Source of the DNA: Prorocentrum cordatum
Lineage: Eukaryota; Sar; Dinophyceae; Prorocentrales; Prorocentraceae
Reading direction: 5' to 3'
Length of the DNA stretch: 64,000 bases
Assembly: GCA_963575745.1 (NCBI GenBank)
Contig: CAUYUJ010000196.1
Location: 1 to 64,000, forward strand
Of this stretch, positions 1-64,000 are shown piece after piece. A program made the translations under genes and the position numbers. Position 1 is the stretch's first letter. Each line of letters starts with the position of its first letter. A model generated the notes under the pieces. It worked only from the letters and a program-made list of their open reading frames with translations. It was not told the origin of the DNA and did no database searches.

Positions 1-1992
1 GCTCCAGGCCCGTCGCTTCGCGTCCACCGGGGTCCTCCGATAGTGACACGCACAGCCAGCGGGTCCGTGGGGCCCCAGTGGGGTCCTTGGGGTGGTCCCC
101 GTCGTCCGGGCCCCATCGGTCACCGACATCCCACGGCGCTAGCAGCGCCGACCCACCGAGGCTCTCCCAGGCCTCCCCAAAGGGGGGCCACGCGGTTCCC
201 ACCTCCAGCAGCCGCGCCCCCTCGACCTGCAGGGGGGCGTAGCGTGGTAGAGCCTCCCGGGCTCCTTTGACTTGGAGTGCAGCCGCGCGCCAGGGCCCGT
301 CGTCTCCTGGCATCCGCAGCTCGCGCTGGGCGGCCTCCTCCACCAGCTCGCCCCACGGGGCTGCCGGCGACAGCTCGGTCCATCCGGCCTCCGCCATCCG
401 CTGGCGTACCTCCTCCACCGTGGCACGAGTAATGAAGTCGGCCAGCTCGTTGTGGTAAGTCCGTAAGTAAAGACCGTCCAGGACCCGGAACTTGTACCGT
501 AGCTCCAGCATGGCCAGGACTCGAAGCAGGTGGCGCGCCACCGCGTTCCGTGCCCGGCGGCGTCGCAGCCAGCGGCTGACATTACTGTTGTCAGTGACGT
601 ACGGCAATAGCAGCTGGAACCAGTCCGGGCCCTTCTCGGCCGCCAAGGCTATCCGGCAGAGGAGTTCGACCACCGCGATGATCTCCCCCTCCCCCTGCCA
701 GGTGACCCCAGGGGCGGAGCGGAGCGTCTCCAGATAGGGAGCCGCCTCCGCCACGATGTACTCGCGCGAGGACCAGTCCAGCGCACCGATCCGATCCAGG
801 GTGGCATCGCCTCCCAGCCAGCGCAACTTGCCGAGCGCCCCCGGGAGTGCGAGGGCCTCGCGAAGGCCTAGCAGGCCCTCGAAGGAGGTCTCGAAGTTAC
901 CCTCGACCGGCATCTCAAAGCAGACGCGCAGCAAATCCAGGGTCTGGTGCCAATCGTCCCACGCAGCCTCTACCATCTCGGGGTCGCCCGGCGGATGGAC
1001 GTAGGCCTGACCTGGGTCACCCGACAGCATCCGGTGGACCGCTGGGAGCTCCAGGCTCAGGGCTGGAGCTGCGCAAGCGCAGAACTGGCCGAGCCCACTT
1101 AGCTCCCTCGCGGTTCGCAGCCGGACCATGCGGCAGCCGAAGCTCAGCTCCGGCTCCGCCAGTAGGAAGCGCATCTTCATGGCCTTGGGCTCCGGGAGTC
1201 CAACTCGCTCGCGCTCGAAGTCCATACTGAGCCCCCAGATAATCTGCGTGGTGGAAGGCTCCCCCTCGGCGTCCCTCTTGCTGACGTTCACTGCTTCGGA
1301 CCCAAACACCTCACGTATGGAGGCATCCAATGCGTCGCAGGCCATCCACGGTCGGACCCCAATGTCGGGCTCCACCACCACGGGGTCATCCATGAGCCAC
1401 TCCGAGTGGAAGTGGGTGGTGTCGTGCCAGTGCGGCTCCCCAGGTCGATAGCTCTCGTGGAGCTCCCTCGCCGCCAGGGCGAGCATCATGTAATTGCCTG
1501 GGGCTCCCGTCCACCCGAACACCATGGCTAGGTAAACGACTCTGACGTCCCCCTCGATGCCAGCGTGGGCCCCCGGTAGTGAGGTGCCGAAGTCCCCGAC
1601 GTCCGCCGGGGCGATGTCCAACCACTTGAAGGCCCGCGAGACGTCCCGCTTGGCGCAGAGGAGGCGCGCTCCGGGGTGGCGCGCGCGATGCCATACCGCC
1701 GTCCTCGCCACTTGCCGATGGCTTGGCTGGACGGCAGGCGGGTGGTCGCGCTTGTGTGTGGCGGCGTTGGCCGAGAGCATCGCGTGGATCATACGCCCTT
1801 CGGACGATAAGGTTCTGTCCGGTAGCTGCTTCGGTACCCTCCCCAGGGGGGCTTCCACCAGCTCCGTCAGAAAACCCTCTGCCGCCTGGGACGCCACCAG
1901 GACGATCCCCCAGGTCACATCCGCCCATACCTTCTGGTAGGCCTCGTCGATGTGGGCTCGCACGCTGGGGTGCGGCTGGGCTCGCTCGCGCC
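1..1992 (-). CDS. Reverse transcriptase-RNase H of retroelement A, open to the left edge
   Basis: Translating the minus strand in the frame whose codons start at 1960, 1957 and so on gives about 650 residues with no stop up to base 1. It reads as an RT: motif A KRDVSRAFKWL (Asp codon at 1645-1643), motif B VFGWTGAPGNYMM, motif C LMDDPVVVEP (1393-1385). An RNase H-like part follows with GGDAT, a later Glu (GEIIAVVE), VTDNSN, and NELADFITR near the end. These are the acidic positions expected of RT and RNase H, so this segment is not obviously dead. Its N-terminal part (EHFEYVREL) sits in another frame at about 2055-2030, so a frameshift falls near 1991-2018. Role: copying element RNA into DNA and removing the RNA strand. 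The absence of a stop means the element extends beyond the window. The RT subclass (DIRS-like or other) is not settled. Confidence 0.8.
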
Positions 1993-3384
1993 TCCGCGGC
2001 GCGCCCGCCGCGCGGAGGCTCCCCCTTCCGCTAGCTCCCGGACGTACTCGAAGTGCTCTCGGCTTAAACACCGTCGCACCTTGTCCCCCAGGACGCCCCG
2101 AAGGGGGTTGCCTAGGCGCTCGTGGCGCGCGCGCCTAAGCAGCGCGGCCGCTTCCTTCAGGGACCCCGTCCGCTGGAGGAGCTGATCCCCCAGCCCTACC
2201 AGGGTCCGCATGGCTTCGGGGTCATACTCAGGGTGCTCCGTGCAGAAGGTCAGGTAGACCGTGGCCAGCTCCGCCGGGCTGCACCCGTCGAGGTCCTCCG
2301 CGATATCTCTGGCCGGATCCTCGCAAGGGGGTCGAGTCTTGCCCGCACTCCCCTCCCCCTGTGCCTTGCCCAATGGGGGCTTAGGAAGCCCCGCCAATGC
2401 TCGGTGCATGGCTGGGCTAAGCCTACCGCATTTTGAGCCGTCCCCTGAGGCCTGCAGGCGCTCGATTCCAGTGAAGTCGACGCCCTGCAGGCGCCCGGGC
2501 GCCTCCGCCCGGGCGATTTTGGGGGACGCCCCCGGGCCATCCTCCCATATAGGCGCCAACTGCCGACGCAGTTGGCTCACCGACCAGCGGTGATAGGCCC
2601 CTTTCAACACCTTTGCCCACGCGGCGCAAAGGCGGGGGGCCCAAACCTGCGCCTCCTTGGTGCGCTTAATGCCCGAGCCCGGCACGTGATCCTTCAGCTC
2701 GACGTGGTGGTGGTCACGGGGGCAACGTCGCGCCAACAACAGAGCGTGCAGGTACAGCCGGGGGCTGACGAGCCACCAGCTGCCCTTGCGATAGCGGCTC
2801 TCTGGCGCGTCGGACGGGGCCTTACCCCAGGCGCACATGTGGATCGGGACGATCATGGCCCCCGTCGCTCGACGCAGCTCGTGCATCGGGGCCTGGTCCC
2901 AAAACTTGGGGTAGCGGCCCGAGGGGCAGGAGGACTCGATGAGAAACTCCTTGCCAGCGTCGTGTAGGATGCGGCAGGTGTCGCACGTGAACTGTGTGTG
3001 GCTGTTACCCACGCGCTCGAACTCTTTGGAGCCATCCCCCTCGGGGTGCTCCCACGTGCGGGTGCCCTGCGGGGTCCCGCCCGGCTGGGTCATGAGCCCG
3101 ATGTCGGTGTACGAGCCACACGGGGTACCCCAGCACCAAACGTTGGCCACGTCGGGGCCCATGGGGGTCCGTGCGGCCTCCTGTAGGCGTGCGCGAACCG
3201 CTGGGTCGAGGGTGTCATGATCCGGCCGTGGGCCGGATTCTCGGAGGGGGTCGTCGTAATATTCGATCGGCTCCAGCACCCGGATGCCCTCGGCGCGAAG
3301 CGCGGCCGACCAATTTCCCGAACCGGCGTACACCTCCTGGGCGATCAAAACGTACGCGAACGCGGGGTCGTGTCGAATTGGCAT
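1915..3384 (-). CDS. Methyltransferase-fold-like domain upstream of RT (element A)
   Basis: A 489-residue ORF. Residues 18-33 (VYAGSGNWSAALRAEG) look like an S-adenosylmethionine-binding glycine loop; residues 86-96 (GTPCGSYTDIG) place a Pro-Cys where C5-cytosine methyltransferases carry the catalytic PC; residues 147-155 (FLIESSCPS) sit where those enzymes have the ENV motif. Cys/His residues follow (CDTC, HMCAWG). The C-terminal third (EHFEYVREL) is the start of the RT, after which the frame is lost. I recall similar domains next to RT in dinoflagellate retroelements, and cytosine methyltransferases captured by retrotransposons are published for dinoflagellates, but this protein is divergent and activity is unproven. 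The start codon is simply the first Met; the upstream frame is probably continuous through a frameshift. Confidence 0.65.
   Translation of the reverse strand: MPIRHDPAFAYVLIAQEVYAGSGNWSAALRAEGIRVLEPIEYYDDPLRESGPRPDHDTLDPAVRARLQEAARTPMGPDVANVWCWGTPCGSYTDIGLMTQPGGTPQGTRTWEHPEGDGSKEFERVGNSHTQFTCDTCRILHDAGKEFLIESSCPSGRYPKFWDQAPMHELRRATGAMIVPIHMCAWGKAPSDAPESRYRKGSWWLVSPRLYLHALLLARRCPRDHHHVELKDHVPGSGIKRTKEAQVWAPRLCAAWAKVLKGAYHRWSVSQLRRQLAPIWEDGPGASPKIARAEAPGRLQGVDFTGIERLQASGDGSKCGRLSPAMHRALAGLPKPPLGKAQGEGSAGKTRPPCEDPARDIAEDLDGCSPAELATVYLTFCTEHPEYDPEAMRTLVGLGDQLLQRTGSLKEAAALLRRARHERLGNPLRGVLGDKVRRCLSREHFEYVRELAEGGASARRARRGGASEPSRTPACEPTSTRPTRRYGRM
1991..2018. repeat. GC palindrome at a frameshift site
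   Basis: Eight-base arms CCTCCGCG (1991-1998) and CGCGGAGG (2011-2018) enclose 12 G/C bases. The reading frame of the RT changes in this stretch, so slippage or an assembly error at the hairpin is a likely cause. Confidence 0.6.
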
Positions 3385-3735
3385 CGCGTTCGCCTCCAGG
3401 AGGCGTGCCTGGACGTCGGCTGGATGTTCCCCGAACGAGGCTGGCGCGCGTCCACTGCGCGGCCCGCCCGACCTTCCGCTGCCTTGCAGTGGGTGCAGGG
3501 TGCGCTCTTGCCCGGGACGGTGGGTTCAACGTCCGGGCCTTCATCGAGCATCTCGCGCCAGCCGACACTTACGATCTCGCGGGACAGGCGTCCTGCGTGC
3601 CCCCAGCGCTGGCCTAGGGCCGCCGCCTCCGCGTGGGAGCGTGGGCGCAAGGCGCGCATATGGCCACGCCAGATCAGGAGCGAAATTACGTGATCCTCCG
3701 CGCCGTCCCCGTCCCCATTAGGTGGTCCACGCATA
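3385..3735 (-). CDS. Polyprotein segment between the long ORF and the methyltransferase-like domain
   Basis: Part of an ORF spanning 3890-3345 in a third frame. The stretch starting about 3733 contains EDHVISLLIWRGHMRALRPRS, then WGHAGRLSREIVSVGWREML and a CxxC pair (PCTHC). Its composition differs from the shadow reading and fits a bridge between the preceding ORF (ending 3686) and the ORF starting 3384. No function is recognised. It supports one continuous ancestral polyprotein broken by two frameshifts here. Confidence 0.5.
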
Positions 3736-6700
3736 GGCGCCCACTGCCGTTGACACGGTGCACCTGGAGCGTGACGGCGTCGAGGTCGGCGACGGGGCAT
3801 GCTGCCAGGCAGCGATAGTCCTTGTCGTGATGCGGGTGCACCGCATCGTGGACGTAGGAGCGGACATCGGCCTCCAGGGCCGTGATCCACGGTGGGGAGT
3901 CGCCCAGGGCACGCAGGGCCTCATGGGCCTCCTCCCATAGTGCATGGCGATACGTCGCGGCCAACTGCTGCACCGCGCCCGGGCTGGGCTCACCTGTGCC
4001 CTCGCCCGCGCGTAGCAGGAGCACCCCCGCAGCTACGTGCAGTAGCAGGCACTGCCGCTCCTCGGTGTCGCCCACCTCCAGGCCCATCGCCTGGCCCATC
4101 TCCTCTGTAGGGCCGAGGCGGTCCCGATAATCGATGAAGTCCCACTGGATGCGGGTGTCCCCGTCCCAGAAGGTATAGGACCCGCGGCCTATCAGCCCGT
4201 CGGTGTCCCACGCAACCGGGCCAACCTCAGCCCCGCCCTCGGTGACGTATCCTGCGGCGCAGCTAAGCGCCTCATGCAGGTCGGCTGCCTCGCTGCTGAG
4301 ACCCCGATGGCCTCGGTCCACGGCTTCCACCTGCTGGTAGTAGGCGTTCGGGTCCCCGAGGTCGAACGTTCGGGGCAAATCGTAGCCGTTCTCCGGCATG
4401 AGTAGGATGTACTTGATGTCCTCCCTCCTCGGGTTCTCGGTGTCGAGCTCTCGGCATAGCCGACGCCTCAGCTCCCGTAACTCCTCGACCCAGGTGCTTC
4501 GGAGCTCTTCCCACAGATCCTTGACCCAATGGTCTGGGAACTCCGAGGGGTCCCTCTCGAAGGCCGCCTCCAAGAACCCTAACGATCGCCGACGCTCCGC
4601 CCGGTGTGCGACCCCGATGATGGACTCGAACATCTGGATCTCGCACCGGGCCCTCTTGAACCAGGTCGCCATGTGGGTGGCGGGCCGTTGGCGGGGCTCC
4701 AGCTTGTCGTCCACAGGGAGCCGATAGCCATCGAAGTCCTCGTCACGCGCGGGGACGCAGTCGTCCACCGCCAGGTCGTGAGGGCCCGTCCCGAAGGCGA
4801 GCGCCGCGTAGCCGTGTGCCACACGGTTAGTAACCAGGCAGGGAAACCCGATCGTATTGAGCGTGCTCTTGGAGTGCGCACACATGCGCTTGAGAGAGTC
4901 GAACAAGTCCTTCCCCGTGATCCCCTCGCAGGCCTCAACCACGAAGGTGTTGCATCCCCGGGCTATGTAAAGATCAAGTTCCTCGTCCCGACCGATCCCT
5001 GCCCTAGTGCCCCGGGCCTTCTTGTCGCCCTCGGTGGCCCGCGCCTGCCGCTCGGCGGCGAGGACGTGGCGTTCGGTGAGGCGGTTCTGACGATCCAGGC
5101 GCTCGATGATCTGGGCTTCGGCCTCGGCTGTAAGCCCGCCCAGGGCGCCCGCCGCCCCGGCGTCGTCTGGACCCCCAGCTCGCCCCCCACCCAGGCCGCC
5201 CCCGTGGGGCGTCTGGCCAGTGAGGTGGCCAAGGACCGAGGCCCCGTCGAGGAGCGGATTGGCCCCACGAGCGGCCCCCCCGCGTCCATCGCGTGCCAGC
5301 AGGTCCCGATCACCCAGCCAGCCCCGTCGTGGGCCCGTGGGTTGGATGGGGGGCATGGCACCGAAGAGCTCGCGTCGGGGTCCCTGCTTCGGGCTGGGAT
5401 CCCGTCCCCGCGCCGAGCGACTCCGCGACCCCTCACGTGAGAGGCTCCCCTGCAGGGGAACCTTGTCGGCGGCCGCAGCACTCTCCCGCGCGCGCGCTTC
5501 CAGCTGCGCATCCTCCAAATCCGCGAGGGCGCGCTCTAGGTCGGACCCCAGTGGGCCCGCCGCTGCCACCTGTGCGACCCTCCGCCGCAGCTGCCGCTCC
5601 GCCTGATCAAGCGGAACCCCGAGCAGGTCCGCGGCCATACCTAATGCACTGAGGGCCGCCGCTTGGCCCCCCCGTCCTTTGAGATCCTCGGCTCGCAAGG
5701 AATCCATGAACATTTCGAGTGGGTCGGGCTCCTCAGCATCCTCGCTCACGCCGGCGGCGGCCGCCGCTAAGCGCGACGGTGCCGCCACGGGGGCTGGACG
5801 GGGTAAGCCCTCCATCCCGGGCGCAGGCTGCGCCCCCTGCGCGCCGCCCCGCCGATGGTGGCCGAGTGTGCGCACCGGGTCGTGCTGCAGCTGCTGGCGC
5901 TCCGTGTTCGTCAGGTAGCGCCGCCTCCAGCCGCTCGCGCTTTCCACGTCCACACCGCCCCACTGCTCCCGGCGTAACATCGCCAGCAGATCCTGCGGGA
6001 TGTGGTGGGCGATGACACGCAACCCCGCTTCCCGAGCCCCTTGGGGGACCTCGTACAGCAGCCGATTGATCCAATCTATCGGGTAGCGCCCGTCCTCCAG
6101 CGGAGGGGGGTGCCGTGCGACCTCGCTGGCTGGGACCTCCACCCTGACGCCCTCGAGGCTAGTCCCGATGATAAGTCGAGCGTCCCCGCCAGTGCCCCGT
6201 GCGTCGAGCCCCTCGCATTCTCCCAATAGAATAAACCAAGGACTCGCCGGAGGCGCGCCGTACGCCTCCTCGGCTCCCCGAGGGTCGCCCGGAAGAATCG
6301 GGCAGACCTTCACGAGTAGGGGCTCCTGAAGCCACCCGTGATGGGCGATCCGATCGCCCGGGGCTCCGCGGTCGGCAGACCGTGAGCGTCCGCTGGCCCT
6401 TGCTTCCGCGGAGCGTGTGCGACGCGGCTGCGGCCCAGAGGTTAGGGCCTGCGCCCCCGTGGGCTCCACATCGACAGATGGGGCCACGGCGGGCGGTGGC
6501 GGTGCAGCGGGGGGAGGTAGAGGCGGGGGGTAGACCGGCCCGGGCGCTATGCCAACCCCATCGGCAGCGTGCGCGGTCCAATCGCGCGCCCTGGCGGGGC
6601 TTGGAGCCCGCGCCCGCATGCGGCGGCGCAGGCCCCCGAGAATCCCAGGTTGGACCGTCGCTTCGACGCGCACGGTGTGACCCTCGTCCCGTCGGAGATG

Positions 6701-7690
6701 TTCCCCGCACATCGGGGCCCCCCCGCAGCTACCCGTCGCCATGCGGAGACAAGTGGGGAGGCTGCACTTGCGGCCGATCAGGGTAGACCGATACTTCTGC
6801 GCATGGTGGGCGCAGAGGTGCACCTGTGCATTGAGACAATGCCCCGGCCGGGGAACATCCGACACCTCCGCGTCCTCCTGTAGCAGGACAGTAGCCTCCT
6901 GCATCCCTCGGTCGCCGCACCCCTCCGGCTGGAGGGGGCGTGCGCCACCCGCGAGCTGCACCCCAACTTGTGCGGCTTGGCAGGGGCGCTCCTCCGCCTC
7001 CACCTCGCTCTCCGAATCGATGTCCAGGCGGCGATAGCCCGTGGCGTCGGTGATGTAGCGGGGCTCCGGCCGGCCCCGGCACAGCCATCCGAGAACCGAC
7101 CAGGGTGAGCAAAGCAGCCACTTGACGACCCCGAATACCTTCCGGAGTCCCACGCCGACTGCCCGGCAGGCCGTGGCCCTTCCGTGCTCAGCCAAGTCCA
7201 CGATCTGTGCGTGGTCAATGGCCGCGTACTGGTCGACGTGCATGGGATGCGCCACTGGACAGGAGGCGCACTCGACGGCACGACATAGATGCACATTCCC
7301 TGTCTCCTCGAGGTTCAGCCGCCACTTGCGACTGGTGCACCCCAGGACCTGCCCGATCTTGATGTTGAGCCCGTGGCGATCCAGTCGGTACCGGTCCGCG
7401 AAGTTGCAGCTGATGCGGGCCACCTGCCCGTGCTTACGCAGAAGCACGTGGTTGTACGCCCGATTGGTCCCTCGGCCGCGGACCCCCTTTGTGTAGAACT
7501 CCGTCTCCACCACGCCGCCCAACCATCGCCTCCGCGTCGCTGGCAGCACCGGGTAATCTGGTACCACGCCCAGCGGAGTCCCCCGGCAGCCCACAGCATA
7601 GGCTGGGCTGCGGTGTTGATGATGATGGCCAGGGCACCCAACACGAACGTGAAGATGCCTAGGGCAAAGCATAGGACCGCGGTCTCCCAC
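3686..7690 (-). CDS. Long unnamed retroelement protein with Cys/His cluster (element A)
   Basis: An ORF of 1334 codons; true coding probably enters from the upstream membrane protein by a frameshift near 7520, so the first 60 residues shown by the Met at 7690 are likely out of frame. Early residues (NHVLLRKHGQVARIS, then NVHLCRAVECASCPVAHPMH) form a small Cys/His-containing domain. A hydrophobic patch follows (VVKWLLCSPWSVLGWL), then a possible metal site at about residues 300-330 (RKCSLPTCLRM, later MCGEHLRRDEGH). The middle is low-complexity and charged. The C-terminal 400 residues are ordered (GCNTFVVEACEGITGKDLF; TWFKRARCEIQMFESIIGVA; DWVEELRELRRRL-like helices). I recognise no enzyme family. 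Its position between the membrane protein and RT suggests a structural or accessory part of the polyprotein. Confidence 0.6.
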   Translation of the reverse strand: MGDRGPMLCPRHLHVRVGCPGHHHQHRSPAYAVGCRGTPLGVVPDYPVLPATRRRWLGGVVETEFYTKGVRGRGTNRAYNHVLLRKHGQVARISCNFADRYRLDRHGLNIKIGQVLGCTSRKWRLNLEETGNVHLCRAVECASCPVAHPMHVDQYAAIDHAQIVDLAEHGRATACRAVGVGLRKVFGVVKWLLCSPWSVLGWLCRGRPEPRYITDATGYRRLDIDSESEVEAEERPCQAAQVGVQLAGGARPLQPEGCGDRGMQEATVLLQEDAEVSDVPRPGHCLNAQVHLCAHHAQKYRSTLIGRKCSLPTCLRMATGSCGGAPMCGEHLRRDEGHTVRVEATVQPGILGGLRRRMRARAPSPARARDWTAHAADGVGIAPGPVYPPPLPPPAAPPPPAVAPSVDVEPTGAQALTSGPQPRRTRSAEARASGRSRSADRGAPGDRIAHHGWLQEPLLVKVCPILPGDPRGAEEAYGAPPASPWFILLGECEGLDARGTGGDARLIIGTSLEGVRVEVPASEVARHPPPLEDGRYPIDWINRLLYEVPQGAREAGLRVIAHHIPQDLLAMLRREQWGGVDVESASGWRRRYLTNTERQQLQHDPVRTLGHHRRGGAQGAQPAPGMEGLPRPAPVAAPSRLAAAAAGVSEDAEEPDPLEMFMDSLRAEDLKGRGGQAAALSALGMAADLLGVPLDQAERQLRRRVAQVAAAGPLGSDLERALADLEDAQLEARARESAAAADKVPLQGSLSREGSRSRSARGRDPSPKQGPRRELFGAMPPIQPTGPRRGWLGDRDLLARDGRGGAARGANPLLDGASVLGHLTGQTPHGGGLGGGRAGGPDDAGAAGALGGLTAEAEAQIIERLDRQNRLTERHVLAAERQARATEGDKKARGTRAGIGRDEELDLYIARGCNTFVVEACEGITGKDLFDSLKRMCAHSKSTLNTIGFPCLVTNRVAHGYAALAFGTGPHDLAVDDCVPARDEDFDGYRLPVDDKLEPRQRPATHMATWFKRARCEIQMFESIIGVAHRAERRRSLGFLEAAFERDPSEFPDHWVKDLWEELRSTWVEELRELRRRLCRELDTENPRREDIKYILLMPENGYDLPRTFDLGDPNAYYQQVEAVDRGHRGLSSEAADLHEALSCAAGYVTEGGAEVGPVAWDTDGLIGRGSYTFWDGDTRIQWDFIDYRDRLGPTEEMGQAMGLEVGDTEERQCLLLHVAAGVLLLRAGEGTGEPSPGAVQQLAATYRHALWEEAHEALRALGDSPPWITALEADVRSYVHDAVHPHHDKDYRCLAACPVADLDAVTLQVHRVNGSGRLCVDHLMGTGTARRIT

Positions 7691-8415
7691 CAGTACCCAA
7701 GCATCTTAACGCCCAGGCGGTCGACGGCGGATCCAATCCATCCGCCACTCGTGCGGATCGTGCCCGGGTGGTCGGGGGAGCTTACCCACGCTCCGTAGCC
7801 CACGAACTCGAAGACCCAGGCTGCGAAGCCCCAACCGGGACCCGGCCCCGCCTCCGGGGGCGGGGTAGGTGGCGGCGGCGGCGGTGGGGGCACGTTCCGG
7901 CCAGCCCACCAATGGGGCAGGTGCGGGACCCAACCACTCCACCCCCAATACCCGTCCAGCCCACGCGGCAGGTCAGGCTCACCATCGCCCGTCCGGTTTC
8001 CCGGGGCGGACGGCTGCCCAGGCGCGCCCGTGGGCTCGTTGTTACCTCCGTATGCCGGCGTAGCTGGGCTGCCTGTGGGCTCGCCCTCGCCTACGCGCCC
8101 GATGCCCGCGGTCGTGGTCGTTGTAGTCGACCCTGACCGCGGCGGCGGTGGGACGCCCGGCGCCCCCGGGGGCTTGGCCTGCGGCCCTCGCCCCTTTCCC
8201 CCTGCAGGCGCGGGCTTGGCGGGCGGTCCTCGCCCCTTGCCTCGCCCCCCACCGCCTGCCGGCTGCGCTGTCGGCCCGGGCAGGGCTGGCGGCGTCGGCG
8301 CTGGGACCTCCTGTCCCCCGCGCCCGAACGGCAGCCAGCCAAGTGCCCCTTGGACCGTGAGAGCGCCGCCCGTAACCAAGATCATCAGGTGCGCCCCCAG
8401 GAAGCCCACAGCCAT
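7520..8415 (-). CDS. Proline-rich membrane protein (element A)
   Basis: The N-terminus MAVGFLGAHLMILVTGGALT is hydrophobic (signal peptide or first membrane segment). Residues 35-190 are Pro/Gly-rich with poly-Pro runs, then a Trp-rich stretch (DGYWGWSGWVPHLPHWW). Residues about 245-267 (ETAVLCFALGIFTFVLGALA) are a clear transmembrane segment followed by basic and Cys residues (QITRCCQRR). The ORF formally extends to 7315, but after about 7520 the sensible reading continues in the frame of the 7690-3686 ORF. An env-like or membrane-anchoring role is speculation; no fusion or receptor domain is recognised. The ATG at 8415 is chosen because it starts the hydrophobic segment. Confidence 0.55.
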
Positions 8416-8917
8416 GGCACCACAGGCGCGCTACCTAGTCCGCGGACTAGCACGGCTGTGGTTATGGCCGCCCCGCGGCCCCCTGGAACACCCGCGCGTC
8501 GGCCAGAGCCGAACGCTACGGACCCAAAATGGCTACCTGAGCCCACACCCCCTCCCACTTAACCTGCAGTCTACAACCAATCAGACTATGCAAGGTCCTC
8601 CTGGGGCCCGCCCGGCCTAGCCCTGAGTTCGAGAGCTCGCCGGACTTGCTTGGGCAGCGCGACCCCGTGGTCGTCGTTGAAATTATCCCCGCCCTGCCAC
8701 TCGATTCCCTCGAAATCGCCTTTCGAGCTGCGTCCCTCCACTGGCGACTGTGGTCCGACGACCGAAGCAAACGCGAGAAACGTCGGAATCGAGTGACCAT
8801 CTCTGACTTGGATGGATGCTGGAGATAATGATGATGCCTTTTGCGCTGCACCACTGCAGCCAACAGAGGCAGCTCGGCCACGCTGAGTGGCGGCAGCCCG
8901 AATCATGCATGAGCCCG
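8416..8917 (-). other. Spacer inside element A
   Basis: About 500 bases between the disordered/zinc-ribbon ORF and the membrane-protein ORF. Several short ORFs cross it in different frames, none with a recognisable domain. It may be decayed coding sequence. Confidence 0.4.
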
Positions 8918-10591
8918 CTAGACCACGGGCCCGGGATCGCTCCCGAACACCTCCCAGGAGTCGAGGCTCGCCTCTGGGATCGTCGGCAACGGAGGACGTG
9001 TCGTAGTCGTAGTCGTTGCTCCCGACATGGTCGGCGTGGTAGTGGTCCTCGTCCCGTACGGGTCGGTAACCGTCCAGGGGCCCCCGTCTGCCGCCGTCGC
9101 CTGGTCGTCGATCGGTGGCGGGTAGGACGGCGGAGGAGGGCTGGCTGCCCCGGACGAAGATGCCGCCGCCGAGCCGGCCGCGCCGATGGCCGCTGTCGGG
9201 GCCTGGGGAAAGGGAGCGGCTGCCATCGCTGCTGCAGCTGCCTGCTGAGGAACGTGCCACTGGTCCTCGACCTGCTGCCCCCCGTTGGCCACGTGCGCTA
9301 TGGCCGCCACTGCCGTGCCCACGTTCACGAGCATGAACCCGATCTGGCCGATCGCTGTCTCCATCCCGGAGAGGGTGCCCGCGATGGCATTGACCGACTC
9401 CTGGAGCGTGTCGATGGCTATCGCGAAGTCCGCCATCCTGGTGAGCTGCGCCTTGATGGCGGTGATGCCCTGGAAGATCTGCCGGGGCCCTTCCTCCATC
9501 TGCGTGGGAAGCTGCTGTGTCTGCGTCGCGACCTGGATCATCTGGTCCACCACCGACTGTACCTGGCCCAGCGCTCGAACTCCTTCTGGAATCGCCTGGG
9601 GCTGCCACTGGAGACCCTGGAGCAGACCGTACAGCTGATTCACCGTCGTCAGCGCTGCACCGCCTGCCTTGAACTGCGGGTCGCTGGTCAGGAGGTCCAC
9701 CGCCCTCTGAGCGGATGACGCCGCTGCCCGCGCGGCCTCGGCCGCCGTCGGCACTGCCGGGGCACCTCCTTGACCAGCGCGGCCTCCGGGAATCCATGCA
9801 ATGCGCGCTCCGCAGAGAGTGCATCTCGATCCCGAGCCGCGCTGGTTTCCGTAGTACTTGATCGCCGAGGCTGGGTGACTGCAGTGGGGCGATGCCGTGG
9901 GAGGTGGCTTCCCCGCGGCTGGCCCGAACAGCACCCCTGGCGTCGGCGCCGTCGCTCCTCCTCCGACCGCCGTGGCAGCCGCCGCCCCCTCCGCTGCTGC
10001 GGCCGCCGGAGGCGGTCCTGGTGGCAGAGGTGGCTGGCCGCGGTGTTCGACACCCGCCTGGGCTAGGGCATACAGCGCCTGGTGCATCGTCGGCTGGATG
10101 GTCCCCTCGATCGGTGGAGCTGGGGGCCACTGAGACGCCTCTGCCGCCGCTCCCCACAGCGCTGGCTGCGGCTTCGATGCGGGTTGGTGCTGCTGAAGGT
10201 GCGGAGGAGGCGCCTTCGCCACCGGGGGGCTCGCCGCGGCCTGGGCGGGCCCGAGACTCATCGGCGTCGGCAGCCCACGCAACGCCGCGAGCACCTGGTG
10301 CTGCTGGTCGTCCGAGGCGCTGCTGGCTCCGTGCGACTGCTGGGGCATGGGCACGTCGCTGCCCGCCGCCGCCGTCGCCTCGCTGTGTGCCGCCGAGCCG
10401 GCTGCTCCGGCTGAGGGCTCGAACACCTCCGAGGACACCTCGGAGTCCTCCTCTCTCTCGGCGTGGCGCTGCGCCAGTAACTCCTCGGTAAGCTGCTTGG
10501 CCACAGGCTCCTTCTTCTGGCCTCCGACAACTGGGCGCGCGCCGAGAGCCATCACCATCGCCACACGAAACATGAACATGGAATGAATCAC
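8918..10591 (-). CDS. Disordered Ala/Pro/Gln-rich protein with a C-H-C-C zinc site (element A)
   Basis: A 557-residue ORF. Residues 1-18 are hydrophobic (MFMFRVAMVMAL), then acidic, then long Ala/Pro/Gln linkers. A putative zinc ribbon spans residues 237-260: Cys237, His239, the string IKYYGNQ, Cys257, Cys260 (CTLCG). Residues about 330-430 are helical and probably coiled (ATQTQQLPTQMEEGPRQIFQ; MADFAIAIDTLQESVNAIAG; MLVNVGTAVAAIAHVA). The C-terminal part is poly-Ala/Pro/Thr. I recall a comparable Cys/His segment downstream of protease in dinoflagellate copia polyproteins, where integrase would normally follow; here no integrase is seen. The overlapping 720-codon ORF (10748-8586) in another frame is Arg/Gly/Ser-rich and is rejected. 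Confidence 0.55.
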   Translation of the reverse strand: MIHSMFMFRVAMVMALGARPVVGGQKKEPVAKQLTEELLAQRHAEREEDSEVSSEVFEPSAGAAGSAAHSEATAAAGSDVPMPQQSHGASSASDDQQHQVLAALRGLPTPMSLGPAQAAASPPVAKAPPPHLQQHQPASKPQPALWGAAAEASQWPPAPPIEGTIQPTMHQALYALAQAGVEHRGQPPLPPGPPPAAAAAEGAAAATAVGGGATAPTPGVLFGPAAGKPPPTASPHCSHPASAIKYYGNQRGSGSRCTLCGARIAWIPGGRAGQGGAPAVPTAAEAARAAASSAQRAVDLLTSDPQFKAGGAALTTVNQLYGLLQGLQWQPQAIPEGVRALGQVQSVVDQMIQVATQTQQLPTQMEEGPRQIFQGITAIKAQLTRMADFAIAIDTLQESVNAIAGTLSGMETAIGQIGFMLVNVGTAVAAIAHVANGGQQVEDQWHVPQQAAAAAMAAAPFPQAPTAAIGAAGSAAASSSGAASPPPPSYPPPIDDQATAADGGPWTVTDPYGTRTTTTPTMSGATTTTTTRPPLPTIPEASLDSWEVFGSDPGPVV

Positions 10592-10865
10592 CCAGGATTT
10601 GACTCCGAAGGTGATCGAGATTGGAAGCTTGGAATCGCCGAAACGAATTTGAGCCCAAACTGGCCGCGGAAATCACCGAGACAATCTGAACCCACATGGT
10701 TGCCGCCGAGAAACCGAGAGCTCCGAGGTCGTAAATGGCCCTGCCCACTGATCTGAGGTCGAGGGCTCTGGTCGTCTCGCTGGCCTGGCTCTGGTGGCAC
10801 TCCTCATCCCTAGCTTCTCCGCGGGATCCCGAGGCCCGGACCGTCGCTAGTCTGCTCCGCTGAGC

Positions 10866-12215
10866 TCATGGCTGGCGCTGGTCGCTAAACTCGAGCTCGA
10901 TCGATAAGCGTCGTCCCCAGGCTCGGCCCCGGAGTACGGCACTGCACTTCATTCGATTGAAGCTGAGGGGGAGGAGGTAGAGGACAACCCTGTCAGCGCT
11001 CATCTCCCCGCTGGCGCTCATCACAGGTGGCGATTGCCCAGCGGCCAATACAAAGGAAGACGCTGTCAGAAAAGGATACTTCCGAAGCGCACTGTCTGGG
11101 GTAGCGTGGCCCCCCCTAGTCTCCCGCACGATATCGGCCATGCGGTGACTGGAGCCCAGCTTGGTGACAGGAATGCCCTGAGCTAGAAACTGCGAAATCA
11201 AAAGGTAACGGGGAAGGTCGAGCACGCAGCCTAGGAAATCCAGCAGGTTGACACTCAGTATATGCGGAACGTCCTCGCTCAGCACCGCGGCCTCCGCAAC
11301 TCCCATCACTCCGCCGAGGCGCATCGGATACAGGATGGTACAGATCACTTTTGCCTCGCCTCCGATGTCATGCGCCTTCTTGGGCGCCTTGAACTCTCCT
11401 GGCACTACTGCGTAGCGAAGACCGTGACGAGCCAGCGCCGCGGCCTCTCGGTTCAGCGATGGCAGTCCCACTATGTCACTGCCGGCCCCTGGGTCCACGA
11501 GGCCCTGCGTCGCAGAGGCGTTGAGGTAGACCTCGATGGCCTGCGCCTCGTTCCGGATGCCCTGCAGCTTCTCGAGCTCGTCGTTGCCCATGATCGGATA
11601 GCTGCAGCCGTCGAACGTGTGCCCAGCCAGGCCTCGCTTTGACCGATCAGGTCCCTTGCCGCTGTCCTTCTTCCGCGGCTGAGGACACCCCCGTGACCAG
11701 TGGCCGTTCTCGTTGCAATTCTTGCAGCGGGTGACCTTCATGAGCCTGAGGATCCTCTGACTCGTGGCGCCGGTATCCTCCGGCCTGTCTCCTCGGCCTC
11801 GGCCGCGCGCGCGGCCTCGGCCGCCTGCGCCGCCTCGACCACCGCCACCACGACGTCCGTCGTCGTCACCCCGGCGAAGTCGTGCACCGTAGAACTCGCG
11901 GTCCTGCTTCGCCGCGCGCTTCAGGTCCTTGTTCTGCTTCCAGGACCTGCGCTGCACCTTGCCTGTCATCTGCACGAAGGCCTCGGTGGCATCGTCCTCG
12001 TCGAGATCCAGATCCTCAATCTCCACCAAAATGGCCATGAGGTCTGTCTCGGATAGCTCCTCGTCTTCGTCTGGGTCCTCTCCCGACTCGTCGTAGTACG
12101 ATTCTTCGTCCTGTCGAGCGGTCCCGGAGCCCGAGACCTGGTAAGCCTGGGAGGACGGATGAGGAAGAGGGAGAGAGCTGTGGCCCCGCCCGTCCTCGCC
12201 GTCTTCTGCGGCCAA
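10866..12215 (-). CDS. gag-PR: Gag C-terminal part with CCHC knuckle and aspartic-protease-like domain (element A)
   Basis: Residues 40-80 are strongly acidic; 110-145 are Arg/Gly-rich. A retroviral zinc knuckle is clear at residues 164-177 (CKNCNENGHWSRGC, spacing C-x2-C-x4-H-x4-C). A protease-like domain starts at 238 (GLVDPGAGSDIVGL): the candidate catalytic Asp is residue 241 (codon 11495-11493), but Pro replaces the Thr/Ser that normally follows it. Later residues (AEAAVLSEDVPHILSVNLLDFLG) match the flap and second strand as I recall them from dinoflagellate elements. This ORF is in the same frame as the Gag core upstream (12683-12273); only one TAG at 12275-12273 separates them, so the first Met at 12215 is not the natural start. 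Role: RNA binding and polyprotein processing. Confidence 0.75.
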   Translation of the reverse strand: MAAEDGEDGRGHSSLPLPHPSSQAYQVSGSGTARQDEESYYDESGEDPDEDEELSETDLMAILVEIEDLDLDEDDATEAFVQMTGKVQRRSWKQNKDLKRAAKQDREFYGARLRRGDDDGRRGGGGRGGAGGRGRARGRGRGDRPEDTGATSQRILRLMKVTRCKNCNENGHWSRGCPQPRKKDSGKGPDRSKRGLAGHTFDGCSYPIMGNDELEKLQGIRNEAQAIEVYLNASATQGLVDPGAGSDIVGLPSLNREAAALARHGLRYAVVPGEFKAPKKAHDIGGEAKVICTILYPMRLGGVMGVAEAAVLSEDVPHILSVNLLDFLGCVLDLPRYLLISQFLAQGIPVTKLGSSHRMADIVRETRGGHATPDSALRKYPFLTASSFVLAAGQSPPVMSASGEMSADRVVLYLLPLSFNRMKCSAVLRGRAWGRRLSIELEFSDQRQP

Positions 12216-12272
12216 GACTGGGTGCGAGGCACTGCTGCCAGGCAGCAGCTTCTCGCCGCTGCCGTAGTCGAG

Positions 12273-12683
12273 CTACCTGAGAGCCCAGGCCACGCCCCTG
12301 TAGTCCAGGCCGCCCTTGGTGAGGGCGCGCAGGTTCTGTTGACCTTGCGCGCTCAGTCCTGCACCCTCCTCGAGCATGAGACCCATCATCTTGTCTGACA
12401 TCCATATGTCGCGGCTCTCGGCGTCGGTCATCTGCTGATCGCGCCTCGCCACGAACTGCTTGAGGCTCTCCTTCGAGCCCTTCGTGCACTCGAGCAGTGC
12501 CCTGCGACCTGCTCGGCGCATGTCGTCGCCCTCTCGCTGGCCGCTCATGAGGTCCATTCTCTCGAGGAGGGTGTCCAGCCAGGGGGGGCCGCACAGCACG
12601 TTCTCGCTAATGTCCTCGAACTTCGCCTGCATCGTCCAGTCGAACAGCTTCAAGAAGCGCTCCGGCCGCCTCCACAGCTGCAC
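12273..12683 (-). pseudogene. gag: Gag capsid-like core, ended by an in-frame TAG (element A)
   Basis: Reads as a copia-type Gag: RFLKLFDWTMQAKFEDIS, MDLMSGQREGDDMRRAGRRA, QFVARRDQQM, LEEGAGLSAQGQQNLRALTK. It stops at TAG (12275-12273), just where the sequence continues in the same frame (LDYGSGEKLLPG, then the acidic and zinc-knuckle region). A CAG-to-TAG change is the simplest explanation, though readthrough is possible. Upstream it is cut from the rest of Gag by a frameshift at a T6 run (12715-12720). Function in an intact copy: particle assembly around element RNA. Confidence 0.7.
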
Positions 12684-12684
12684 G

Positions 12685-13258
12685 TCAGTGTCGCGGCTCC
12701 ACGGCTGGATCGCCTTTTTTCCACAGGCGGTAGTGGCCCCATCCCGGCCAGGTAGGCGGGTCTGAGTAGTCGCCTTTTGACCAGCCGCCCTCGTTCCAGT
12801 TGTGGTTCCTCCAGCCGCCCTTGTCGGCGTCCTTCCAGTCGGAGTCCCTGACGCCGTCTCGCTTGGTGTCCTGCTGCTGTCGGCCCCCGGGGCCCCACTT
12901 GTTTGTCGTCAGGCTCCGGCTGTCCACTCTTCCATGGATCGCGGCCGTCGCTCCAGGGATCCTGGCCCCTTGAGCTCTCCTGCCGGCCGCCCTTGGTGCC
13001 GCCGTAGTCGTCGTCTGCGCCGGCGGCGCTGTTGCTGAGCCCTGGGCCGAAGTTTTTCGCTGCGTCCTTCACGGCCTGCCGGATCAGCTGCTTCAGCTGC
13101 TCTGTGACCTGTGGATTCGAGCTCGCCGCGCCTCCGACAGGTGGCGGTGGCGCCGTCCCCTCCCCAGTCCCCTCCGACTGGGCTGAGCGCCCTCCGCCGA
13201 TGACGGCGTACGTCTCGTTCTTCTCATCTCCTGGGCCAGTGTCGTCTGGCCCTGGCAT
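12685..13258 (-). pseudogene. gag: Gag N-terminal region (element A), two frames
   Basis: Coding is plausible from the ATG at 13258 (MPGPDDTGPGDEKNE) through a helical stretch (VTEQLKQLIRQAVKDAAKNF) and a Trp/Gly/Asp-rich stretch, then switches frame near 12890 into WNEGGWSKGDYSDPPTWPGW and GHYRLWKK, typical of the front of Gag. At the T6 run 12715-12720 (A6 in sense) one extra base shifts the frame; with five A the reading would pass into AIQPWSRDTDVQLW and on into the Gag core. The longer ORF to 13462 adds 68 residues of different composition, which I do not accept as natural. Confidence 0.55.
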
Positions 13259-14970
13259 CAATGCCTGCCGTGAATCGGCGCTCTGTCCAGTCCGGTGAGA
13301 GCAGCGCCCGCACAACCGCCCGAGCTGCCCCCGGCACCACCGCTGATCAGCGGTACATGGAGGCGCCCATGCATGCCGCGCCGAACACTGCTCCGCTACC
13401 AACTGTGGCAGCAGCAGGATAAGCAGATGCATTTTGGCCTTGAGCCAGAAAGCGGCAACCACAGTACATCCTTCCCTGAAACACGTACGAACAATCCTGG
13501 CCTCCCGTGAGCTGGAATGTTGGGCTTCACGGGAAAGAACATTATGCTAAACCTATGTCGATAAAACAGGAGAGTCTCCACACATTGATGATGATGCGGA
13601 TGACGGTGATGATGATGCGGTGAGAAGATTCAATCTACGATTCGTATTTCCCCCGGTGATAATGAAGATCGGCCCCGCCAGTCCCCACCGCCGACCAAAA
13701 ATGTATTGGCCGGAGATAATCAACACTCAGGTCTTAGGGGAGGATGCTTCATTATCTGGCGCATGCGGTTAAGCGACCGCCGGCAACCCGAAAAGGAGTC
13801 GCTGCAGGAGTCCTGGCAGGCGAAGGAAAAGACAAGGGAGGCGCATGAGTGCACCCTGGCCGAAAACGTCAAAGAACGACGGCGGAACCGACACACGCAC
13901 GAAGCAGTGGGAAGTCTGGAACACTCGGACAAATAGCCTGGAAATCGGCCACACGCACGGGTGGCCCTAGATTGACCTCCGGTGCGCGGCGCTGAAGGGG
14001 CCGCGGGAAGGCCGAATCCAAATGGTCAGGCCAGCGCTAAGATGCAAGGGCGACACGTGTGGGCCCGCACCAAAAATCCGTCTGGCGAAGGGCCGCTCAT
14101 ACTCGTGACCGGGGGGGGGAAGATCAGGGGGCCGGAACTCCAGCCTCCAGCATACCTTTGCATCGGCAGCCGTTCGCTCTGCGCCGCTGCGGTAAGCAGC
14201 CCGAGCCCACCCAGCGGGGCACCCAGGGCGCGGAGGAGAGAACAGGGGACCGCGGCCGCAGCTGAAAGCGGCGGACGGACAGCGGGGAGAGAGCACTTAC
14301 GCCGCAACACCCACACACACATTTTCTCCCCTGCCAGCGATGCAACACTGCAGCCGCGGTGAACAATGATGGGCCCCATTGGTGTTGGTTGCATTCAGCT
14401 TTGTGGGTGAGGCCAATTTGCTTAGAGAGCGGCAGGACGAGAAACCCGTCCAAAACGAGCAGGGAGAACACACACACACACACACACAAGTGCCCTCTCA
14501 GTCGACCCAGGATCCTGGCCTCGTGAGGCTATCACAGCGTGGGCGTCTGGAACTCTCGCCCCCTCCCCCCCTCCCCACGACCGACTTGTTTACGCCGGCG
14601 GGCCGCTTTCTGACGGACCTCCAGGGCCGGAAGCGGTGCCCGAAGCCGGCCGAGGCCAAGGAAAGAACGCCCGCCGTCGCTTTGCTACTTTCCGAAGCGC
14701 TAGACAGGAACGCGGCTGGCACGCCCGCCCCGCACCGCCCCCCGGGGCTCCCTTCGGAGACCGCTCGGCGTCCGAGCCCGCTCGGCCACCTCGGCGGCCG
14801 AGCGGGCTGGAGTGCCGCGATCCCGTCGGAACGGAGCCCGTTCGGCTCCCCACTCGGCGGTCGAACAGTAGCCCGCCGTCGCGCGCGCGCGGGGGCGGCG
14901 GGCGCCTCCCCAGCCGGCGGGCCAGCGGCGTGGTCCGCGGCGCGCGCCAGCGGCGACGCTGGGGGGAGGA
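13259..14970. other. Spacer without a supported gene
   Basis: No ORF here has a recognisable domain. Contents: a GATGATGATGCGG-like simple run near 13580-13625, an (AC)n run at about 14468-14489, and GC-rich sequence. A possible LTR of element A could lie here, but no second copy exists in the window to define it. Confidence 0.45.
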
Positions 14971-15015
14971 ACGAGGGGAGGGAGGGGGGGGGGGAGGAGG
15001 AGGAGGAGGAGGATC
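14971..15015. repeat. (GGA)n microsatellite
   Basis: Purine run of G and GGA repeats directly read from the sequence; it gives long Pro or Gly/Glu ORFs in several frames that are not genes. Confidence 0.8.
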
Positions 15016-15078
15016 ATAGCAAACCCAAGATGCGCGAAAAATGCCCCAATCCGCAGTACAGCCGGACCTGGGCCAGGA

Positions 15079-15230
15079 TGACATGAGAGCCCTCCGTCGG
15101 CCAAAACAAACAGAACATCCAAGGGCGTCCTCCCCAAAATGCAAAAATAACATCCAACACGCACGAAGAACATCAACCAAAGTACCCTCCCCGAACCGGC
15201 CTCGACCTTACAACTCGGTCCGACTGTACA
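15079..15230. repeat. Dispersed repeat, copy 1 (second copy 61775-61918)
   Basis: About 150 bases match 61775-61918 in the same orientation with scattered differences; shared strings include CCCTCCGTCGGCCAAAAC, ACATCCAACAC and CTCGGTCCGACTGTACAC. On the minus strand one frame reads LADGGLSCHPGPGP, which loosely recalls the NPGP-like string near the start of some LINE ORFs, but the second copy does not keep it. Probably a fragment of a larger repeat family. Confidence 0.7.
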
Positions 15231-15455
15231 CCCTCCCGTCGCGGGTCCGGCAACGGGCAACCGCGCGATGTTCTAAACTCGCTATGTTTCCGCATTCAGG
15301 ATCGACGCTTTCTTTGGTTACCATTTTCTTTCGGGTTTGTGGGATCTGGAGCCGCCGTTTCTTTCAATTACGAGCTCTGTTTTTTCATTCGTTTTCGGTA
15401 TCAATTTTCTTCCCGTTTTCAGGTCCAGAAACGGACTGCGCCTTGCCGCGCCGTT

Positions 15456-15560
15456 TTTGTTGTTGTTGTTGGTGGTGGTGTTGGTGTTGGTGTTGGTGTT
15501 TCTGTTGCTGTTTCTGTTGCTGTTGCTGTTGTTGTTGTTGTTGCTGTTGTTGTTGTTAGT
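15456..15560. repeat. (TTG/TGG/TGC)n microsatellite
   Basis: Continuous trinucleotide run of TTG, GTG and CTG units. It ends in AATCATTATTGTTG, related to the start of the duplicated block at 16.6 and 17.55 kb. Confidence 0.85.
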
Positions 15561-15969
15561 GACTTCTCATTTCTGAAGAATCATTATTGTTGATCCCCCC
15601 GCCGGTGCATACTGTTTTTTCTCAGTCAAAGTGTGCCCCTCGACGCTCGCACCCTGTGTTTTGACAAGGAAAATCTTCCTGGTCAAACTGGGCCCATGGG
15701 CCCCCGGGTTACAACAACAACAACGGCTCCCGCCTGAGACTTCCTTACAGTTTAGCCAGGACCCCAGCTCCTGTTCGAGACTTCCTCGCATGTTATTCAG
15801 GAATCGCGTTTTCGCTTGGGACTTCTTTACTATTTATTCAAGAGTCGCCTTCCCGGCGCTCTGGAGTCGCGCTCTCGCTGGAGACTTGCTTGCAACTTAC
15901 TGAAGAATGGCCTTGCGTTGGAATTTCCTGCAATTTCCCCAAGCGCCGCGCTCCCGAAACCCAGGCACC

Positions 15970-16214
15970 CAGGAGTCGCGCCCTTTGTGGCCCCATGTGC
16001 ATGCCCTTCGTGGCCCCGCTGTCGCCATTTGTGTCCCCCTCACTGTCCTACGTGGCAAGTTGCTACCCTCAGTGGCCCCATAGTTGCCTTCTGTGGCCCC
16101 GCATTATCTGCACTTCGTGGCCCCCGTTCGTTCGAGCTCACGCATTCCCTTTGTGTCCCCGCTGTCGCCCTTCGTGGCCTACTTCGTGCCCTTCGTGGCC
16201 CTGCTGTAGTTCTC
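15970..16214. repeat. Degenerate minisatellite of 'CTTCGTGGCCCC' type
   Basis: Irregular repeats of a string like CCCTTCGTGGCCCC, alternating with CTGTCGCC and CATGTGCATG-like pieces. No gene is supported. Confidence 0.55.
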
Positions 16215-16268
16215 TCTCGCTCTCGCTTTCGCTCGTCGTCGCCGCCGTCGTCGTCGCCGTCGTCTTCG

Positions 16269-16304
<36 letters not shown>

Positions 16305-16305
16305 T
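16215..16305. repeat. (GTC)n microsatellite
   Basis: TCGC/TCGT units pass into an almost pure GTC run at about 16268-16302. Confidence 0.85.
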
Positions 16306-16584
16306 GGTCGGTCCCCTGTCCATCCCTCTTCGGGTCGGGTCGACGGTCCGCGGCCGCCCCGCCGATCAGCGCTGCCGTTGGCCAGGCCGACGGTCCGCGG
16401 CCGCCCCGCCGCCTGCCGGGGCCCGGCCTGCAGGGAAGAAAGGTATACCTCCCAAAAGGGGATCGATCGAAGACGAAGACAGCGGGTATCGAGGGTTTGG
16501 GAAATACGCGTTATTGGACACTCGAGCATGTAAGGGCGAACAGTCTTAAATTGGTTGGTGTTGTTGCTGCTGCTGCTGCTGCTG

Positions 16585-17519
16585 CTGTTGTTGTTGTTGT
16601 TGAACATTATTACTTCTAAAGAATAATTATTGTTGGGGCCCCTGGTGCACGGCCCCCTCGCCGCGCCTAGGCCGCAGCCATGTTTTCATCATTTTCGTGA
16701 GGAAGTCTCCGGCAAAACGGGTTGGTCCGGATCCGGTTGTTTTGTTGTAATCCGCTTTCCCTTGCAAAAAACAATATAAAATGACATTTCTTGTTCTAAC
16801 ATAACCAAACTTTCAAGAATCCCTTGCAAAAAATAGGGTAAAGTGGACATTCGCGCGCGCAAGACGAAATCCTTCCAAAACCTTAGTGTTCGTAGCGATT
16901 TTGACATAAAAACATAAAAAAAACAATGGCTTTTCAAAAACAAAGTGTCAAAATTTCATCCCGCGCGCTCTTGCGGATTTGTAGGAAACCCAACACTTTT
17001 TAAACATTTCTGTCAAACGGGCTTTTGCGAGCAACTTTTTCACGTGCTTCGAACTTCTCCAACAACGGTTGCGCACCTGCCAGGGCCATCATCCCTGTCA
17101 AATAATACCATGCGGGACACATTCGTTTTTCCTTCGCGCGCGCACGCCGAAATCTTCAAAAACCATTGGGTTTCTTAAGGATTTTAGCACCGCGCAACAT
17201 AAAATCATACGAATCGCACCGTACAGGTGTCCAGTGTTGGAACAGGGGGAAAAGTCGTATACTAAGCTAGCGTCCAGAAGATGTTACCACAACAAGTCAC
17301 TGTACCCATGCGCCAGTGTAGTAGCCACGGTCGTCCGCAGGCCACGAAGTGAAGTGTCCGAACGTCATAGGGCGGGAAGCTGGGTGTGGGTGGTGGCGAA
17401 GAGTCGTTTGGAAATTTGGTAGAGCTTGAACCGGCCCCCCCACAAAGTGGGGGTATTGCCCGCCTCCTATGAAAACCCTGGCACTGGTGAGAACGGAGTG
17501 TCCCCACGTGCTAGTAATT
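16585..17519. repeat. Tandem segmental duplication, copy 1
   Basis: Begins TTGTTGTTGTTGAACATTAT, contains AAGAATAATTATTGTTGG, and ends TCCCCACGTGCTAGTAA. The same order of sequence recurs in 17520-18296. Copy 1 carries about 190 bases (17147-17320) where copy 2 has about 40 unrelated GC-rich bases. It is AT-richer than its surroundings, and no ORF is recognised. Probably a non-coding repeat duplicated through its (TTG)n ends. Confidence 0.8.
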
Positions 17520-18296
17520 GTTGTTGTTGTTGTTGAACATTATTTATTCTAAAGAATAATTATTGTTGGGCCCCCTGGTGCGCGCCCCCCCTGCGCCGCC
17601 TAGGCCGCAGCTACATTTTCATCATTTTCGTGAGGAAGCCTCAGAAAAGAGGGTGTGTACAGGATCCGGTTGTTTTGTTGTAATCCGCTTTCCCTTGCAA
17701 AAAACAATAGAAAATTACATTTCTTGTTCTAATATAATCAAATTTCAAGAATCCCTTGCAAAAAATAAGGTAAAGTGGACATTCGCGCGCGCAAGACGAA
17801 ATCCTTCCAAAACCTTAGTGTTCGCAGCGATTTTAACATAAAAACATCAAAAAACCAATGGTTTTTCAACAAAAAAATGTCAAAATCTCATCCCGCGCGC
17901 TCTTGCGGATTCGTAGGAAACCCAACACTTTTTAAACATTTCTGTCAAACGGGCTTTTGCGAGCAACTTTTTCGAACTTCTGCGACAACGGTTGCGCACC
18001 TGCCAGGGCCATCATCCCTGTCAAATAATACCATGCGGGACACATTCGTTTTTTCTTCGCGCGCGCACGCCGTCGTCGTCGGCCGCGGGGCCCTGAATAG
18101 TAGCCACGGTCGTCCGCATGCCACGAAGTGAAGTGTCCGAACGTCATAGGGCGGGAAGCTGGGTGTGGGTGGTGGCGAAGAGTCGTTTGGAAATTTGGTA
18201 GAGCTTGAACCGGCCCCCCCACAAAGTGGGGGTATTGCCCGCCTCCTATGAAAACCCTGGCACTGGTGAGAACGGAGTGTCCCCACGTGCTAGTAA
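17520..18296. repeat. Tandem segmental duplication, copy 2
   Basis: Second copy of the preceding block with point differences and one replaced or deleted interval at about 18070-18100. Ends with CACGTGCTAGTAAG and then a (TTG)n run. Confidence 0.8.
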
Positions 18297-18297
18297 G

Positions 18298-18336
<39 letters not shown>

Positions 18337-18340
18337 GTGT
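18297..18340. repeat. (TTG)n microsatellite
   Basis: About 12 consecutive TTG units immediately after copy 2 of the duplication; similar shorter runs precede both copies. Confidence 0.85.
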
Positions 18341-20100
18341 TTTGTGTTGTTGCTTTGTTTTCTCGTTTTACAGCTTTTGACGCGTGTTCAATGCGCTTTC
18401 AACTCACCCACAAGCGCCGATCATGTTTGAACCGTTTCGACGCTGCGTTCTCCCACGTTTTGGCACTCCGCTTTCTGTTCGCTTTCAGCTCGATCACGAA
18501 TCGTTTCGAAATCCGTTAGGGAACCGAACTATATACACCGACGCCTCTGTCTGGCCTCACACTGAATCTCGCACAAAGAAGCGGATCCTGGTGTATACGG
18601 GACCCTGATCTACATTCTTCGTTGTTTCCCCAAGGAAAGGGGGGGAACAACTATACACCACACCATCCCGACGTCGCCCCCGACCCACAAGAAAGTCCTA
18701 GGATTGAGAAACCGCCCGCCACTGGTAATGTATATGCTCCAATTTCCGATTTGTGCTACAATGCTGTTTCCGTCTTGGTCGACCGCAACCAGAAAAAAAT
18801 GAAAACGCTAGAAAACGCGACCAACCGCTTTTGAGAACGGCTGGGCCGACAGGCGCCAGGCCGCGAGCGGCGTCAGATACCCTGGCTCCCGCACACCACA
18901 AAGGACGCACGCGCCAAGCTATACCTTCTCGCCATCTTGATTTCAGGTCGAACGGAGCATTTTGAAGGACAAAATCTAATAAGGCGGGTACTCGCCCTGA
19001 GACCACATGTTGTACGTGCGGTCGGTTTTATCGACTGAATCTCGAGATTTAGAGCAGCTGCAGAAGTTTCATGTGTACCAATTGCTTGAGCGGCCTCCCA
19101 GTCCGCGAACAGGCCTCGAGGTACGAACGCTCGCGCTACGTCCAATCTCGACCCCCCCCCCCGCGAACTCGTGTACGCGTGCGTCCTTTTATCGATCCTG
19201 CGTCGAGCAGGCAGCCCTAGCGCGACGGAGGCACTGAGGGGGGCCTCCCAGCAACGCTCTCGCGGTGGCGCGAGCGAGGACGCACGAGCATGCGGGACCG
19301 AGGAGGAGCAGCGGGTTCGGGTTCGCGCTCAGCGGGCAGGGGGGGCGGGGGAGGCCCTGAGATCTGCTGCTGATGTGCACGCGGGGGGCGCGCGTGCTCA
19401 TCCCCCCGCTCCTCCATCGCCGCCTCCGTTTCTGTTCCCTCCCTACCCCCTCTCGATGATCCTGCGAGCGCGTGGCAGTGCCAGTGTGTGCCTGTCCGTC
19501 GAGCATCTTCAATAACTATGCCGCAGGCTGTGCCAGAAGGGCAAATAGGCCGCGCGCCATGGGTGGAGCCGAACAGGGTCAACAAACATTGGGCCGCCAC
19601 ACGTCCTGAGGTTCATCGACCATCCCGCGGACCCTGGGCTTCTTTCTAGCGGTGCTGCACCCCATGGACGATCGGACGTCGGCCGGCCAAGCTGTCGGCG
19701 CCGATTTCCCCTGGCGCCCGAAGCCGGCCGATCCGCCCGCGCTGTCCCCAGGAGGGGGCGCGTCGCGCGGAAGCCAGAAGCCGTGCACGACCACGGAGCC
19801 CTCGCCAGGCCCATCCTGGGCCCGAGGCTGGTGCACAGGCCCGCCTGTCCCAGACCAGGGCGGCCTTCGCGCTGAGGCGCACGCCCCAACATGGGCCCGG
19901 ACAGGGCCTCGTGGTGTGCCGTGCCTCCGGCAACCGCTGCGTGGTCCCCCGAGGCTGCCGCTCCCGCAGATCCCCGCTGCCGTTAGTTCTTGGCCGCCCT
20001 GCCTCATCCTCCTCCTGCTCCAGCTCCAGCTCCTGTTAATTTTCTTCCCCTTGTGAAGAACTGCTCCCTGTCGCACCCCGAGGCCAGTCGAAAGGGTGGG
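18341..20100. other. Spacer without a supported gene
   Basis: ORFs on either strand (for example 19579-20076 minus) have no recognisable domain and biased composition. Nothing else stands out apart from C/G homopolymers near 19150. Confidence 0.4.
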
Positions 20101-20430
20101 CCGGGCGTTTCGCCCGAGACTTCGCTACCACTTATGAGCCTGAAGCTTTGAAACTGACCACAGATTCACAGGTGGAGGGCGGGTCGCTTCCAACATGTGG
20201 TTCTCGCTTTTTGCACAGCGCACACTCGTCTTAAAGATTTGCAAAGGCTTCACGGATTAGAGATACATTGTTTTTAATGTGACTCTCGCCTGAACGCCGC
20301 GCACTTGCGTCGTACACATTTGCACAAGGTGTCATAGGTTGAGGGCGGTTCCTCTTCAAAATATGGCTCTCGCTTGAGCGCCGCGCAAATTCGTTTCAAC
20401 AAATTGTGAGAGCTTCACGTGTCGTCCTGG
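20101..20430. repeat. Degenerate tandem/dispersed repeat related to 59700-59945
   Basis: Strings such as GTTTCGCCCGAGACTT, AGGGCGG, TTCAAAATATGG, GCTCTCGC and GCCGCGCA recur within this block about every 110-120 bases. They occur again at 59810-59945 (GATGTTTCGCCTAAGATT, TTCAAAATGTGGGCTC). Confidence 0.55.
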
Positions 20431-20449
20431 TCACCTTCCAGAAATGATG

Positions 20450-20610
20450 TTTTAAAACGATTCAGGACCGTCAGGGCGCAACACTTCCTTGAACTCGCGG
20501 TGCTGAAGTCCCAGGATCGGTGTTCTGGCACGATTCAGGATTGTCAAGACGCAGCAGCAGGTTGACTCGTGCCGTTGAAGTCTTGAGAGCAATGTTCTGG
20601 CACGCGTCAA
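20450..20610. repeat. Two-copy tandem repeat of about 70 bp
   Basis: The string ACGATTCAGGA(C/T)(C/T)GTCA recurs at 20457 and 20525, and TGTTCTGGCAC recurs at 20520 and 20593. Confidence 0.6.
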
Positions 20611-20949
20611 AATTTGCACACCGTTGCCCCGCAAGGGCGCACTTCCGTCAATGGAAAACGAACCCTTGTAGGAACCACCCCTTCTGGTTGCTTGGTCGTG
20701 CCGTGCCTGGTGTCGATTTTGGTGGCGTACTTGGTGCCGTACTGGGGGTGGCTCTCGTCCTCCTGCTGCCTGTTGAGCAGCTCATTCTCATACTTGGGCT
20801 GCCTCTTACGCAGCTCGCGTACTTGGGCTATCTGCTACGCAGCCCGTAACTGGACAACTGGGCGCCCTCGCCAAAGCGGCCATAACAATGAATTATCCCA
20901 GCGAAGGACCCAACCATAAGCAATTGTTCGTAACGCGTTGTGGGTGCCG

Positions 20950-22618
20950 CTTTCGGTGGGGCTCCCTATGGGGCCACGAAACGCTGCCCAGGGTGGGGGA
21001 AACGCATGCGAGATCAGCCACTTGGGCCTTCGGTAGAGCTCCCTATGGGGCCACGAAACACTGCCCAGGGCGGGGGAAACGCATGCGAGAGCAGCCACTG
21101 GGGCCTTCGGTGGAGCTCCCTATGGGGCCACGAAGCGCTGCCCTGGGTGGGGGAACCGCATGCGAACTGCGCCACGGGGGCCTTCGGTGGAGCTCCCTAT
21201 GGGGCCACGAAGCGCTGCCCTGGGCGGGGGAACCGCATGCGAGAGCAGCCACTGGGGCCTTCGGTGGAGCTCCCTATGGGGCCACGAAGCGTTGCCCAGG
21301 GTCGGGGAACCGCATGCGAGAGCAACCACTGGGGCCTTCGGTGGAGCTCCCTATGGGGCCACGAAACGCTGCCCAGGGTGGGGGAAACGCATGCGAGAGC
21401 AACCACTGGGGCCTTCGGTGGAGCTCCCTATGGGGCCACGAAGCGCTGCCCAGGGTGGGGGAAACGCATGCGAGAGCAACCACTGGGGCCTTCGGTGGAG
21501 CTCCCTATGGGGCCACGAAACGCTGCCCAGGGTGGGGGAAGACGCATGCGAGAGCAGCATGGGGCCGCTGGAGCTGGGGCCACGAAGCGCTGGGGTGGGG
21601 AAACGCATGCGAAAGCAGCCACCGGGGCCTTCGGTGGAGCTCCCTATGGGGCCACGAAGCGCTACCCAGGCGCGGGAAACGCATGCGAGAGCAGCCACTG
21701 GGGCCTTCGGTGGAGCTCCCTATGGGGCCACGAAACGCTGCCCAGGGTGGGGGAAACGCATGCGAGAGCAACCACTGGGGCCTTCGGTGGAGCTCCCTAT
21801 GGGGCCACGAAGCGCTGCCCAGGGTGTGGGAAACGCATGCGAGAGCAACCACTGGGGCCTTCGGTGGAGCTCCCTATGGGGCCACGAAACGCTGCCCAGA
21901 GCGGGGGTGGAGGCAACCACTGGGGCCTTCGGTGGAGCTCCCTATGGGGCCACGAAGCGCTGCCCAGGGCGGGGGAAACGCATGCGAGAGCAACCACTGG
22001 GGCCTTCGGTGGAGCTCCCTATGGGGCCACGAAACGCTGCCCAGGGTGGGGGAAACGCATGCGAGAGCAGCGGGCCTGCCCAGGGTGGGGGAAGCGCATG
22101 CGAAGCGCCACGGGGGCTTTCGGTGGAGCTCCCCATGGGGCCACGAAGCGCTGCCCTGGGTGGGGGAACCGCATGCGAGGGCAGCCACTGGGGCCTCCGG
22201 TGGAGCTCCCTATGGGGCCACGAAGCGCTGCCCTGGGTGGGGGAACCGCATGCGAACTGCGCCACGGGGGCCTTCGGTGGAGCTCCCTATGGGGCCACGA
22301 AACGCTGCCCAGGGTCGGGGAACCGCAAGCGAGAGCAGCCACTGGGGCCTTCGGTGGAGCTCCCTATGGGGCCACGAAGCGCTGCCCAGGGCGGGGGAAA
22401 CGCATGCGAGAGCAGCCACTGGGGCGTTCGGTGGAGCTTCCTATGGGGCCACGAAGCGCTGCCCAGGGCGGGGGAAACGCATGCGAGAGCAGCCGCTGGG
22501 GCTTTCGGCGGAGCTCCCTATGGGGCCACGAAACGTTCCCCAGGGTGGGGGAAACGCATGCGAGAGCAACCACTGGGGCCTTCGGTGGAGCTCCCTATGG
22601 GGCTATGAAGCGTGTGAG
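20950..22618. repeat. 77-bp tandem array 1 (about 22 units)
   Basis: Unit of 77 bases beginning CCTTCGGTGGAGCTCCCTAT and containing two 8-base palindromes, GGAGCTCC and CGCATGCG. About 22 units with variants; shortened units at about 21541-21600, 21890-21930 and 22060-22100. The unit has no stop triplet in any forward frame and its length is not a multiple of three, so all three forward frames stay open across the array and yield a 77-residue super-repeat. These ORFs are by-products. No tRNA-like or CRISPR-like organisation: there are no unique spacers. Confidence 0.95.
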
Positions 22619-22742
22619 GGGTGTGCGGAGAGCAAGTGCAAGGAGGGGGAGGAGGGATGAGGGGGAGGAGGAAGGAGGGGAGACGCGGGGCACCGTCTCT
22701 TCAAAACGAGGACCCAACACCACAGGATGGTTGGGAAAAACA
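22609..22742. repeat. Conserved 3' flank of the 77-bp array, copy 1
   Basis: Matches 31646-31781 after array 2, including GGCACCGTCTCTTCAAAACG and CACCACAGGATGGTTGGGAA. Shared flanks show that the two arrays derive from one longer repeat unit rather than from independent expansion. Confidence 0.85.
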
Positions 22743-25030
22743 GATTTCGTTTTTGGGCCGCGTTTGCTCGTGCCCGTGGACCCCGCATGTGGGCTCGCGA
22801 CTCCTTCTCCTGCTCCTCCTCCTCCTCCGCCTGCTACCGCGTCTGTCCCTCCTCCATCCTTCCCCCTCTCCTCCCCGCCCATCTTTCTCCTCCGTCCTCC
22901 GTCCCCCATGTTCCCGCTCCCATCGCCAGTCCTCCCTCCGCCCCCCTCCGTGCCCAGGCGTGGTTCGAGCGGTTGTGCCCAACTGATGCCGTACGACTCC
23001 CTGACGCGCCGCCGTTCGGTCGCCCCCCGGGCGCCATGACGTCGGCAACCCCTCAACCTGCCTCCTTCACAAGGCGGCCTCGACCTGAGGCCTCTTGCAA
23101 AAGGACCCAGCGCAAGCAACGGGCAGGCGCCCGCGTATTTCTCAGGCTGGACAGCCCCGAAGAGGGCGACGTCTCCTGACTGCTTCCTTCTATGCACCGA
23201 GGCTTCCTCCCGACTTTTTCCCTCCGCCAATTTCTGAGTCTTCGCATGCTGGCAAGTCGGCCTTTGGCAAAAGTGCTCACCAACAGGCGGACCTCAAGAT
23301 AGATGGTGGTGCTTGCATTGCCACATAATGTGCACTGCGAGCGACAACTCTTGCCCCAACTGCTTCCCTGCTGAAGGGAACCCATTGGCAGGTACAGAGT
23401 TCTCCTCGCCGCTGGGCAAGAAAGATCCCCCTAAAGGGAAAGGCACTGCCAAAGGTGCACATCCTCTGCCCAGTTCCCCCTCAGCACCTGGCACAGGACT
23501 TCCCAACATGGACACGGTCGCTGCATGGGCAGCGCATGATGGACTCCTCGCACTTCCTCCTGCCTCTCCTCATGGATTATCTCCCTCGGGTGTTAGTGCC
23601 GAAGCGACTGGAGCAGAAACTTCCAAGGGTCGCCTGCGCAGATCAAGTCAACATGCGCCCCCAACCAAATCCTCGGACTCCGCTCAACATGCGCCGCCAA
23701 CACTCATCGAACGATGCTTCGTCGATGGCGCCAATTTTGGCCACCTCAGGCACTCCGGCTCAGCCGACACGACGGGCAAAAGGAAGCCCCAACAGTCAAC
23801 CCTCACCCAGTACTTTTGTTCATTACCTTTTTCTCCAGGCCCGTATGTGGCACAAGGCAAGGCACATTAAAACTTTAAGGATCCCATCCAACATATGTTT
23901 TCTCTTTTTCTGCGGCATGGCTAGCAATAGGTTCTCCTTTAATCGTTCAGAATGAGGAGCCCCATGAGACATCGTTCCCCGGTCAGATCATCACTCCTTC
24001 CCCTCTCTTTGGGCCAGATGCTTCTCCTTACTTTGGGAACGTCGAACTCCCAGGTATGCTCCCGATGGGACCAACAAGTCACGCACGTGGCACCTGCCTG
24101 TGGGTATCCCATTCGGTAGAGGGTCCTCACTGCTTGCTCCACGCATAGGCACAAGAGCCTCCAAATTCTTCACCCTGTTTTAGACTACCTTCCTTCTCGC
24201 CCATCCTTTACTTGAAGATTCGCTGCCCCACCTCCTGTTTCCCCCAATGCGAAGACGCTAGGGGAGCGCCCGTTTGCAACCCCTGTTTGGCGTGGCACTG
24301 GGACGGCATGCCCAGGGTCCAGGGTCCCCTCCCCTCGTATTTCCTTCCCCTCTCGATCTCCCTGGGAATGTCACGTCCGCCCACTTTCCAAGTCATGGGT
24401 GGATGTGGGACTCGGCCTGGGAAAGCTAGCACGACTTGCAGGTCTCTAGCGCTGACAGCAAATCTCGAGCTGCTAAAGGGGATCCCCTTTCCCCTTTTGG
24501 AATGCCTCCCCTCATCTCTGCATGTCCTTCCCCTCTTCTCGCTGTCACCACAGATCTGGGAGAGTCCCCAAGGTCTCAATCTGCGAGGTGCTGTTCTCGA
24601 ACGGCTCCGTTCTAGTCGGGCGGACACCTGCGGGCGGATTGGCCCCACACGACGCATGCCGTTGGCGCAAGCTCGCTGCAATCCCGAAACCATTTCTCCT
24701 TCTTCTCCTCCGTCACCCTTGCTCCGTCCCCTCCCCCGCCGCGCGAGCGCAGGCCTCCGCCGGTCAGGCGGCTGGGCGAGGCGACAGCTGGGCGGCACCC
24801 GGAGGGAGGGGATGATGTTTCGCGCTCGCGAGAGGAAGGGATGGGGAGAGGGGCAGGGGGGAAGGAGAAGGAGGAGGAGCAGAAGGGGGAGGAAGGACTG
24901 GTAGTAGCAACTGAAGAGGGGGGATTTCGGAGGAGGGGCAGGAGAGGATGATGAGGAAGAGGAAGAGGAGCCCGAATGAGCAACATGTCGAGCGTGCAGG
25001 GAAGGATAGAGGGAGGACATGGGGAAAGGC
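22743..25030. other. Spacer without a supported gene
   Basis: Contains a (CTC)n-like stretch near 22800-22840 and several unlinked ORFs (for example 23455-23955 plus, 24208-25020 minus) with low-complexity or unrecognisable translations. I cannot support a gene. Confidence 0.4.
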
Positions 25031-25037
25031 GACGAAA

Positions 25038-25075
25038 GGAGGAGGAGGAGGAGGAGGAGGAGGAAGAGGAGGTGT
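25038..25075. repeat. (GGA)n microsatellite
   Basis: AGGAGGAGG run read directly. Confidence 0.8.
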
Positions 25076-25217
25076 GAGGAAAATGTGAATGAGCAGGGAG
25101 AGGCGGGAGGAAGGGAGCAATTGTAAATTGGCCCCGTGCGCGTCCACCTAAGGGACAGAGGGCCCAGGCAGAAAGGACAAAGGCTCAGGCAGGAAGGAAA
25201 TCAGGCGGCCACCAGCG

Positions 25218-25350
25218 ACGACAATAACGACAACAACGACGACGACGACGACGACGACAACAACACCAATAACAGCAACAGCAACAGCAACAGCAGCAGC
25301 AGCAACAACAACAACAGCAACATCATCAACAACAGCAACATCATTAACAA
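25218..25350. repeat. (GAC)n/(CAA)n/(CAG)n compound microsatellite
   Basis: ACGACGACG passes into CAACAACAC, then AGCAACAGC, then ATCATCAAC units; one frame is Asp/Asn/Ser-only. Confidence 0.85.
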
Positions 25351-25403
25351 CACTTGCCCCAGTGCGACCCTACCTAGAAGTTGGAGCCCCTAGGAAAGCA
25401 GCA

Positions 25404-25760
25404 TGAGTTGCTATGCTATGCTATGCTATGCTAAGCTGCGCTATGCTATGATATGCTATGCTATGCTAAGCTATACTATGCTGCGCTGTGCTATGCTGTG
25501 CTGTGCTGTGCTGCGCTATGCTATGCTCTGCTCTGCTCTGCTATGCTGCGCTATGTTATGCTATGCTGGGCTATATTATGATATGATGTGCTGCGCTATG
25601 CTATGCTACGCTCTGACATGCTATGCTGTGACCTGCTATGCTAAAGCTCAGCGAAGCTAAGATGAAGGTAAGCTAAGCAAACATACACCTGAGCTAAGAT
25701 GAAGCTAAGCTAAGCTAAGATGAAATAAGCTAAGCTAAGGTGAGACAAGCAACGCTAAAC
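25404..25760. repeat. GCTAT pentanucleotide satellite
   Basis: Repeats of TGCTA with variants (GCTGC, GCTCT, GATAT) to about 25645, then an AAGCTAAGAT-type continuation to about 25760. One frame gives Tyr/Cys/Ala/Met-only protein, which is not a gene. Confidence 0.9.
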
Positions 25761-25887
25761 TAAGAAGACGTAACTGGGGGAACCGCGGGGCAGATGCCGG
25801 AACCGCCCGGGGCGTTCTACACTGCCCGGCCCCTTTAAGAAAAAGGTAGAGAGTAAGAACCCTTCTAGGCATAGCCTAGGTAGGGAA

Positions 25888-26205
25888 CAACAACAACTTC
25901 ATCAACAACAACAGCAACAACAACAACATCAACAACAACAACACCAACAACAACAACACCAACAACAACAACAACAACAATAACAACAACAACAGCAGCA
26001 ACCACAACCACAACCACAGCAACAACACCACCACCAACAACAACAACAACACCAACACCAACATCACCAACAACAACAACAACAACAACAACAACACCGC
26101 CACCAGCACCAACACCAAAACCAACACCACCAACAACACCAGCAACACCAACAACACCAACAACACCACCACCACCAACAACAACAACAACCGACGACGA
26201 CGACG
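25888..26205. repeat. (CAA)n/(CAC)n microsatellite, about 300 bp
   Basis: Long CAA run with CAC, CAG and ATC variants, passing into ACGACGACG at about 26190. Minus-strand ORFs of Val/Leu only are artefacts of it. Confidence 0.9.
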
Positions 26206-26539
26206 TTGAAGACGACGGACGAGAAAAGGCGACGACGACAGCGTCACGACAAGAGGTGGCGCGATGGGGAGAAGGACGAACGGCGGCGGGAGGGAGCGGA
26301 AGCACGAGAGCCAGGTGGAGAGCAGGAGGGGACGGGGTAGGTCAGGGCGGGGCGTAAGATGAGCGACGAAAATAAACGGGCCTTACGCGATATGACGTAG
26401 CGACCTTACGCGGTAGCTTACGCGGGCCGGAGGGGGGGGGAGGATGAGGAAGCACCTGGGGGGGGGAGGAATTTACAGGAGAGTCAGGAAGGAGGGGGAA
26501 GAACGTTCGCGGGTGAAAAATTCCCAAAGAGCTGCCTCT

Positions 26540-26650
26540 CACATGGAATTGTCCGGTGCGCCCGCGCGGACAGCTGGGTAACGCATCCGGCGCGGCCAAA
26601 ACGGGGCGCCTGGGAAGCCCCAGGGAGATCTCGAGCCCCAACTGGGCGAC
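26540..26650. repeat. Dispersed repeat shared with 27440-27545
   Basis: Both copies hold GCGCGGAC, GGGNAACGC, GGCGCGGCCA and a downstream AGACCTCGG/AGATCTCGA string in the same order. Part of a repeat that also resembles 31820-31885 around GACGCAACCTGC and GACCAGGGACG. Confidence 0.55.
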
Positions 26651-27112
26651 GCGCCGCGCCAACCAGGGAGGGGGGGGGAAAAAGGCGTCACCAGCGTAGA
26701 CCCTTCGGCCCGCCGACGGGGCGCAACCGTTTCAATCGGCAGCCAGCCAGGGGGGAAACGAGAAGGGGCGAGCCTTCCTAGAAGGCTCGGAAGTCCCCCG
26801 GCCTTCTGAGAAGTTGTCTAAGCCTTCCCCGAAAACACAGAACAATTCTCTGAAGGCGCGATGGCTTCTGAGAAGTCCCGCCGCCTTCTGAGAAGGCCTT
26901 CTCCTTTTCATGTCCCCCCCTCGCTCGCCGCTGAGCCAAGCGCCCGCGGACCACCGCTGTGCCACCGTGCGACCCTCGCGGGAGAGAAGACCGAGAACCC
27001 TGAAAGGTCTTTGGAACACGCCCCCAATATGGGGTAGCTGATACTTTGTTCGGCGGGCGGCCTCAGAGTCCAAATAATATAGGGGATGACTCCTTCTTTT
27101 TTCCGCGGCACC

Positions 27113-27207
27113 CGCGGAGGAGGAGGAGGACGAGGAGGAAGAGGAGGAGGAGGGAGGAAGAGGAGGAGGAGGAGGAGGAGGAGGAGGAGGAGGAGGAGGA
27201 GGAGAAG
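27113..27207. repeat. (GGA)n microsatellite
   Basis: Near-pure GGA run of about 90 bases. Confidence 0.9.
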
Positions 27208-27439
27208 GGGGTTCAGGACCAGCCATATTCAGCGCCGAGAGAAACCGGGGGGGACCAAAGCTAAATACCTTTAGCGGTTATCTGGTGTTTGGTCTCGGTT
27301 CCTGGCGGGAAGAATGCCTGCCCGAAACGACGATTCGCCGAATCCAGCCACGGCGACAACGACGCAGCCTGCGCAAAAGATTCCTCCCCGCGGGCCGAAG
27401 ATCAGGGACGCAGAACATTCACGATTGGTTGCCTCGCCC

Positions 27440-27545
27440 CTGGGGGTGGCCCAGCGCGCCAGCGCGGACCCTTGGGCAACGCGCTCGGCGCGGCCAGAAA
27501 GGGGTGCTCAACAGGCCCCCGAAAGACCTCGGGACCTAATGCTGA
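27440..27545. repeat. Dispersed repeat shared with 26540-26650
   Basis: Second copy, in the same orientation about 900 bases downstream. Confidence 0.55.
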
Positions 27546-28113
27546 ATCTCAAGGCGACTCGGGCCGCAGCCCGCTGCTGGCGACGTGGCCGCAGCCGCTC
27601 AACAGCCGCCGACACTGAGGAGGCGAAACCGGCGACGGGGATGGCGCTGGCGCAGCCTGAAAAGGTACACGGGGCGCAAGCAACATAGAATTTTCTGTAA
27701 CATTGAACTTTCCGTCTTGGCCCAGGCTAGAGCGCGTGCGGCTACGAGAACTCAACGAACCACTCTGCCGCCGAAGCCGCGTCCCGCGACGCCGCGGAGG
27801 CGTAGCCGAAGGAGGCCGCCCAGCGCCAGCCCTTGCTGTAGAGCAATGGTGGGGCGCCCCCGTCCGTCAGGACTTCGTCGCCCCAGCAACGTCAGAAAGC
27901 GTGCCTGCCCCGCTCGGCGGCTCGCTGGTGCCCTCAAGCAACGCCGCCGCCTTCAACCCAACCGGGTCAAAGCGCGTCTGTTCGACAGCGCTGGGAAGGC
28001 CCGGCCTGTCCGAATGCGACGCTGCAGAACATGCGCTCCACGCAGATGCTGGGGGTGCAAGGCGCAGATGCACCCCCCCAACACCACCACCGCGTCTGTG
28101 AATATGTTGCGTT

Positions 28114-28200
28114 AGAGTTTTTTTTGGGGGGGGGGCAACGCCCGTTACAGGGGGGGGGGGTCCGGCCCCAAGTTGGGCGTAACGGTGACGCGCGGCGGGG
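28114..28200. repeat. T8-G10 tract and inverted GTTACGCC-type pair
   Basis: Homopolymers TTTTTTTT then GGGGGGGGGG, next CGCCCGTTACAGGGG and later GGGCGTAACGG. The GCCCGTTAC and GTAAC pieces are inverted, allowing a hairpin, and resemble the tract at 30177-30260. Confidence 0.6.
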
Positions 28201-28299
28201 CCCTCGCACGGGCCCTGGTACTTATTATCAGCGCAACAGTCGGCACAGTAGGTTTCATCGTCGTCGTCGTCGTCGCCGCTGTCGTCGTCATCGAAGCCG

Positions 28300-28800
28300 A
28301 CCGTGCCTGTGCACACGTACGCAGGCTGCACACCGCGATGCCCTTGTACACCACAACTGCGGCAGACATGGTGTGTGTGTGCACCACGGCGACTGAGCAC
28401 ATCATGACAGGCGGGTGCACCACAGCGTCCTTGTACATCTCACTGTTGGTGCACACCACGGCGCCCGCGTGCACCACAGCTGCTGTTTCAACGCCCCGTG
28501 TTTGCACCAGAATGCCAGCGTACACCACAAAGCTTGTGTACACCTGTAAGGCACCGGCGAAACGAAAGTCCAGAAGATCGCTCGGGGCCCAAGCGTGGCC
28601 CTTTCATTATGTGAGCTGCTTGTGGATCTTAGTTTTTCTGGTTCAAAAAGCGCTCGGACCTGTTGAGCCCACAGCGCCTGTGTACTCCATTGCGACTGTG
28701 TACATCATGGGAGTGTGAACCGTGGCGCCTGTGTATACCACATGGCACGTGCGCACCACAAAGTTTGTGTACGGTTTTTTTTGTGCGGAGTGTAAACCAC
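28300..28800. repeat. Degenerate minisatellite built on GTGTACACCAC
   Basis: Roughly 30-base spacing of strings such as TTGTACACCACA, GTGCACCACGGCG, GCGTACACCACA and GTGTATACCACA across 500 bases. ORFs in it are Thr/Val/Cys-rich artefacts. Confidence 0.6.
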
Positions 28801-28914
28801 GCGCCGTGGGGGCGCGCGGGGCAGCGGCAGCCTAGGGAATATAGGAAACAGGAGCTCCCTGCACAGGCACAAGGCCCTTGAGACATGGGTCGACGGCTGG
28901 AACGTGCACGCGGG

Positions 28915-29002
28915 TGCGTCGTCGTCGTCGCCGTCAGTTGCGACGGCGACCGGGGGGGTTACGGCGGCGGCGGCGGCGACACGGGCGGCGGCGACGGCGA
29001 CC

Positions 29003-29035
<33 letters not shown>

Positions 29036-29165
29036 ACGGCGACGACGCCGACGGCGGCAAGCGGCGGCGGCGGCGGTGAAGGCGACCGCCGCCGCCGTCA
29101 CCGCCATCGTCGTCGCCACCGATGCCGCCGTCGCCGTCGCCGCCGCCGCCGCCGTGTCCGCAGCC
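28915..29165. repeat. (GGCGAC)n / GCC-rich microsatellite
   Basis: GGCGGCGAC and GACGACGAC units, then GCCGCCGTC units, nearly inverted relative to each other; open in several frames. Confidence 0.8.
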
Positions 29166-29384
29166 ACTTGCCGAAAGCTTCAGCAGCGCTCGGGGCCCAC
29201 TTGCTGGATACACATGCGGGGCGCTGGCGTGACCAGTCGCGCGAGGTCGGAGGGCCGAGCGCTGGAAGGACATGCGGCCACATCCGCGTGCAGGCCTCGC
29301 CCAGTCCAGCCCCTTGCACCAGCACAGGGAAAATGGAGGGAGGACAGTGGTAGTAGTCATAATGATATTGTGAGAGTGCAACGG

Positions 29385-29625
29385 CTGGTTGCGCCATGGC
29401 TTGCCCGATGCGTTACACCACACGTTGTGCTTGCGTACAATTACCTGCGCCATAGGTTGAGCCGTAAGCTGCGCCATAGGATGCGCCCCCAGGGCGTGCC
29501 ATAGCTTGCGCCATAGGTTGCGCACCCAGGGCGCCCCACAAATCGCGCCTTACGTTGCGCCTTAGGTTGCGCCCTCAGGGCGTGCCATAGGTTGCGTCGA
29601 TGGTTGCGCCACAGGTTGCGCCAGA
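29385..29625. repeat. Minisatellite built on TTGCGCCATAGG
   Basis: Repeats of TTGCGCC(A/T)TAGG interspersed with CAGGGCGTGCC. Confidence 0.65.
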
Positions 29626-29631
29626 GGAGGC

Positions 29632-29830
29632 CCCCTCCTCCTCCGATCCCCTCCGATCATCCATCCTCCTCCTCCTCCTCTCCTCCTGCCCCCTCCTCCT
29701 CCTCATGCCCCTCCTCCGATCCCCCATCACCTCCTCCTCCGATCCTGTTCCAACCCTCCTCGTCCTCCTCGTCCTCCTCATCCTCCTCCTCCTCCTCCTC
29801 CTCTCCTGCCTCGCTCCCCCCTCCCCCCAG
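29632..29830. repeat. (CCT)n microsatellite
   Basis: CTCCTC runs with GATCC interruptions over about 200 bases. Confidence 0.85.
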
Positions 29831-29924
29831 GAGGTGAGAGGAGGTGGAGGGCACGAGCACTGGAGGGAGTGCAGAAGCAAGGCAAAGGAGGTGGAGGGGC
29901 CAGGCCGGAACCCGTTGAAAGGTT

Positions 29925-30112
29925 CGCGCCGAGGGATGCGAACCTCGAACCTCGAGGATCGAGGCATCCTGGCCCTCGAGGGCCTTCGTCGTCGCCGCGG
30001 CTGGACGCGGCTCGGGAAACTGGTGCGTCTGAGCCCCAGTCGGGCCCCGTGGACCCATTTTGAGTTTGCGCCGAGGTTCGAACCTCGAACCTCGAACCTC
30101 GAACCTGAGCAC
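29925..30112. repeat. GAACCTC heptanucleotide repeats and inverted copies
   Basis: GAACCTC repeats at about 29940-29955 and 30075-30108, with inverted GAGGTTCG next to them. Includes a chance B-box-like GGTTCGAACC. Confidence 0.7.
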
Positions 30113-30176
30113 ACATGTGAGCGTCACAGCATGCCTGCCTGGACGGAGGGGGGGTCCGCACCCCCGTCCCCGTACG

Positions 30177-30262
30177 CTCGTTACCGTTACGGGGGGGGGG
30201 ACCCCCGGGGGGGGGACCCCCGGGGGGGGGGGAACCCCCCCCCGTAACGGGCGTTACGGGTC
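30177..30262. repeat. G/C-tract hairpin flanked by inverted CGTTACGGG
   Basis: Runs of 9-11 G alternate with runs of 5-9 C, bounded by CGTTACGGG on the left and CCCGTAACGG on the right. Strong hairpin and quadruplex potential. Confidence 0.75.
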
Positions 30263-30302
30263 CGAGCAATAATTAGCCTGGCGAAGGACCGCAACTGTGA
30301 CA

Positions 30303-31650
30303 CCCCCACTGGGGCCTTCGGTGGAGCTCCCTATGGGGCTACGAAACGCTGCCCTGGGTGGGGGAACCGCATGCGGGCACCCCCACTGGGGCCTTCGGTG
30401 GAGCTCCCTCTGGGGCTACGAAACGCTGCCCTGGGTGGGGGAACCGCATGAGGGCAGCCCCACTGGGGCCTTCGGTGGAGCTCCCTATGGGGCTACGAAA
30501 CGCTGCCCTGGGTGGGGGAACCGCATGTGGACACCCCCACTGGGGCCTTCGGTGGAGCTCCCTCTGGGGCTACGAAACGCTGCCCTGGGTGGGGGAACTG
30601 CATGTGGACACCCCCACTGGGGCCTTCGGTGGAGCTCCCTATGGGGCCACGAAACGCTGCCCTGGGTGGGGGAACCGCATGTGGACACCCCCACTGGGGC
30701 CTTCGGTGGAGCTCCCTCTGGGGCTACGAAACGCTGCCCTGGGTGGGGGAACCGCATGTGGACACCCCCACTGGGGCCTTCGGTGGAGCTCCCTCTGGGG
30801 CTACGAAACGCTGCCCTGGGTGGGGGAACCGCATGTGGACACCCCCACTGGGGCCTTCGGTGGAGCTCCCTATGGGGCCACGAAACGCTGCCCTGGGTGG
30901 GGGAACCGCATGTGGACACCCCCACTGGGGCCTTCGGTGGAGCTCCCTATGGGGCTACGAAACGCTGCCCTGGGTGGGGGAACCGCATGTGGACACCCCC
31001 ACTGGGGCCTTCGGTGGAGCTCCCTATGGGGCCACGAAACGCTGCCTGGGTGGGGGAACCGCATGTGGACACCCCCACTGGGGCCTTCGGTGGAATGGGG
31101 CTACGAAACGCTGCCCTGGGTGGGGGAACCGCATGTGGACACCCCCACTGGGGCCTTCGGTGGAGCTCCCTATGGGGCTACGAAACGCTGCCCTGGGTGG
31201 GGGAACCGCATGTGGACACCCCCACTGGGGCCTTCGGTGGAGCTCCCTCTGGGGCTACGAAACGCTGCCCTGGGTGGGGGAACCGCATGTGGACACCCCC
31301 ACTGGGGCCTTCGGTGGAGCTCCCTATGGGGCCACGAAACGCTGCCTGGGTGGGGGAACCGCATGTGGACACCCCCACTGGGGCCTTCGGTGGAGCTCCC
31401 TATGGGGCTACGAAACGCTGCCCTGGGTGGGGGAACCGCATGTGGACACCCCCACTGGGGCCTTCGGTGGAGCTCCCTATGGGGCTACGAAACGCTGCCC
31501 TGGGTGGGGGAACCGCATGTGGACACCCCCACTGGGGCCTTCGGTGGAGCTCCCTCTGGGGCTACGAAACGCTGCCCTGGGTGGGGGAACCGCATGTGGA
31601 CACCCCCACTGGGGCCTTCGGTGGAGCTCCCTATGGGGCTACGAAACGTG
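30303..31650. repeat. 77-bp tandem array 2 (about 17-18 units)
   Basis: Same 77-base unit as array 1, with array-specific changes (GCATGTGGACACCCCCACT in place of GCATGCGAGAGC, and mostly GGGGCTACG). One unit near 31090 lacks about 17 bases. It begins after CTGGCGAAGGACCGCAAC, which resembles CAGCGAAGGACCCAACC before array 1. Confidence 0.95.
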
Positions 31651-31781
31651 TGAGAGGTGTGCCGAGAGCAGAGGCAAGGAGGGGGAGGAGGGAGGAGGGG
31701 GAGGAGGAAGGAGAGGAACGCGGGGCACCGTCTCTTCAAAACGAGGACCCAACACCACAGGATGGTTGGGAAAAAACAAGC
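31646..31781. repeat. Conserved 3' flank of the 77-bp array, copy 2
   Basis: Partner of 22609-22742, highly similar through GGGAAAAA. Confidence 0.85.
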
Positions 31782-31789
31782 TCTTAATG

Positions 31790-34700
31790 CGGATTTGCGC
31801 AGGACCTCGGCCCTAAGCGGGCCGCAGATGGCGACGAGGACGCAACCTGCCCGGAGTCTCCTTCCCCAAGACCGAGGACCAGGGACGACGAGGAAATCGA
31901 CGACAAGAAGGGGCGCGAGTGGAGGGGGGAATTGAATGAGTATGCGCGGAAAGAACGCACCCGTCAGTTCCGCCACTCGTCGTCGCTCGCCTCTTCCCCG
32001 TCCGAGCGACGATGCGGTAGTGCCGATGGACGTGTGCCTGAACCTGCTTGCGCGCCCTCTTCCTCCATCTAAGCAAAGAGCAGGGGGCCGACGAGGGGAT
32101 TGGGATGTCTGGGTGTTTTACCAGCGCCCCAGCGCCCATACCTCGCGAACACGAAATGTCATGGCGCCGCCAATACGCGGGCCAGCTTGGGGTGCTTCCC
32201 CTTCAACCGCCTATCCCGTGCAGCAGCGGTGGAGTCATGCATCGACTTCATCTTGTGGGAGTCAGCGCCTTTGAGACAATCTTGCCGAATATCGCGAAAT
32301 TGACCGCCCGTTCTGCGCGACCTGCAATGATCGCAGTCTTGGAGCAACATGCGACCGACGCAGGAAAAGACCATACGCGAGAGCTTACGCTGCCCAATTT
32401 CGAGGGCAACCGCGGGCAGCTCGCCAGATCAACCGGCGATCGGAGGCATCAAGTCAGAACGTATACACTCGAAGCAACGCTGGCAACTCCCAAACTACTA
32501 CAACTGAACACTCCTGGGAAGTGCCACCCCTCGATAGGGGGAGGGAGGAGTCCGGGCATGCTGCCCAGGCTGCATCGGCCAAGGTGGCAAAAGACGGGCG
32601 GCGAGAATTCAGACTGCACGAGCGACCCTGACTTGGTCCCCTATAGCCTGCAACTCCGCCTCCGATGCCCTGGGAGGTCTCCAAATTCATTTCTTGGAAG
32701 CCTCGTCTGCTCGAACATTGCCAAACTGACACAGAATGCTCCTACTCCAGAAAAGTGCAGATTGTCCACGGCGTGTGCTTTGACGTCATGCGCGGCTGCG
32801 TACTTACTCTGAGGCGCATTCAAAAGGGGTTCCAGTGTGCCACTTTTTATGTGCGACCTGCTGGGCCACTGGAGCCGTGAACGCAGAGACCGTGCGGGAG
32901 CAATCGGACCAACCCATAGATGGCCCCACTGGGAGCTCACTGGCGGCGGCCCCGAGCCCGCAGATTTCGCCAGCCTGGAAAGTCCGAAGGAGGAAACTGG
33001 GGACAGGCCCCAGGACAGCGCAAACTAACTTGCACTGATCGTCGAAAACCGCCGCCCCCCCAGCCAGCCCTGGACATCTCCACCATGGGACTCTCGGGGC
33101 CTGGCCCATCAAAAAACATGCGCCCCTCTAAGCCCGTTGAAGTCGACGTAGGATCCTCCACCCAATGCGCGCACGTGCCTCCTTTAGCGACGGGCACTGA
33201 CACAGTCTCGCCCAGGTGCTGAAAGATAGCCTTAGTGACCATATTCCAATCTGGGCAATTGTGTCGGATATCTTTGGCCCTGGCGATGAAAAGCTAGCGT
33301 CGGCGCCCTCCAAGTGTTGGTCACTGGATCACTGGCGGCCCAGCAATTCCAAATGCGATGGTGCTTGGCCCACCGCGAGCCCGCGCAGCGGGCAGAGCAG
33401 ATCGTCAAGCAGGTGCCCTAGTTCGCTTTGAGCGTGGTCCAGCATGCTCCGCGCGCTAGAGCCCTCATGCAACCCTTTTCGAAACGAGACCACTCATTCC
33501 TCCTGAGCTCTTGGAGATCTGGGTCGCAGCACGCCCTATCGAAGCCAATCCCGGCAGCAGCTCCAGACGGCCTCCGAGGATGCCGCAGGGCTCCTTCCCT
33601 CAGAAACCTCGTGAGCACCCCACGGGAAGTGGTAATATCAGCGATCACCGTGGTAATATCTGCCATGGCATGCTCCACCCAGTGCTGGCAAGCGAGGCAC
33701 TCACAGCAGAGAGCGCTTCTGAAACTGCGCCTCAGGCCAGCACGGGCCCAGAGAGCCGCGTGGTAGCATGGGTCGTGCTCCAGAGTGCTCAGCGCAGCGA
33801 GTCTGTGAAAGCCAGCAGACGGCTTGGCTCACTTGCCGAATGTTCAACGCAACAACTTGAGCTCGCGGACCGAGGCGCCGTGTTTCTCTTTGCCGGGACT
33901 TACACCTGCCAAGAAACTCCTCCCGAAGTATTTTCAGCTGTCAGGACTTGATATTCCAGCCCGTGTTCATATTCATACACCTCTGGGGCACTTCGTCGCA
34001 ATCGGTAGCAACAACCAACTTGTGTGGTTGGACCAGGAAAACGTGCGCCTGATACTGGGGAGCTCAGGGCCGAATCGAAGACCAGGAAGTGCAATTCACA
34101 GTTTCAACTACTAGCTGATGGGTGCGCGGCTGGCTGGCTGGCTGGGGGGGCCTGTACAATTGGCGGGGATCGGCCACTTCCGGGAACTTGCATGGGCGCT
34201 TGGCCGCGCCACTGAGCATACGATTCGGCGCCTTGCTCCCATCTCGTGAAGCTCTGGCAACCGAGACAGGTGCTCCACTGATAGAATCGCTGCATTCCCA
34301 CGAATTGTGCCTGCCTGGCCGAACGAGCGTGGATTCTCGGCAGGGATTTGGGGCAACCGATCGCCGTCCGACATGGCGGTGGAGGTTCCGCCAACCATAC
34401 GACGCGGCGAGCTTGGAAGGCATCCAACTTCCTTCAAATAGCGATGGAAATCAGATGCGATGGTATCCAGAGGGACAGTCGGGGGGTCGCCTCTCCCCTC
34501 AGGTGTCTTCCCCCCAAGCCGCTAAAAAAGAGACACGACCTCATGAACTGCTATGTTTCAAGCTGCCGTGCGGGATATGAGAGGAGGAAAGCGATGGGGA
34601 GAGGACAACAAGGCGCACTATAACGAAAAAGGGAATGTGGAGGAAGATGAGGAAGATGGTGAGAACGAGGGTGAACATTAGGCGGAGGACTAGGATAAGG

Positions 34701-34930
34701 AGAGAGCATCCGGAAATTGAAGTGCTTGCCACGATTGGTTTGTATTGCTATTAATACCGACTGCAACGCAGACCATGGACTCCCAGATCGGGCCAATGGC
34801 CTCACACTGCGCGAGGCGACACACAAATGCGTCTTAGAAACTCATGCCGATCTCACCCCAGGCCCTTCAACCGCGATCCCATCCAGGCGGGAAGAGGACG
34901 GGGATAAGGTGGAGGAGCAGCGGGGAAAAG
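31790..34930. other. Spacer without a supported gene
   Basis: Six-frame reading shows only short unlinked ORFs. A plus-strand ORF at 32048-32812 has no recognisable domain. Composition is more balanced than in the microsatellite region, so decayed coding sequence or introns are possible. Confidence 0.4.
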
Positions 34931-34935
34931 GATTT

Positions 34936-35394
34936 TTAAGAGCAGCTACGGGTCCGAGAGCCTGCAACCTCCACGATGACCACGAGGAAGGCGATGAAAA
35001 GGAAGGCGCAGGCGACCACCCAGAGCAGCCCCGACCACGACTCCAGGCAGTGCGGTCTCATCCGGGAGCTCGGCGTGCAGCATAGAATAAGCGACTCGAC
35101 GTAGAGGAAGAGCACTCGGCGCACTGCGGGGCCGCAAGCCCATCGAAGCGGAACGGGGCCAGGCCGTCCGTTTCCATCGACACCCGATGCTCCACCTCAG
35201 CCTACAGCAACGCCAGCGCTGTGGCTGCAGACTCACGTGGCTCGCGGATGAACTCGGCATTCTTGGAGGGTGCTGGGAGCGCGTATGCAGCCACAACGGC
35301 TGCCATGCCAGGGACTCGGCGGTGTCCAACAGCTCCGCGTCGGACAGCTCCTCGAGACCACGACACCCTGAAGCCACTCCCCCGTAGAGCAGTA
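34936..35394 (-). pseudogene. Possible 3' part of a host gene split by element B
   Basis: Reading the minus strand away from the LTR, three coding-like stretches follow in three frames: RGLEELSDAELLDTAESLA (about 35355-35300), AAVVAAYALPAPSKNAEFIR, and a membrane segment SGLLWVVACAFLFIAFLVVI ending at a stop at 34936. Frame changes could be introns or decay. Its abutment on the LTR and its orientation match the ORF on the other side (58597-59108), so I infer one interrupted gene encoding a membrane protein of unknown function. Confidence 0.35.
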
Positions 35395-35736
35395 TTTCCT
35401 CTGAGAATCGGGGTAAGATGACAAAGGAATTCAGATCTCATGTTCACTCTGCTCAGCGAGAGAGGGCGCGTGATGAGACATCGATAAGACAAGTAACCGG
35501 TAAGCAAATTTACTCTATCAAGAATGGTAAGCGAGGTGGCCGGCCGGCCGACGACACGACGACGACGCGGGGACGACCCCGCGGCGCGCGCGCGAGCGAA
35601 CCAGCTCGCACCTTTTATCTCCTGTAAGCAAACATACAGCTGCGGATAATCACCGCAATCATGGTCAGACAGTGCGCAGCAATGCAAGTGATACAACAAG
35701 CAATATAAATATGAGGAGGAGAGGAGCATATTTACT
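35395..35736 (-). repeat. 3' LTR of element B
   Basis: 342 bases beginning TTTCCTCTGAGAA and ending GCATATTTACT on the plus strand, collinear with 58255-58596 without indels. In element sense it starts AGTAAATA and ends CAGAGGAAA, not the usual TG...CA. It contains GGCCGGCCGGCC and a GATAAAAGG string that may serve as a core promoter. No target-site duplication is obvious outside the two repeats. Confidence 0.9.
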
Positions 35737-35746
35737 CCCCCCGCGG
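35737..35746 (-). promoter_or_regulatory. Candidate polypurine tract next to 3' LTR
   Basis: In element sense GCGGGGGG directly precedes the LTR start AGTAAATA, the expected position of the plus-strand primer. Confidence 0.5.
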
Positions 35747-35909
35747 CGGGCCTCGTAGAGCCCATCCGGCCACGACACCCCTGGCCTATATATGTGCAAC
35801 CACCGGAGCGAACCGCAAAAAACTTTTACCGCTCAACGGTGGCCACCAGGGGGCTAAGGGCCGAAGAGGCCCGACGACTCCCACAATCATATACATCAAT
35901 TCTCTCCGC

Positions 35910-35931
35910 TGGTCCGGCTTAGCCGATCAGC
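35910..35931. repeat. Hairpin of the element B family
   Basis: Outer arms CTGGT/ATCAG (one G-T pair), bulge C, inner CGGC/GCCG, loop TTA. Confidence 0.7.
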
Positions 35932-36020
35932 AGAGTTGCTTACTCACCCGACACGACTTCGTCGCGCGGACGAGAACTCTCTTGCATGCGCCTGCCGCGA
36001 CTAAGTCACGCGGGCGAAAC

Positions 36021-37439
36021 TCAGTCCAGCTCCCTGAACGGGTTCTCTTCTCCCGTCGGTGGCGCCGGAGGCGTCGGGTTCGACGGCGCCGAGCCCCCAG
36101 TCTGTCCCTCGCCGCCACGAGGCGAACGTGACCGTCCTTTGCCACTATTAGTGTAGTATGCTGCTCTGTCGTTCTTCTCCTTGTTCTTGGACGCCTTCCC
36201 CTTCGGCGGGAAGCGAAAGCCATGCTCAAACGAAGACAGCGCGTGCCAAACCTGCGCCCACCAGACATCGTCGGACAACCACGTGATCCGATCCCGGTGG
36301 GCGCAGTCTCCGACCTGCACAGTGTTCGCGCAGTGCGGGCGGGACAGGAGCGGGTCGTAGCCGACAGCGCCGCGGCCGACATCCATGGCTCCATCGCGCG
36401 CGCGCGGGGGCCTCGACCAATCCCATGCGTCAGAATACCATGAGTATTCCTCTCTTGCCGTCGCGGCTGTGCCGGCGACAGAGCGTGGGGATTCGGTAAC
36501 TTCGTCGCCAGCCCGAGCGTCTGAGACGTCGGGTCTGCGCGGCGGAGGTGGCGGCTGCGGTCTGGCTTTCGCCGCATCCTGTGCTCGTATTGGCCCCGCG
36601 GAACCAGCTTCGCTGCCGTGGTGAGGATTGGCATTTCTGTTCTCACGAACGTTCTGCTTGCGATCTCGCATGAACTTCAGCGGACTCCTAGCAGGAGTAG
36701 CTACTGGGATGCCAAATATTCCGCATGCAGTGCGGAATGGGCCTGCGTCCTTATCCTGGAGCTCCGTCCCAGGATCTATGTATTTGTTCTGGGCCCCAGA
36801 AATGGCCTCTTCTAATAGTGCGCCCTCACGACGAATGTCGGTTTGCACCTGCCTACCCAAATTACGGGCCCACTCTCCTATGAGGTCGTCTGTTTGGACA
36901 GCGGCGCAAATGCGACATTCAAGAGCATATTCATCTCTCCGTCGCCTCAAGTAGACGGGATATGCGTTCTCTCTCGCGGGGCGAATTCTTCGCCCCGGGT
37001 AACCGACAAAGTGTCCATCTGAAATGAAGGAGCTCATGGTCTCGCGAACGATAGCAAGTATTCTTATGATGCGAAGACCAAGCTGCATTTGTTGTACAAG
37101 GGCCATCCAGTTCCCTGCAACTTTGTTCGTCACAATAGGTGGGGCCTCGTGTTCCGTTTCCCCTGAGAGTCGCAACCTATCGGGATCATTGGAGTTTGAG
37201 CGAACGCCTGTGTACTCAACAACATATTGTGCTGCGATCACCCTGGCCTCTAACCCGTGTAAAGAAATATTTATCGAGCTGTCCTCGCAATGGTTATATG
37301 CATAACCGTCGGGCTGGTCAAAGTTGATCGCCCCTCCGGTTATCAGCGCGGCCTTAGGCCCGCTGATTGCTGAGAAGTCAAGTCCGACCTGTGATTGCGC
37401 GCCTGCCATCACGGCTGCGCCGGTGGCGGGTTGCAGCAA
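36021..37439 (-). CDS. Cargo ORF nearest the 3' LTR, 472 residues, unrecognised
   Basis: The first half looks folded (GLDFSAISGPKAALITGGAI, GLEARVIAAQYVVEYTG, WMALVQQMQLGLRIIRILAI) with a Cys pair (ECRICAAVQ). The second half is Arg/Pro/Ser-rich and disordered, ending SGKGRSRSPRGGEGQ, an SR-like tail that could bind nucleic acid. No family recognised. It is the last ORF of the element before the 3' LTR, with hairpins at 37342-37367 and 37405-37427 inside its 5' part. A long uninterrupted frame suggests coding constraint. Confidence 0.65.
   Translation of the reverse strand: MLQPATGAAVMAGAQSQVGLDFSAISGPKAALITGGAINFDQPDGYAYNHCEDSSINISLHGLEARVIAAQYVVEYTGVRSNSNDPDRLRLSGETEHEAPPIVTNKVAGNWMALVQQMQLGLRIIRILAIVRETMSSFISDGHFVGYPGRRIRPARENAYPVYLRRRRDEYALECRICAAVQTDDLIGEWARNLGRQVQTDIRREGALLEEAISGAQNKYIDPGTELQDKDAGPFRTACGIFGIPVATPARSPLKFMRDRKQNVRENRNANPHHGSEAGSAGPIRAQDAAKARPQPPPPPRRPDVSDARAGDEVTESPRSVAGTAATAREEYSWYSDAWDWSRPPRARDGAMDVGRGAVGYDPLLSRPHCANTVQVGDCAHRDRITWLSDDVWWAQVWHALSSFEHGFRFPPKGKASKNKEKNDRAAYYTNSGKGRSRSPRGGEGQTGGSAPSNPTPPAPPTGEENPFRELD
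37342..37367. repeat. Hairpin of the element B family
   Basis: Outer arms ATCAGCG/CGCTGAT, bulge C, inner GGCC/GGCC, loop TTA. Confidence 0.75.
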
Positions 37440-37444
37440 TGGTA

Positions 37445-38020
37445 CTATGAGGCGATGATCGCGACACTCATTGATCCGTCTGGCGACGGAATGAGAATTG
37501 CGGGTTGGCCTCGCCTCGAGACTGTTCTCCCAGGCAACGGGTATGCGTCCGCGAGGATTTTGCCCTGCGCGAGGGTTTTGCCCTGCGGCTTCCAGGCAGC
37601 CACGGTGCCCCCATGGCTACCGCGTTTACAATTGTCTGAAGCGTCGGGACAAAGACATTTTGCCTGGTCATCTGGTTGTGCCATCTTTCCCAACCCAGCA
37701 CCGGTTCGACGACATCGTCCTGATATTCTGGCCAGTCGAAGGCTGCCAGAGCCGGGCAAGATATTGGGCGAGCGTACTGATCGATATTTGTCTTTCACAG
37801 CAATGGCCACCATACCTGGATCACAGGAACCTGCGTTCCCGCTCTCGCGGCTGAGAACGCAAGCCATTCGACGAACCTCAAGGGCTTCACTGGAAGAAAG
37901 GGCCAGGGCGCGCCAGCGGCTGAGCCGCGGCGTCCGTTGGAACCCAAGCAGGGAAATTGCCTGGCTGGCTGTTCCCAAAATCTGGCCTGCGGCAGCCACG
38001 CGCGCAAATTCCCCATTCAC
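37445..38020 (-). CDS. Cargo ORF, 191 residues, unrecognised
   Basis: Starts MNGEFARVAAAGQILGTASQ and ends six bases before the next ORF on the minus strand (start 37439). Basic, with Cys residues (AKCLCPDASDNCKRG). The close spacing suggests one former frame with the following ORF. A GCGGC/GCCGC hairpin with TGA loop lies inside at 37916-37928. No function assigned. Confidence 0.45.
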   Translation of the reverse strand: MNGEFARVAAAGQILGTASQAISLLGFQRTPRLSRWRALALSSSEALEVRRMACVLSRESGNAGSCDPGMVAIAVKDKYRSVRSPNILPGSGSLRLARISGRCRRTGAGLGKMAQPDDQAKCLCPDASDNCKRGSHGGTVAAWKPQGKTLAQGKILADAYPLPGRTVSRRGQPAILIPSPDGSMSVAIIAS

Positions 38021-38215
38021 CCACTTTCGCTACTGCTGTTGGTTACTGCTGATGTTCTTCATCACGATCGCAGAAGCCCTCTGTTGTCTTCCCCCACGCG
38101 CTTTGATCCACTCGGGACGCGTGTTGGGAAGATTGTGGTGTTCATTCACATGAAATCTAAATCCATCTGCCTCGAGGGATCGCGGAATCATCCTTCTGTT
38201 CCACGTCTGAGTCAT

Positions 38216-39298
38216 TTAGTCGTGTGTGAGTCTATGTTTGCATTTGATCCGACAGCTGCAAACTGGACAGTGTTCGAAGCCCGCGCGCACCCAGTGAAAT
38301 CGGTAGCACAGGAACCTTCCGTCATCTTCCCAAGGGACAGACAGAACCCGTTCTTGTGCTTCGGGTGACAACTGTGGCCTGCGATTCGGCACCAACGATA
38401 GAGTCTCGTCTGTGTGAATCCCAGCAACCATTGATTCGTTGTCAAAAGTCACTTCGTACGAGGCCCACTCACGGTTGAAGAAAACGGACCAGAACGTCTG
38501 ATGTGCTAGGGAGCCATCGTTACCAACTCTAACACGGGTGACAGCCTTGTCGATATCAGTGAACTTCGGCACCTCTCGAGACACGAGGGTCCCGGCTTGG
38601 CAAACCCTGCGCGAGAATCGCGTGGGCACTCGGCCAGTGAAAACCAAGAATGGGTGCCCAGGACTCTCTGTGGTTGGGGAGCTTTTCCCATAGATGGACA
38701 GTGTCCTCTGCGGGCCAAGCCCCCACAGTTGGCAGCTCTCCTTCTTGTGCCTCGCGGCCCATGGACACAAAATGCCTTGCAGGGGGAGCCTCCCCGTACC
38801 TCCGCTGGCTGAGCCACGGAGGGACCTTTCGCAGTGTTCTGCATTAGGCATTGTTGGGCTCCTTTTAGTTGGAAGCAGCCTCGGCAGATCGCAAGCTGCT
38901 TCAAGGTAAAGCCCTGAGTCTTTCTTCGGAAAGCGGACTCTCCCATCCGTGGGCTCCAAGAAAGTCTGCATGTATGTGACATGGAGATGGGATCCGTGAC
39001 TCCTGACTTGGCCAGGGCCATATGGGACGCACATTCTTTCAATGGAAGCAACGAACGTGGAATGTCCCTGGCATGCACGGTAGAAAACGGGGATAGCAAC
39101 ACCGCTCCTCTGTTTTTCTTGCGAGGGGCACGCCTTGTACTGAGTCCACATGTTGTGAACACGTGTTCCAATGATGTCGTTACTATGTTTGGGGAGTATT
39201 CCCAAAACTTCCACTGTCTCTGATAGCAGCGCGGCTAAGCCGTGCGCGGCAAGAGCATATGACTGGAAAGCGAAGCCGTCCTCTGCAATCTTCTGCAC
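38216..39298 (-). CDS. Cargo ORF, 360 residues, Cys-rich C-terminus
   Basis: N-terminal helix (FQSYALAAHGLAALLSETVEV), middle of mixed composition, C-terminal segment CYRFHWVRAGFEHCPVC then CRIKCKHR, a possible small zinc site. The region 38850-38550 also reads sensibly in another frame, so a frameshift pair may lie inside. No family recognised. Hairpins at 38800-38821 and 39229 fall inside. Confidence 0.55.
   Translation of the reverse strand: MQKIAEDGFAFQSYALAAHGLAALLSETVEVLGILPKHSNDIIGTRVHNMWTQYKACPSQEKQRSGVAIPVFYRACQGHSTFVASIERMCVPYGPGQVRSHGSHLHVTYMQTFLEPTDGRVRFPKKDSGLYLEAACDLPRLLPTKRSPTMPNAEHCERSLRGSASGGTGRLPLQGILCPWAARHKKESCQLWGLGPQRTLSIYGKSSPTTESPGHPFLVFTGRVPTRFSRRVCQAGTLVSREVPKFTDIDKAVTRVRVGNDGSLAHQTFWSVFFNREWASYEVTFDNESMVAGIHTDETLSLVPNRRPQLSPEAQERVLSVPWEDDGRFLCYRFHWVRAGFEHCPVCSCRIKCKHRLTHD
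38800..38821. repeat. Hairpin of the element B family
   Basis: Outer arms CTCCG/CGGAG, bulge C, inner TGGC/GCCA, loop TGA. Confidence 0.75.
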
Positions 39299-39421
39299 AA
39301 GGTCTCCAAAGTAGACCCAGCCACCCGACGATCTCGCATAGTCCGAGCAATGCCTCGCGAGGTATACAGCGAATTTGCCTATGTGCTCAGCAAACTTGTC
39401 CGCTCGGCAGCTCTGGGGGCT

Positions 39422-39955
39422 TCAAGATTCCGCGCTGCCCAAGGCAGCTGGATTTTGGTTGTCCTCAACCCCAACTACCAACGGTACCAGGCACTTAAAG
39501 GACTTCGGAGTGAACCCTTCTGGGACATCTTCGGAATAAAACTCAGCTCGGAGAAGATCCATTGCCTGATCAAACGCGCCGTCAACTTGGTTGAGGCTGC
39601 CCAATAATGCGAAAATCTGGTCTTCCGCAAACTCTGCAATATATCGGAGCGCATTACCTGTTTGATTGCGCACGGCTTCGATATGCGGAGGAACGGGACC
39701 AGTCATGTGGGCATCGCGGACTTTCTGTCTCACTGGACCAGGTGTTCTCTGAATGATTCGTCCGCGTTCTTCATTTGAAACATCTAGCTGTCTGCCTTGA
39801 AATAAAACAGCACGCCCAACGTTAATATCTTGATCCCCACCGTGGGGATGTATAGGCGCGGGCTCGCGCTGTCTCCTGTCAGGAGCAGGCGGCAGACTCA
39901 CTATGCGGAATAGGTTCTCAGATGCAGGGCCGAGAAGGTAATTCTCGTCTTCCAT
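39422..39955 (-). CDS. Cargo ORF, 177 residues, unrecognised
   Basis: Helical C-terminal half (AVRNQTGNALRYIAEFAEDQ, then IFALLGSLNQVDGAFDQAMD). Starts shortly after the previous ORF on the minus strand (ends 39995). Probably a separate small protein or a continuation by frameshift. No function assigned. Confidence 0.5.
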   Translation of the reverse strand: MEDENYLLGPASENLFRIVSLPPAPDRRQREPAPIHPHGGDQDINVGRAVLFQGRQLDVSNEERGRIIQRTPGPVRQKVRDAHMTGPVPPHIEAVRNQTGNALRYIAEFAEDQIFALLGSLNQVDGAFDQAMDLLRAEFYSEDVPEGFTPKSFKCLVPLVVGVEDNQNPAALGSAES

Positions 39956-39994
39956 GGCATCAACTGGTTCAGGATCCTCATCGTATGGAAAGGC

Positions 39995-40795
39995 TTAAAC
40001 ATCCTCAGGTTCAGCGTCTGCTTCCAGGAGCCCCGGAGTGCCTGAGGCATCCGGGTCCTGTCCTGCAGAGGGAATTTCTGTTTCCTGTAGTCCGCTCGAA
40101 GCGGCTGCCGATGCTGGCGCCTTGGCGACAGGTGCAGTCTCATCCTCCGACGGGTCTATCGTGGGGGAAGACTGTTCTTGGCATGCCCCAGGCTGTTCAG
40201 CGTGTTCCGCTCTGGCTGGGCCAGGCGGAGGGGTCGGAGGGTTCGCCGTCACGGCTGCGCCGGTCGGAGGCGCAGGAGGAGTCGGAAGTCTACTCCCACT
40301 CGCACCGGACTCCTCTGCTGCTTGAGGCCTAGACCTCTCGCGCCTTTCAGGCACCATAGGAGGACGGGAGAAATTTGAATCCACTTTAAGGATCTGATCA
40401 ACAACAGCATCTGCAAATTTATTCCATGCAAGCGAGTGGGTCTCTGGTTCATGCATGTTCCGCATCCTATATCTCAGGTAGACATAGCTCGCAGCCTCAA
40501 TAAATGCGACAGCGTCTATCCTAAGTCCTATAAGCTCTTCAGTCTCTGGCCCTTTTGATATAAGATCACGCCATCTGTAAAATAACAGTTTTTCTATGTC
40601 CAACACTTTGCGCGCTCTGGAACGCGAAAAATGCATTTCTGAAACGTGTTTCATGGCTATGAAGATATTACTTGTATCATCGGCTCCGACCAACATCGGC
40701 GAGTCCTCAGACGAGACGCCCCCGTCCGACTGAGTCGGGGGCGGTGCTCCAGGGATGTCCAATGCATCGTCGCCACCATCTCGGGCAGGAGCCAC
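39995..40795 (-). CDS. Cargo ORF, 266 residues, helical domain plus Pro/Ala tail
   Basis: Residues 40-135 look folded and helical (ARKVLDIEKLLFYRWRDLIS; IDAVAFIEAASYVYLRYRMR); residues 150-266 are Pro/Ala/Ser/Glu-rich and disordered. Hairpins 40206-40229 and 40246-40267 encode parts of the disordered tail, and 40726 lies near the start. No family recognised. Confidence 0.6.
   Translation of the reverse strand: MAPARDGGDDALDIPGAPPPTQSDGGVSSEDSPMLVGADDTSNIFIAMKHVSEMHFSRSRARKVLDIEKLLFYRWRDLISKGPETEELIGLRIDAVAFIEAASYVYLRYRMRNMHEPETHSLAWNKFADAVVDQILKVDSNFSRPPMVPERRERSRPQAAEESGASGSRLPTPPAPPTGAAVTANPPTPPPGPARAEHAEQPGACQEQSSPTIDPSEDETAPVAKAPASAAASSGLQETEIPSAGQDPDASGTPGLLEADAEPEDV
40206..40229. repeat. 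Hairpin of the element B family
   Basis: Outer arms TCCGC/GCGGA, bulge T, inner CTGGC/GCCAG, loop TGG. Confidence 0.75.
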
Positions 40796-40894
40796 ATCCT
40801 CGGCGGGCGTTGCTTTTGCCTCGGCCGCCGTTGCACTTTCAACATGGTTCTTCGCCTTTGCGGGTTGACCCCCTGCAGCACTCCCTTCGGCATG

Positions 40895-41543
40895 CTATGG
40901 GTCTCCCAGGCGTCTGGCCCATTTAGGTGCAGCCTTTACCGGAGGCTCTGCCTTCTGATGACTCTGACCCGTTGGCAGAGGATTGGCAACGTTGGGCCCA
41001 ATGAGTTGGGTCAAATTAGCCGGAGGGTCACGAATACTTGGTTTCCAGATCTTAGGCGGGCTGCCAGCCGTGTCTATGCCTCCAGGCTTTGCCGGTGGCT
41101 GCATCGATGGAGATGCCGCAGGGTTTTCTTCAACGCGATGCATCTTCGCTGGCGGAGGATTCATCGCATGCGCTTCTGGGCCAAATTGTGGCGGAGGCGG
41201 AGCTTTCTTGGGCATCATTTTTTCGCCTGTTGCACATCCCTGGGCCCAACAATGCGTCGTTCGGCTTCTTGGCCGGCGGCGGCGTCGGTGCTTGAATCGC
41301 CGGTGGAGCCTTCTTAGGATCTGCCTCTCTCGGCCCTTCATCGGGCGATCCCCCCTTAGGAGGAGGAGGCAGCATGGGCGTTTTCATAAGCGCGTCGGCC
41401 TTAAGAATAGAGGGCCAAGCCTCGGCCCGCGGGGGCGGAGGCTTAAATGCTCTCTCAGTGCTCGCAGACGCCTGCCCTAGATGCGGGAAGTTCCCGGTCT
41501 CAATCGAAAATTGGCCGCCGGACGGCTTAGCCGCCGGCTCCAC
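40895..41543 (-). CDS. Proline-rich cargo segment split by a frameshift
   Basis: Two overlapping frames (41543-41130 and 41341-40895) join near 41230 into one Pro/Lys/Ala-rich protein: KAPPAIQAPTPPPAKKPND, then PKKAPPPPQFGPEAHAMNPP. Intrinsically disordered; a linker or RNA-binding tail is possible. A hairpin (41517-41538) encodes its first residues (EPAAKPSGG). Confidence 0.5.
41517..41538. repeat. Hairpin of the element B family
   Basis: Outer arms GCCGG/CCGGC, bulge A, inner CGGC/GCCG, loop TTA. Confidence 0.8.
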
Positions 41544-41573
41544 CTGTTTGGCTTCCGCGGTTTTCTTCGACTT

Positions 41574-42215
41574 TCATGTTTCTTCTTTGTTGTGTTCGAC
41601 TACCTTCGCGGATTCCTTGGAGGCCTCATTCCTGTGTAATGGGTGAATCTTTGTTAGCCTGACTCCCTTGTGTTGGAGCAGCCAAGGCCAGATATCATCA
41701 ATAGTGTCATCATCAAAGTGAAGACTTAGTCCCCTTTGCCAGGCAATCGGTTCTAAATTTGAAACCCAGGCCATCTGTGCCTCCCGGACTTGATCCGTGG
41801 CCTGTGTTCGATCGTCGTCTAGGTATGTTTCGACCTCGAAGTCCTGCTCCAAATTCCAACCGTTCTGTCTGGCAACATGTTGCAAATGCACATACGCGTC
41901 CGTAACATGAAGTGCTGCAGGAGCCCAGTGGCACAGTCGCAGCTCGTGCAAAACGTCACCAGTCGGGTCGCTCACATACTGTAGGGGCTTTCCTTTGATG
42001 ACTTTTGGTTTCTTAGTGAAGAAAACAATCTCAGCAGTTGCCCATATACTGTCTCCAAAGGTCTCCTCAGCAACGGAGTACATCGCGCGCGTAATGGGGT
42101 TATCGACACATGGAAAAGAATACACCCCAACCGCGTGCGCCTTGACATTTCCTCCGCATCTGAGATCAGAAGGAAGCAACTGATGAACCTCCAATATTGC
42201 GTGGAGAGCAGTCAC
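41574..42215 (-). CDS. Cargo ORF, 213 residues, unrecognised globular protein
   Basis: Balanced composition and no low complexity (SFPCVDNPITRAMYSVAEET, LHFDDDTIDDIWPWLLQHKG), so probably a folded protein. No catalytic motif recognised. Starts 25 bases after the preceding ORF on the minus strand. Confidence 0.6.
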   Translation of the reverse strand: MTALHAILEVHQLLPSDLRCGGNVKAHAVGVYSFPCVDNPITRAMYSVAEETFGDSIWATAEIVFFTKKPKVIKGKPLQYVSDPTGDVLHELRLCHWAPAALHVTDAYVHLQHVARQNGWNLEQDFEVETYLDDDRTQATDQVREAQMAWVSNLEPIAWQRGLSLHFDDDTIDDIWPWLLQHKGVRLTKIHPLHRNEASKESAKVVEHNKEET

Positions 42216-42239
42216 AGATACACCGCGGGACTGCTTTGT

Positions 42240-43082
42240 TCAGCCTGCGGATGGGTGAAAGACCTCCGCAATCTTTTCATCTGCCACAAAGAAAGGTAAC
42301 GAGAGCTCAACACAATGGGCAACGCCCACTCTATGAGTCTTCACCGACAACCTGGCCCAATTCAGACGATCAGCAACTGTGGCTGCTGCGTCCGCTCTTG
42401 ACCGGTCGGCTTTGACCCTAAAGAAACGCGCCCAATTCGGAACCATATAGTTCGGTTCCATAGGTGGGGTTTTCGTTGACTTCTGCGGCAGCTGGAAAGC
42501 AAGCCACGCTTCCCCGTTGGCGGCTTTCTGAACCATCTTTTGTTGATAGCTCCTAGCCGGGTTCTTCGCTTGTGCAACTTCTGCAGCGCGGCCATCCTCG
42601 CCTGGGTAGGCGTTCCCTGGCGTCGTGCCTCTACGGAGGCTTCCGTCAGCGATCGTGAATGGACGACGAAAATCATGGTGAACAATGTCTGTCCCCGTTG
42701 CGCTTTGATAAGGCAACCTCTTCGTATGCTGATACGACAAACGGCATGGCCAAAAGGGCTCCTCTTCTCCTGGGCTACCTTCTTTCGGCCGCTTCGGGAA
42801 CTTGTATCTGCCGCTGAGCCTAGTTGCGTCTCCCTCCGGGCATTTACCGCGAAGGTATCTCTCTGCTGTCACTCCAGGCGTTTCTACTTCTTGAATACGA
42901 GAAGGCGGCGCCAAAGGAGGACTGCGGGGCGACTGAGCCGTCCGCGCACTAGAGTCAGTGCCCGAAACGGCTGAACCGCCGGGCGCGACGTCTCCGCTGG
43001 AAGCGGCGGCGCCAGCCGATGGCGCGACGTGAACAGGGATGGCTATGTCACCCGAGGCCGACCCACTCACCGAAACGGCCAA
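42240..43082 (-). CDS. Cargo ORF, 280 residues, disordered N-terminus and globular C-terminus
   Basis: Residues 1-60 are Ala/Ser/Pro-rich and contain hairpin-encoded segments (42961, 43068). The rest has aromatic and charged residues (EPFWPCRLSYQHTKRLPYQS; NYMVPNWARFFRVKADRSRA). Overlaps the preceding ORF (43067-44323) by 16 bases in another frame. Function unknown. Confidence 0.6.
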   Translation of the reverse strand: MAVSVSGSASGDIAIPVHVAPSAGAAASSGDVAPGGSAVSGTDSSARTAQSPRSPPLAPPSRIQEVETPGVTAERYLRGKCPEGDATRLSGRYKFPKRPKEGSPGEEEPFWPCRLSYQHTKRLPYQSATGTDIVHHDFRRPFTIADGSLRRGTTPGNAYPGEDGRAAEVAQAKNPARSYQQKMVQKAANGEAWLAFQLPQKSTKTPPMEPNYMVPNWARFFRVKADRSRADAAATVADRLNWARLSVKTHRVGVAHCVELSLPFFVADEKIAEVFHPSAG

Positions 43083-44526
43083 GCCGCTCGGTGCCGCTGC
43101 CGGCGCTGCCTTGTGCAGCCCGTTAAGCGCATGTGCTCGTCATTTTGCGCGCCTTCTTCCTCCGATATTTGGCTTTTCCCTTTTGGCGGCATCCCTGGGC
43201 AGAATTCTCTCCGCGCGGCAAGAAGTATATGTCGTCTTTCCATGGGAACAAAGTCCTCATATGCCGCTCCCCGCTTGAGAAAGTTCACAAAATCCTCCGA
43301 GCAATATGAGTGCATTGCGCCACCTCCAGAACCGTCTGAGACGGCTGGAAAATCATCTCTGCTCAAAACTGTCCTGAACGGGCGACGAGCATTGAGTATC
43401 GACGTACTTATGTTGCCCGCGGACGGGGCCCAGTCCTGCCAGTACATGACTAGCTCATTAACGGCCGCTTCCTGCTGGGCATAACCGCCTTCTCTTGTCG
43501 CGCATGTCATGTGGCCATTCCGTGCGGTTGAGCCGCCGGGGGGTTGGCATAATAATAACACGGCTAGCTTGGCAGTTCTGGCCAAGTAGTCTGCACACAA
43601 CTGGCCAGCACTCGCGCTCACTATTTGCCCACCATTGTTCAATGCGTAGTCCTGGTGGTTCGCATTAAAGTGAAAGGTGTCTCCTGAGCGATGCCTAAGC
43701 TGCCGGTAGAGGCTCACTCCGTCGAGGATCATTGTCCTAGGAAACATTCCTATGGCTTTGTAGTGTTCGATCCGACGGTTCATTCTGGCCCGAACAAGGG
43801 TGGCAACATCGTCCCACATCGGGTCTACGCCATCTCCATCAACCTGCCAGCACTTGTGGTCCCCACCAACATACATAATCTCAATCGCCGCATCGGAAGA
43901 ACGGCCCATCGCGTCGTCCACCAGCTTGACCGCATCCTCTACCATTATTCTAAGGCTTCCTGCACATGCGAATGGGTTATCCTGTCTTTTTGGCCCTGTG
44001 CCAACTCCGTTCAATTCGCATGTGTTATCAACAATGTCGTTGAAGCTCCAAAAGGTGAAGCGCATCGGAGTTTGGGTCCCCTTTTTGAAGTGCCCATTCT
44101 TGTCCCGCTGAAAGTTTGAAGAAGCCTCCCGAATGGCCGAGACCAGAGCTCCACTGATGGCGTTTTGTGAGCTTCCAAACACGATTTCTCGCAGGTTGTA
44201 CTCAGGGAGAAAGCTAGACTTCGCCTTCCCGGGTCCATCCTTGAATACAATTGTGGAATCAGAAACAATGTGAACAAAAAAAAAAAAAAACAATACATAT
44301 TCGACCCGCTCTTCATCAAGCACAGCGGGCGGAAGAAATCAGTCATGGGTTTCCCTGTGTCTGACACGGCCGCAAGGTCCTCTCCTATAAATAGAATCCA
44401 CGAATGTCCGTTGACCCTGGCGATTTGCGAGATGGCCTGACACTTCTTAAGAAATGTCAGTTTGACTGCCCAGGTCTTCATCATCGGGTCTGTGATCCCA
44501 ATATAAAGATCAAGGATCTCGTTCAC
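43067..44526 (-). CDS. Cargo ORF pair across a T15 run; weak SGNH-hydrolase-like features
   Basis: The minus strand reads KTWAVKLTFLKKCQAISQIA and HSWILFIGEDLAAVSDTGKP in one frame (from 44526), hits a T15 homopolymer (plus-strand A15 at 44276-44290), and continues in the next frame as SDSTIVFKDGPGKAKSSFLP onward to 43067 (about 480 residues together). Three motifs are loosely like SGNH/GDSL hydrolases: FIGEDLA, EIMYVGGDH and a DxxH (GDTFHFN), but order and spacing were not checked against a model, so this is a weak hypothesis. The homopolymer may be an assembly error, decay, or a slippage site. Confidence 0.5.
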
Positions 44527-44594
44527 CTTCTCCTGCCAGTCGTTTGTGGGGGCCCCGGGATTAGCCGCAAAATCTCCCTGCGTCCGAAGATAAT

Positions 44595-45121
44595 CTAGGA
44601 CGTTCCAGGGACCTCGCCCAATGTAGGGCGGGTCATCCGGCTCAGCTTCGACCGCGGTTGGTCCCGACTCGGGCGGCCCACCCCCTCCACCTCCTCCTGA
44701 GGAGGAGTGAGCGGGTGGATTATTTCCCGTAGAAGACCCTGCTGACCCTGGCGGGGCTCCACCACCACCGGCTGGGCCGGGGGGTGCGCCGCCGCCAATT
44801 CCCCCGCCGGCTGCACCGGGATGGGTCGGCGGATGATCCGCCCTACATTGGGTTGCACCGGGATGGGTCAGTATGACCTGAGGTTGGGTCGGCGGATGAT
44901 CCGCCGGCCGCCTGCTGTCCGGCTCCAGGGCTGCCCAAAGAGGGCTGGTTGCCGTGCGGGGCTACCTGTTGGCTAGCCGAAGCGACTGAGTCGTTCGGTG
45001 CCTCCTCTGTCGTCCGCGGCCTCTTCGGCGGCGACTGCTCTTCGGCCTCTGGGTCGAGGCCGCCCTTGGCAAACCATTCATCAAGGTTTTGCGGTCTCTT
45101 CCACGGGCGCTGCTTTTTGCG
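44595..45121 (-). CDS. Pro/Gln- and Lys/Arg-rich cargo segment
   Basis: Short ORFs in alternating frames (45276-44962, 44858-44595). Sensible stretches include RPWKRPQNLDEWFAKGGLDP and PPKRPRTTEEAPNDSVAS (nuclear-signal-like), then a Pro/Gln-rich tail. Two identical GGCGGA/TCCGCC hairpins with TGA loop lie at 44828-44842 and 44891-44905, each after a GGTTGCACC- or GGTTGGGTC-type string, indicating a local duplication. Confidence 0.4.
44977..44998. repeat. Hairpin of the element B family
   Basis: Outer arms CCGAA/TTCGG, bulge G, inner CGAC/GTCG, loop TGA. Note changed bases in both arms relative to the CGGC/GCCG form. Confidence 0.8.
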
Positions 45122-45364
45122 CTAGTGTATCGCCTGTTCAGGAGAGGTCTCAAAATAGTTCGCTTTTGGAGTGGCAGTAAGAGCCTCCTCGACAACATGC
45201 ACTGGCGCGCGACACAAGCCTTTGACCACAGGAAGAGCAAACATTGCCCCCCAACCGCCCCCAGCGGCTGCGCCACTGGGAGGCTTTCGGGGAGAAGGGC
45301 CCCAGATGTTCACCCACACCTCGGGGGATCCTTCTGCCCAGTGGTCTATCACTGGTACGCTCAC
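45122..45364 (-). CDS. Cargo ORF, 80 residues, overlaps the preceding stop
   Basis: Opens with a GTG that overlaps the TGA of the preceding ORF (GTGA at 45364-45361), so it is probably a continuation by frameshift or a coupled frame: VIDHWAEGSPEVWVNIWGPS, then PKANYFETSPEQ. Function unknown. Confidence 0.4.
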   Translation of the reverse strand: MSVPVIDHWAEGSPEVWVNIWGPSPRKPPSGAAAGGGWGAMFALPVVKGLCRAPVHVVEEALTATPKANYFETSPEQAIH

Positions 45365-45981
45365 GAAGTCTCCATAGATAGTCTCACACCGTGCAGCAGG
45401 GCCGACAGTGGGACCAATGACCTCCCCTTGTTCGAGCGTTCGAACTGCGCGACGAGCCTCCCCTGGCAGGTTCGCAACAACTTACTGACCAACCTCGTCC
45501 TTCCATCGGGGTACGTCTGAAAGAACGCACCGACGGGGATTTGGTCCAGATCAGGGGGAGCGCAATCGAAACGGCATGTTGCCTTTCGCTCGGAGGTTGT
45601 CCAGTGTACTGTCCACGGATCCTGCGAAACCTGGGAGTACAGACGTTGGAAGATCGTCTGTGATGCTGCATCCAGGTCTGCCTTCAGCGCGGTCACGACT
45701 TTGTCGCTCCGCATAGACATGATGTCATGCCTCCACATCGTGTAGCGCCAACTCCACCCTTTCTTAAGTGCAAATGTGACTGTCCCGGTAGGCACCAATC
45801 GAGACCACTCTCTTAATTTGTCAGGAAAGCAACGGAAAGTTGGTCTCTCCTTCCAGGAGTCAATGTCCCCTGGACCGGGGATGGCCGCATCCTTTGCGGG
45901 CTGACCGTCTTGGAAGGCTGTTTCTGCTGCCCTTTTACGAGCAATTATTTCTTCTCCGCGAATCTCAACACCAGCTTCCAT
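45361..45981 (-). CDS. Cargo ORF, 206 residues, unrecognised globular protein
   Basis: Balanced composition with many aromatic residues (WKERPTFRCFPDKLREWSRL; LKKGWSWRYTMWRHDIMSMR; FQRLYSQVSQDPWTVHWTTS). No motif recognised. Lies directly downstream of the methyltransferase-like ORF, with hairpins 46036-46088 in the gap between them. Confidence 0.6.
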   Translation of the reverse strand: MEAGVEIRGEEIIARKRAAETAFQDGQPAKDAAIPGPGDIDSWKERPTFRCFPDKLREWSRLVPTGTVTFALKKGWSWRYTMWRHDIMSMRSDKVVTALKADLDAASQTIFQRLYSQVSQDPWTVHWTTSERKATCRFDCAPPDLDQIPVGAFFQTYPDGRTRLVSKLLRTCQGRLVAQFERSNKGRSLVPLSALLHGVRLSMETS

Positions 45982-46035
45982 TTCGATGTCTTCATCAAAT
46001 ACGACATCATTCGGGCTAGAATCTCTAAGCTCGTT

Positions 46036-46057
46036 CCCATCCGGCTGAGCCGGTGGG
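46036..46057. repeat. Hairpin of the element B family
   Basis: Outer arms CCCA/TGGG, bulge T, inner CCGGC/GCCGG, loop TGA. Paired with the next hairpin 9 bases downstream. Confidence 0.85.
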
Positions 46058-46066
46058 CAAGCTTCC

Positions 46067-46088
46067 TCACTCGGCTGAGCCGGTGAGG
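46067..46088. repeat. Hairpin of the element B family
   Basis: Outer arms CTCAC/GTGAG, bulge T, inner CGGC/GCCG, loop TGA. Neighbour of 46036-46057 with the same core but different outer arms. Confidence 0.85.
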
Positions 46089-46094
46089 CAGCCT

Positions 46095-47180
46095 TTATAG
46101 AGTTGTATCGAGAAGAACATTTTCTTTGATGTCATTCCCCGGATATTCCGCTTCGAGTGAGTCGGAAATGAGTTCGTCTTTGATATCATCTGAGCAGATC
46201 GAAACAACGTCCTCCCCCGACGGTTTAACCGCTGGGTCACCCAACGGTCGACACATGGGTTTGGTCGATGCTCTCTCGAGCGCGCGGGGGCCGCGGCAGG
46301 CTAGGCCGGCGTGGTCACCGCAAGGCGACCACTCGATCCGAAGGGGGGCCGGCCGCGAGCAGCCCGCGCAAGCTCTAAGAGACGAAACGGCAGCGGCACA
46401 AACGTGATCAGAGGAGGAGATAGGACGACGACGAGACGACAAAAATCTCTCTGCAGCTCGAGCAACAAGAAAATGGACCTGTCTGGCAAAAGCATCCGTG
46501 TAATCCTCTGCACTCTTGCATTCAGGTCCTCTGGCTTCAACATGCTCGTGCGCGCCGTCGCATCTGCGCTCAAGTCCCTCCGCAACGTCAGAGGAGGTAG
46601 AAGCTATCGTCCAGGGCTGTTTCATGAAATTACCCTTACTATCCTTTAATCCGAACGCACATCCATGCAACGCCGTCTTGACAAACTCTAACTCTCTCAT
46701 GAAGTCTGTTACCTGAGGGTCTATCCAATAATTACACTGGGTAGGCCACTGAATGCAAACAACACGCCCCACTTTGTGCACAGCGCGGGCAACTTCACAG
46801 ACATTCCAAAACAAATATCTGAAGTCAGTCCTAATACCACGACGCCTACGCATCGCTCTATGATTTCCAGTACGAACATAATGTGATTCGTTCACATATT
46901 GCCAGGGGGAACCTCCCGTGCAAGGCAATGAGCCCCCCAACGTAATGTGTTTTCCCTTGAACATTCTAATATCGTTCAGAGCTAACCTAAGTCCCTCATC
47001 CGTCCTCATATCTTCCGTCTCAGTATATCGAATCACCTTACGCGAATTGTCAAAGAAAAAATCGGGTTTCCTATCCTGCTCCGAGGACCACAACAATATT
47101 CTAACAAGAGTCTTTCCCCGGTCCACTGAATGGCCGGGGCGCAATCTTCTCGGATCCAGAACTCTGTGTATCCGGTCCAT
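46095..47180 (-). CDS. Methyltransferase-fold-like protein downstream of RNase H (element B), main part
   Basis: Residues 78-96 (HITLGGSLPCTGGSPWQY) carry a Pro-Cys in a small-residue loop like motif IV of C5-cytosine methyltransferases; residues 138-147 (GRVVCIQWPT) resemble motif VI; later AALHGCAFGL-, KQPWTIAST- and RRCDGAHEHVE-type strings complete a block I recall as recurrent in dinoflagellate retroelements. The glycine-loop motif lies in the overlapping upstream ORF (LLLEYCCGPRSRIG, about 47101-47060), so a frameshift near 47050 splits the gene. Possible role: modifying element DNA or RNA, or a degenerate structural fold. Catalysis is unproven. The C-terminal 120 residues are low-complexity, with hairpin 46215-46236 encoding VKPSGED. 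Confidence 0.65.
   Translation of the reverse strand: MDRIHRVLDPRRLRPGHSVDRGKTLVRILLWSSEQDRKPDFFFDNSRKVIRYTETEDMRTDEGLRLALNDIRMFKGKHITLGGSLPCTGGSPWQYVNESHYVRTGNHRAMRRRRGIRTDFRYLFWNVCEVARAVHKVGRVVCIQWPTQCNYWIDPQVTDFMRELEFVKTALHGCAFGLKDSKGNFMKQPWTIASTSSDVAEGLERRCDGAHEHVEARGPECKSAEDYTDAFARQVHFLVARAAERFLSSRRRPISSSDHVCAAAVSSLRACAGCSRPAPLRIEWSPCGDHAGLACRGPRALERASTKPMCRPLGDPAVKPSGEDVVSICSDDIKDELISDSLEAEYPGNDIKENVLLDTTL
46215..46236. repeat. Hairpin of the element B family
   Basis: Outer arms CCCCG/CTGGG (one mismatch), bulge A, inner CGGT/ACCG, loop TTA. The inner pair is changed on both sides relative to CGGC/GCCG. Confidence 0.75.
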
Positions 47181-47842
47181 CTACTTGGGCAATAGTCGCC
47201 ATCGCTGGAATCGCCATTCGAATTATGTTCTAACGGGTGATGATGTTTACTCTCTTCGTCGCGCCAATTATCAATACGGTCAACCGTCAAACCTTGTCGG
47301 GCATTAACGGCGCAGGTGCGACGCCGATCATCTAACTTATCCGGGTCGATGGGACACTCACCGATTGCTGGCGTAAACGTAACAAGTCTCGGAACGAAAT
47401 GCCATCGTTTCAAACTCTGTCCTTGTTGTGTCCACGAATCCTTTTTGTCCAGAAAATTGGCAGCCGCCGCAGGTGGAGGATGAGGAATGAGAAGGTCGTG
47501 GTCAGGTATATATTCCGCTTCTCTCGGCAATATCGAAGTATCTGACTCAGTTCCGCTGTCCGTCATGTCAAACATTGCTTTCATTTCACGATTGGAACCT
47601 TTCGTAGTTATGTCCTCCATCGTTATGATTTTCTCGGAGCTTCTGCTGTAACCTTCTTCGGTCGTTATAAGAGCATTGCCACCTGCTTCCACGGCTAGGC
47701 CGGGCGCATTCGCAACCACAGCTATGCTGGGAGCGTATGCCACCACGGCTTTGCCGGGGGCGGCCATAACGGGCTTCCCCTTATTGGGGCGCTTCTTCTC
47801 GTTCTTCATCTTTTTACTAGGTACAATAGCTCCTCTCCGCAA
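47033..47842 (-). CDS. N-terminal part of the methyltransferase-like protein (element B)
   Basis: Residues 28-52 are three 9-residue repeats (APGKAVVAY, APSIAVVAN, APGLAVEA) encoded by the 27-base hairpin repeats at 47692-47756. A conserved-looking block follows (KRWHFVPRLVTFTPAIGECP, then VDRIDNWRDEE and RWTGYTEFWI), next the possible S-adenosylmethionine loop LLLEYCCGPRSRIG (residues 245-258). The frame is then lost into the ORF starting 47180. I recall the RWTG...F and EFCC-type strings in related dinoflagellate polyproteins. Confidence 0.6.
   Translation of the reverse strand: MRRGAIVPSKKMKNEKKRPNKGKPVMAAPGKAVVAYAPSIAVVANAPGLAVEAGGNALITTEEGYSRSSEKIITMEDITTKGSNREMKAMFDMTDSGTESDTSILPREAEYIPDHDLLIPHPPPAAAANFLDKKDSWTQQGQSLKRWHFVPRLVTFTPAIGECPIDPDKLDDRRRTCAVNARQGLTVDRIDNWRDEESKHHHPLEHNSNGDSSDGDYCPSRWTGYTEFWIREDCAPAIQWTGERLLLEYCCGPRSRIGNPIFSLTIRVR
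47692..47756. repeat. Three hairpins at exact 27-base spacing with compensatory change
   Basis: Cores at 47692 (CGGC/GCCG, loop TAG), 47719 (CAGC/GCTG, loop TAT) and 47746 (CGGC/GCCG, loop TTT). The middle copy changes G to A in one arm and C to T in the other, preserving pairing. Each sits in a 9-codon repeat. Confidence 0.8.
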
Positions 47843-47925
47843 GGCCGAACTGGGCCTAAGCGGGGCTTCACAATCCCGCCGGGTTTCAGGGGAAGTCCGT
47901 CTGAAAACGTCGAATCTAGATAGTC

Positions 47926-47947
47926 CTGGTACCGCTTAGCGGCCCAG
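47926..47947. repeat. Hairpin of the element B family
   Basis: Outer arms CTGG/CCAG, internal loop TA/C, inner CCGC/GCGG, loop TTA. Lies between RNase H and the methyltransferase-like ORF. Confidence 0.75.
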
Positions 47948-47976
47948 AATTTGGGTGTAACAATGTTGACAAGGCA

Positions 47977-48606
47977 TCAAACTTTAACCCAAGCCAAAGG
48001 GTCAGTGAACCTCTTGGTGCCAATGTCTGCAGCCTCGTTTTGAATTCTTTCGCATTGGAGCTCAACAAGGCCACGAGAAAACTGTTCGGACACAACTGCT
48101 GCATCAATCCGATGTGTTCTCGGTAGGTACATGAATTTCATTGACCCACCTGCTTTGATTACTTTACAAACTGCTTGATTGTCTCCTGAGAACAAACATC
48201 GCACTGGTCTGTCGAGCAGTACTTCCCAAAGCGGTAGTGCTGCAAGCAGTTCTTTGCGCAAAACAAGGCCAGCAGCGACAATATCTGCCTCAAGTGTACT
48301 GTGGGAAACGCATGTCTGTCGTTGCGATCCCATAGACTGTCCAGATCTAGCCTAAGGACCCCAAATGCCTTGAACACTGGCACTCGTGCTACGATGCGTT
48401 CGAATGTCACTTGCGAGATATGCGTCAGAGTATTGTTTCAACAAGACATCTTCCAGTTTGTCACCCACCCACGAAGTCATGCGGTAGTGGGAGGTACATT
48501 TTATATAGCGTATGAGGCGGAAAAGATCCATGTCTTGTTGCTCTGCCCATTTGGTAATGCAACTGGCAGTCTGGCATGCAGCGCGGAGCAAGTCACATCT
48601 GGCCAT
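47977..48606 (-). CDS. pol: RNase H domain of element B
   Basis: Two frames. The upstream one (48606-48352) has MDLFRLIRYIKCTSHYRMTS and YSDAYLASDIRTHRSTSAS, the first RNase H strand with its Asp. The downstream one (48333-47977) has HSTLEADIVAAGLVLRKELL (Glu), CLFSGDNQAVCKVI (Asp), YLPRTHRIDAAVV and NEAADIGTKRF (final Asp). This is the classic copia RNase H layout. One frameshift lies near 48345. Confidence 0.85.
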
Positions 48607-48931
48607 TCTCGCACCAAAAAGGCATTTTCATCAAGACTGTTGCTGCAACGGGCTGAAGCACGCCCGACTGCGTCGGTGGCTCTGGGTCATCGGGGCTCGC
48701 TGCTGCGGCGTCAAGGCCAATAACTTTCTGATCAGGAGGGCCTGGGTCAAAGTTAATGCGTAATGCTGATGCTACTGCCGGGGAGTAAATCTGTCCTCTA
48801 GGGCCTCCTTGGCCACCCTCGAGATCAGTTAATTTAGGGCCAAAAGGGGTTCCCGCAGCTGGGTAAGTAGCTGGATCAGTGTCCGTCAGTTGAGCATATA
48901 GTGTAACACGGGAATCGAAGAATTCTGTCAT
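48593..48931 (-). CDS. pol: RT-RNase H connection segment of element B
   Basis: Reads GMTEFFDSRVTLYAQLT then TYPAAGTPFGP, the linker typical after the RT thumb in dinoflagellate copia elements, and ends GVLQPVAATVLMKM where the frame shifts into ARCDLLRAACQTAS of the RNase H ORF. Hairpins 48664 and 48980 lie in or just before it. Confidence 0.65.
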   Translation of the reverse strand: MTEFFDSRVTLYAQLTDTDPATYPAAGTPFGPKLTDLEGGQGGPRGQIYSPAVASALRINFDPGPPDQKVIGLDAAAASPDDPEPPTQSGVLQPVAATVLMKMPFWCENGQM

Positions 48932-48979
48932 GCCATTTTCTATGACTTTGGCTAGTTTCGGCTCTCTCGGTTGGCATGG

Positions 48980-49001
48980 CTCGGACGGCTGCGCCGCCGA
49001 G
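48980..49001. repeat. Hairpin of the element B family
   Basis: Outer arms CTCGG/CCGAG, bulge A, inner CGGC/GCCG, loop TGC. Lies in an Ala/Gln/Pro/Ser-encoding linker. Confidence 0.85.
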
Positions 49002-49097
49002 TCACCCCCCGTTCCCCCCTCGCTACTCTCATCTGTGACGGAGGTGTTTTTTCTGAACCTTAGGAGGAGGCGGGTCTAAGATGGTCGGTAACTCCCC

Positions 49098-49319
49098 TTA
49101 CCATTCAACCCACTGTGCTGGGAGTCTATGTTCACATCCCAAATATATTCCAACAGCCGTTGGTGGGTCTATTGTTATTCCCTGGTGACAATGTTCAAAG
49201 GGTTCTTGTAGTAGTTTCCAGCCCTCTGCAAGCTTGTCGGCAGGTCCCGACAGCTTGAAATCATCAACATAGGTACTCAGGAAGATTTGGAATTCTTTGT
49301 GAAGAAACAGCTGCGCCAC
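49098..49319 (-). CDS. pol: Reverse transcriptase catalytic segment (YVDD), element B
   Basis: AQLFLHKEFQIFLSTYVDDF contains the catalytic YVDD (Asp codon 49265-49263), followed by KLSGPADKLAEGWKLLQ and a YLGCEH string. Overlaps the preceding RT ORF by a frameshift near 49310. Confidence 0.85.
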   Translation of the reverse strand: MAQLFLHKEFQIFLSTYVDDFKLSGPADKLAEGWKLLQEPFEHCHQGITIDPPTAVGIYLGCEHRLPAQWVEW

Positions 49320-49654
49320 GGACTACACTCCATAAAGCCTTTTACTGCAACACGTCCCTCGCAAAGCTGCTCCCAATATCCTCCTGAATCAGGGTGCACG
49401 TGCAATGCGATATATAACCGGCATACGGGATTACGCATAGGGGACCAATCTTTAGGCCATTCATCTCGAGGTAGGAAAACCCAAGTCGGGGTGCCGCCTA
49501 GGTTCGATTGAGTATAGGCTTGGCGGGCGTCCGCTTGCTCGATGCTACGGCCTTCGAATAGCCCGTAGGTGTCAGCTGCTTTGCCAGCCTGCATCGTAGC
49601 GGGGCTGCTGACAAATTCTTGAAGCAATGCAACATCCATATTCTGATCTCTCAC
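49277..49654 (-). CDS. pol: Reverse transcriptase fingers/palm, element B
   Basis: EQADARQAYTQSNLGGTPTW holds the first catalytic Asp (residue 42, codon 49531-49529), followed by VFLPRDEWPKDW and LHVHPDSGGYWEQLCE. This order (DxRQAY, HPDSGGYW, YVDDF) is that of copia-type RT as I know it from dinoflagellates. Confidence 0.85.
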   Translation of the reverse strand: MRDQNMDVALLQEFVSSPATMQAGKAADTYGLFEGRSIEQADARQAYTQSNLGGTPTWVFLPRDEWPKDWSPMRNPVCRLYIALHVHPDSGGYWEQLCEGRVAVKGFMECSPWRSCFFTKNSKSS

Positions 49655-49824
49655 ACTCGAACCATCAAAAACTACCCGACCTTTGTACTTGCGATCTTTG
49701 TGTCCTAACGGTAACTCTGAGTTCTTTTCAACAAGGATCGCAAACAGCCGGCCGAAGTGGGCCGTCTGTCCCTTGAGTTCGGCGACAACGTCAGAGTACT
49801 ATCTGACACCATCCTCTTTCCATG

Positions 49825-50475
49825 TCATGATGGATTCCATGTGCCAATGTCACGTAGTCTATCCAATTCTTGTCTCAAGGCAGCTTGGGCGTCTTTGTTC
49901 GCTTTGGCCTCGTCCTTTGAAACAGATCTGGCGACAGCGGCATCAATGTAGGTGTTGCCAGTCGTTGGGAAGTTGGAAGGGTTCGTCGATGACTGAGATA
50001 AGGTCAGTAAAAGTGTTGTAAAAAATTGCAAATCAAATCTCTCTTTTTCGCGATGACTGAGAACTAAAGCCGAGCCATCCTGCAACGGCATTCGAGGCAC
50101 GCTTCGCCGCGACGCGGCGGCCGCCGGACTCAAGGTCTGGCTTGCCTCATGAATGTCCTCAATCTCATCATCATAGGACAGCGGGCCCCTACCGGCTGAG
50201 CCGGAGAAATTCCCATCTCGTGCAATTGTGCCTCCGCACCATGTCTGTTTCCACCAAATATCCTCATCATCCGAAAGATGTTCATCATAATCACCTTCCT
50301 CCGAGGACCCAGCAGCCACAGCTGCGGCTTGGCCGCCCTGTGCAGGCCGCGACGCCGCCCCGCGTCCGCTGCCAGGGGCGTAGCACAGGCTGTTCGCCCC
50401 CAAAAGACGGAGCCGCTCAGCCACCTGCGGCGCTGCTGGCCTGGCTTCGGGATATGCCGCGAGTGGCTGAGCCAC
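49825..50475 (-). CDS. pol: Region between integrase and RT; N-terminus of RT (element B)
   Basis: Disordered and acidic N-terminal half (EEGDYDEHLSDDEDIWWKQ), then LVLSHREKERFDLQFFTTLL, IDAAVARSVSKDEAKANKDA and LRQELDRLRDIGTWNPS, the usual lead-in to copia RT. Continues by frameshift at about 49825. Hairpins 50192, 50319 and 50457 lie in the disordered half. Confidence 0.65.
   Translation of the reverse strand: MAQPLAAYPEARPAAPQVAERLRLLGANSLCYAPGSGRGAASRPAQGGQAAAVAAGSSEEGDYDEHLSDDEDIWWKQTWCGGTIARDGNFSGSAGRGPLSYDDEIEDIHEASQTLSPAAAASRRSVPRMPLQDGSALVLSHREKERFDLQFFTTLLLTLSQSSTNPSNFPTTGNTYIDAAVARSVSKDEAKANKDAQAALRQELDRLRDIGTWNPS
50319..50340. repeat. Hairpin of the element B family
   Basis: Outer arms CAG/CTG, internal loop CT/C, inner GCGGC/GCCGC, loop TTG. 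Confidence 0.65.
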
Positions 50476-50480
50476 TGCGG
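50457..50480. repeat. Hairpin of the element B family
   Basis: Outer arms CCGC/GCGG, bulge G, inner AGTGGC/GCCACT, loop TGA. Unusual inner stem, same design. Confidence 0.8.
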
Positions 50481-50773
50481 GTTCTGGCGGAGTCGGCGGA
50501 TAATCCGCATCCAGGCCAACGTCGCGTAGAAGGCCAAGACAAGGACCCGGATCTTCTATACCGAAAAATCATTTCTTTTCTGCCTTGTATTGTTCCACGG
50601 CCTGTCGGCGTTGTGCTTGGTTCACGTTGGACCATCGTCCAGGATGGATCCCAGGATTGGTGGATTCAGGCAGCTTTTTCAGCTATTGGGCACTGTATTT
50701 CAGGTCTGGGTGAGTGACCCACACACGGGTAATAGGCGCGTAGTCGGGATCAGAATAAAGGACAACTCGAACG

Positions 50774-51901
50774 CTACATGTCTTTCGTCGACCTGTCAAT
50801 GGGAGTTGCTGCGTCAACTCTTTTTTTTTGTAAAAAAATCCAGCGACAATTCGTCTGTCTTCGAAGTAATCCATCGCGTCCAGGTTTTGAGTCGCTCGAA
50901 CAAGAAGTCGCCCTTTCCCGGGAACCTTCGCGCCGTGGATCTCTGCCGTCAACTACCATAGGCTCGTCAGCCACGCGCAACCCACCAGGGCCTTCTTCTT
51001 CCATTTCGGCCCCTGGGTCAAAGTGCGGGGCGCCCTCGCATCCTTGGGAAGGCGGCGGCATGACAGCGGCAGGATCGTCGGCGCCAAACAAGTTGTCCGG
51101 TCGTATCCCTGCTGCTGGTTGTGGTCCGTCTGGGACGGCCGCAGCTCCTCCTGCTGGAGGGATCGTGACGGAAAGTACTTCGGCCACCGCCTTGTCGCAC
51201 GCTTTTCTCACAGGAAATTGGGGCGATTGGTCATCAGCAGTGCCATCTAAGATGTTGCTGTACACCTGGTCAGACTTCTCAATAGTGGGTCGTTTACCCT
51301 CTGGGGTACGCCCTGACTCCATGTTCAAACCGTCCAGTTGTCTCAACGGCACAACATAACTCTCTGGTCCAACCAATCCCCCCGCTTTGTGCACATACCC
51401 CAAGTATATCCCCGGAATCACTGTTGCGCCAGTCTTGGCGGTCCGAAACCTGGACTCAGGTGGAGGCACATAGCGCACAAGAGACCCAAAGGGAAGGAGC
51501 GGAGCATCGAATTTACATCCAAAGCGTCGCTCCCAACTTGGCTGTCCCTCCGCTGGGGTCCTGGTATTGTAGCAAAGACAGAAGTATCGGACTGCGTAGG
51601 TCCAATATGGTGGCAGAAGACCGGCCTGCATGAGCAAGGCTCTAGTCCCCATCTGTACCACCCCGTTTGCACGCTCAGCAACGGCGTTATGTTTCTTATT
51701 TCCTGGGATGGTAGCATCATGGGCAATCTTGAGCTCGCAACGTGCCCTCGCAACTTCTCTTGCACCATCTGTATAACAATATTCTAACTTCTCCACCGGG
51801 GCTTTCAGTTCACCAAAAAGTTGCAAACGTGAGCCGCAGACTTGTCGTGTACACCCTGAGCGGCAAGAAAATGCGTAGCTCGGTCGCAAAAAGTCACGCA
51901 C
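50774..51901 (-). CDS. pol: Integrase catalytic core (second half) and C-terminal domain, element B
   Basis: True frame begins about 51815 (FGELKAPVEKLEYCYTDG). Asp45 (codon 51769-51767) is the second and Glu76 (codon 51676-51674, in HNAVAERANG) the third residue of the D-D-E triad. Then TRALLMQAGLLPPYWTYAVR and GSLVRYVPPPESRFR, followed by VIPGIYLGYV as in copia integrases. After residue 200 it becomes an acidic/Pro-rich linker. Role: insertion of element DNA. Confidence 0.85.
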   Translation of the reverse strand: MRDFLRPSYAFSCRSGCTRQVCGSRLQLFGELKAPVEKLEYCYTDGAREVARARCELKIAHDATIPGNKKHNAVAERANGVVQMGTRALLMQAGLLPPYWTYAVRYFCLCYNTRTPAEGQPSWERRFGCKFDAPLLPFGSLVRYVPPPESRFRTAKTGATVIPGIYLGYVHKAGGLVGPESYVVPLRQLDGLNMESGRTPEGKRPTIEKSDQVYSNILDGTADDQSPQFPVRKACDKAVAEVLSVTIPPAGGAAAVPDGPQPAAGIRPDNLFGADDPAAVMPPPSQGCEGAPHFDPGAEMEEEGPGGLRVADEPMVVDGRDPRREGSRERATSCSSDSKPGRDGLLRRQTNCRWIFLQKKRVDAATPIDRSTKDM

Positions 51902-52150
51902 GCGGTCTCATCGTGGAGCCTCCGCGAGAGTTCACCCATCGCAAACCAATGATCGATCGTCGTCAGGCGTCCAAACGAAGGGGTTAGCGCACGGGCGGGG
52001 AACCTTTAGCCCTTTGTTTTGCGCCTTGTGATGTTGCTTTCTGATAGCTTTGGCCCAATTGCACACTGGACAATATGGGTTCTTAGGAGCATGAGTTAGA
52101 CGGTGCGGCAGGGAGGCCGAGGTCTTTTTGAGCCGCTCGGCAAGGGTCTC
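51808..52150 (-). CDS. pol: Integrase N-terminus: HHCC zinc domain and first catalytic Asp (element B)
   Basis: No single long ORF covers this; it was found by translating. One frame reads LKKTSASLPHRLTHAPKNPY then CPVCNWAKAIRK (H-x3-H...C-x2-C at 52061-52105). After a shift near 51970 the next frame reads FGRLTTIDHWFAMGELSRRL, with catalytic Asp at 51954-51952, and CVTFCDRATHFLAAQGVHDK. This completes a D-D-E integrase together with the next ORF. Two frameshifts make it non-functional as it stands. Confidence 0.75.
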
Positions 52151-52912
52151 CTACACCTCAACCTCCGCATCGTCTGGGTCTAAGTCTGGCGGTGCGTCGA
52201 CGTCGACTAAGTCGACACCGTCAGCGTCTCCGACTTCACCCTCCTCAGGTCCAGGGGCCGCGCTGCGCGCACTGGAGTCCAGTCCTCGTTTCATTTCGTA
52301 GGGAAGATATCCTGGGACTCCGTGCCCGCGAGGGCTTCTGTATGCGGCGGCGCAGGCCTCGGCTTTGCCGGGCTGCTCGTCGCGCTGACCGACGGCTTGA
52401 CCGCGGCAGGGCGAAGTTGAGAGACTTTTGAAAGCAGCGATGCCGGTCGGCGTCCGATTCCAACCGCTTTCACTAGCCTTTTGATGCGAATAGTAAAAGT
52501 AGGTGATGGCATCCGCAGAGTCTATCGATGACGGGAAGACAGGCGCGATCTCAGTCGGCCGTCCATCAGCGTAGCTGTGGGCACCAATCGACTCATGTGT
52601 ATGCAGGTCTATGGTCACGCGAGTCTGGACAGCGTGGGGCGGAGGGCCTCCCGCCGATTCCACATTGCCCAGGAATGCCTTGGCGCCTGGCATCACGCAG
52701 CGCCACCGCTCGGGAGGTTCGCCCCCTCCGGCGGCAGCAGCGCACATCCACTGACCCACCGCCTCTTTGCCTGATAGGGTCAAGTACGGCATTTTGCCCT
52801 CAACGGCCAGGTCCACTCTTTGACCGTTGGGCAACAACAGGTAGGGTATTTGGCCTGCTGGCCAGAAGATGCTAAAGCCGTGATCCATGCACCGCTCTCC
52901 TACCGAAATCAC
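52151..52912 (-). CDS. pol: Protease C-terminal half and linker (element B)
   Basis: Begins SVGERCMDHGFSIFWPAGQI and LPNGQRVDLAVEGKMPYLTL, the second half of the copia protease as I recall it from dinoflagellates; the rest is a linker with acidic end (GEVGDADGVDLVDVDAPPDL). It starts one base before the stop-bounded end of the preceding ORF (52913), so a single frameshift separates them. Confidence 0.65.
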   Translation of the reverse strand: MISVGERCMDHGFSIFWPAGQIPYLLLPNGQRVDLAVEGKMPYLTLSGKEAVGQWMCAAAAGGGEPPERWRCVMPGAKAFLGNVESAGGPPPHAVQTRVTIDLHTHESIGAHSYADGRPTEIAPVFPSSIDSADAITYFYYSHQKASESGWNRTPTGIAAFKSLSTSPCRGQAVGQRDEQPGKAEACAAAYRSPRGHGVPGYLPYEMKRGLDSSARSAAPGPEEGEVGDADGVDLVDVDAPPDLDPDDAEVEV

Positions 52913-53620
52913 TCACGGGGTCTCCGGCATGACTGAAGCATTAAAACTACCACCCTTAAACTTGGGGCATGCGATGCGAACTGAATCGAGGGCCTTTGAT
53001 TCTCCCCCAGCAGTATTCAGAGTGATCGATTGCGGAAGCTGTCGACTCAATCTCATTGCACCTGCACTTCTAATATATCTCTCCGCTATGAGGTTATACC
53101 CACACCCAGTATCTATGATAAAGCTCAGCGCGCCAAGATACGCAGCGTCTGTATCTGTGCATCCAGCAGCGGCTGTGCCGTGTGGGCCCTCTTCCCCCTC
53201 CTCGGTTCTCAGCCAGAGATGCCTGACTTCATCCTGCAGGTCCGACGCTCTGATCAGGGCCTCCGCAGCAGACGCCCTCCACTGAGTAGACATATGTCTG
53301 CGCATTTCTCCCGGGAATTCCCACCTATCTTTGCCACTCGAAGGCAACTCTTTCAAATCGTGGCGACGCGCCTTCCTCCAAGTAAGGGTGGGCCCCTCAG
53401 TGGAGGGGTGAAATCGGACACGGAGATTGCACCTATCGTTCTTTCGATATCGGATGCAACTCTTACCAAGGGGGACGCACCAGTACATCTTGATGGCGTA
53501 TATACCGAGAAAGACGATATAGGAAATTCGCAAGGACATCGACGAGACTCTCGACCTGTTCCCTGCCTTCGCGGTGAAACTCATCGCCGGAAGGATTCCT
53601 GCAGTCTCCTCCACCGGCAT
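52913..53620 (-). CDS. pol: Aspartic protease N-terminal half (element B)
   Basis: Residues 165-178 (LSFIIDTGCGYNLI) contain a canonical Asp-Thr-Gly with Asp170 at 53113-53111, then SITLNTAGGESKALD. Upstream residues are a basic linker from Gag. Canonical DTG contrasts with the DPG of element A. Confidence 0.8.
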   Translation of the reverse strand: MPVEETAGILPAMSFTAKAGNRSRVSSMSLRISYIVFLGIYAIKMYWCVPLGKSCIRYRKNDRCNLRVRFHPSTEGPTLTWRKARRHDLKELPSSGKDRWEFPGEMRRHMSTQWRASAAEALIRASDLQDEVRHLWLRTEEGEEGPHGTAAAGCTDTDAAYLGALSFIIDTGCGYNLIAERYIRSAGAMRLSRQLPQSITLNTAGGESKALDSVRIACPKFKGGSFNASVMPETP

Positions 53621-53837
53621 CGGTAAAGACCTTCAAAAATTTAGGGCTAGTATGTTTCTGCCCTGGGAGGCCCCGAAACAACGGAGCGGGGCACGCGATG
53701 GCGCCCAAGCTGACTTGGCCAACGGGTATCTTCTGATCCCCCCGCTTTCGGTTTGACCGACGCGGATGTCGCCGCATCCGTCGAGCAAGGAAGACAAGAA
53801 AGAGTACCCTTAACAAATTATGTAAATCATTCCTCAT

Positions 53838-53863
53838 GCACTGGCGGCTGAAGCAGCCAGTGC
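53838..53863. repeat. Palindrome between Gag and protease ORFs
   Basis: Arms GCACTGGC and GCCAGTGC around G, GCTGAAGC and A; a longer relative of the hairpin family. Confidence 0.65.
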
Positions 53864-53873
53864 GGAGCCATTG

Positions 53874-54788
53874 TCACGGATGACCAGTCGTGGTCTGAGC
53901 AAACCAACACTCCTTGCCACGTGAGCATTCACCTGTTTCCTTGAAGGAGCGACAGATCATGTCTTTGCCCTTGCCTTTGCCTTTGTTATTGTCTCCATCC
54001 TTCTTGCGCTTGTCGGAGTTATTGCTGGAGGCTCTCGAGCCACCGTCGCATCCCGACGGTGAGACATTGGCAGCGGCGGCGTTGGCTTGCTTGGCTGTGC
54101 GCTCGTATCCCAAAGATTGCCCCGCGTCAAGCTTCGCTTGTTCCCATTTGTCGCGTTTAAGCTTCTCAGCATCGGTCAACCATCTGTGGACTTTATTGCG
54201 ACCGTCTGCTGCTCCGCGACAACTCTTGAAGTCTCGAGACCACGCGTAGCATGGCATCGTGCTCTCTTTCCCACGCGATCGATTGGATTGACCCCTGTTC
54301 CTCTGTTGCGCCCCCTTCCCACGTCCACCCATTGGGGTCTGCGATCGACTCTGCCCCTTTCGGCCTCGGTCCTTGGATCTCCCTCTGGGGTTTTTGTCCT
54401 GGGCAGGAGCGGCGTTGCACTTATTTCCCGCAGCTGGCTGAGCCGGAGCGGCAGTCTTGGGCTTCTTGTGATTGAAAGGACAACCTTTTCCAGCATGCGG
54501 GCAGGTTTCGCCCTTACGCACGTACCTACACGTCGTCTCGCCCTTAGTCAATCCACTTTTCATGACACTGGTGGGTTTCCCTAATTTAGCTGCTACTTCT
54601 GCCGGGGCGGCTTTGCCGCCCGCGTTCCTTCGATTGTCATTGCCTCCACCTCCGCCCAACCTGGCCTGCCGCGCACGTTGATTCAAGGTACTCTCATGCA
54701 CACAGATGTTCCGCTCTTCTTTGTCACGCAGCATCATTCCTTCGATCTGCCCCATCAGCCATTCGTAAGTCTTCACACCATGTCCCAT
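53874..54788 (-). CDS. gag: Gag C-terminal part with CCCH-type zinc fingers (element B)
   Basis: Residues 87-107 (CRYVRKGETC then PHAGKGCPFNH) form a CCCH finger (C-x8-C-x6-C-x3-H). A second copy at the C-terminus (ICRSFKETGECSRGKEC then WFAQ) has lost the final His. Between them lie Lys/Gly/Arg-rich RNA-binding stretches and another Cys/His string (CYAWSRDFKSC). CCCH fingers instead of a CCHC knuckle distinguish this Gag from element A. Hairpins at 54428 and 54605 lie inside. Confidence 0.75.
   Translation of the reverse strand: MGHGVKTYEWLMGQIEGMMLRDKEERNICVHESTLNQRARQARLGGGGGNDNRRNAGGKAAPAEVAAKLGKPTSVMKSGLTKGETTCRYVRKGETCPHAGKGCPFNHKKPKTAAPAQPAAGNKCNAAPAQDKNPRGRSKDRGRKGQSRSQTPMGGRGKGAQQRNRGQSNRSRGKESTMPCYAWSRDFKSCRGAADGRNKVHRWLTDAEKLKRDKWEQAKLDAGQSLGYERTAKQANAAAANVSPSGCDGGSRASSNNSDKRKKDGDNNKGKGKGKDMICRSFKETGECSRGKECWFAQTTTGHP
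54428..54451. repeat. Hairpin of the element B family
   Basis: Outer arms CCGC/GCGG, internal AG/A, inner CTGGC/GCCGG (one T-G pair), loop TGA. Confidence 0.65.
54605..54621. repeat. Perfect hairpin of the element B family
   Basis: Arms GGGCGGC/GCCGCCC around loop TTT. Confidence 0.75.
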
Positions 54789-55345
54789 TTTTGTCCATGG
54801 ACAGGTCAGAAAGTTGGCAAACGAAATTCAATTTGTTGGGCCTTCTGCATTGCTCGATAAAGTGTGCATGAATCGAAGCCCTCATCTCATCAGACGGAGG
54901 TCGGGCGCCATAGAGCTGTTGGTATATCTGGCCACTCGTTATAGAAATGGTACGGGTCAGCGCCCGGCTTGTTGGGGTCAATAACAACCTTGAAGATATC
55001 ACGCGAAATTCGATGTTGGCCCAGCTCCGACCTAACAGAACACCAATGACAAATGGTTCGTACCATCTCGCGTCCCGTTAAAAGCCTCCCCTCATTCTGG
55101 GCGCTGCACCCCATTCGAGTGATCTGCTGGAGGACGTGTATGTGATGACTGGGCTGGTTGCGATTTCTCCGCATTTTGTTGAATTCCTCAATCAGATTAG
55201 TGGCGACCATGAGGTCAAGACGCTGGAAGCGGCCTGCCTCTTTCAGTTGTTCATCATCCACGGCAGGGTTCATAGCTTCCGAAATCCAGCTCTGCGCTGC
55301 TTTGCTCTCGGGCGACGACCAAGCGGTCGCACGGATTGCACGCAT
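54724..55345 (-). CDS. gag: Gag capsid-like core (element B), two frames
   Basis: The first frame (55345-54890) reads QRLDLMVATNLIEEFNKMRR, HHIHVLQQITRMGCSAQNEG, ISRDIFKVVIDPNKPGADPY; the second (55002-54724) continues IYQQLYGARPPSDEMRASIH and CRRPNKLNFVCQLSD. Helical, position and content fit a Gag core preceding the zinc-finger region. One frameshift near 54910. Confidence 0.6.
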
Positions 55346-56249
55346 TTGCCACTCCCGTATGTTTGTACATCGGGGATGTCCAACAAGTCAATCTTCTGAT
55401 TGTTTCCAACCTGCGTCCACTGGTCCAACGGCGTACTTTCAGCAATATCTCCTGGACCATGCGGCCCGCCTGGGCCCTGAGGTCCCCCACGGCCACCTCC
55501 ACCATCTGAGGGTCCTGATCCCCCCGGACTCCCTCTGGAGGCGGTTTATCTGGTCGTTTAGCGTTATCTTCGTCGTGCATCGACATAATCTCAGTGCTCG
55601 GTGCGTCACTCTTGTCATCCCCTTTTTTGTCCTGTCCTGCCCCGCCAGACGGCTTAGCCGCTGGCGGCCTCACAGGTCCATCCCTGGAAAATGGATAATA
55701 GTTGACAAAACGATCATCATCGCCGGATCCTGTCAATCTCATGTCGATTGGCAATCCATTCTCAGGGGTGCTCGGCTTAGCCGGACCTTCGAGAGCAGGA
55801 CCGGGAACGGTAAAGTTGTGGCGCACCACGAAACTCACAGGAGATTCTTGTAGAAGTAACGGCAAGTCGAACGAACTCGAGGTGAACACTTTTTCTTGTC
55901 CACTCTCAGTGTACGGGAATGGGTTCGCGATGATGACTTTAAGCATCATCCTTATTTTCTCTGACTCGGCTGCATTCACCATGGCCTCTTCCTCTCGAAT
56001 GTTGGCAGCTGGCCTCTCGCTCTTCCGTAGAGTACATTGAGAACATCTTTTAGTTTTCGCGTCGAAATGATCTTTGCAAGCCGGCAAGCCACAACCAGCG
56101 CAATCACCCGTCTTCGGGTTGAAGCAAACTGAGCAAAACTGGGAAACTGTGAAACTTGCTGTGGTAGTTTCTTCCCTTTTCGCAAGCTGAGGCTGCGATG
56201 CAACCCTCGCCTGCAAAGTTGACGATCCCGCGTTCATTACGGTTGTCAC
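55254..56249 (-). CDS. Gag-upstream protein with Cys-rich treble-clef-like cluster (element B)
   Basis: Residues 37-72 contain CSVCFNPKTGDCAGCGLPAC, KDHF and RCSQC: eight Cys and one or two His, a B-box/PHD-like metal cluster of unidentified class. Then helices and a globular part (MMLKVIIANPFPYTESGQEK; SFVVRHNFTVPGPAL), followed by a disordered region with hairpin 55642-55667 (encoding PPAAKPSGG) and frame loss near 55430. No family assigned. Confidence 0.6.
   Translation of the reverse strand: MTTVMNAGSSTLQARVASQPQLAKREETTTASFTVSQFCSVCFNPKTGDCAGCGLPACKDHFDAKTKRCSQCTLRKSERPAANIREEEAMVNAAESEKIRMMLKVIIANPFPYTESGQEKVFTSSSFDLPLLLQESPVSFVVRHNFTVPGPALEGPAKPSTPENGLPIDMRLTGSGDDDRFVNYYPFSRDGPVRPPAAKPSGGAGQDKKGDDKSDAPSTEIMSMHDEDNAKRPDKPPPEGVRGDQDPQMVEVAVGDLRAQAGRMVQEILLKVRRWTSGRRLETIRRLTCWTSPMYKHTGVANACNPCDRLVVAREQSSAELDFGSYEPCRG
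55642..55667. repeat. Hairpin of the element B family, longest outer helix
   Basis: Outer arms CCGCCAG/CTGGCGG (7 bp), bulge A, inner CGGC/GCCG, loop TTA. Confidence 0.85.
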
Positions 56250-56276
56250 GTCAGGCTGAAGCGGAACGGACGCTGC

Positions 56277-56298
56277 GCCAGACGACTGAGCCGTTGGC
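56277..56298. repeat. Hairpin of the element B family
   Basis: Outer arms GCCAG/TTGGC, bulge A, inner CGAC/GCCG (one weak pair), loop TGA. Near-copy of 55644-55665. Confidence 0.7.
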
Positions 56299-56313
56299 GA
56301 TGGTCGTCTGTCC

Positions 56314-56338
56314 GCCCCAGCCGGCTTAGCCGGCGGGC
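56314..56338. repeat. Hairpin of the element B family
   Basis: Outer arms GCCC/GGGC, bulge CA, inner GCCGGC/GCCGGC, loop TTA. Confidence 0.75.
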
Positions 56339-56590
56339 ATTTATCACTTGCATACGCTGCAGGGATGCTCTGGCGTTTTCATGTGATTTGAATTCTTCTC
56401 GATATTGATTGTTCTGGTCAGCTATCTTCGCAGCTACAACTTGGGTGTTAACCGCTTCCAACCTGGCGTTTTTTTTATATGTTCTTGAAGCTCCTGTTTT
56501 TCTCGTTCCGCCCTGGCTGTAGCCATTTGTTCTCCTTCTGCTCTAGCCACCGCAACAGCAGCGGTGACCGTTTTGGCATCAACAGACTGA

Positions 56591-57320
56591 TTAGTCGCCG
56601 CCACAACGGCCTGTCGTTCTGAAGCCAGCTTCTCGAAATATCTGTTCTCGGTCTCTCTCCGCCTGCCGCTTAGCGGCCGCGGTCTGATGGTGCACCTTCT
56701 CCACCAGTTCTTGTTCTCGCTCTCTGGCAGCCTTGGCTAGAGCGAGCCTTTCAGCCTCGAACGTCTTCCGAACTTCTTCCATGGTTGCGATCGTGTCCTC
56801 TCCATCCAGTCGGGCCCTTTTCGGCCAGCTTCGCTTCGCTTGCCAGGAACTCCTGCTGAGTCTTGACTTCAGCGAGTCTAGCCTGATCCTGAATAGTTTG
56901 TATAAGAAGAAATGTGCAGTTATGCTCGTTCATAGGGCAGCAATCTTGACACAACCATTGGGTACTACACTGAGGGCACACCTCAGAGCAGCTCTGACAT
57001 ACTGGATGCCTAAATGCGCCTTCTGGCTTGTTGGCTTTACCCGGGCATCTGCTCTCCGCCTGAGGCGCGCAATCAGAATTCCAGTTCCAGCGTGTGTCAA
57101 TCATTGAGATATTGCTGTTGCTCCTTGAAGTAGATCGCGCTCCTGATCTCGGTATTTTGTGTCTTCCCCTACTAGAAGTGTTCGATCGAGGACGCACAAA
57201 CGTGCATTCTGGGGGTCTAGGTACCTCTCGAAGCTTCTCATCCCTTTCATCTTGTCTTATGAGCTCAGTGTGCGAATCTGGTTGTCCAACCATTTCTTCA
57301 TCCTCAACCGCAGCTGGCAC
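56591..57320 (-). CDS. Cys-rich and coiled-coil protein near the 5' end of element B
   Basis: The first frame (57320-56751) has a basic Ser/Arg-rich stretch, then HPVCQSCSEVCPQCSTQWLC and QDCCPMNEHNC, a dense metal-binding cluster, then helices (QTIQDQARLAEVKTQQEF). The second frame (56782-56591) continues a coiled coil (EEVRKTFEAERLALAKAARE; QAERDREQIF). Cys cluster followed by coiled coil resembles B-box/coiled-coil organisation, but I do not assign a family. Confidence 0.55.
56659..56682. repeat. Hairpin of the element B family
   Basis: Outer arms CCGC/GCGG, internal loop CT/C, inner GCCGC/GCGGC, loop TTA. Confidence 0.75.
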
Positions 57321-57365
57321 CGAGGGTTGCCAATCGCCTGAGGCGACAACATGGCGATAGAAACC

Positions 57366-57827
57366 TTATTTACGGGGTGAGTCGTTTAAATCGTAATCCT
57401 CGCTCCCCCGCTTCTTGAGTTGAGGTGCAGGAGTCCGCCCTGTAGACTCTCTATCATGCGTCGCCTGAGTCTCAGCCTTGGCCGCCAGAGGCGTCAGGTC
57501 ACTGGTATCTTCATCTGATCCATCTGGGGGCCACTTCTCGCCTTGGGCGGGGTGGTCTGCTTCCACTAACGAAGGCAATTCTCGACTCAAGGAGACTCCT
57601 TTGCTGGCATAATCGAAATCTTCCTCCATTGAGTGTATTTCATGCTCTCTATCAATTGGATCATCACCATCCTGGCCCAAGTGCCCGTTCAATGCTATTG
57701 GAATGGGAAGCATTTCCACTCGTGCCTCCCCATCCGCCTGGGACATTGGGGAACACGGCTGTGGACTCGTGGGCTTCCCCCGATCGACTGGCTTCACCAG
57801 CGGCCGGTACGACTGTATGTGTAGCAA
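57366..57827 (-). CDS. First ORF of element B, 153 residues, acidic and unrecognised
   Basis: Mostly disordered and acidic (DDPIDREHEIHSMEEDFDYA). Stops at TAA (57368-57366); the same frame then stays open into the following Cys-rich ORF, so the stop may be a nonsense change. It is the first sizeable ORF after the 5' LTR. Confidence 0.45.
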   Translation of the reverse strand: MLHIQSYRPLVKPVDRGKPTSPQPCSPMSQADGEARVEMLPIPIALNGHLGQDGDDPIDREHEIHSMEEDFDYASKGVSLSRELPSLVEADHPAQGEKWPPDGSDEDTSDLTPLAAKAETQATHDRESTGRTPAPQLKKRGSEDYDLNDSPRK

Positions 57828-58237
57828 TCGGAATGGGACTGATGGACTCCGTCGAGTCGGCGATCAAAGACGAAAATGCTCCTCGTCTAGATCTCGCTGT
57901 TGTGCCATTCCGCCCATGCGGGTCTGGGGTTTGTTCGCGATTACCGATCGGAACTCCAGAGGGAGAGCCATCTTCCGACGTCTCAACAGCCTCTTCAATG
58001 TTTCTACCCCTAGAGACCCGAGTGGCGGTACTGGAAGAAGGAAGGCGGCCCTGACCAGGGCCGCTTTCCTGTGGATCATGTCAGTCATGCTGTACAACAT
58101 GCTGTTCTGCGCTTCGCGAAGTGACGGACATTTCATCTGTATTATCACAGCTCATACCCGCAGCGACTGAGTCGGGGGGGTCATCAGAATGCCATGCTTC
58201 TGGCTGATATGAGCCCGCTGCGACTATGTCGCGGCTT

Positions 58238-58254
58238 TCGGCTGATAGCCAATC
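58238..58254 (-). promoter_or_regulatory. Candidate primer-binding site next to 5' LTR
   Basis: Immediately after the LTR end in element sense lies GATTGGCTATCAGCCG, similar (with one inserted base) to the TGGTATCAGAGC used by many copia elements to pair with initiator tRNA-Met. Weak match. Confidence 0.35.
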
Positions 58255-58596
58255 TTTCCTCTGAGAACCGGGGTAAGATGACGAAGGAATTAAGATCTCA
58301 TGTTCACTCTGCTCAGCGAGAGAGGGTACGGGATGAGACATCGATAAGACAAGTAACCAGTAAGCAAATTTACTCTATCAGGAATGGTAAGTGAGGTGGC
58401 CGGCCGGCCGACAACACGACGACGACGCGGGGGCGACCCCGCGGCGCGCGCGCGAGCGAACCAGCTGGCACCTTTTATCTCATGTAAGCAAACATGCAGC
58501 TGCGGATACTCACCGCAATCATAGCCAGACAGTGCGCAGCAATGCACATGATACAACAAGCACTAGTAATATGAGGCAGAGAGGAGCTTATTTACT
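58255..58596 (-). repeat. 5' LTR of element B
   Basis: Partner of 35395-35736: same 342-base length, 25 hand-counted substitutions and no indels (about 93% identity). Same candidate promoter string and GGCCGGCCGGCC core. Confidence 0.9.
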
Positions 58597-59108
58597 AAAG
58601 CTCGGCCTCCGACTCCTCGGAGATAGCGGAACTGTCCTCCACGAAATCGAAGATGGGTTCCTCGGGTAGCGCACTCCAAAAGCCATCCACGAACTCGTCC
58701 ACTTCCGCGGAAAGGCGAACGATGCCCGGGATACAGTCCTCGCGCCGCGCACCAAGGCCAGGCCAGGCCCATGCCGGGCCCGGCGAAGCATGCGGCGCCC
58801 GCCGCCGCCACGCCGAACCCGCAGGCGCCGGCATGGAGGGCGGCGTTCCGCCGCAACTTCTCCAGCCAGGTGGGCTCGGGGCCCCGCAGCATGGCCGAAA
58901 GGGCCGGCAAGAGGGCCCGGAGCCGCTGCGCCATCTCCGCGTCGCTGATGAAGACCTCCAGGGCCGCCTCCGCCGCAGCAAGCTGCCCGCGGACGCCCTT
59001 GAGTTCGTCCACGCGCTTGGCCACGGCACGGTCGGCGGACCAGGGCGAAGCACGGCCGGCTGCGGCAGAGCGCGCGGGGCGGAGAAAGGCTCCGTTCTCC
59101 AGTGCCAT
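58597..59108 (-). pseudogene. Host-like ORF with relic spliced leader, cut by element B
   Basis: From ATG 59108 it reads MALENGAFLRPARSAAAGRA, DRAVAKRVDELKGVRGQLAA, AEMAQRLRALLPALSAMLRG and a small-residue stretch (HAGACGFGVAAAGAACFAGP). A one-base shift near 58745 leads into PGIVRLSAEVDEFVDGFWSA, LPEEPIFDFVEDSSAISEES and a TAG whose bases span the LTR edge (58597-58595). I do not recognise the family. The relic spliced leader 126 bases upstream supports a transcribed, retroposed origin. Confidence 0.5.
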
Positions 59109-59233
59109 CGTATCCGTGAGCTAAACACCCCCCATCCCCCCGTTTCCCACACGCCCGCCGCGTTGTCCCGTGAAACAGGGTCGCAGGGTACGCCGAGGGG
59201 CAGGGTCCAGGAGGTGGCGGTCTGCGGATAAGG

Positions 59234-59255
59234 CCTGAGCCAAAATGGATACGGA
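59234..59255 (-). other. Relic dinoflagellate spliced leader
   Basis: The plus strand reads CTGAGCCAAAATGG, A, TACGGA: the reverse complement of the 22-nt dinoflagellate spliced leader with two mismatches by eye. A genomic copy upstream of an ORF is the hallmark of a processed mRNA reintegrated into the genome (established for dinoflagellates). It also fixes the organism group. Confidence 0.75.
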
Positions 59256-59269
59256 CAGCTGGGAGGAGG

Positions 59270-59345
59270 GAGAGGAGGGGGAGGAGGAGGAGGAGAAGGA
59301 GGAGGAGGAGGAGGAGGAGCTGTAGGTGGTGGTGGGGGGGGAGGG
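59270..59345. repeat. (GGA)n microsatellite
   Basis: GGAGGAGG run read directly; lies upstream of the relic leader. Confidence 0.85.
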
Positions 59346-59499
59346 AAAATGAACGGGACGACAGAGGCGGCGCGGCGGGAAGCGCGCGACGCAGGCCTCT
59401 CGCCGGCGGCGGGGGCATGTCGAGCCTCCGGCAGGGCTCCCAGAAGCGAGCACGCGCGCATCGCTGCAGAGACACCGTTCTCCTCGTCCACCTTTCTCC

Positions 59500-59700
59500 C
59501 TCCCCCTCGTCCTCCTCCATTCGCCTGACCCTCTCCTTCCCTGTGTTCCACTGCTGTATCCTCCCCCATCCTCATCCTCCTCAGTCCCCCTCACTATTCC
59601 TCTCCCCCCTTCTCCCTCCTCCTACTCCTCCAAACCCTCCTCCTCCTCCTCCTCCTCCTCCTTTTCCTTCTCATCCTCCATGCTCCCTCCTGCCTGCACC
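59500..59700. repeat. (CCT)n-rich pyrimidine stretch
   Basis: CTCCTC runs, densest at about 59635-59665. Confidence 0.75.
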
Positions 59701-59769
59701 CTCCTCTTCCTCCCTCATTCCTGCTTCTCTCCTCCTCATCCTCATCCATCGCTCGTCCTTTACAAAAAC

Positions 59770-59945
59770 TTCTCCTCGTCGCACCACCAAACGTGTCAGT
59801 AAGGCGGGCTGGATGTTTCGCCTAAGATTTACTCACCGCGAATGGTCCTGAAGATTGATCGCTCCGACCGCCGCACAAATATGTAGGGCGGGTGTCTTTC
59901 AAAATGTGGGCTCTGCAATAGCCCCGCGCATATTCGTACACGCAA
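59770..59945. repeat. Dispersed repeat related to 20050-20400
   Basis: Shares GTCGCACC, GGATGTTTCGCCTAAGATT versus GGGCGTTTCGCCCGAGACTT, and TTCAAAATGTGGGCTC versus TTCAAAATATGGCTC, in the same order. Confidence 0.55.
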
Positions 59946-60803
59946 GCCAGCGTGGACTCCAAACAATGATGTCCTACAATCTATGCGGTGCAACCTAAGT
60001 GGTGCAATCAATGTGGTGCAATCTGGGCGGTGCATTCTAGGTGGCGTCCCCTATGTGTCGGAAATCCATACAAACAAAAAACGCAACGCAATGCGAAGCA
60101 ATGCAAAGCAATGCAACGCGATGCAGATCTATGCGAACCGATGCAAAGCAATGCAACGCAGAGCAATGGCAAGTAATGCGATGACGGGCAATGCAATGCA
60201 AATCAGTGACGAGCATTGTTCAGCCATGAAAAGCAATGCACTGAAACTCAAAGCATTGCGAAGCATTCCGAAGCAATGCCAAGCAATACGAAACAATGCG
60301 AAACACATCTATGCATATTGACTGGGCCTGGTTGTTGGTCTGGCCCGCTTGCGGCGGCCCGTCAGCGCCGTCTCCGCAGTCCTTGGTCACGATGCTACCT
60401 GCGCGAAACTCGCACTTTGGACTGCTTCGTGCATTGCATTGTGTTTCTGTCTCGCATTGCCTTGTATTGTTTTGCATTGCTTCGCATTGCCTTGTATTGC
60501 TGTGCATCGTCTGGCATCGCATTACTTCTCAGTGATGAGTTGAAGTGTTGTGCATTGGTTTACGCTGGCCTGCATCGCAGTTCTGCGCGTTGCATCGCAT
60601 TGCCTTGCTTTGTATGGCTATGCAATACATCCCATTGCGTTGAGTTGCTTTGCGGGTGTCTGCATCGCGTTGCATTGCGTTGCATTGTTTCGCAGTGCGT
60701 TGCGCCACATAGACCGCACCACCTGGATTGCACCAGCCAGATTGCACCACCTAGGCTGGAACGCATGGACTGTAGGAAATCAGTGTTTGGGGCCCACGCT
60801 GGC
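59946..60803. repeat. 858-bp imperfect inverted-repeat element
   Basis: Ends GCCAGCGTGG and CCACGCTGGC are perfect 10-base inverted repeats; the match continues through CCAAACA with two differences in the first 20. The left arm (to about 60310) is rich in GCAATGC-type repeats, the right arm (from about 60430) in the inverted GCATTGC type; TGCAATCTGGGCGGTGCA and its partner are also inverted. No obvious target duplication. Resembles a foldback/MITE-like element. Confidence 0.75.
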
Positions 60804-61774
60804 TAACATGTCGTTTGTCCTATTCGCACTCCTTATGGTTAGAAGGGTTCACATGAACCCTTTTCCACAACGGGGCTGTCGCACGGAAGGTAGAACCGGT
60901 GGGAATCCGTCTTTCATGAGGGCGCTTCTCTGGATAAGCAGGAAGGCCTTTGGGAACGTATGAGGGGACTTGGGACGGGATGATTTGGCATCGATGATGC
61001 AGTCTGGGATTGCTCTGGTCCTCATCCATCCACCAGCTAGGGCATGTTAAACACACCAGACCCTGGGAACACCTCCGACAAACATTCGGACATCCCTCGT
61101 CTCCCTCCTTCAGCCTCGCCCTGCGTCTACCTTGTTACTCGGCTCCTTCACGGAGTGGAGACAGAGGCAAGTCTTAAGCTCCCCTCTGCTATGCACGCTG
61201 TACTCAAAAGCGAAATCCCGAGTCTAAATGATGCGGATACCACGAGTGCATTATGCAGCAGACGCGCGCGTGGATCCAAGCAGTACGGGCACAAACCAGA
61301 CTGGGTTGCGACAAGATCAGGGTCGCTTGGCCCAAGGCTCACCGTGAGCTGGCGTCGCCCTCCCTCCCTCCTCCCTTCAAGTAGCCCGTCTTGATCGACC
61401 TTCGCCTCCCTCGGAGTTCCCCCTGGAGGCCTCCAGAGGCGCCACGAGGTCCCAGGCGGCGCACGGAGCCCAGACAGGGGCCAAGAGCGGTCAAGGTCCT
61501 CGATGGCCCAGGATCCCCGATCCTCCCCCGAGCGACGGCGAGGACCTCTGCGGAGACGAGGCGCAGCAACGACCCTTGATGGTAGACACCACCCACCATC
61601 GCGAGGAGACCTGGGGGGTCCTCCTGGTTGTGTGCTCCCCTTGCCTTGCGGCGTCCCGCTCGGGAAATGTCCAACCTCCAGCACGGGCATGCCTCGTTCG
61701 CAGGAGGGCGGGCCGCTGGTGGTGGTTGTCGTTTCTCTACAGTCGGACCTAGGCCAGAGGAGCATCCCGCAAGA
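60804..61774. other. Spacer without a supported gene
   Basis: A 377-codon minus ORF (62281-61148) crosses it but is Arg/Gly/Pro-rich, overlaps a dispersed repeat and has no recognisable domain. Similar 'GAGGCGCCA' blocks at 61436 and 61990 suggest internal duplication. Confidence 0.4.
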
Positions 61775-61918
61775 ACATGAGACCCTCCGTCGGCCAAAAC
61801 GCACAGAACGGCCAAGGGTATCCTCCCCAGTATGCACAAAAACATCCAACACACACGAAGAACACTGGGGTACCCTCCCCGAACGGACCTCGATGTTACA
61901 CCTCGGTCCGACTGTACA
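61775..61918. repeat. Dispersed repeat, copy 2 (first copy 15079-15230)
   Basis: Same order of strings as the copy at 15 kb, including CCCTCCGTCGGCCAAAAC and CTCGGTCCGACTGTACAC. Confidence 0.7.
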
Positions 61919-62279
61919 CTTCTGGAGGTCTGCGCGGATTTCTTGGATCGGGGCTGGGCCCCACTCCCTGGCGCGCGGAGCGCGCCACGGACGGCGCCAG
62001 AGGCGCCACCAGGGGTCCCAGAGCCCGATGCAAGAATGCCGCGCGTACCTCCGAAAGTGTACGCTTACGCAGTTTTCCTTCGTCGAGCACCGCGGACCTC
62101 CTCGCCTGAGTGGCCCCCGTGGCGGCGGTTCGACTGTACCCCCTCGGCCCACCACACCTCGCAGTCGACCCCTGGACCTGTCCAGGGGTGCATCGTGGTC
62201 AAGTTTTCGATGAAGCTCCGTCCGCGGAGACGAGCCGCCGCCGCGGCCGCCACCGTCGTCCACCGCCGCCGCCGCCGCC

Positions 62280-62350
62280 ATCGTCTACCGTCCTCGTCCT
62301 CGTCCTCGTCCTCGTCGCCGTCGTCGTCGTCGTCGTCGTCGTCGCCCCCC
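62280..62350. repeat. (GTC)n microsatellite
   Basis: CCTCGTCCTCGTC then GTCGTCGTC run. Confidence 0.85.
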
Positions 62351-62418
62351 GTGTGCACCACGGCCACAAATTCGGTGGAGGTCCGGCCGCGGTGGCGAGG
62401 GCACCGCAGGGCGCGCCA

Positions 62419-62623
62419 CCAAGGCGCACGGCGTCCGAAAAGCCTCGAGCCTCGACTCCCCGTCGCTCGGACGTCCATTCCCTGTGTTTTTTTCGGTTTC
62501 GTGCGCGGTTTTTGTCGCAGGATGATCCAGGGTGCTCGTTCATAATTCGCGCCGAGAAAAAGTGCACACGTCCGAGCGACACCAGGCCAAGGCGCACGGC
62601 GTCCGAAAAGCCTCGAGCCTCGA
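62419..62623. repeat. 37-bp exact direct repeats (62419-62455 and 62587-62623)
   Basis: Both copies begin CCAAGGCGCACGGCGTCCGA and end GCCTCGAGCCTCGA, separated by 131 bases, followed in the second copy by more CCTCGAG units. Confidence 0.8.
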
Positions 62624-62787
62624 GAGCCTCGAGGGCCTCGAGACCGACGCCGACGCCTCTGGCGGCCCCTCCGCGGCGCCTCTCGGGCACGCGGCGGTCG
62701 GCCTCCGGCGGTGCGGGGCGCGCCTGGCGCGGGAGCGCGGCCGGGCGCCCCGCCCTCGTCCGCTGGCGCGGAACGGAAGAGCGAGGA

Positions 62788-62840
62788 TCCTCCCCCTCCT
62801 CCTCCTCCTCCTCCTCCTCCTCCTCCTCCTCCTCCTCATC
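62788..62840. repeat. (CCT)n microsatellite
   Basis: CTCCTCCTC run of about 50 bases; creates poly-Glu and poly-Pro ORFs that are not genes. Confidence 0.85.
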
Positions 62841-63153
62841 CAGCTCTCTTCCTTCCCTCCCTCCGTCTCCTCCTCCTTCCTGCTCCCCCCTTTCCCTCCT
62901 CGTCATCATCACCCTTCCTCTCCGGGAACTCGAGGAACAGGCGAGGGAGAGCGAGGAGCGGGCAAGGGGGAGAAGGCGGAGAGTGTGCAAAGCGGGTGAT
63001 GGGCTGGGTCCGCCGGCCCAGCTCCAGGAGGCAAAGGCAGACATCGCGGATGGGGAGGCTCGAAGAATAACGGTGACAGGAACGAGGGGCAGGAGAAGGA
63101 TGGAATGAATGAGTGCAAGCCAGGTGTCGAAGCACATGGGCAGCAATGCGACA

Positions 63154-64000
63154 CTATGGGCAGTAGTGTCGCACAGCGGCTTTCCAGGCTTCTGCTGGGA
63201 TTGCCGCGAGCTGTCGAAAATCATACGCATTGCTCTCGCAGACTCTCTTCGCATGCTTGTACAATTCATTCGTCCATGACTGTCTCGGCCTGCCCCGGGG
63301 TCGTCTGCCGGCCGGCGGACGCAGCTCCGAAGAAGACGGCTGGAAGACCGCACGCCGCACAGGATGATCAACCGGTTGCCGGGCAATCTGCGCAAAAAGA
63401 CATAATTGACGGTGCAACAAGATGCGGCTCAACGGCGGCCGGCGGGCCCTGTCCAGAACTTCAGCGTTCGAGATACGACTAATGTATGAATGCGGTATCC
63501 TTAACACCTTCCTCAGACACCGCACGCGGAAGCTGTCGAGCTTGGCCAACTCATGTTTCCGGAGCCACGCCGCGTGCAATCCGTACAGCAACTTTGTCTG
63601 CACGCAGTCTTCGAAGATCTGCAACTTCCGTTGTGTGGACAAGGTGGAATGAGACCAGACTCGGGCAAGGGTGTCGAACTCAGCCCTGGCGCAACCAAGT
63701 CGCCTGCTCAGCTCGGAAGCGATCGATCCATCCGCAGCCAAAACACTCCCCAAATAAACCATGGAGTCCTTTTTGGGGATCTGGGCGCCGTCTGGACTCG
63801 TCACGCCCCCCTGGCACCAGATTGTCAGCAATTCAAGCTTCCCCCAATTGAATTTGAGGCCGTAGTTCGTGCCAGCGGCAGCAATAGCTGTCATGTACTC
63901 CTGCGCGCGCTCCGTGCTAGTGGCTACGATGAGCGTGTCATCAGCGTGCACGAGATCCTCCGCGCCCCCCATGCGGTCGCCCAGCGTGACCCGGGCGTCG
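63154..64000 (-). CDS. LINE (non-LTR) reverse transcriptase, C-terminal part, runs off right edge
   Basis: The frame is open to the right edge (DARVTLGDR precedes the first Met). EDLVHADDTLIVATS contains an ADD variant of the RT catalytic box; NYGLKFNWGKLELL follows, then MVYLGSVLAADGSIASELSR, TQRKLQIFEDCVQTKLLYGL and DSFRVRCLRKVLRIPHSYIS, the thumb and post-RT region common to LINEs. The C-terminus (RRPRGRPRQSWTNELYKHAK) is the basic tail often seen in protist LINEs. It ends at a stop at 63156-63154 with no frameshift in this part, so the copy may be fairly young. No zinc-knuckle CCHC is seen after it and no poly-A is evident. Confidence 0.9.
   Translation of the reverse strand, partial: DARVTLGDRMGGAEDLVHADDTLIVATSTERAQEYMTAIAAAGTNYGLKFNWGKLELLTIWCQGGVTSPDGAQIPKKDSMVYLGSVLAADGSIASELSRRLGCARAEFDTLARVWSHSTLSTQRKLQIFEDCVQTKLLYGLHAAWLRKHELAKLDSFRVRCLRKVLRIPHSYISRISNAEVLDRARRPPLSRILLHRQLCLFAQIARQPVDHPVRRAVFQPSSSELRPPAGRRPRGRPRQSWTNELYKHAKRVCESNAYDFRQLAAIPAEAWKAAVRHYCP

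What the first reader, a model, noticed from the sequence alone, without database searches (positions are those of the whole stretch)
35910..58232. A family of more than 40 structured hairpins dispersed through one giant retrotransposon
Seen directly: inside element B, roughly every 500 bases, there is a short palindrome with a usually T-N-N triloop; many have a second outer helix and a total size of 22-26 bases. Loops are TGA, TTA, TAA, TGC, TTT, TGG, TTG, TAG or TAT; inner arms are usually CGGC/GCCG but also CGAC/GTCG, CGGT/ACCG, CAGC/GCTG, TGGC/GCCA, CCGC/GCGG. I saw none of this design in the LTRs, element A or the spacers. They sit both between ORFs and inside coding stretches for disordered linkers. 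Structure is conserved more than sequence. Inference: mobile or copied hairpin cassettes, or RNA signals for packaging, processing or translation of a very long RNA.
Basis: seen in the sequence. Interest (0 to 1): 0.92.

Follow-up and report, generated by a model that had tools for sequence, protein, structure and literature searches.

The report
Repeated bulged hairpins in giant retrotransposon
A very long jumping element in what looks like a dinoflagellate genome carries about forty-five small folded hairpins of one shape, nearly all facing the same way and spread over its whole length, probably as signals read on its RNA.

Summary
Between two 342-bp LTRs (35395-35736, 58255-58596; 25 of 342 positions differ) lie 52 triloop hairpins C[TNN]G with at least 4 Watson-Crick pairs; shuffles give 7.3 (maximum 16 of 1000). 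No other closing-base/loop-base class comes near this, and the rest of the window is at chance. A stricter design holds at 29 sites (20 of them among the 52), against 0.86 by chance. Read on the coding (minus) strand it is: outer helix, 4-6 bp inner helix, N-M-A triloop, inner helix, one bulged base, outer helix. Bulge side (16:1) and loop letters (26:6) give one orientation. All 21 outer arms in the model set differ. Synonymous-codon shuffling with the proteins kept removes the signal (34 to 4.8), so selection acts on the nucleic acid. Copied cassettes are therefore unlikely. A sense-strand motif read by a protein fits better, most likely dispersed Gag-binding packaging or assembly sites; that step is inferred. 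No sibling could be read: the own-genome search did not complete, and public scans found none. Wobble-pair counts are too few to separate RNA from DNA.

The parts
35395..58596 (-). LTR retroelement B, coding on the minus strand, 23.2 kb
   Evidence: LTR pair, long minus-strand ORFs, gag and IN homologues; target-site duplication not seen
35395..35736 (-). 3' LTR, 342 bp
   Evidence: 25 of 342 positions differ from the 5' LTR
58255..58596 (-). 5' LTR, 342 bp
53877..54827 (-). Gag/nucleocapsid-like ORF with CCCH-like motifs
   Evidence: 7 homologues P0004-P0010, E 5e-83 to 3e-28; zf-CCCH E 0.0012, below Pfam's cut-off
52916..53632 (-). protease-like ORF
   Evidence: gag-asp_proteas E 0.012, below cut-off
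50777..51907 (-). integrase-like ORF
   Evidence: 3 homologues, best 74% identity over 50% of the query; no Pfam match; integrase by eye (recalled)
49280..49798 (-). Copia-like reverse transcriptase fragment
   Evidence: read by eye (recalled motif order); no Pfam match
35909..35930 (-). two-helix hairpin
   Evidence: 8/9 pairs; model R1
36512..36533 (-). two-helix hairpin, perfect
   Evidence: 9/9
37344..37365 (-). two-helix hairpin, perfect; folds as designed, -18.1 kcal/mol in 30 nt
37911..37932 (-). two-helix hairpin
38800..38821 (-). two-helix hairpin, perfect; folds as designed, -16.3 kcal/mol
40033..40054 (-). two-helix hairpin, perfect
40207..40228 (-). two-helix hairpin, inner 5
40246..40267 (-). 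two-helix hairpin, 8/9
40721..40742 (-). hairpin, inner 5
   Evidence: not in training set
41517..41538 (-). two-helix hairpin, perfect; its 24-nt stretch differs from 55642-55665 by 2 bases, which pair with each other
42924..42945 (-). hairpin with inner A-C mismatch
   Evidence: not in training set
44977..44998 (-). two-helix hairpin, perfect; folds as designed, -10.1 kcal/mol
45567..45588 (-). two-helix hairpin, perfect, A-T closing pair
45710..45731 (-). two-helix hairpin, A-T closing pair
46036..46057 (-). two-helix hairpin, possible local duplicate of 46066-46087
46066..46087 (-). two-helix hairpin, perfect; an outer T-A pair is C-G in the neighbour; folds as designed, -16.6 kcal/mol
46215..46236 (-). 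two-helix hairpin, 8/9
47117..47138 (-). two-helix hairpin, 8/9
47684..47764 (-). three 27-nt units, 16 of 27 columns invariant, each with one hairpin (loops at 47696, 47723, 47750); middle unit has a paired G-C to A-T change
   Evidence: not listed as an array
47926..47947 (-). two-helix hairpin, 8/9
48980..49001 (-). two-helix hairpin, perfect; -16.0 kcal/mol
50458..50479 (-). two-helix hairpin, inner 6
   Evidence: R1 22.1 bits, not in training set
53743..53764 (-). two-helix hairpin, 8/9
54602..54623 (-). two-helix hairpin in gag ORF
55644..55665 (-). two-helix hairpin, perfect; folds as designed, -21.3 kcal/mol
56277..56298 (-). two-helix hairpin with inner A-C mismatch
   Evidence: not in training set
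56316..56337 (-). hairpin, inner 6
   Evidence: not in training set
56660..56681 (-). hairpin, inner 5
   Evidence: not in training set
35954..35964 (-). inner hairpin only
36464..36474 (-). inner hairpin, the one strict case with the bulge on the other side
36605..36615 (-). inner hairpin only
37412..37422 (-). inner hairpin only
39232..39242 (-). inner hairpin only
39582..39594 (-). inner hairpin, weak outer helix
40943..40953 (-). inner hairpin only
42328..42338 (-). inner hairpin only
43332..43344 (-). inner hairpin, 2-nt bulge
44691..44707 (-). 7-bp hairpin
44768..44780 (-). inner hairpin
45696..45706 (-). inner hairpin
48664..48676 (-). inner hairpin
50192..50204 (-). inner hairpin
50324..50336 (-). 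inner hairpin with outer helix
51126..51138 (-). inner hairpin with outer helix
51244..51254 (-). inner hairpin
52202..52216 (-). inner hairpin, 6 bp
52260..52270 (-). inner hairpin
52360..52370 (-). inner hairpin
53110..53120 (-). inner hairpin, perhaps chance (protease motif codons)
53170..53180 (-). inner hairpin
54128..54140 (-). inner hairpin
55773..55783 (-). inner hairpin
57057..57067 (-). inner hairpin
57334..57346 (-). inner hairpin
57539..57549 (-). inner hairpin
58164..58174 (-). inner hairpin
58220..58232 (-). inner hairpin, about 20 nt inside the 5' LTR

Best explanation
Element B is an old copy of a giant Copia-like LTR retrotransposon, probably of a dinoflagellate. Along its whole internal region it keeps about 45 copies of one small structure, in its full form: outer helix of 4-7 bp, inner helix of 4-6 bp (often CGGC/GCCG), an N-M-A triloop closed by C-G, and one unpaired base on the 3' side between the helices (coding-strand view). 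Shown here: the structure exists far above chance, has one orientation, varies in sequence but not in shape, and is kept by choice of synonymous codons. Inferred: it is recognised by shape plus loop A by a protein. Most likely this is the element's own CCCH-finger Gag, which would bind many such sites along the unspliced 23-kb RNA to compact and package it (dispersed packaging signals), and tell it apart from host mRNA.
For: Excess and specificity. Orientation: bulge side 16:1, and all 16 have T as first loop base on the + strand although that was not selected for; T-first-only against A-last-only loops 26:6. A covariance model from 21 sites has 88 matches at E<=10 in the window: 52 on the minus strand of B (21 of them training), 11 on its plus strand (all E>1, nine on top of minus matches), 25 elsewhere on both strands; of 14 non-training matches with E<=0.5, 11 are on the minus strand of B. 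Selection on nucleic acid: ORF part 34 against 4.8 (max 14 of 300) after synonymous shuffling; perfect design 6 against 0.04 (max 1). Loops lie in two main reading phases, and density outside ORFs is about the same. Paired changes in neighbouring or similar hairpins. Gag-like ORF with CCCH-like motifs. Each of six tested folds as drawn.
Against: No binding data and no sibling copy. Non-canonical pairs do not favour the coding strand: at 29 sites in best register, 3 are coding-strand G-U and 4 A-C, of 18; an earlier cruder tally that counted sites in two registers gave 22 and 28. That one RNA spans the element is inferred from LTRs and strand. B as a whole is not more folded than its surroundings (minus-strand mean z -0.63 against -0.60, -0.34 and -0.37), although windows holding a hairpin are lower (-1.03 in 37 against -0.48 in 112). 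In a 150-nt context the mean pair probability at 24 sites is 0.70 for the closing pair and 0.52 for the outer helix, and about the same on the antisense strand (0.67, 0.53). Evenness is marginal: variance/mean is as low in 3.3% of random placements for 1-kb bins, but in 13% and 25% for larger bins. In yeast Ty1 a short 5' domain plus the 3' end suffices for retrotransposition with proteins in trans (PMC5454406, passages), so dispersed sites are not a general need.
Confidence: 0.45

Rival explanations
1. Sense-RNA hairpins recognised by another factor: a host or element-encoded protein for nuclear export, RNA stability, localisation or translation control of the very long RNA, not packaging.
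For: All evidence for a one-orientation, protein-readable shape applies equally.
Against: About 45 copies over 22 kb is more than an export or stability signal usually needs (general knowledge). Structure prediction of two accessory ORFs failed (mean pLDDT 37 and 36), so no RNA-binding fold could be looked for.
Confidence: 0.25
2. The structure acts in DNA: single-stranded cDNA during reverse transcription (the + strand of the window) or cruciforms, bound by integrase, RT or a host protein.
For: No coding-strand G-U preference (3 against 4); the hairpins exist on the cDNA strand too, as a T-first triloop with 5' bulge.
Against: I know of no role for tens of such sites in cDNA; a single orientation would still need a single-stranded stage. 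The wobble counts are too small to weigh much.
Confidence: 0.12
3. Mobile or copied hairpin cassettes (like double-hairpin elements or palindromic insertions in ORFs).
For: Possible local duplicates and one pair with 22 of 24 identical bases 14 kb apart.
Against: 21 of 21 outer arms distinct, outer identity 0.42 against 0.34 from composition; one orientation; the full form is 12+2n nt long, so often not a multiple of three, although 34 of 52 lie in open frames.
Confidence: 0.07
4. Mutational origin: template switching of reverse transcriptase turns short imperfect palindromes into perfect hairpins, without function.
For: B shows a mild general excess of short palindromes, e.g. four-base loops 134 against 91.
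Against: Does not predict a fixed loop letter, closing pair and a bulge of fixed distance and side; loops of 4-6 bases show no comparable class (for four-base loops the largest are 17 against 7.9 and 13 against 5.0).
Confidence: 0.06
5. Footprints of hairpin-bridged non-canonical introns: inverted repeats that once flanked an intron, closed by splicing before reverse transcription.
For: Introners of the dinoflagellate parasite Amoebophrya have 8-20 nt inverted repeats with no family-specific motif and variable splice positions relative to the hairpin (PMC7789003, passages).
Against: There the repeats lie at the two ends of the same intron, so they should mostly leave with it; no intron-bearing version was seen or searched for here.
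Confidence: 0.04

Closest known systems
Dispersed packaging signals of RNA viruses (MS2, picornaviruses, hepatitis B pregenomic RNA)
   Same: Many stem-loops over a genomic RNA that vary in sequence around a shared recognition motif; the MS2 motif includes loop letters and one bulged base (PMC6281560, passages)
   Different: MS2: A bulged on the 5' side with an (x)xYA loop; here the bulge is any base on the 3' side of the coding strand, with an N-M-A triloop and about 45 sites in an LTR retroelement. Protein binding not tested
Ty1/Ty3 packaging and dimerisation RNA structures
   Same: Cis-acting RNA structures in LTR retrotransposon genomic RNA; a review says multiple scattered RNA sites are likely to contribute (PMC4974528, passages), and UTRs and POL matter for Ty3 (PMC11381356, passages)
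   Different: The defined elements of Ty1, Ty3 and HIV-1 sit at the 5' end of the RNA (PMC11381356, passages); none of the passages I read describes a repeated hairpin of one design
Mobile double-hairpin elements and palindromes in organelle DNA
   Same: Many short hairpins in one replicon
   Different: Those in the passages read are organellar, the cryptophyte ones intergenic (PMC5910586, passages); here hairpins differ in sequence, have one orientation and often lie in open frames
Introner elements of Amoebophrya
   Same: Dinoflagellate; hairpins without family-specific sequence (PMC7789003, passages); one sense by nature of introns (inference)
   Different: Introner hairpins enclose an intron; here the loop is 3 nt
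Constitutive decay element (Roquin triloop hairpins; recalled, no call)
   Same: Triloop closed by C-G, shape more than sequence
   Different: Recalled Y-R-Y loop is not met by the commonest loops here (UCA, UAA)

Membership tests
LTR retrotransposon, Copia-like | Two LTRs of the same sequence at the ends | tested here: met
   342 bp each, 25 differences
LTR retrotransposon, Copia-like | gag, protease, integrase, then RT on one strand | tested here: inconclusive
   gag and IN ORFs have homologues, protease weak; IN and RT identity by eye only, no Pfam match
LTR retrotransposon, Copia-like | Target-site duplication | tested here: not met
   no matching flanks seen by eye beside the two LTRs (flanks); LTRs are 7% diverged, so it may be eroded
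Dispersed packaging signals | Multiple stem-loops with shared motif spread over the genomic RNA | tested here: met
   that the RNA spans the element is inferred
Dispersed packaging signals | Conserved in related genomes | not tested
   own-genome search unanswered (21 tries); no related loci in 4 protein scans and 1 pattern scan of viral contigs and 2 protein scans of genome contigs (34, 46)
Dispersed packaging signals | Bound by the coat/Gag protein and needed for assembly | not testable with these tools
   bench assay
Mobile hairpin cassette | Copies similar in sequence | tested here: not met
   exceptions: one distant pair and possible local duplicates
Mobile hairpin cassette | Both orientations | tested here: not met
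Introner element | Inverted repeats enclosing an intron | tested here: inconclusive
   the catalogue was made for 3-nt loops; loops of 4-8 nt were scanned, intron-sized loops were not
Any Rfam family | Match to a covariance model | tested here: not met
   no match to 4227 families at E<=1 over 34500-59500

The most novel reading that the evidence does not exclude
A retrotransposon genome written in a second code: over its whole length, including through its ORFs, it carries dozens of one-orientation, 3'-bulged N-M-A triloop hairpins that the element's own CCCH-finger Gag reads to recognise, compact and encapsidate a 23-kb RNA. This would be virus-style packaging-signal-mediated assembly in an LTR retroelement, which could have allowed the element to grow to giant size.
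Probability: 0.3. Interest if true: 0.86.

Novelty: new variant of a known kind. Interest (0 to 1): 0.72.

Why it matters
How LTR retrotransposons select and pack their RNA is open; a review states that packaging sequences are not clearly defined and that scattered sites probably contribute (PMC4974528, passages). A family of about 45 sites with a clear consensus would make this directly testable by mutation and binding, and would suggest how a very long retroelement RNA can be handled.

Tried and rejected
Coding explanation (recurrent PAKP/PAQP linker peptides): rejected, because synonymous shuffling that keeps every protein removes the hairpins (34 to 4.8) and loops occur in phases 0 (22), 2 (11) and 1 (1) of 34. 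Composition: rejected. Globally structured RNA: rejected, B is no more folded than its surroundings. Four- to six-base loop hairpins: mild unspecific excess only. Known RNA family: none. tRNA: none. Wobble test of strand: uninformative (3 against 4). Protein homologues of the 36024-37616 ORF: none at E<=0.001 among the 7998 candidates scored. Structure prediction of two accessory ORFs: mean pLDDT 37 and 36, unusable. Gag homologues P0004-P0010 come as proteins only, so pairing could not be checked in them. Tandem Repeats Finder did not list the arrays that I align; their common descent rests on 16 of 27 invariant columns in three units and on 25 of 42 identical columns in two, the latter mostly within the hairpin. 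Selection caveat: the 21 sequences of A4 were chosen for pairing (21 of the 24 sites with 8 or more of 9 pairs; three weak-looking ones at 44591, 53653 and 54828 left out by eye), so the covariation numbers are partly built in; the evidence less open to this is.

Full report
WHAT IS THERE. No target-site duplication is visible by eye beside them (flanks). The longest open frames lie on the minus strand and are broken by stops and frame changes, as expected of an old copy. The gag-like ORF 53877-54827 has seven homologues (E 5e-83 to 3e-28) and CCCH-like motifs (Pfam match just below cut-off). The integrase-like ORF 50777-51907 has three homologues, up to 74% identical over half of it. The protease match is weak; integrase and reverse transcriptase are named by eye from recalled Copia motifs (no Pfam match). 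So the element is most likely a 23.2-kb Copia-like retroelement, coding on the minus strand.

THE HOST. A 21-nt match with 2 mismatches to the dinoflagellate spliced leader lies at 59234-59254 minus (none in 100 shuffles; leader sequence confirmed in passages of PMC12014239). This makes a dinoflagellate likely. The EukProt homologues are labelled Pyramimonas sp., which is a green alga; I cannot resolve this, and the host remains an inference from one site.

THE STRICT DESIGN. Without asking for any loop letter, I counted two-helix hairpins by loop size, inner length and bulge side. One cell stands out: triloop, inner 4 bp, one unpaired base on the 5' side of the + strand, outer 4 bp or more: 12 against 0.4; the mirror image gives 1 against 0.6. 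Allowing inner 4 or more, there are 16 with the bulge on that side and 1 on the other, and all 16 have T as first loop base. With a T loop, inner 4 and outer 5, 24 sites have 8 or more of 9 pairs (0.68 expected, max 4) and 10 have all 9 (0.03, max 1). Letting the inner helix be 4-6 and taking the best register gives 29 sites with at most one mismatch, 11 of them perfect, against 0.86 (max 4 of 100 shuffles); 20 of the 29 are among the 52. A 2-nt bulge on the same side is also above chance (8 against 0.7) and a bulge on the other side slightly (5 against 0.9, max 4). On the coding strand the design reads: outer helix 4-7 bp, inner helix 4-6 bp, loop N-M-A (second base C 25, A 18, T 8, G 1 of 52), inner helix, one bulged base, outer helix. 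Six examples fold exactly so, -10.1 to -21.3 kcal/mol.

SEQUENCE VARIES, SHAPE DOES NOT. In 21 aligned sites all 21 outer arms differ, with identity 0.42 against 0.34 from composition; the bulged base is free (T 7, G 6, C 5, A 3). Every one of the 9 pairs has changes on both sides, but those 21 were chosen for pairing (21 of the 24 sites with 8 or more pairs), so this is partly built in. Further evidence is less open to that. A covariance model from the 21 finds further matches mainly on the minus strand of B: 11 of 14 non-training matches with E up to 0.5, where chance would put about a sixth. Three 27-nt units (47684-47764) each hold a hairpin, and the middle one has both G to A and the pairing C to T. 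Two neighbouring hairpins (46028-46099) differ in the outer helix by T-A against C-G. A distant pair (41515, 55642) differs at 2 of 24 bases, which pair with each other. These are few cases; Tandem Repeats Finder listed neither array, and in the second the likeness is mostly the hairpin itself, so common descent is not certain.

NOT A CODING EFFECT. 34 hairpins lie in 15,795 nt of non-overlapping ORFs and 18 in 6,709 nt outside, about the same density. When synonymous codons were dealt out anew with the proteins unchanged, the ORF part fell from 34 to 4.8 (max 14 of 300) and the perfect design from 6 to 0.04. So codons were chosen to keep the hairpins. Loop phases are 0 (22), 2 (11) and 1 (1), that is, mainly two different kinds of peptide (Gly-x-Ala and Pro-Ala-x-Pro) serve the same structure.

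ORIENTATION AND SPREAD. Both asymmetries point one way (bulge 16:1; T-first-only against A-last-only loops 26:6, p 0.0005). The spread covers the region from about 20 nt inside the 5' LTR to about 180 nt from the 3' LTR. It is slightly more even than random in 1-kb bins (variance/mean 0.49, 3.3% of random placements as low), but not clearly so in larger bins (13% and 25%). B as a whole is not unusually folded, so this is a specific motif and not a generally structured RNA.

HOW IT PROBABLY WORKS. Shown: a one-orientation nucleic-acid motif kept by selection before or during the life of this copy. Inferred: one orientation points to a single-stranded molecule, most simply the genomic RNA; fixed loop A, closing pair and bulge with free arms point to a protein that reads shape plus one letter; dozens of sites over the whole RNA point to assembly or compaction; the element's own zinc-finger Gag is the simplest reader. 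This is how dispersed packaging signals of RNA viruses are described (PMC6281560, passages). I give this 0.45, and 0.25 to another RNA role. Not helping the RNA reading: of 18 non-canonical pairs at the 29 sites, 3 are coding-strand G-U and 4 are A-C. Decay after insertion (7% between LTRs) would blur this, and a DNA role keeps 0.12.

WHAT IS MISSING. Siblings. The own-genome search did not answer in 21 tries; 4 protein scans and 1 pattern scan of viral contigs and 2 protein scans of genome contigs found no relative (34, 46); gag homologues are proteins only.

IN PRINT? Searches of the held open library for retrotransposon + hairpin + triloop (5 of 5 papers listed), dinoflagellate + retrotransposon + copia + hairpin (2 of 2), three or more of dinoflagellate, transposable element, palindrom, stem-loop (12 of 225) and two or more of retrotransposon, repeated/dispersed/multiple hairpins, genomic RNA (10 of 551) listed no title or abstract start that describes such a family. 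I saw listings and abstract starts only, plus passages of the papers cited. Subscription papers and preprints are not held.

Noticed in passing
59234-59254 (minus): Nearly complete dinoflagellate spliced-leader sequence (2 mismatches of 21) some 640 nt upstream of the element's 5' LTR, perhaps the 5' end of a retrogene into which or beside which the element inserted.
   Followed up: partly
46098-47180 (minus): Accessory ORF with a PC-containing motif that recalls cytosine methyltransferases (recalled); no Pfam match even at E 10, structure model unusable. DNMT capture by dinoflagellate retrotransposons appears in the abstract start of PMC5890265 (listing).
   Followed up: partly
20872-22723 and from 30160 to beyond 31298: Two arrays of mostly 77-nt spaced direct repeats, 61-90% identical to the reference copy, about 7.7 kb apart (6 of 36 copies not shown), with long open frames in several registers.
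   Followed up: no
16586-18314: Direct-repeat segments spaced 923-933 nt (three) and 779 nt (one), 84-99% identical.
   Followed up: no
25389-25663: Array of short repeats of the TGCTA/TGCTG kind.
   Followed up: no
63154-63972 (minus): RVT_1 match just under the cut-off (E 8e-6), perhaps a non-LTR element near the window end.
   Followed up: no
10866-12215 (minus): Zinc-knuckle match below cut-off (E 0.0015) next to a run of long minus-strand ORFs in 62-69% GC DNA, perhaps another retroelement.
   Followed up: no
P0001-P0003, P0009: The named homologues of the integrase and gag ORFs are labelled Pyramimonas sp. in EukProt, at odds with a dinoflagellate host; contamination or transfer possible.
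   Followed up: no
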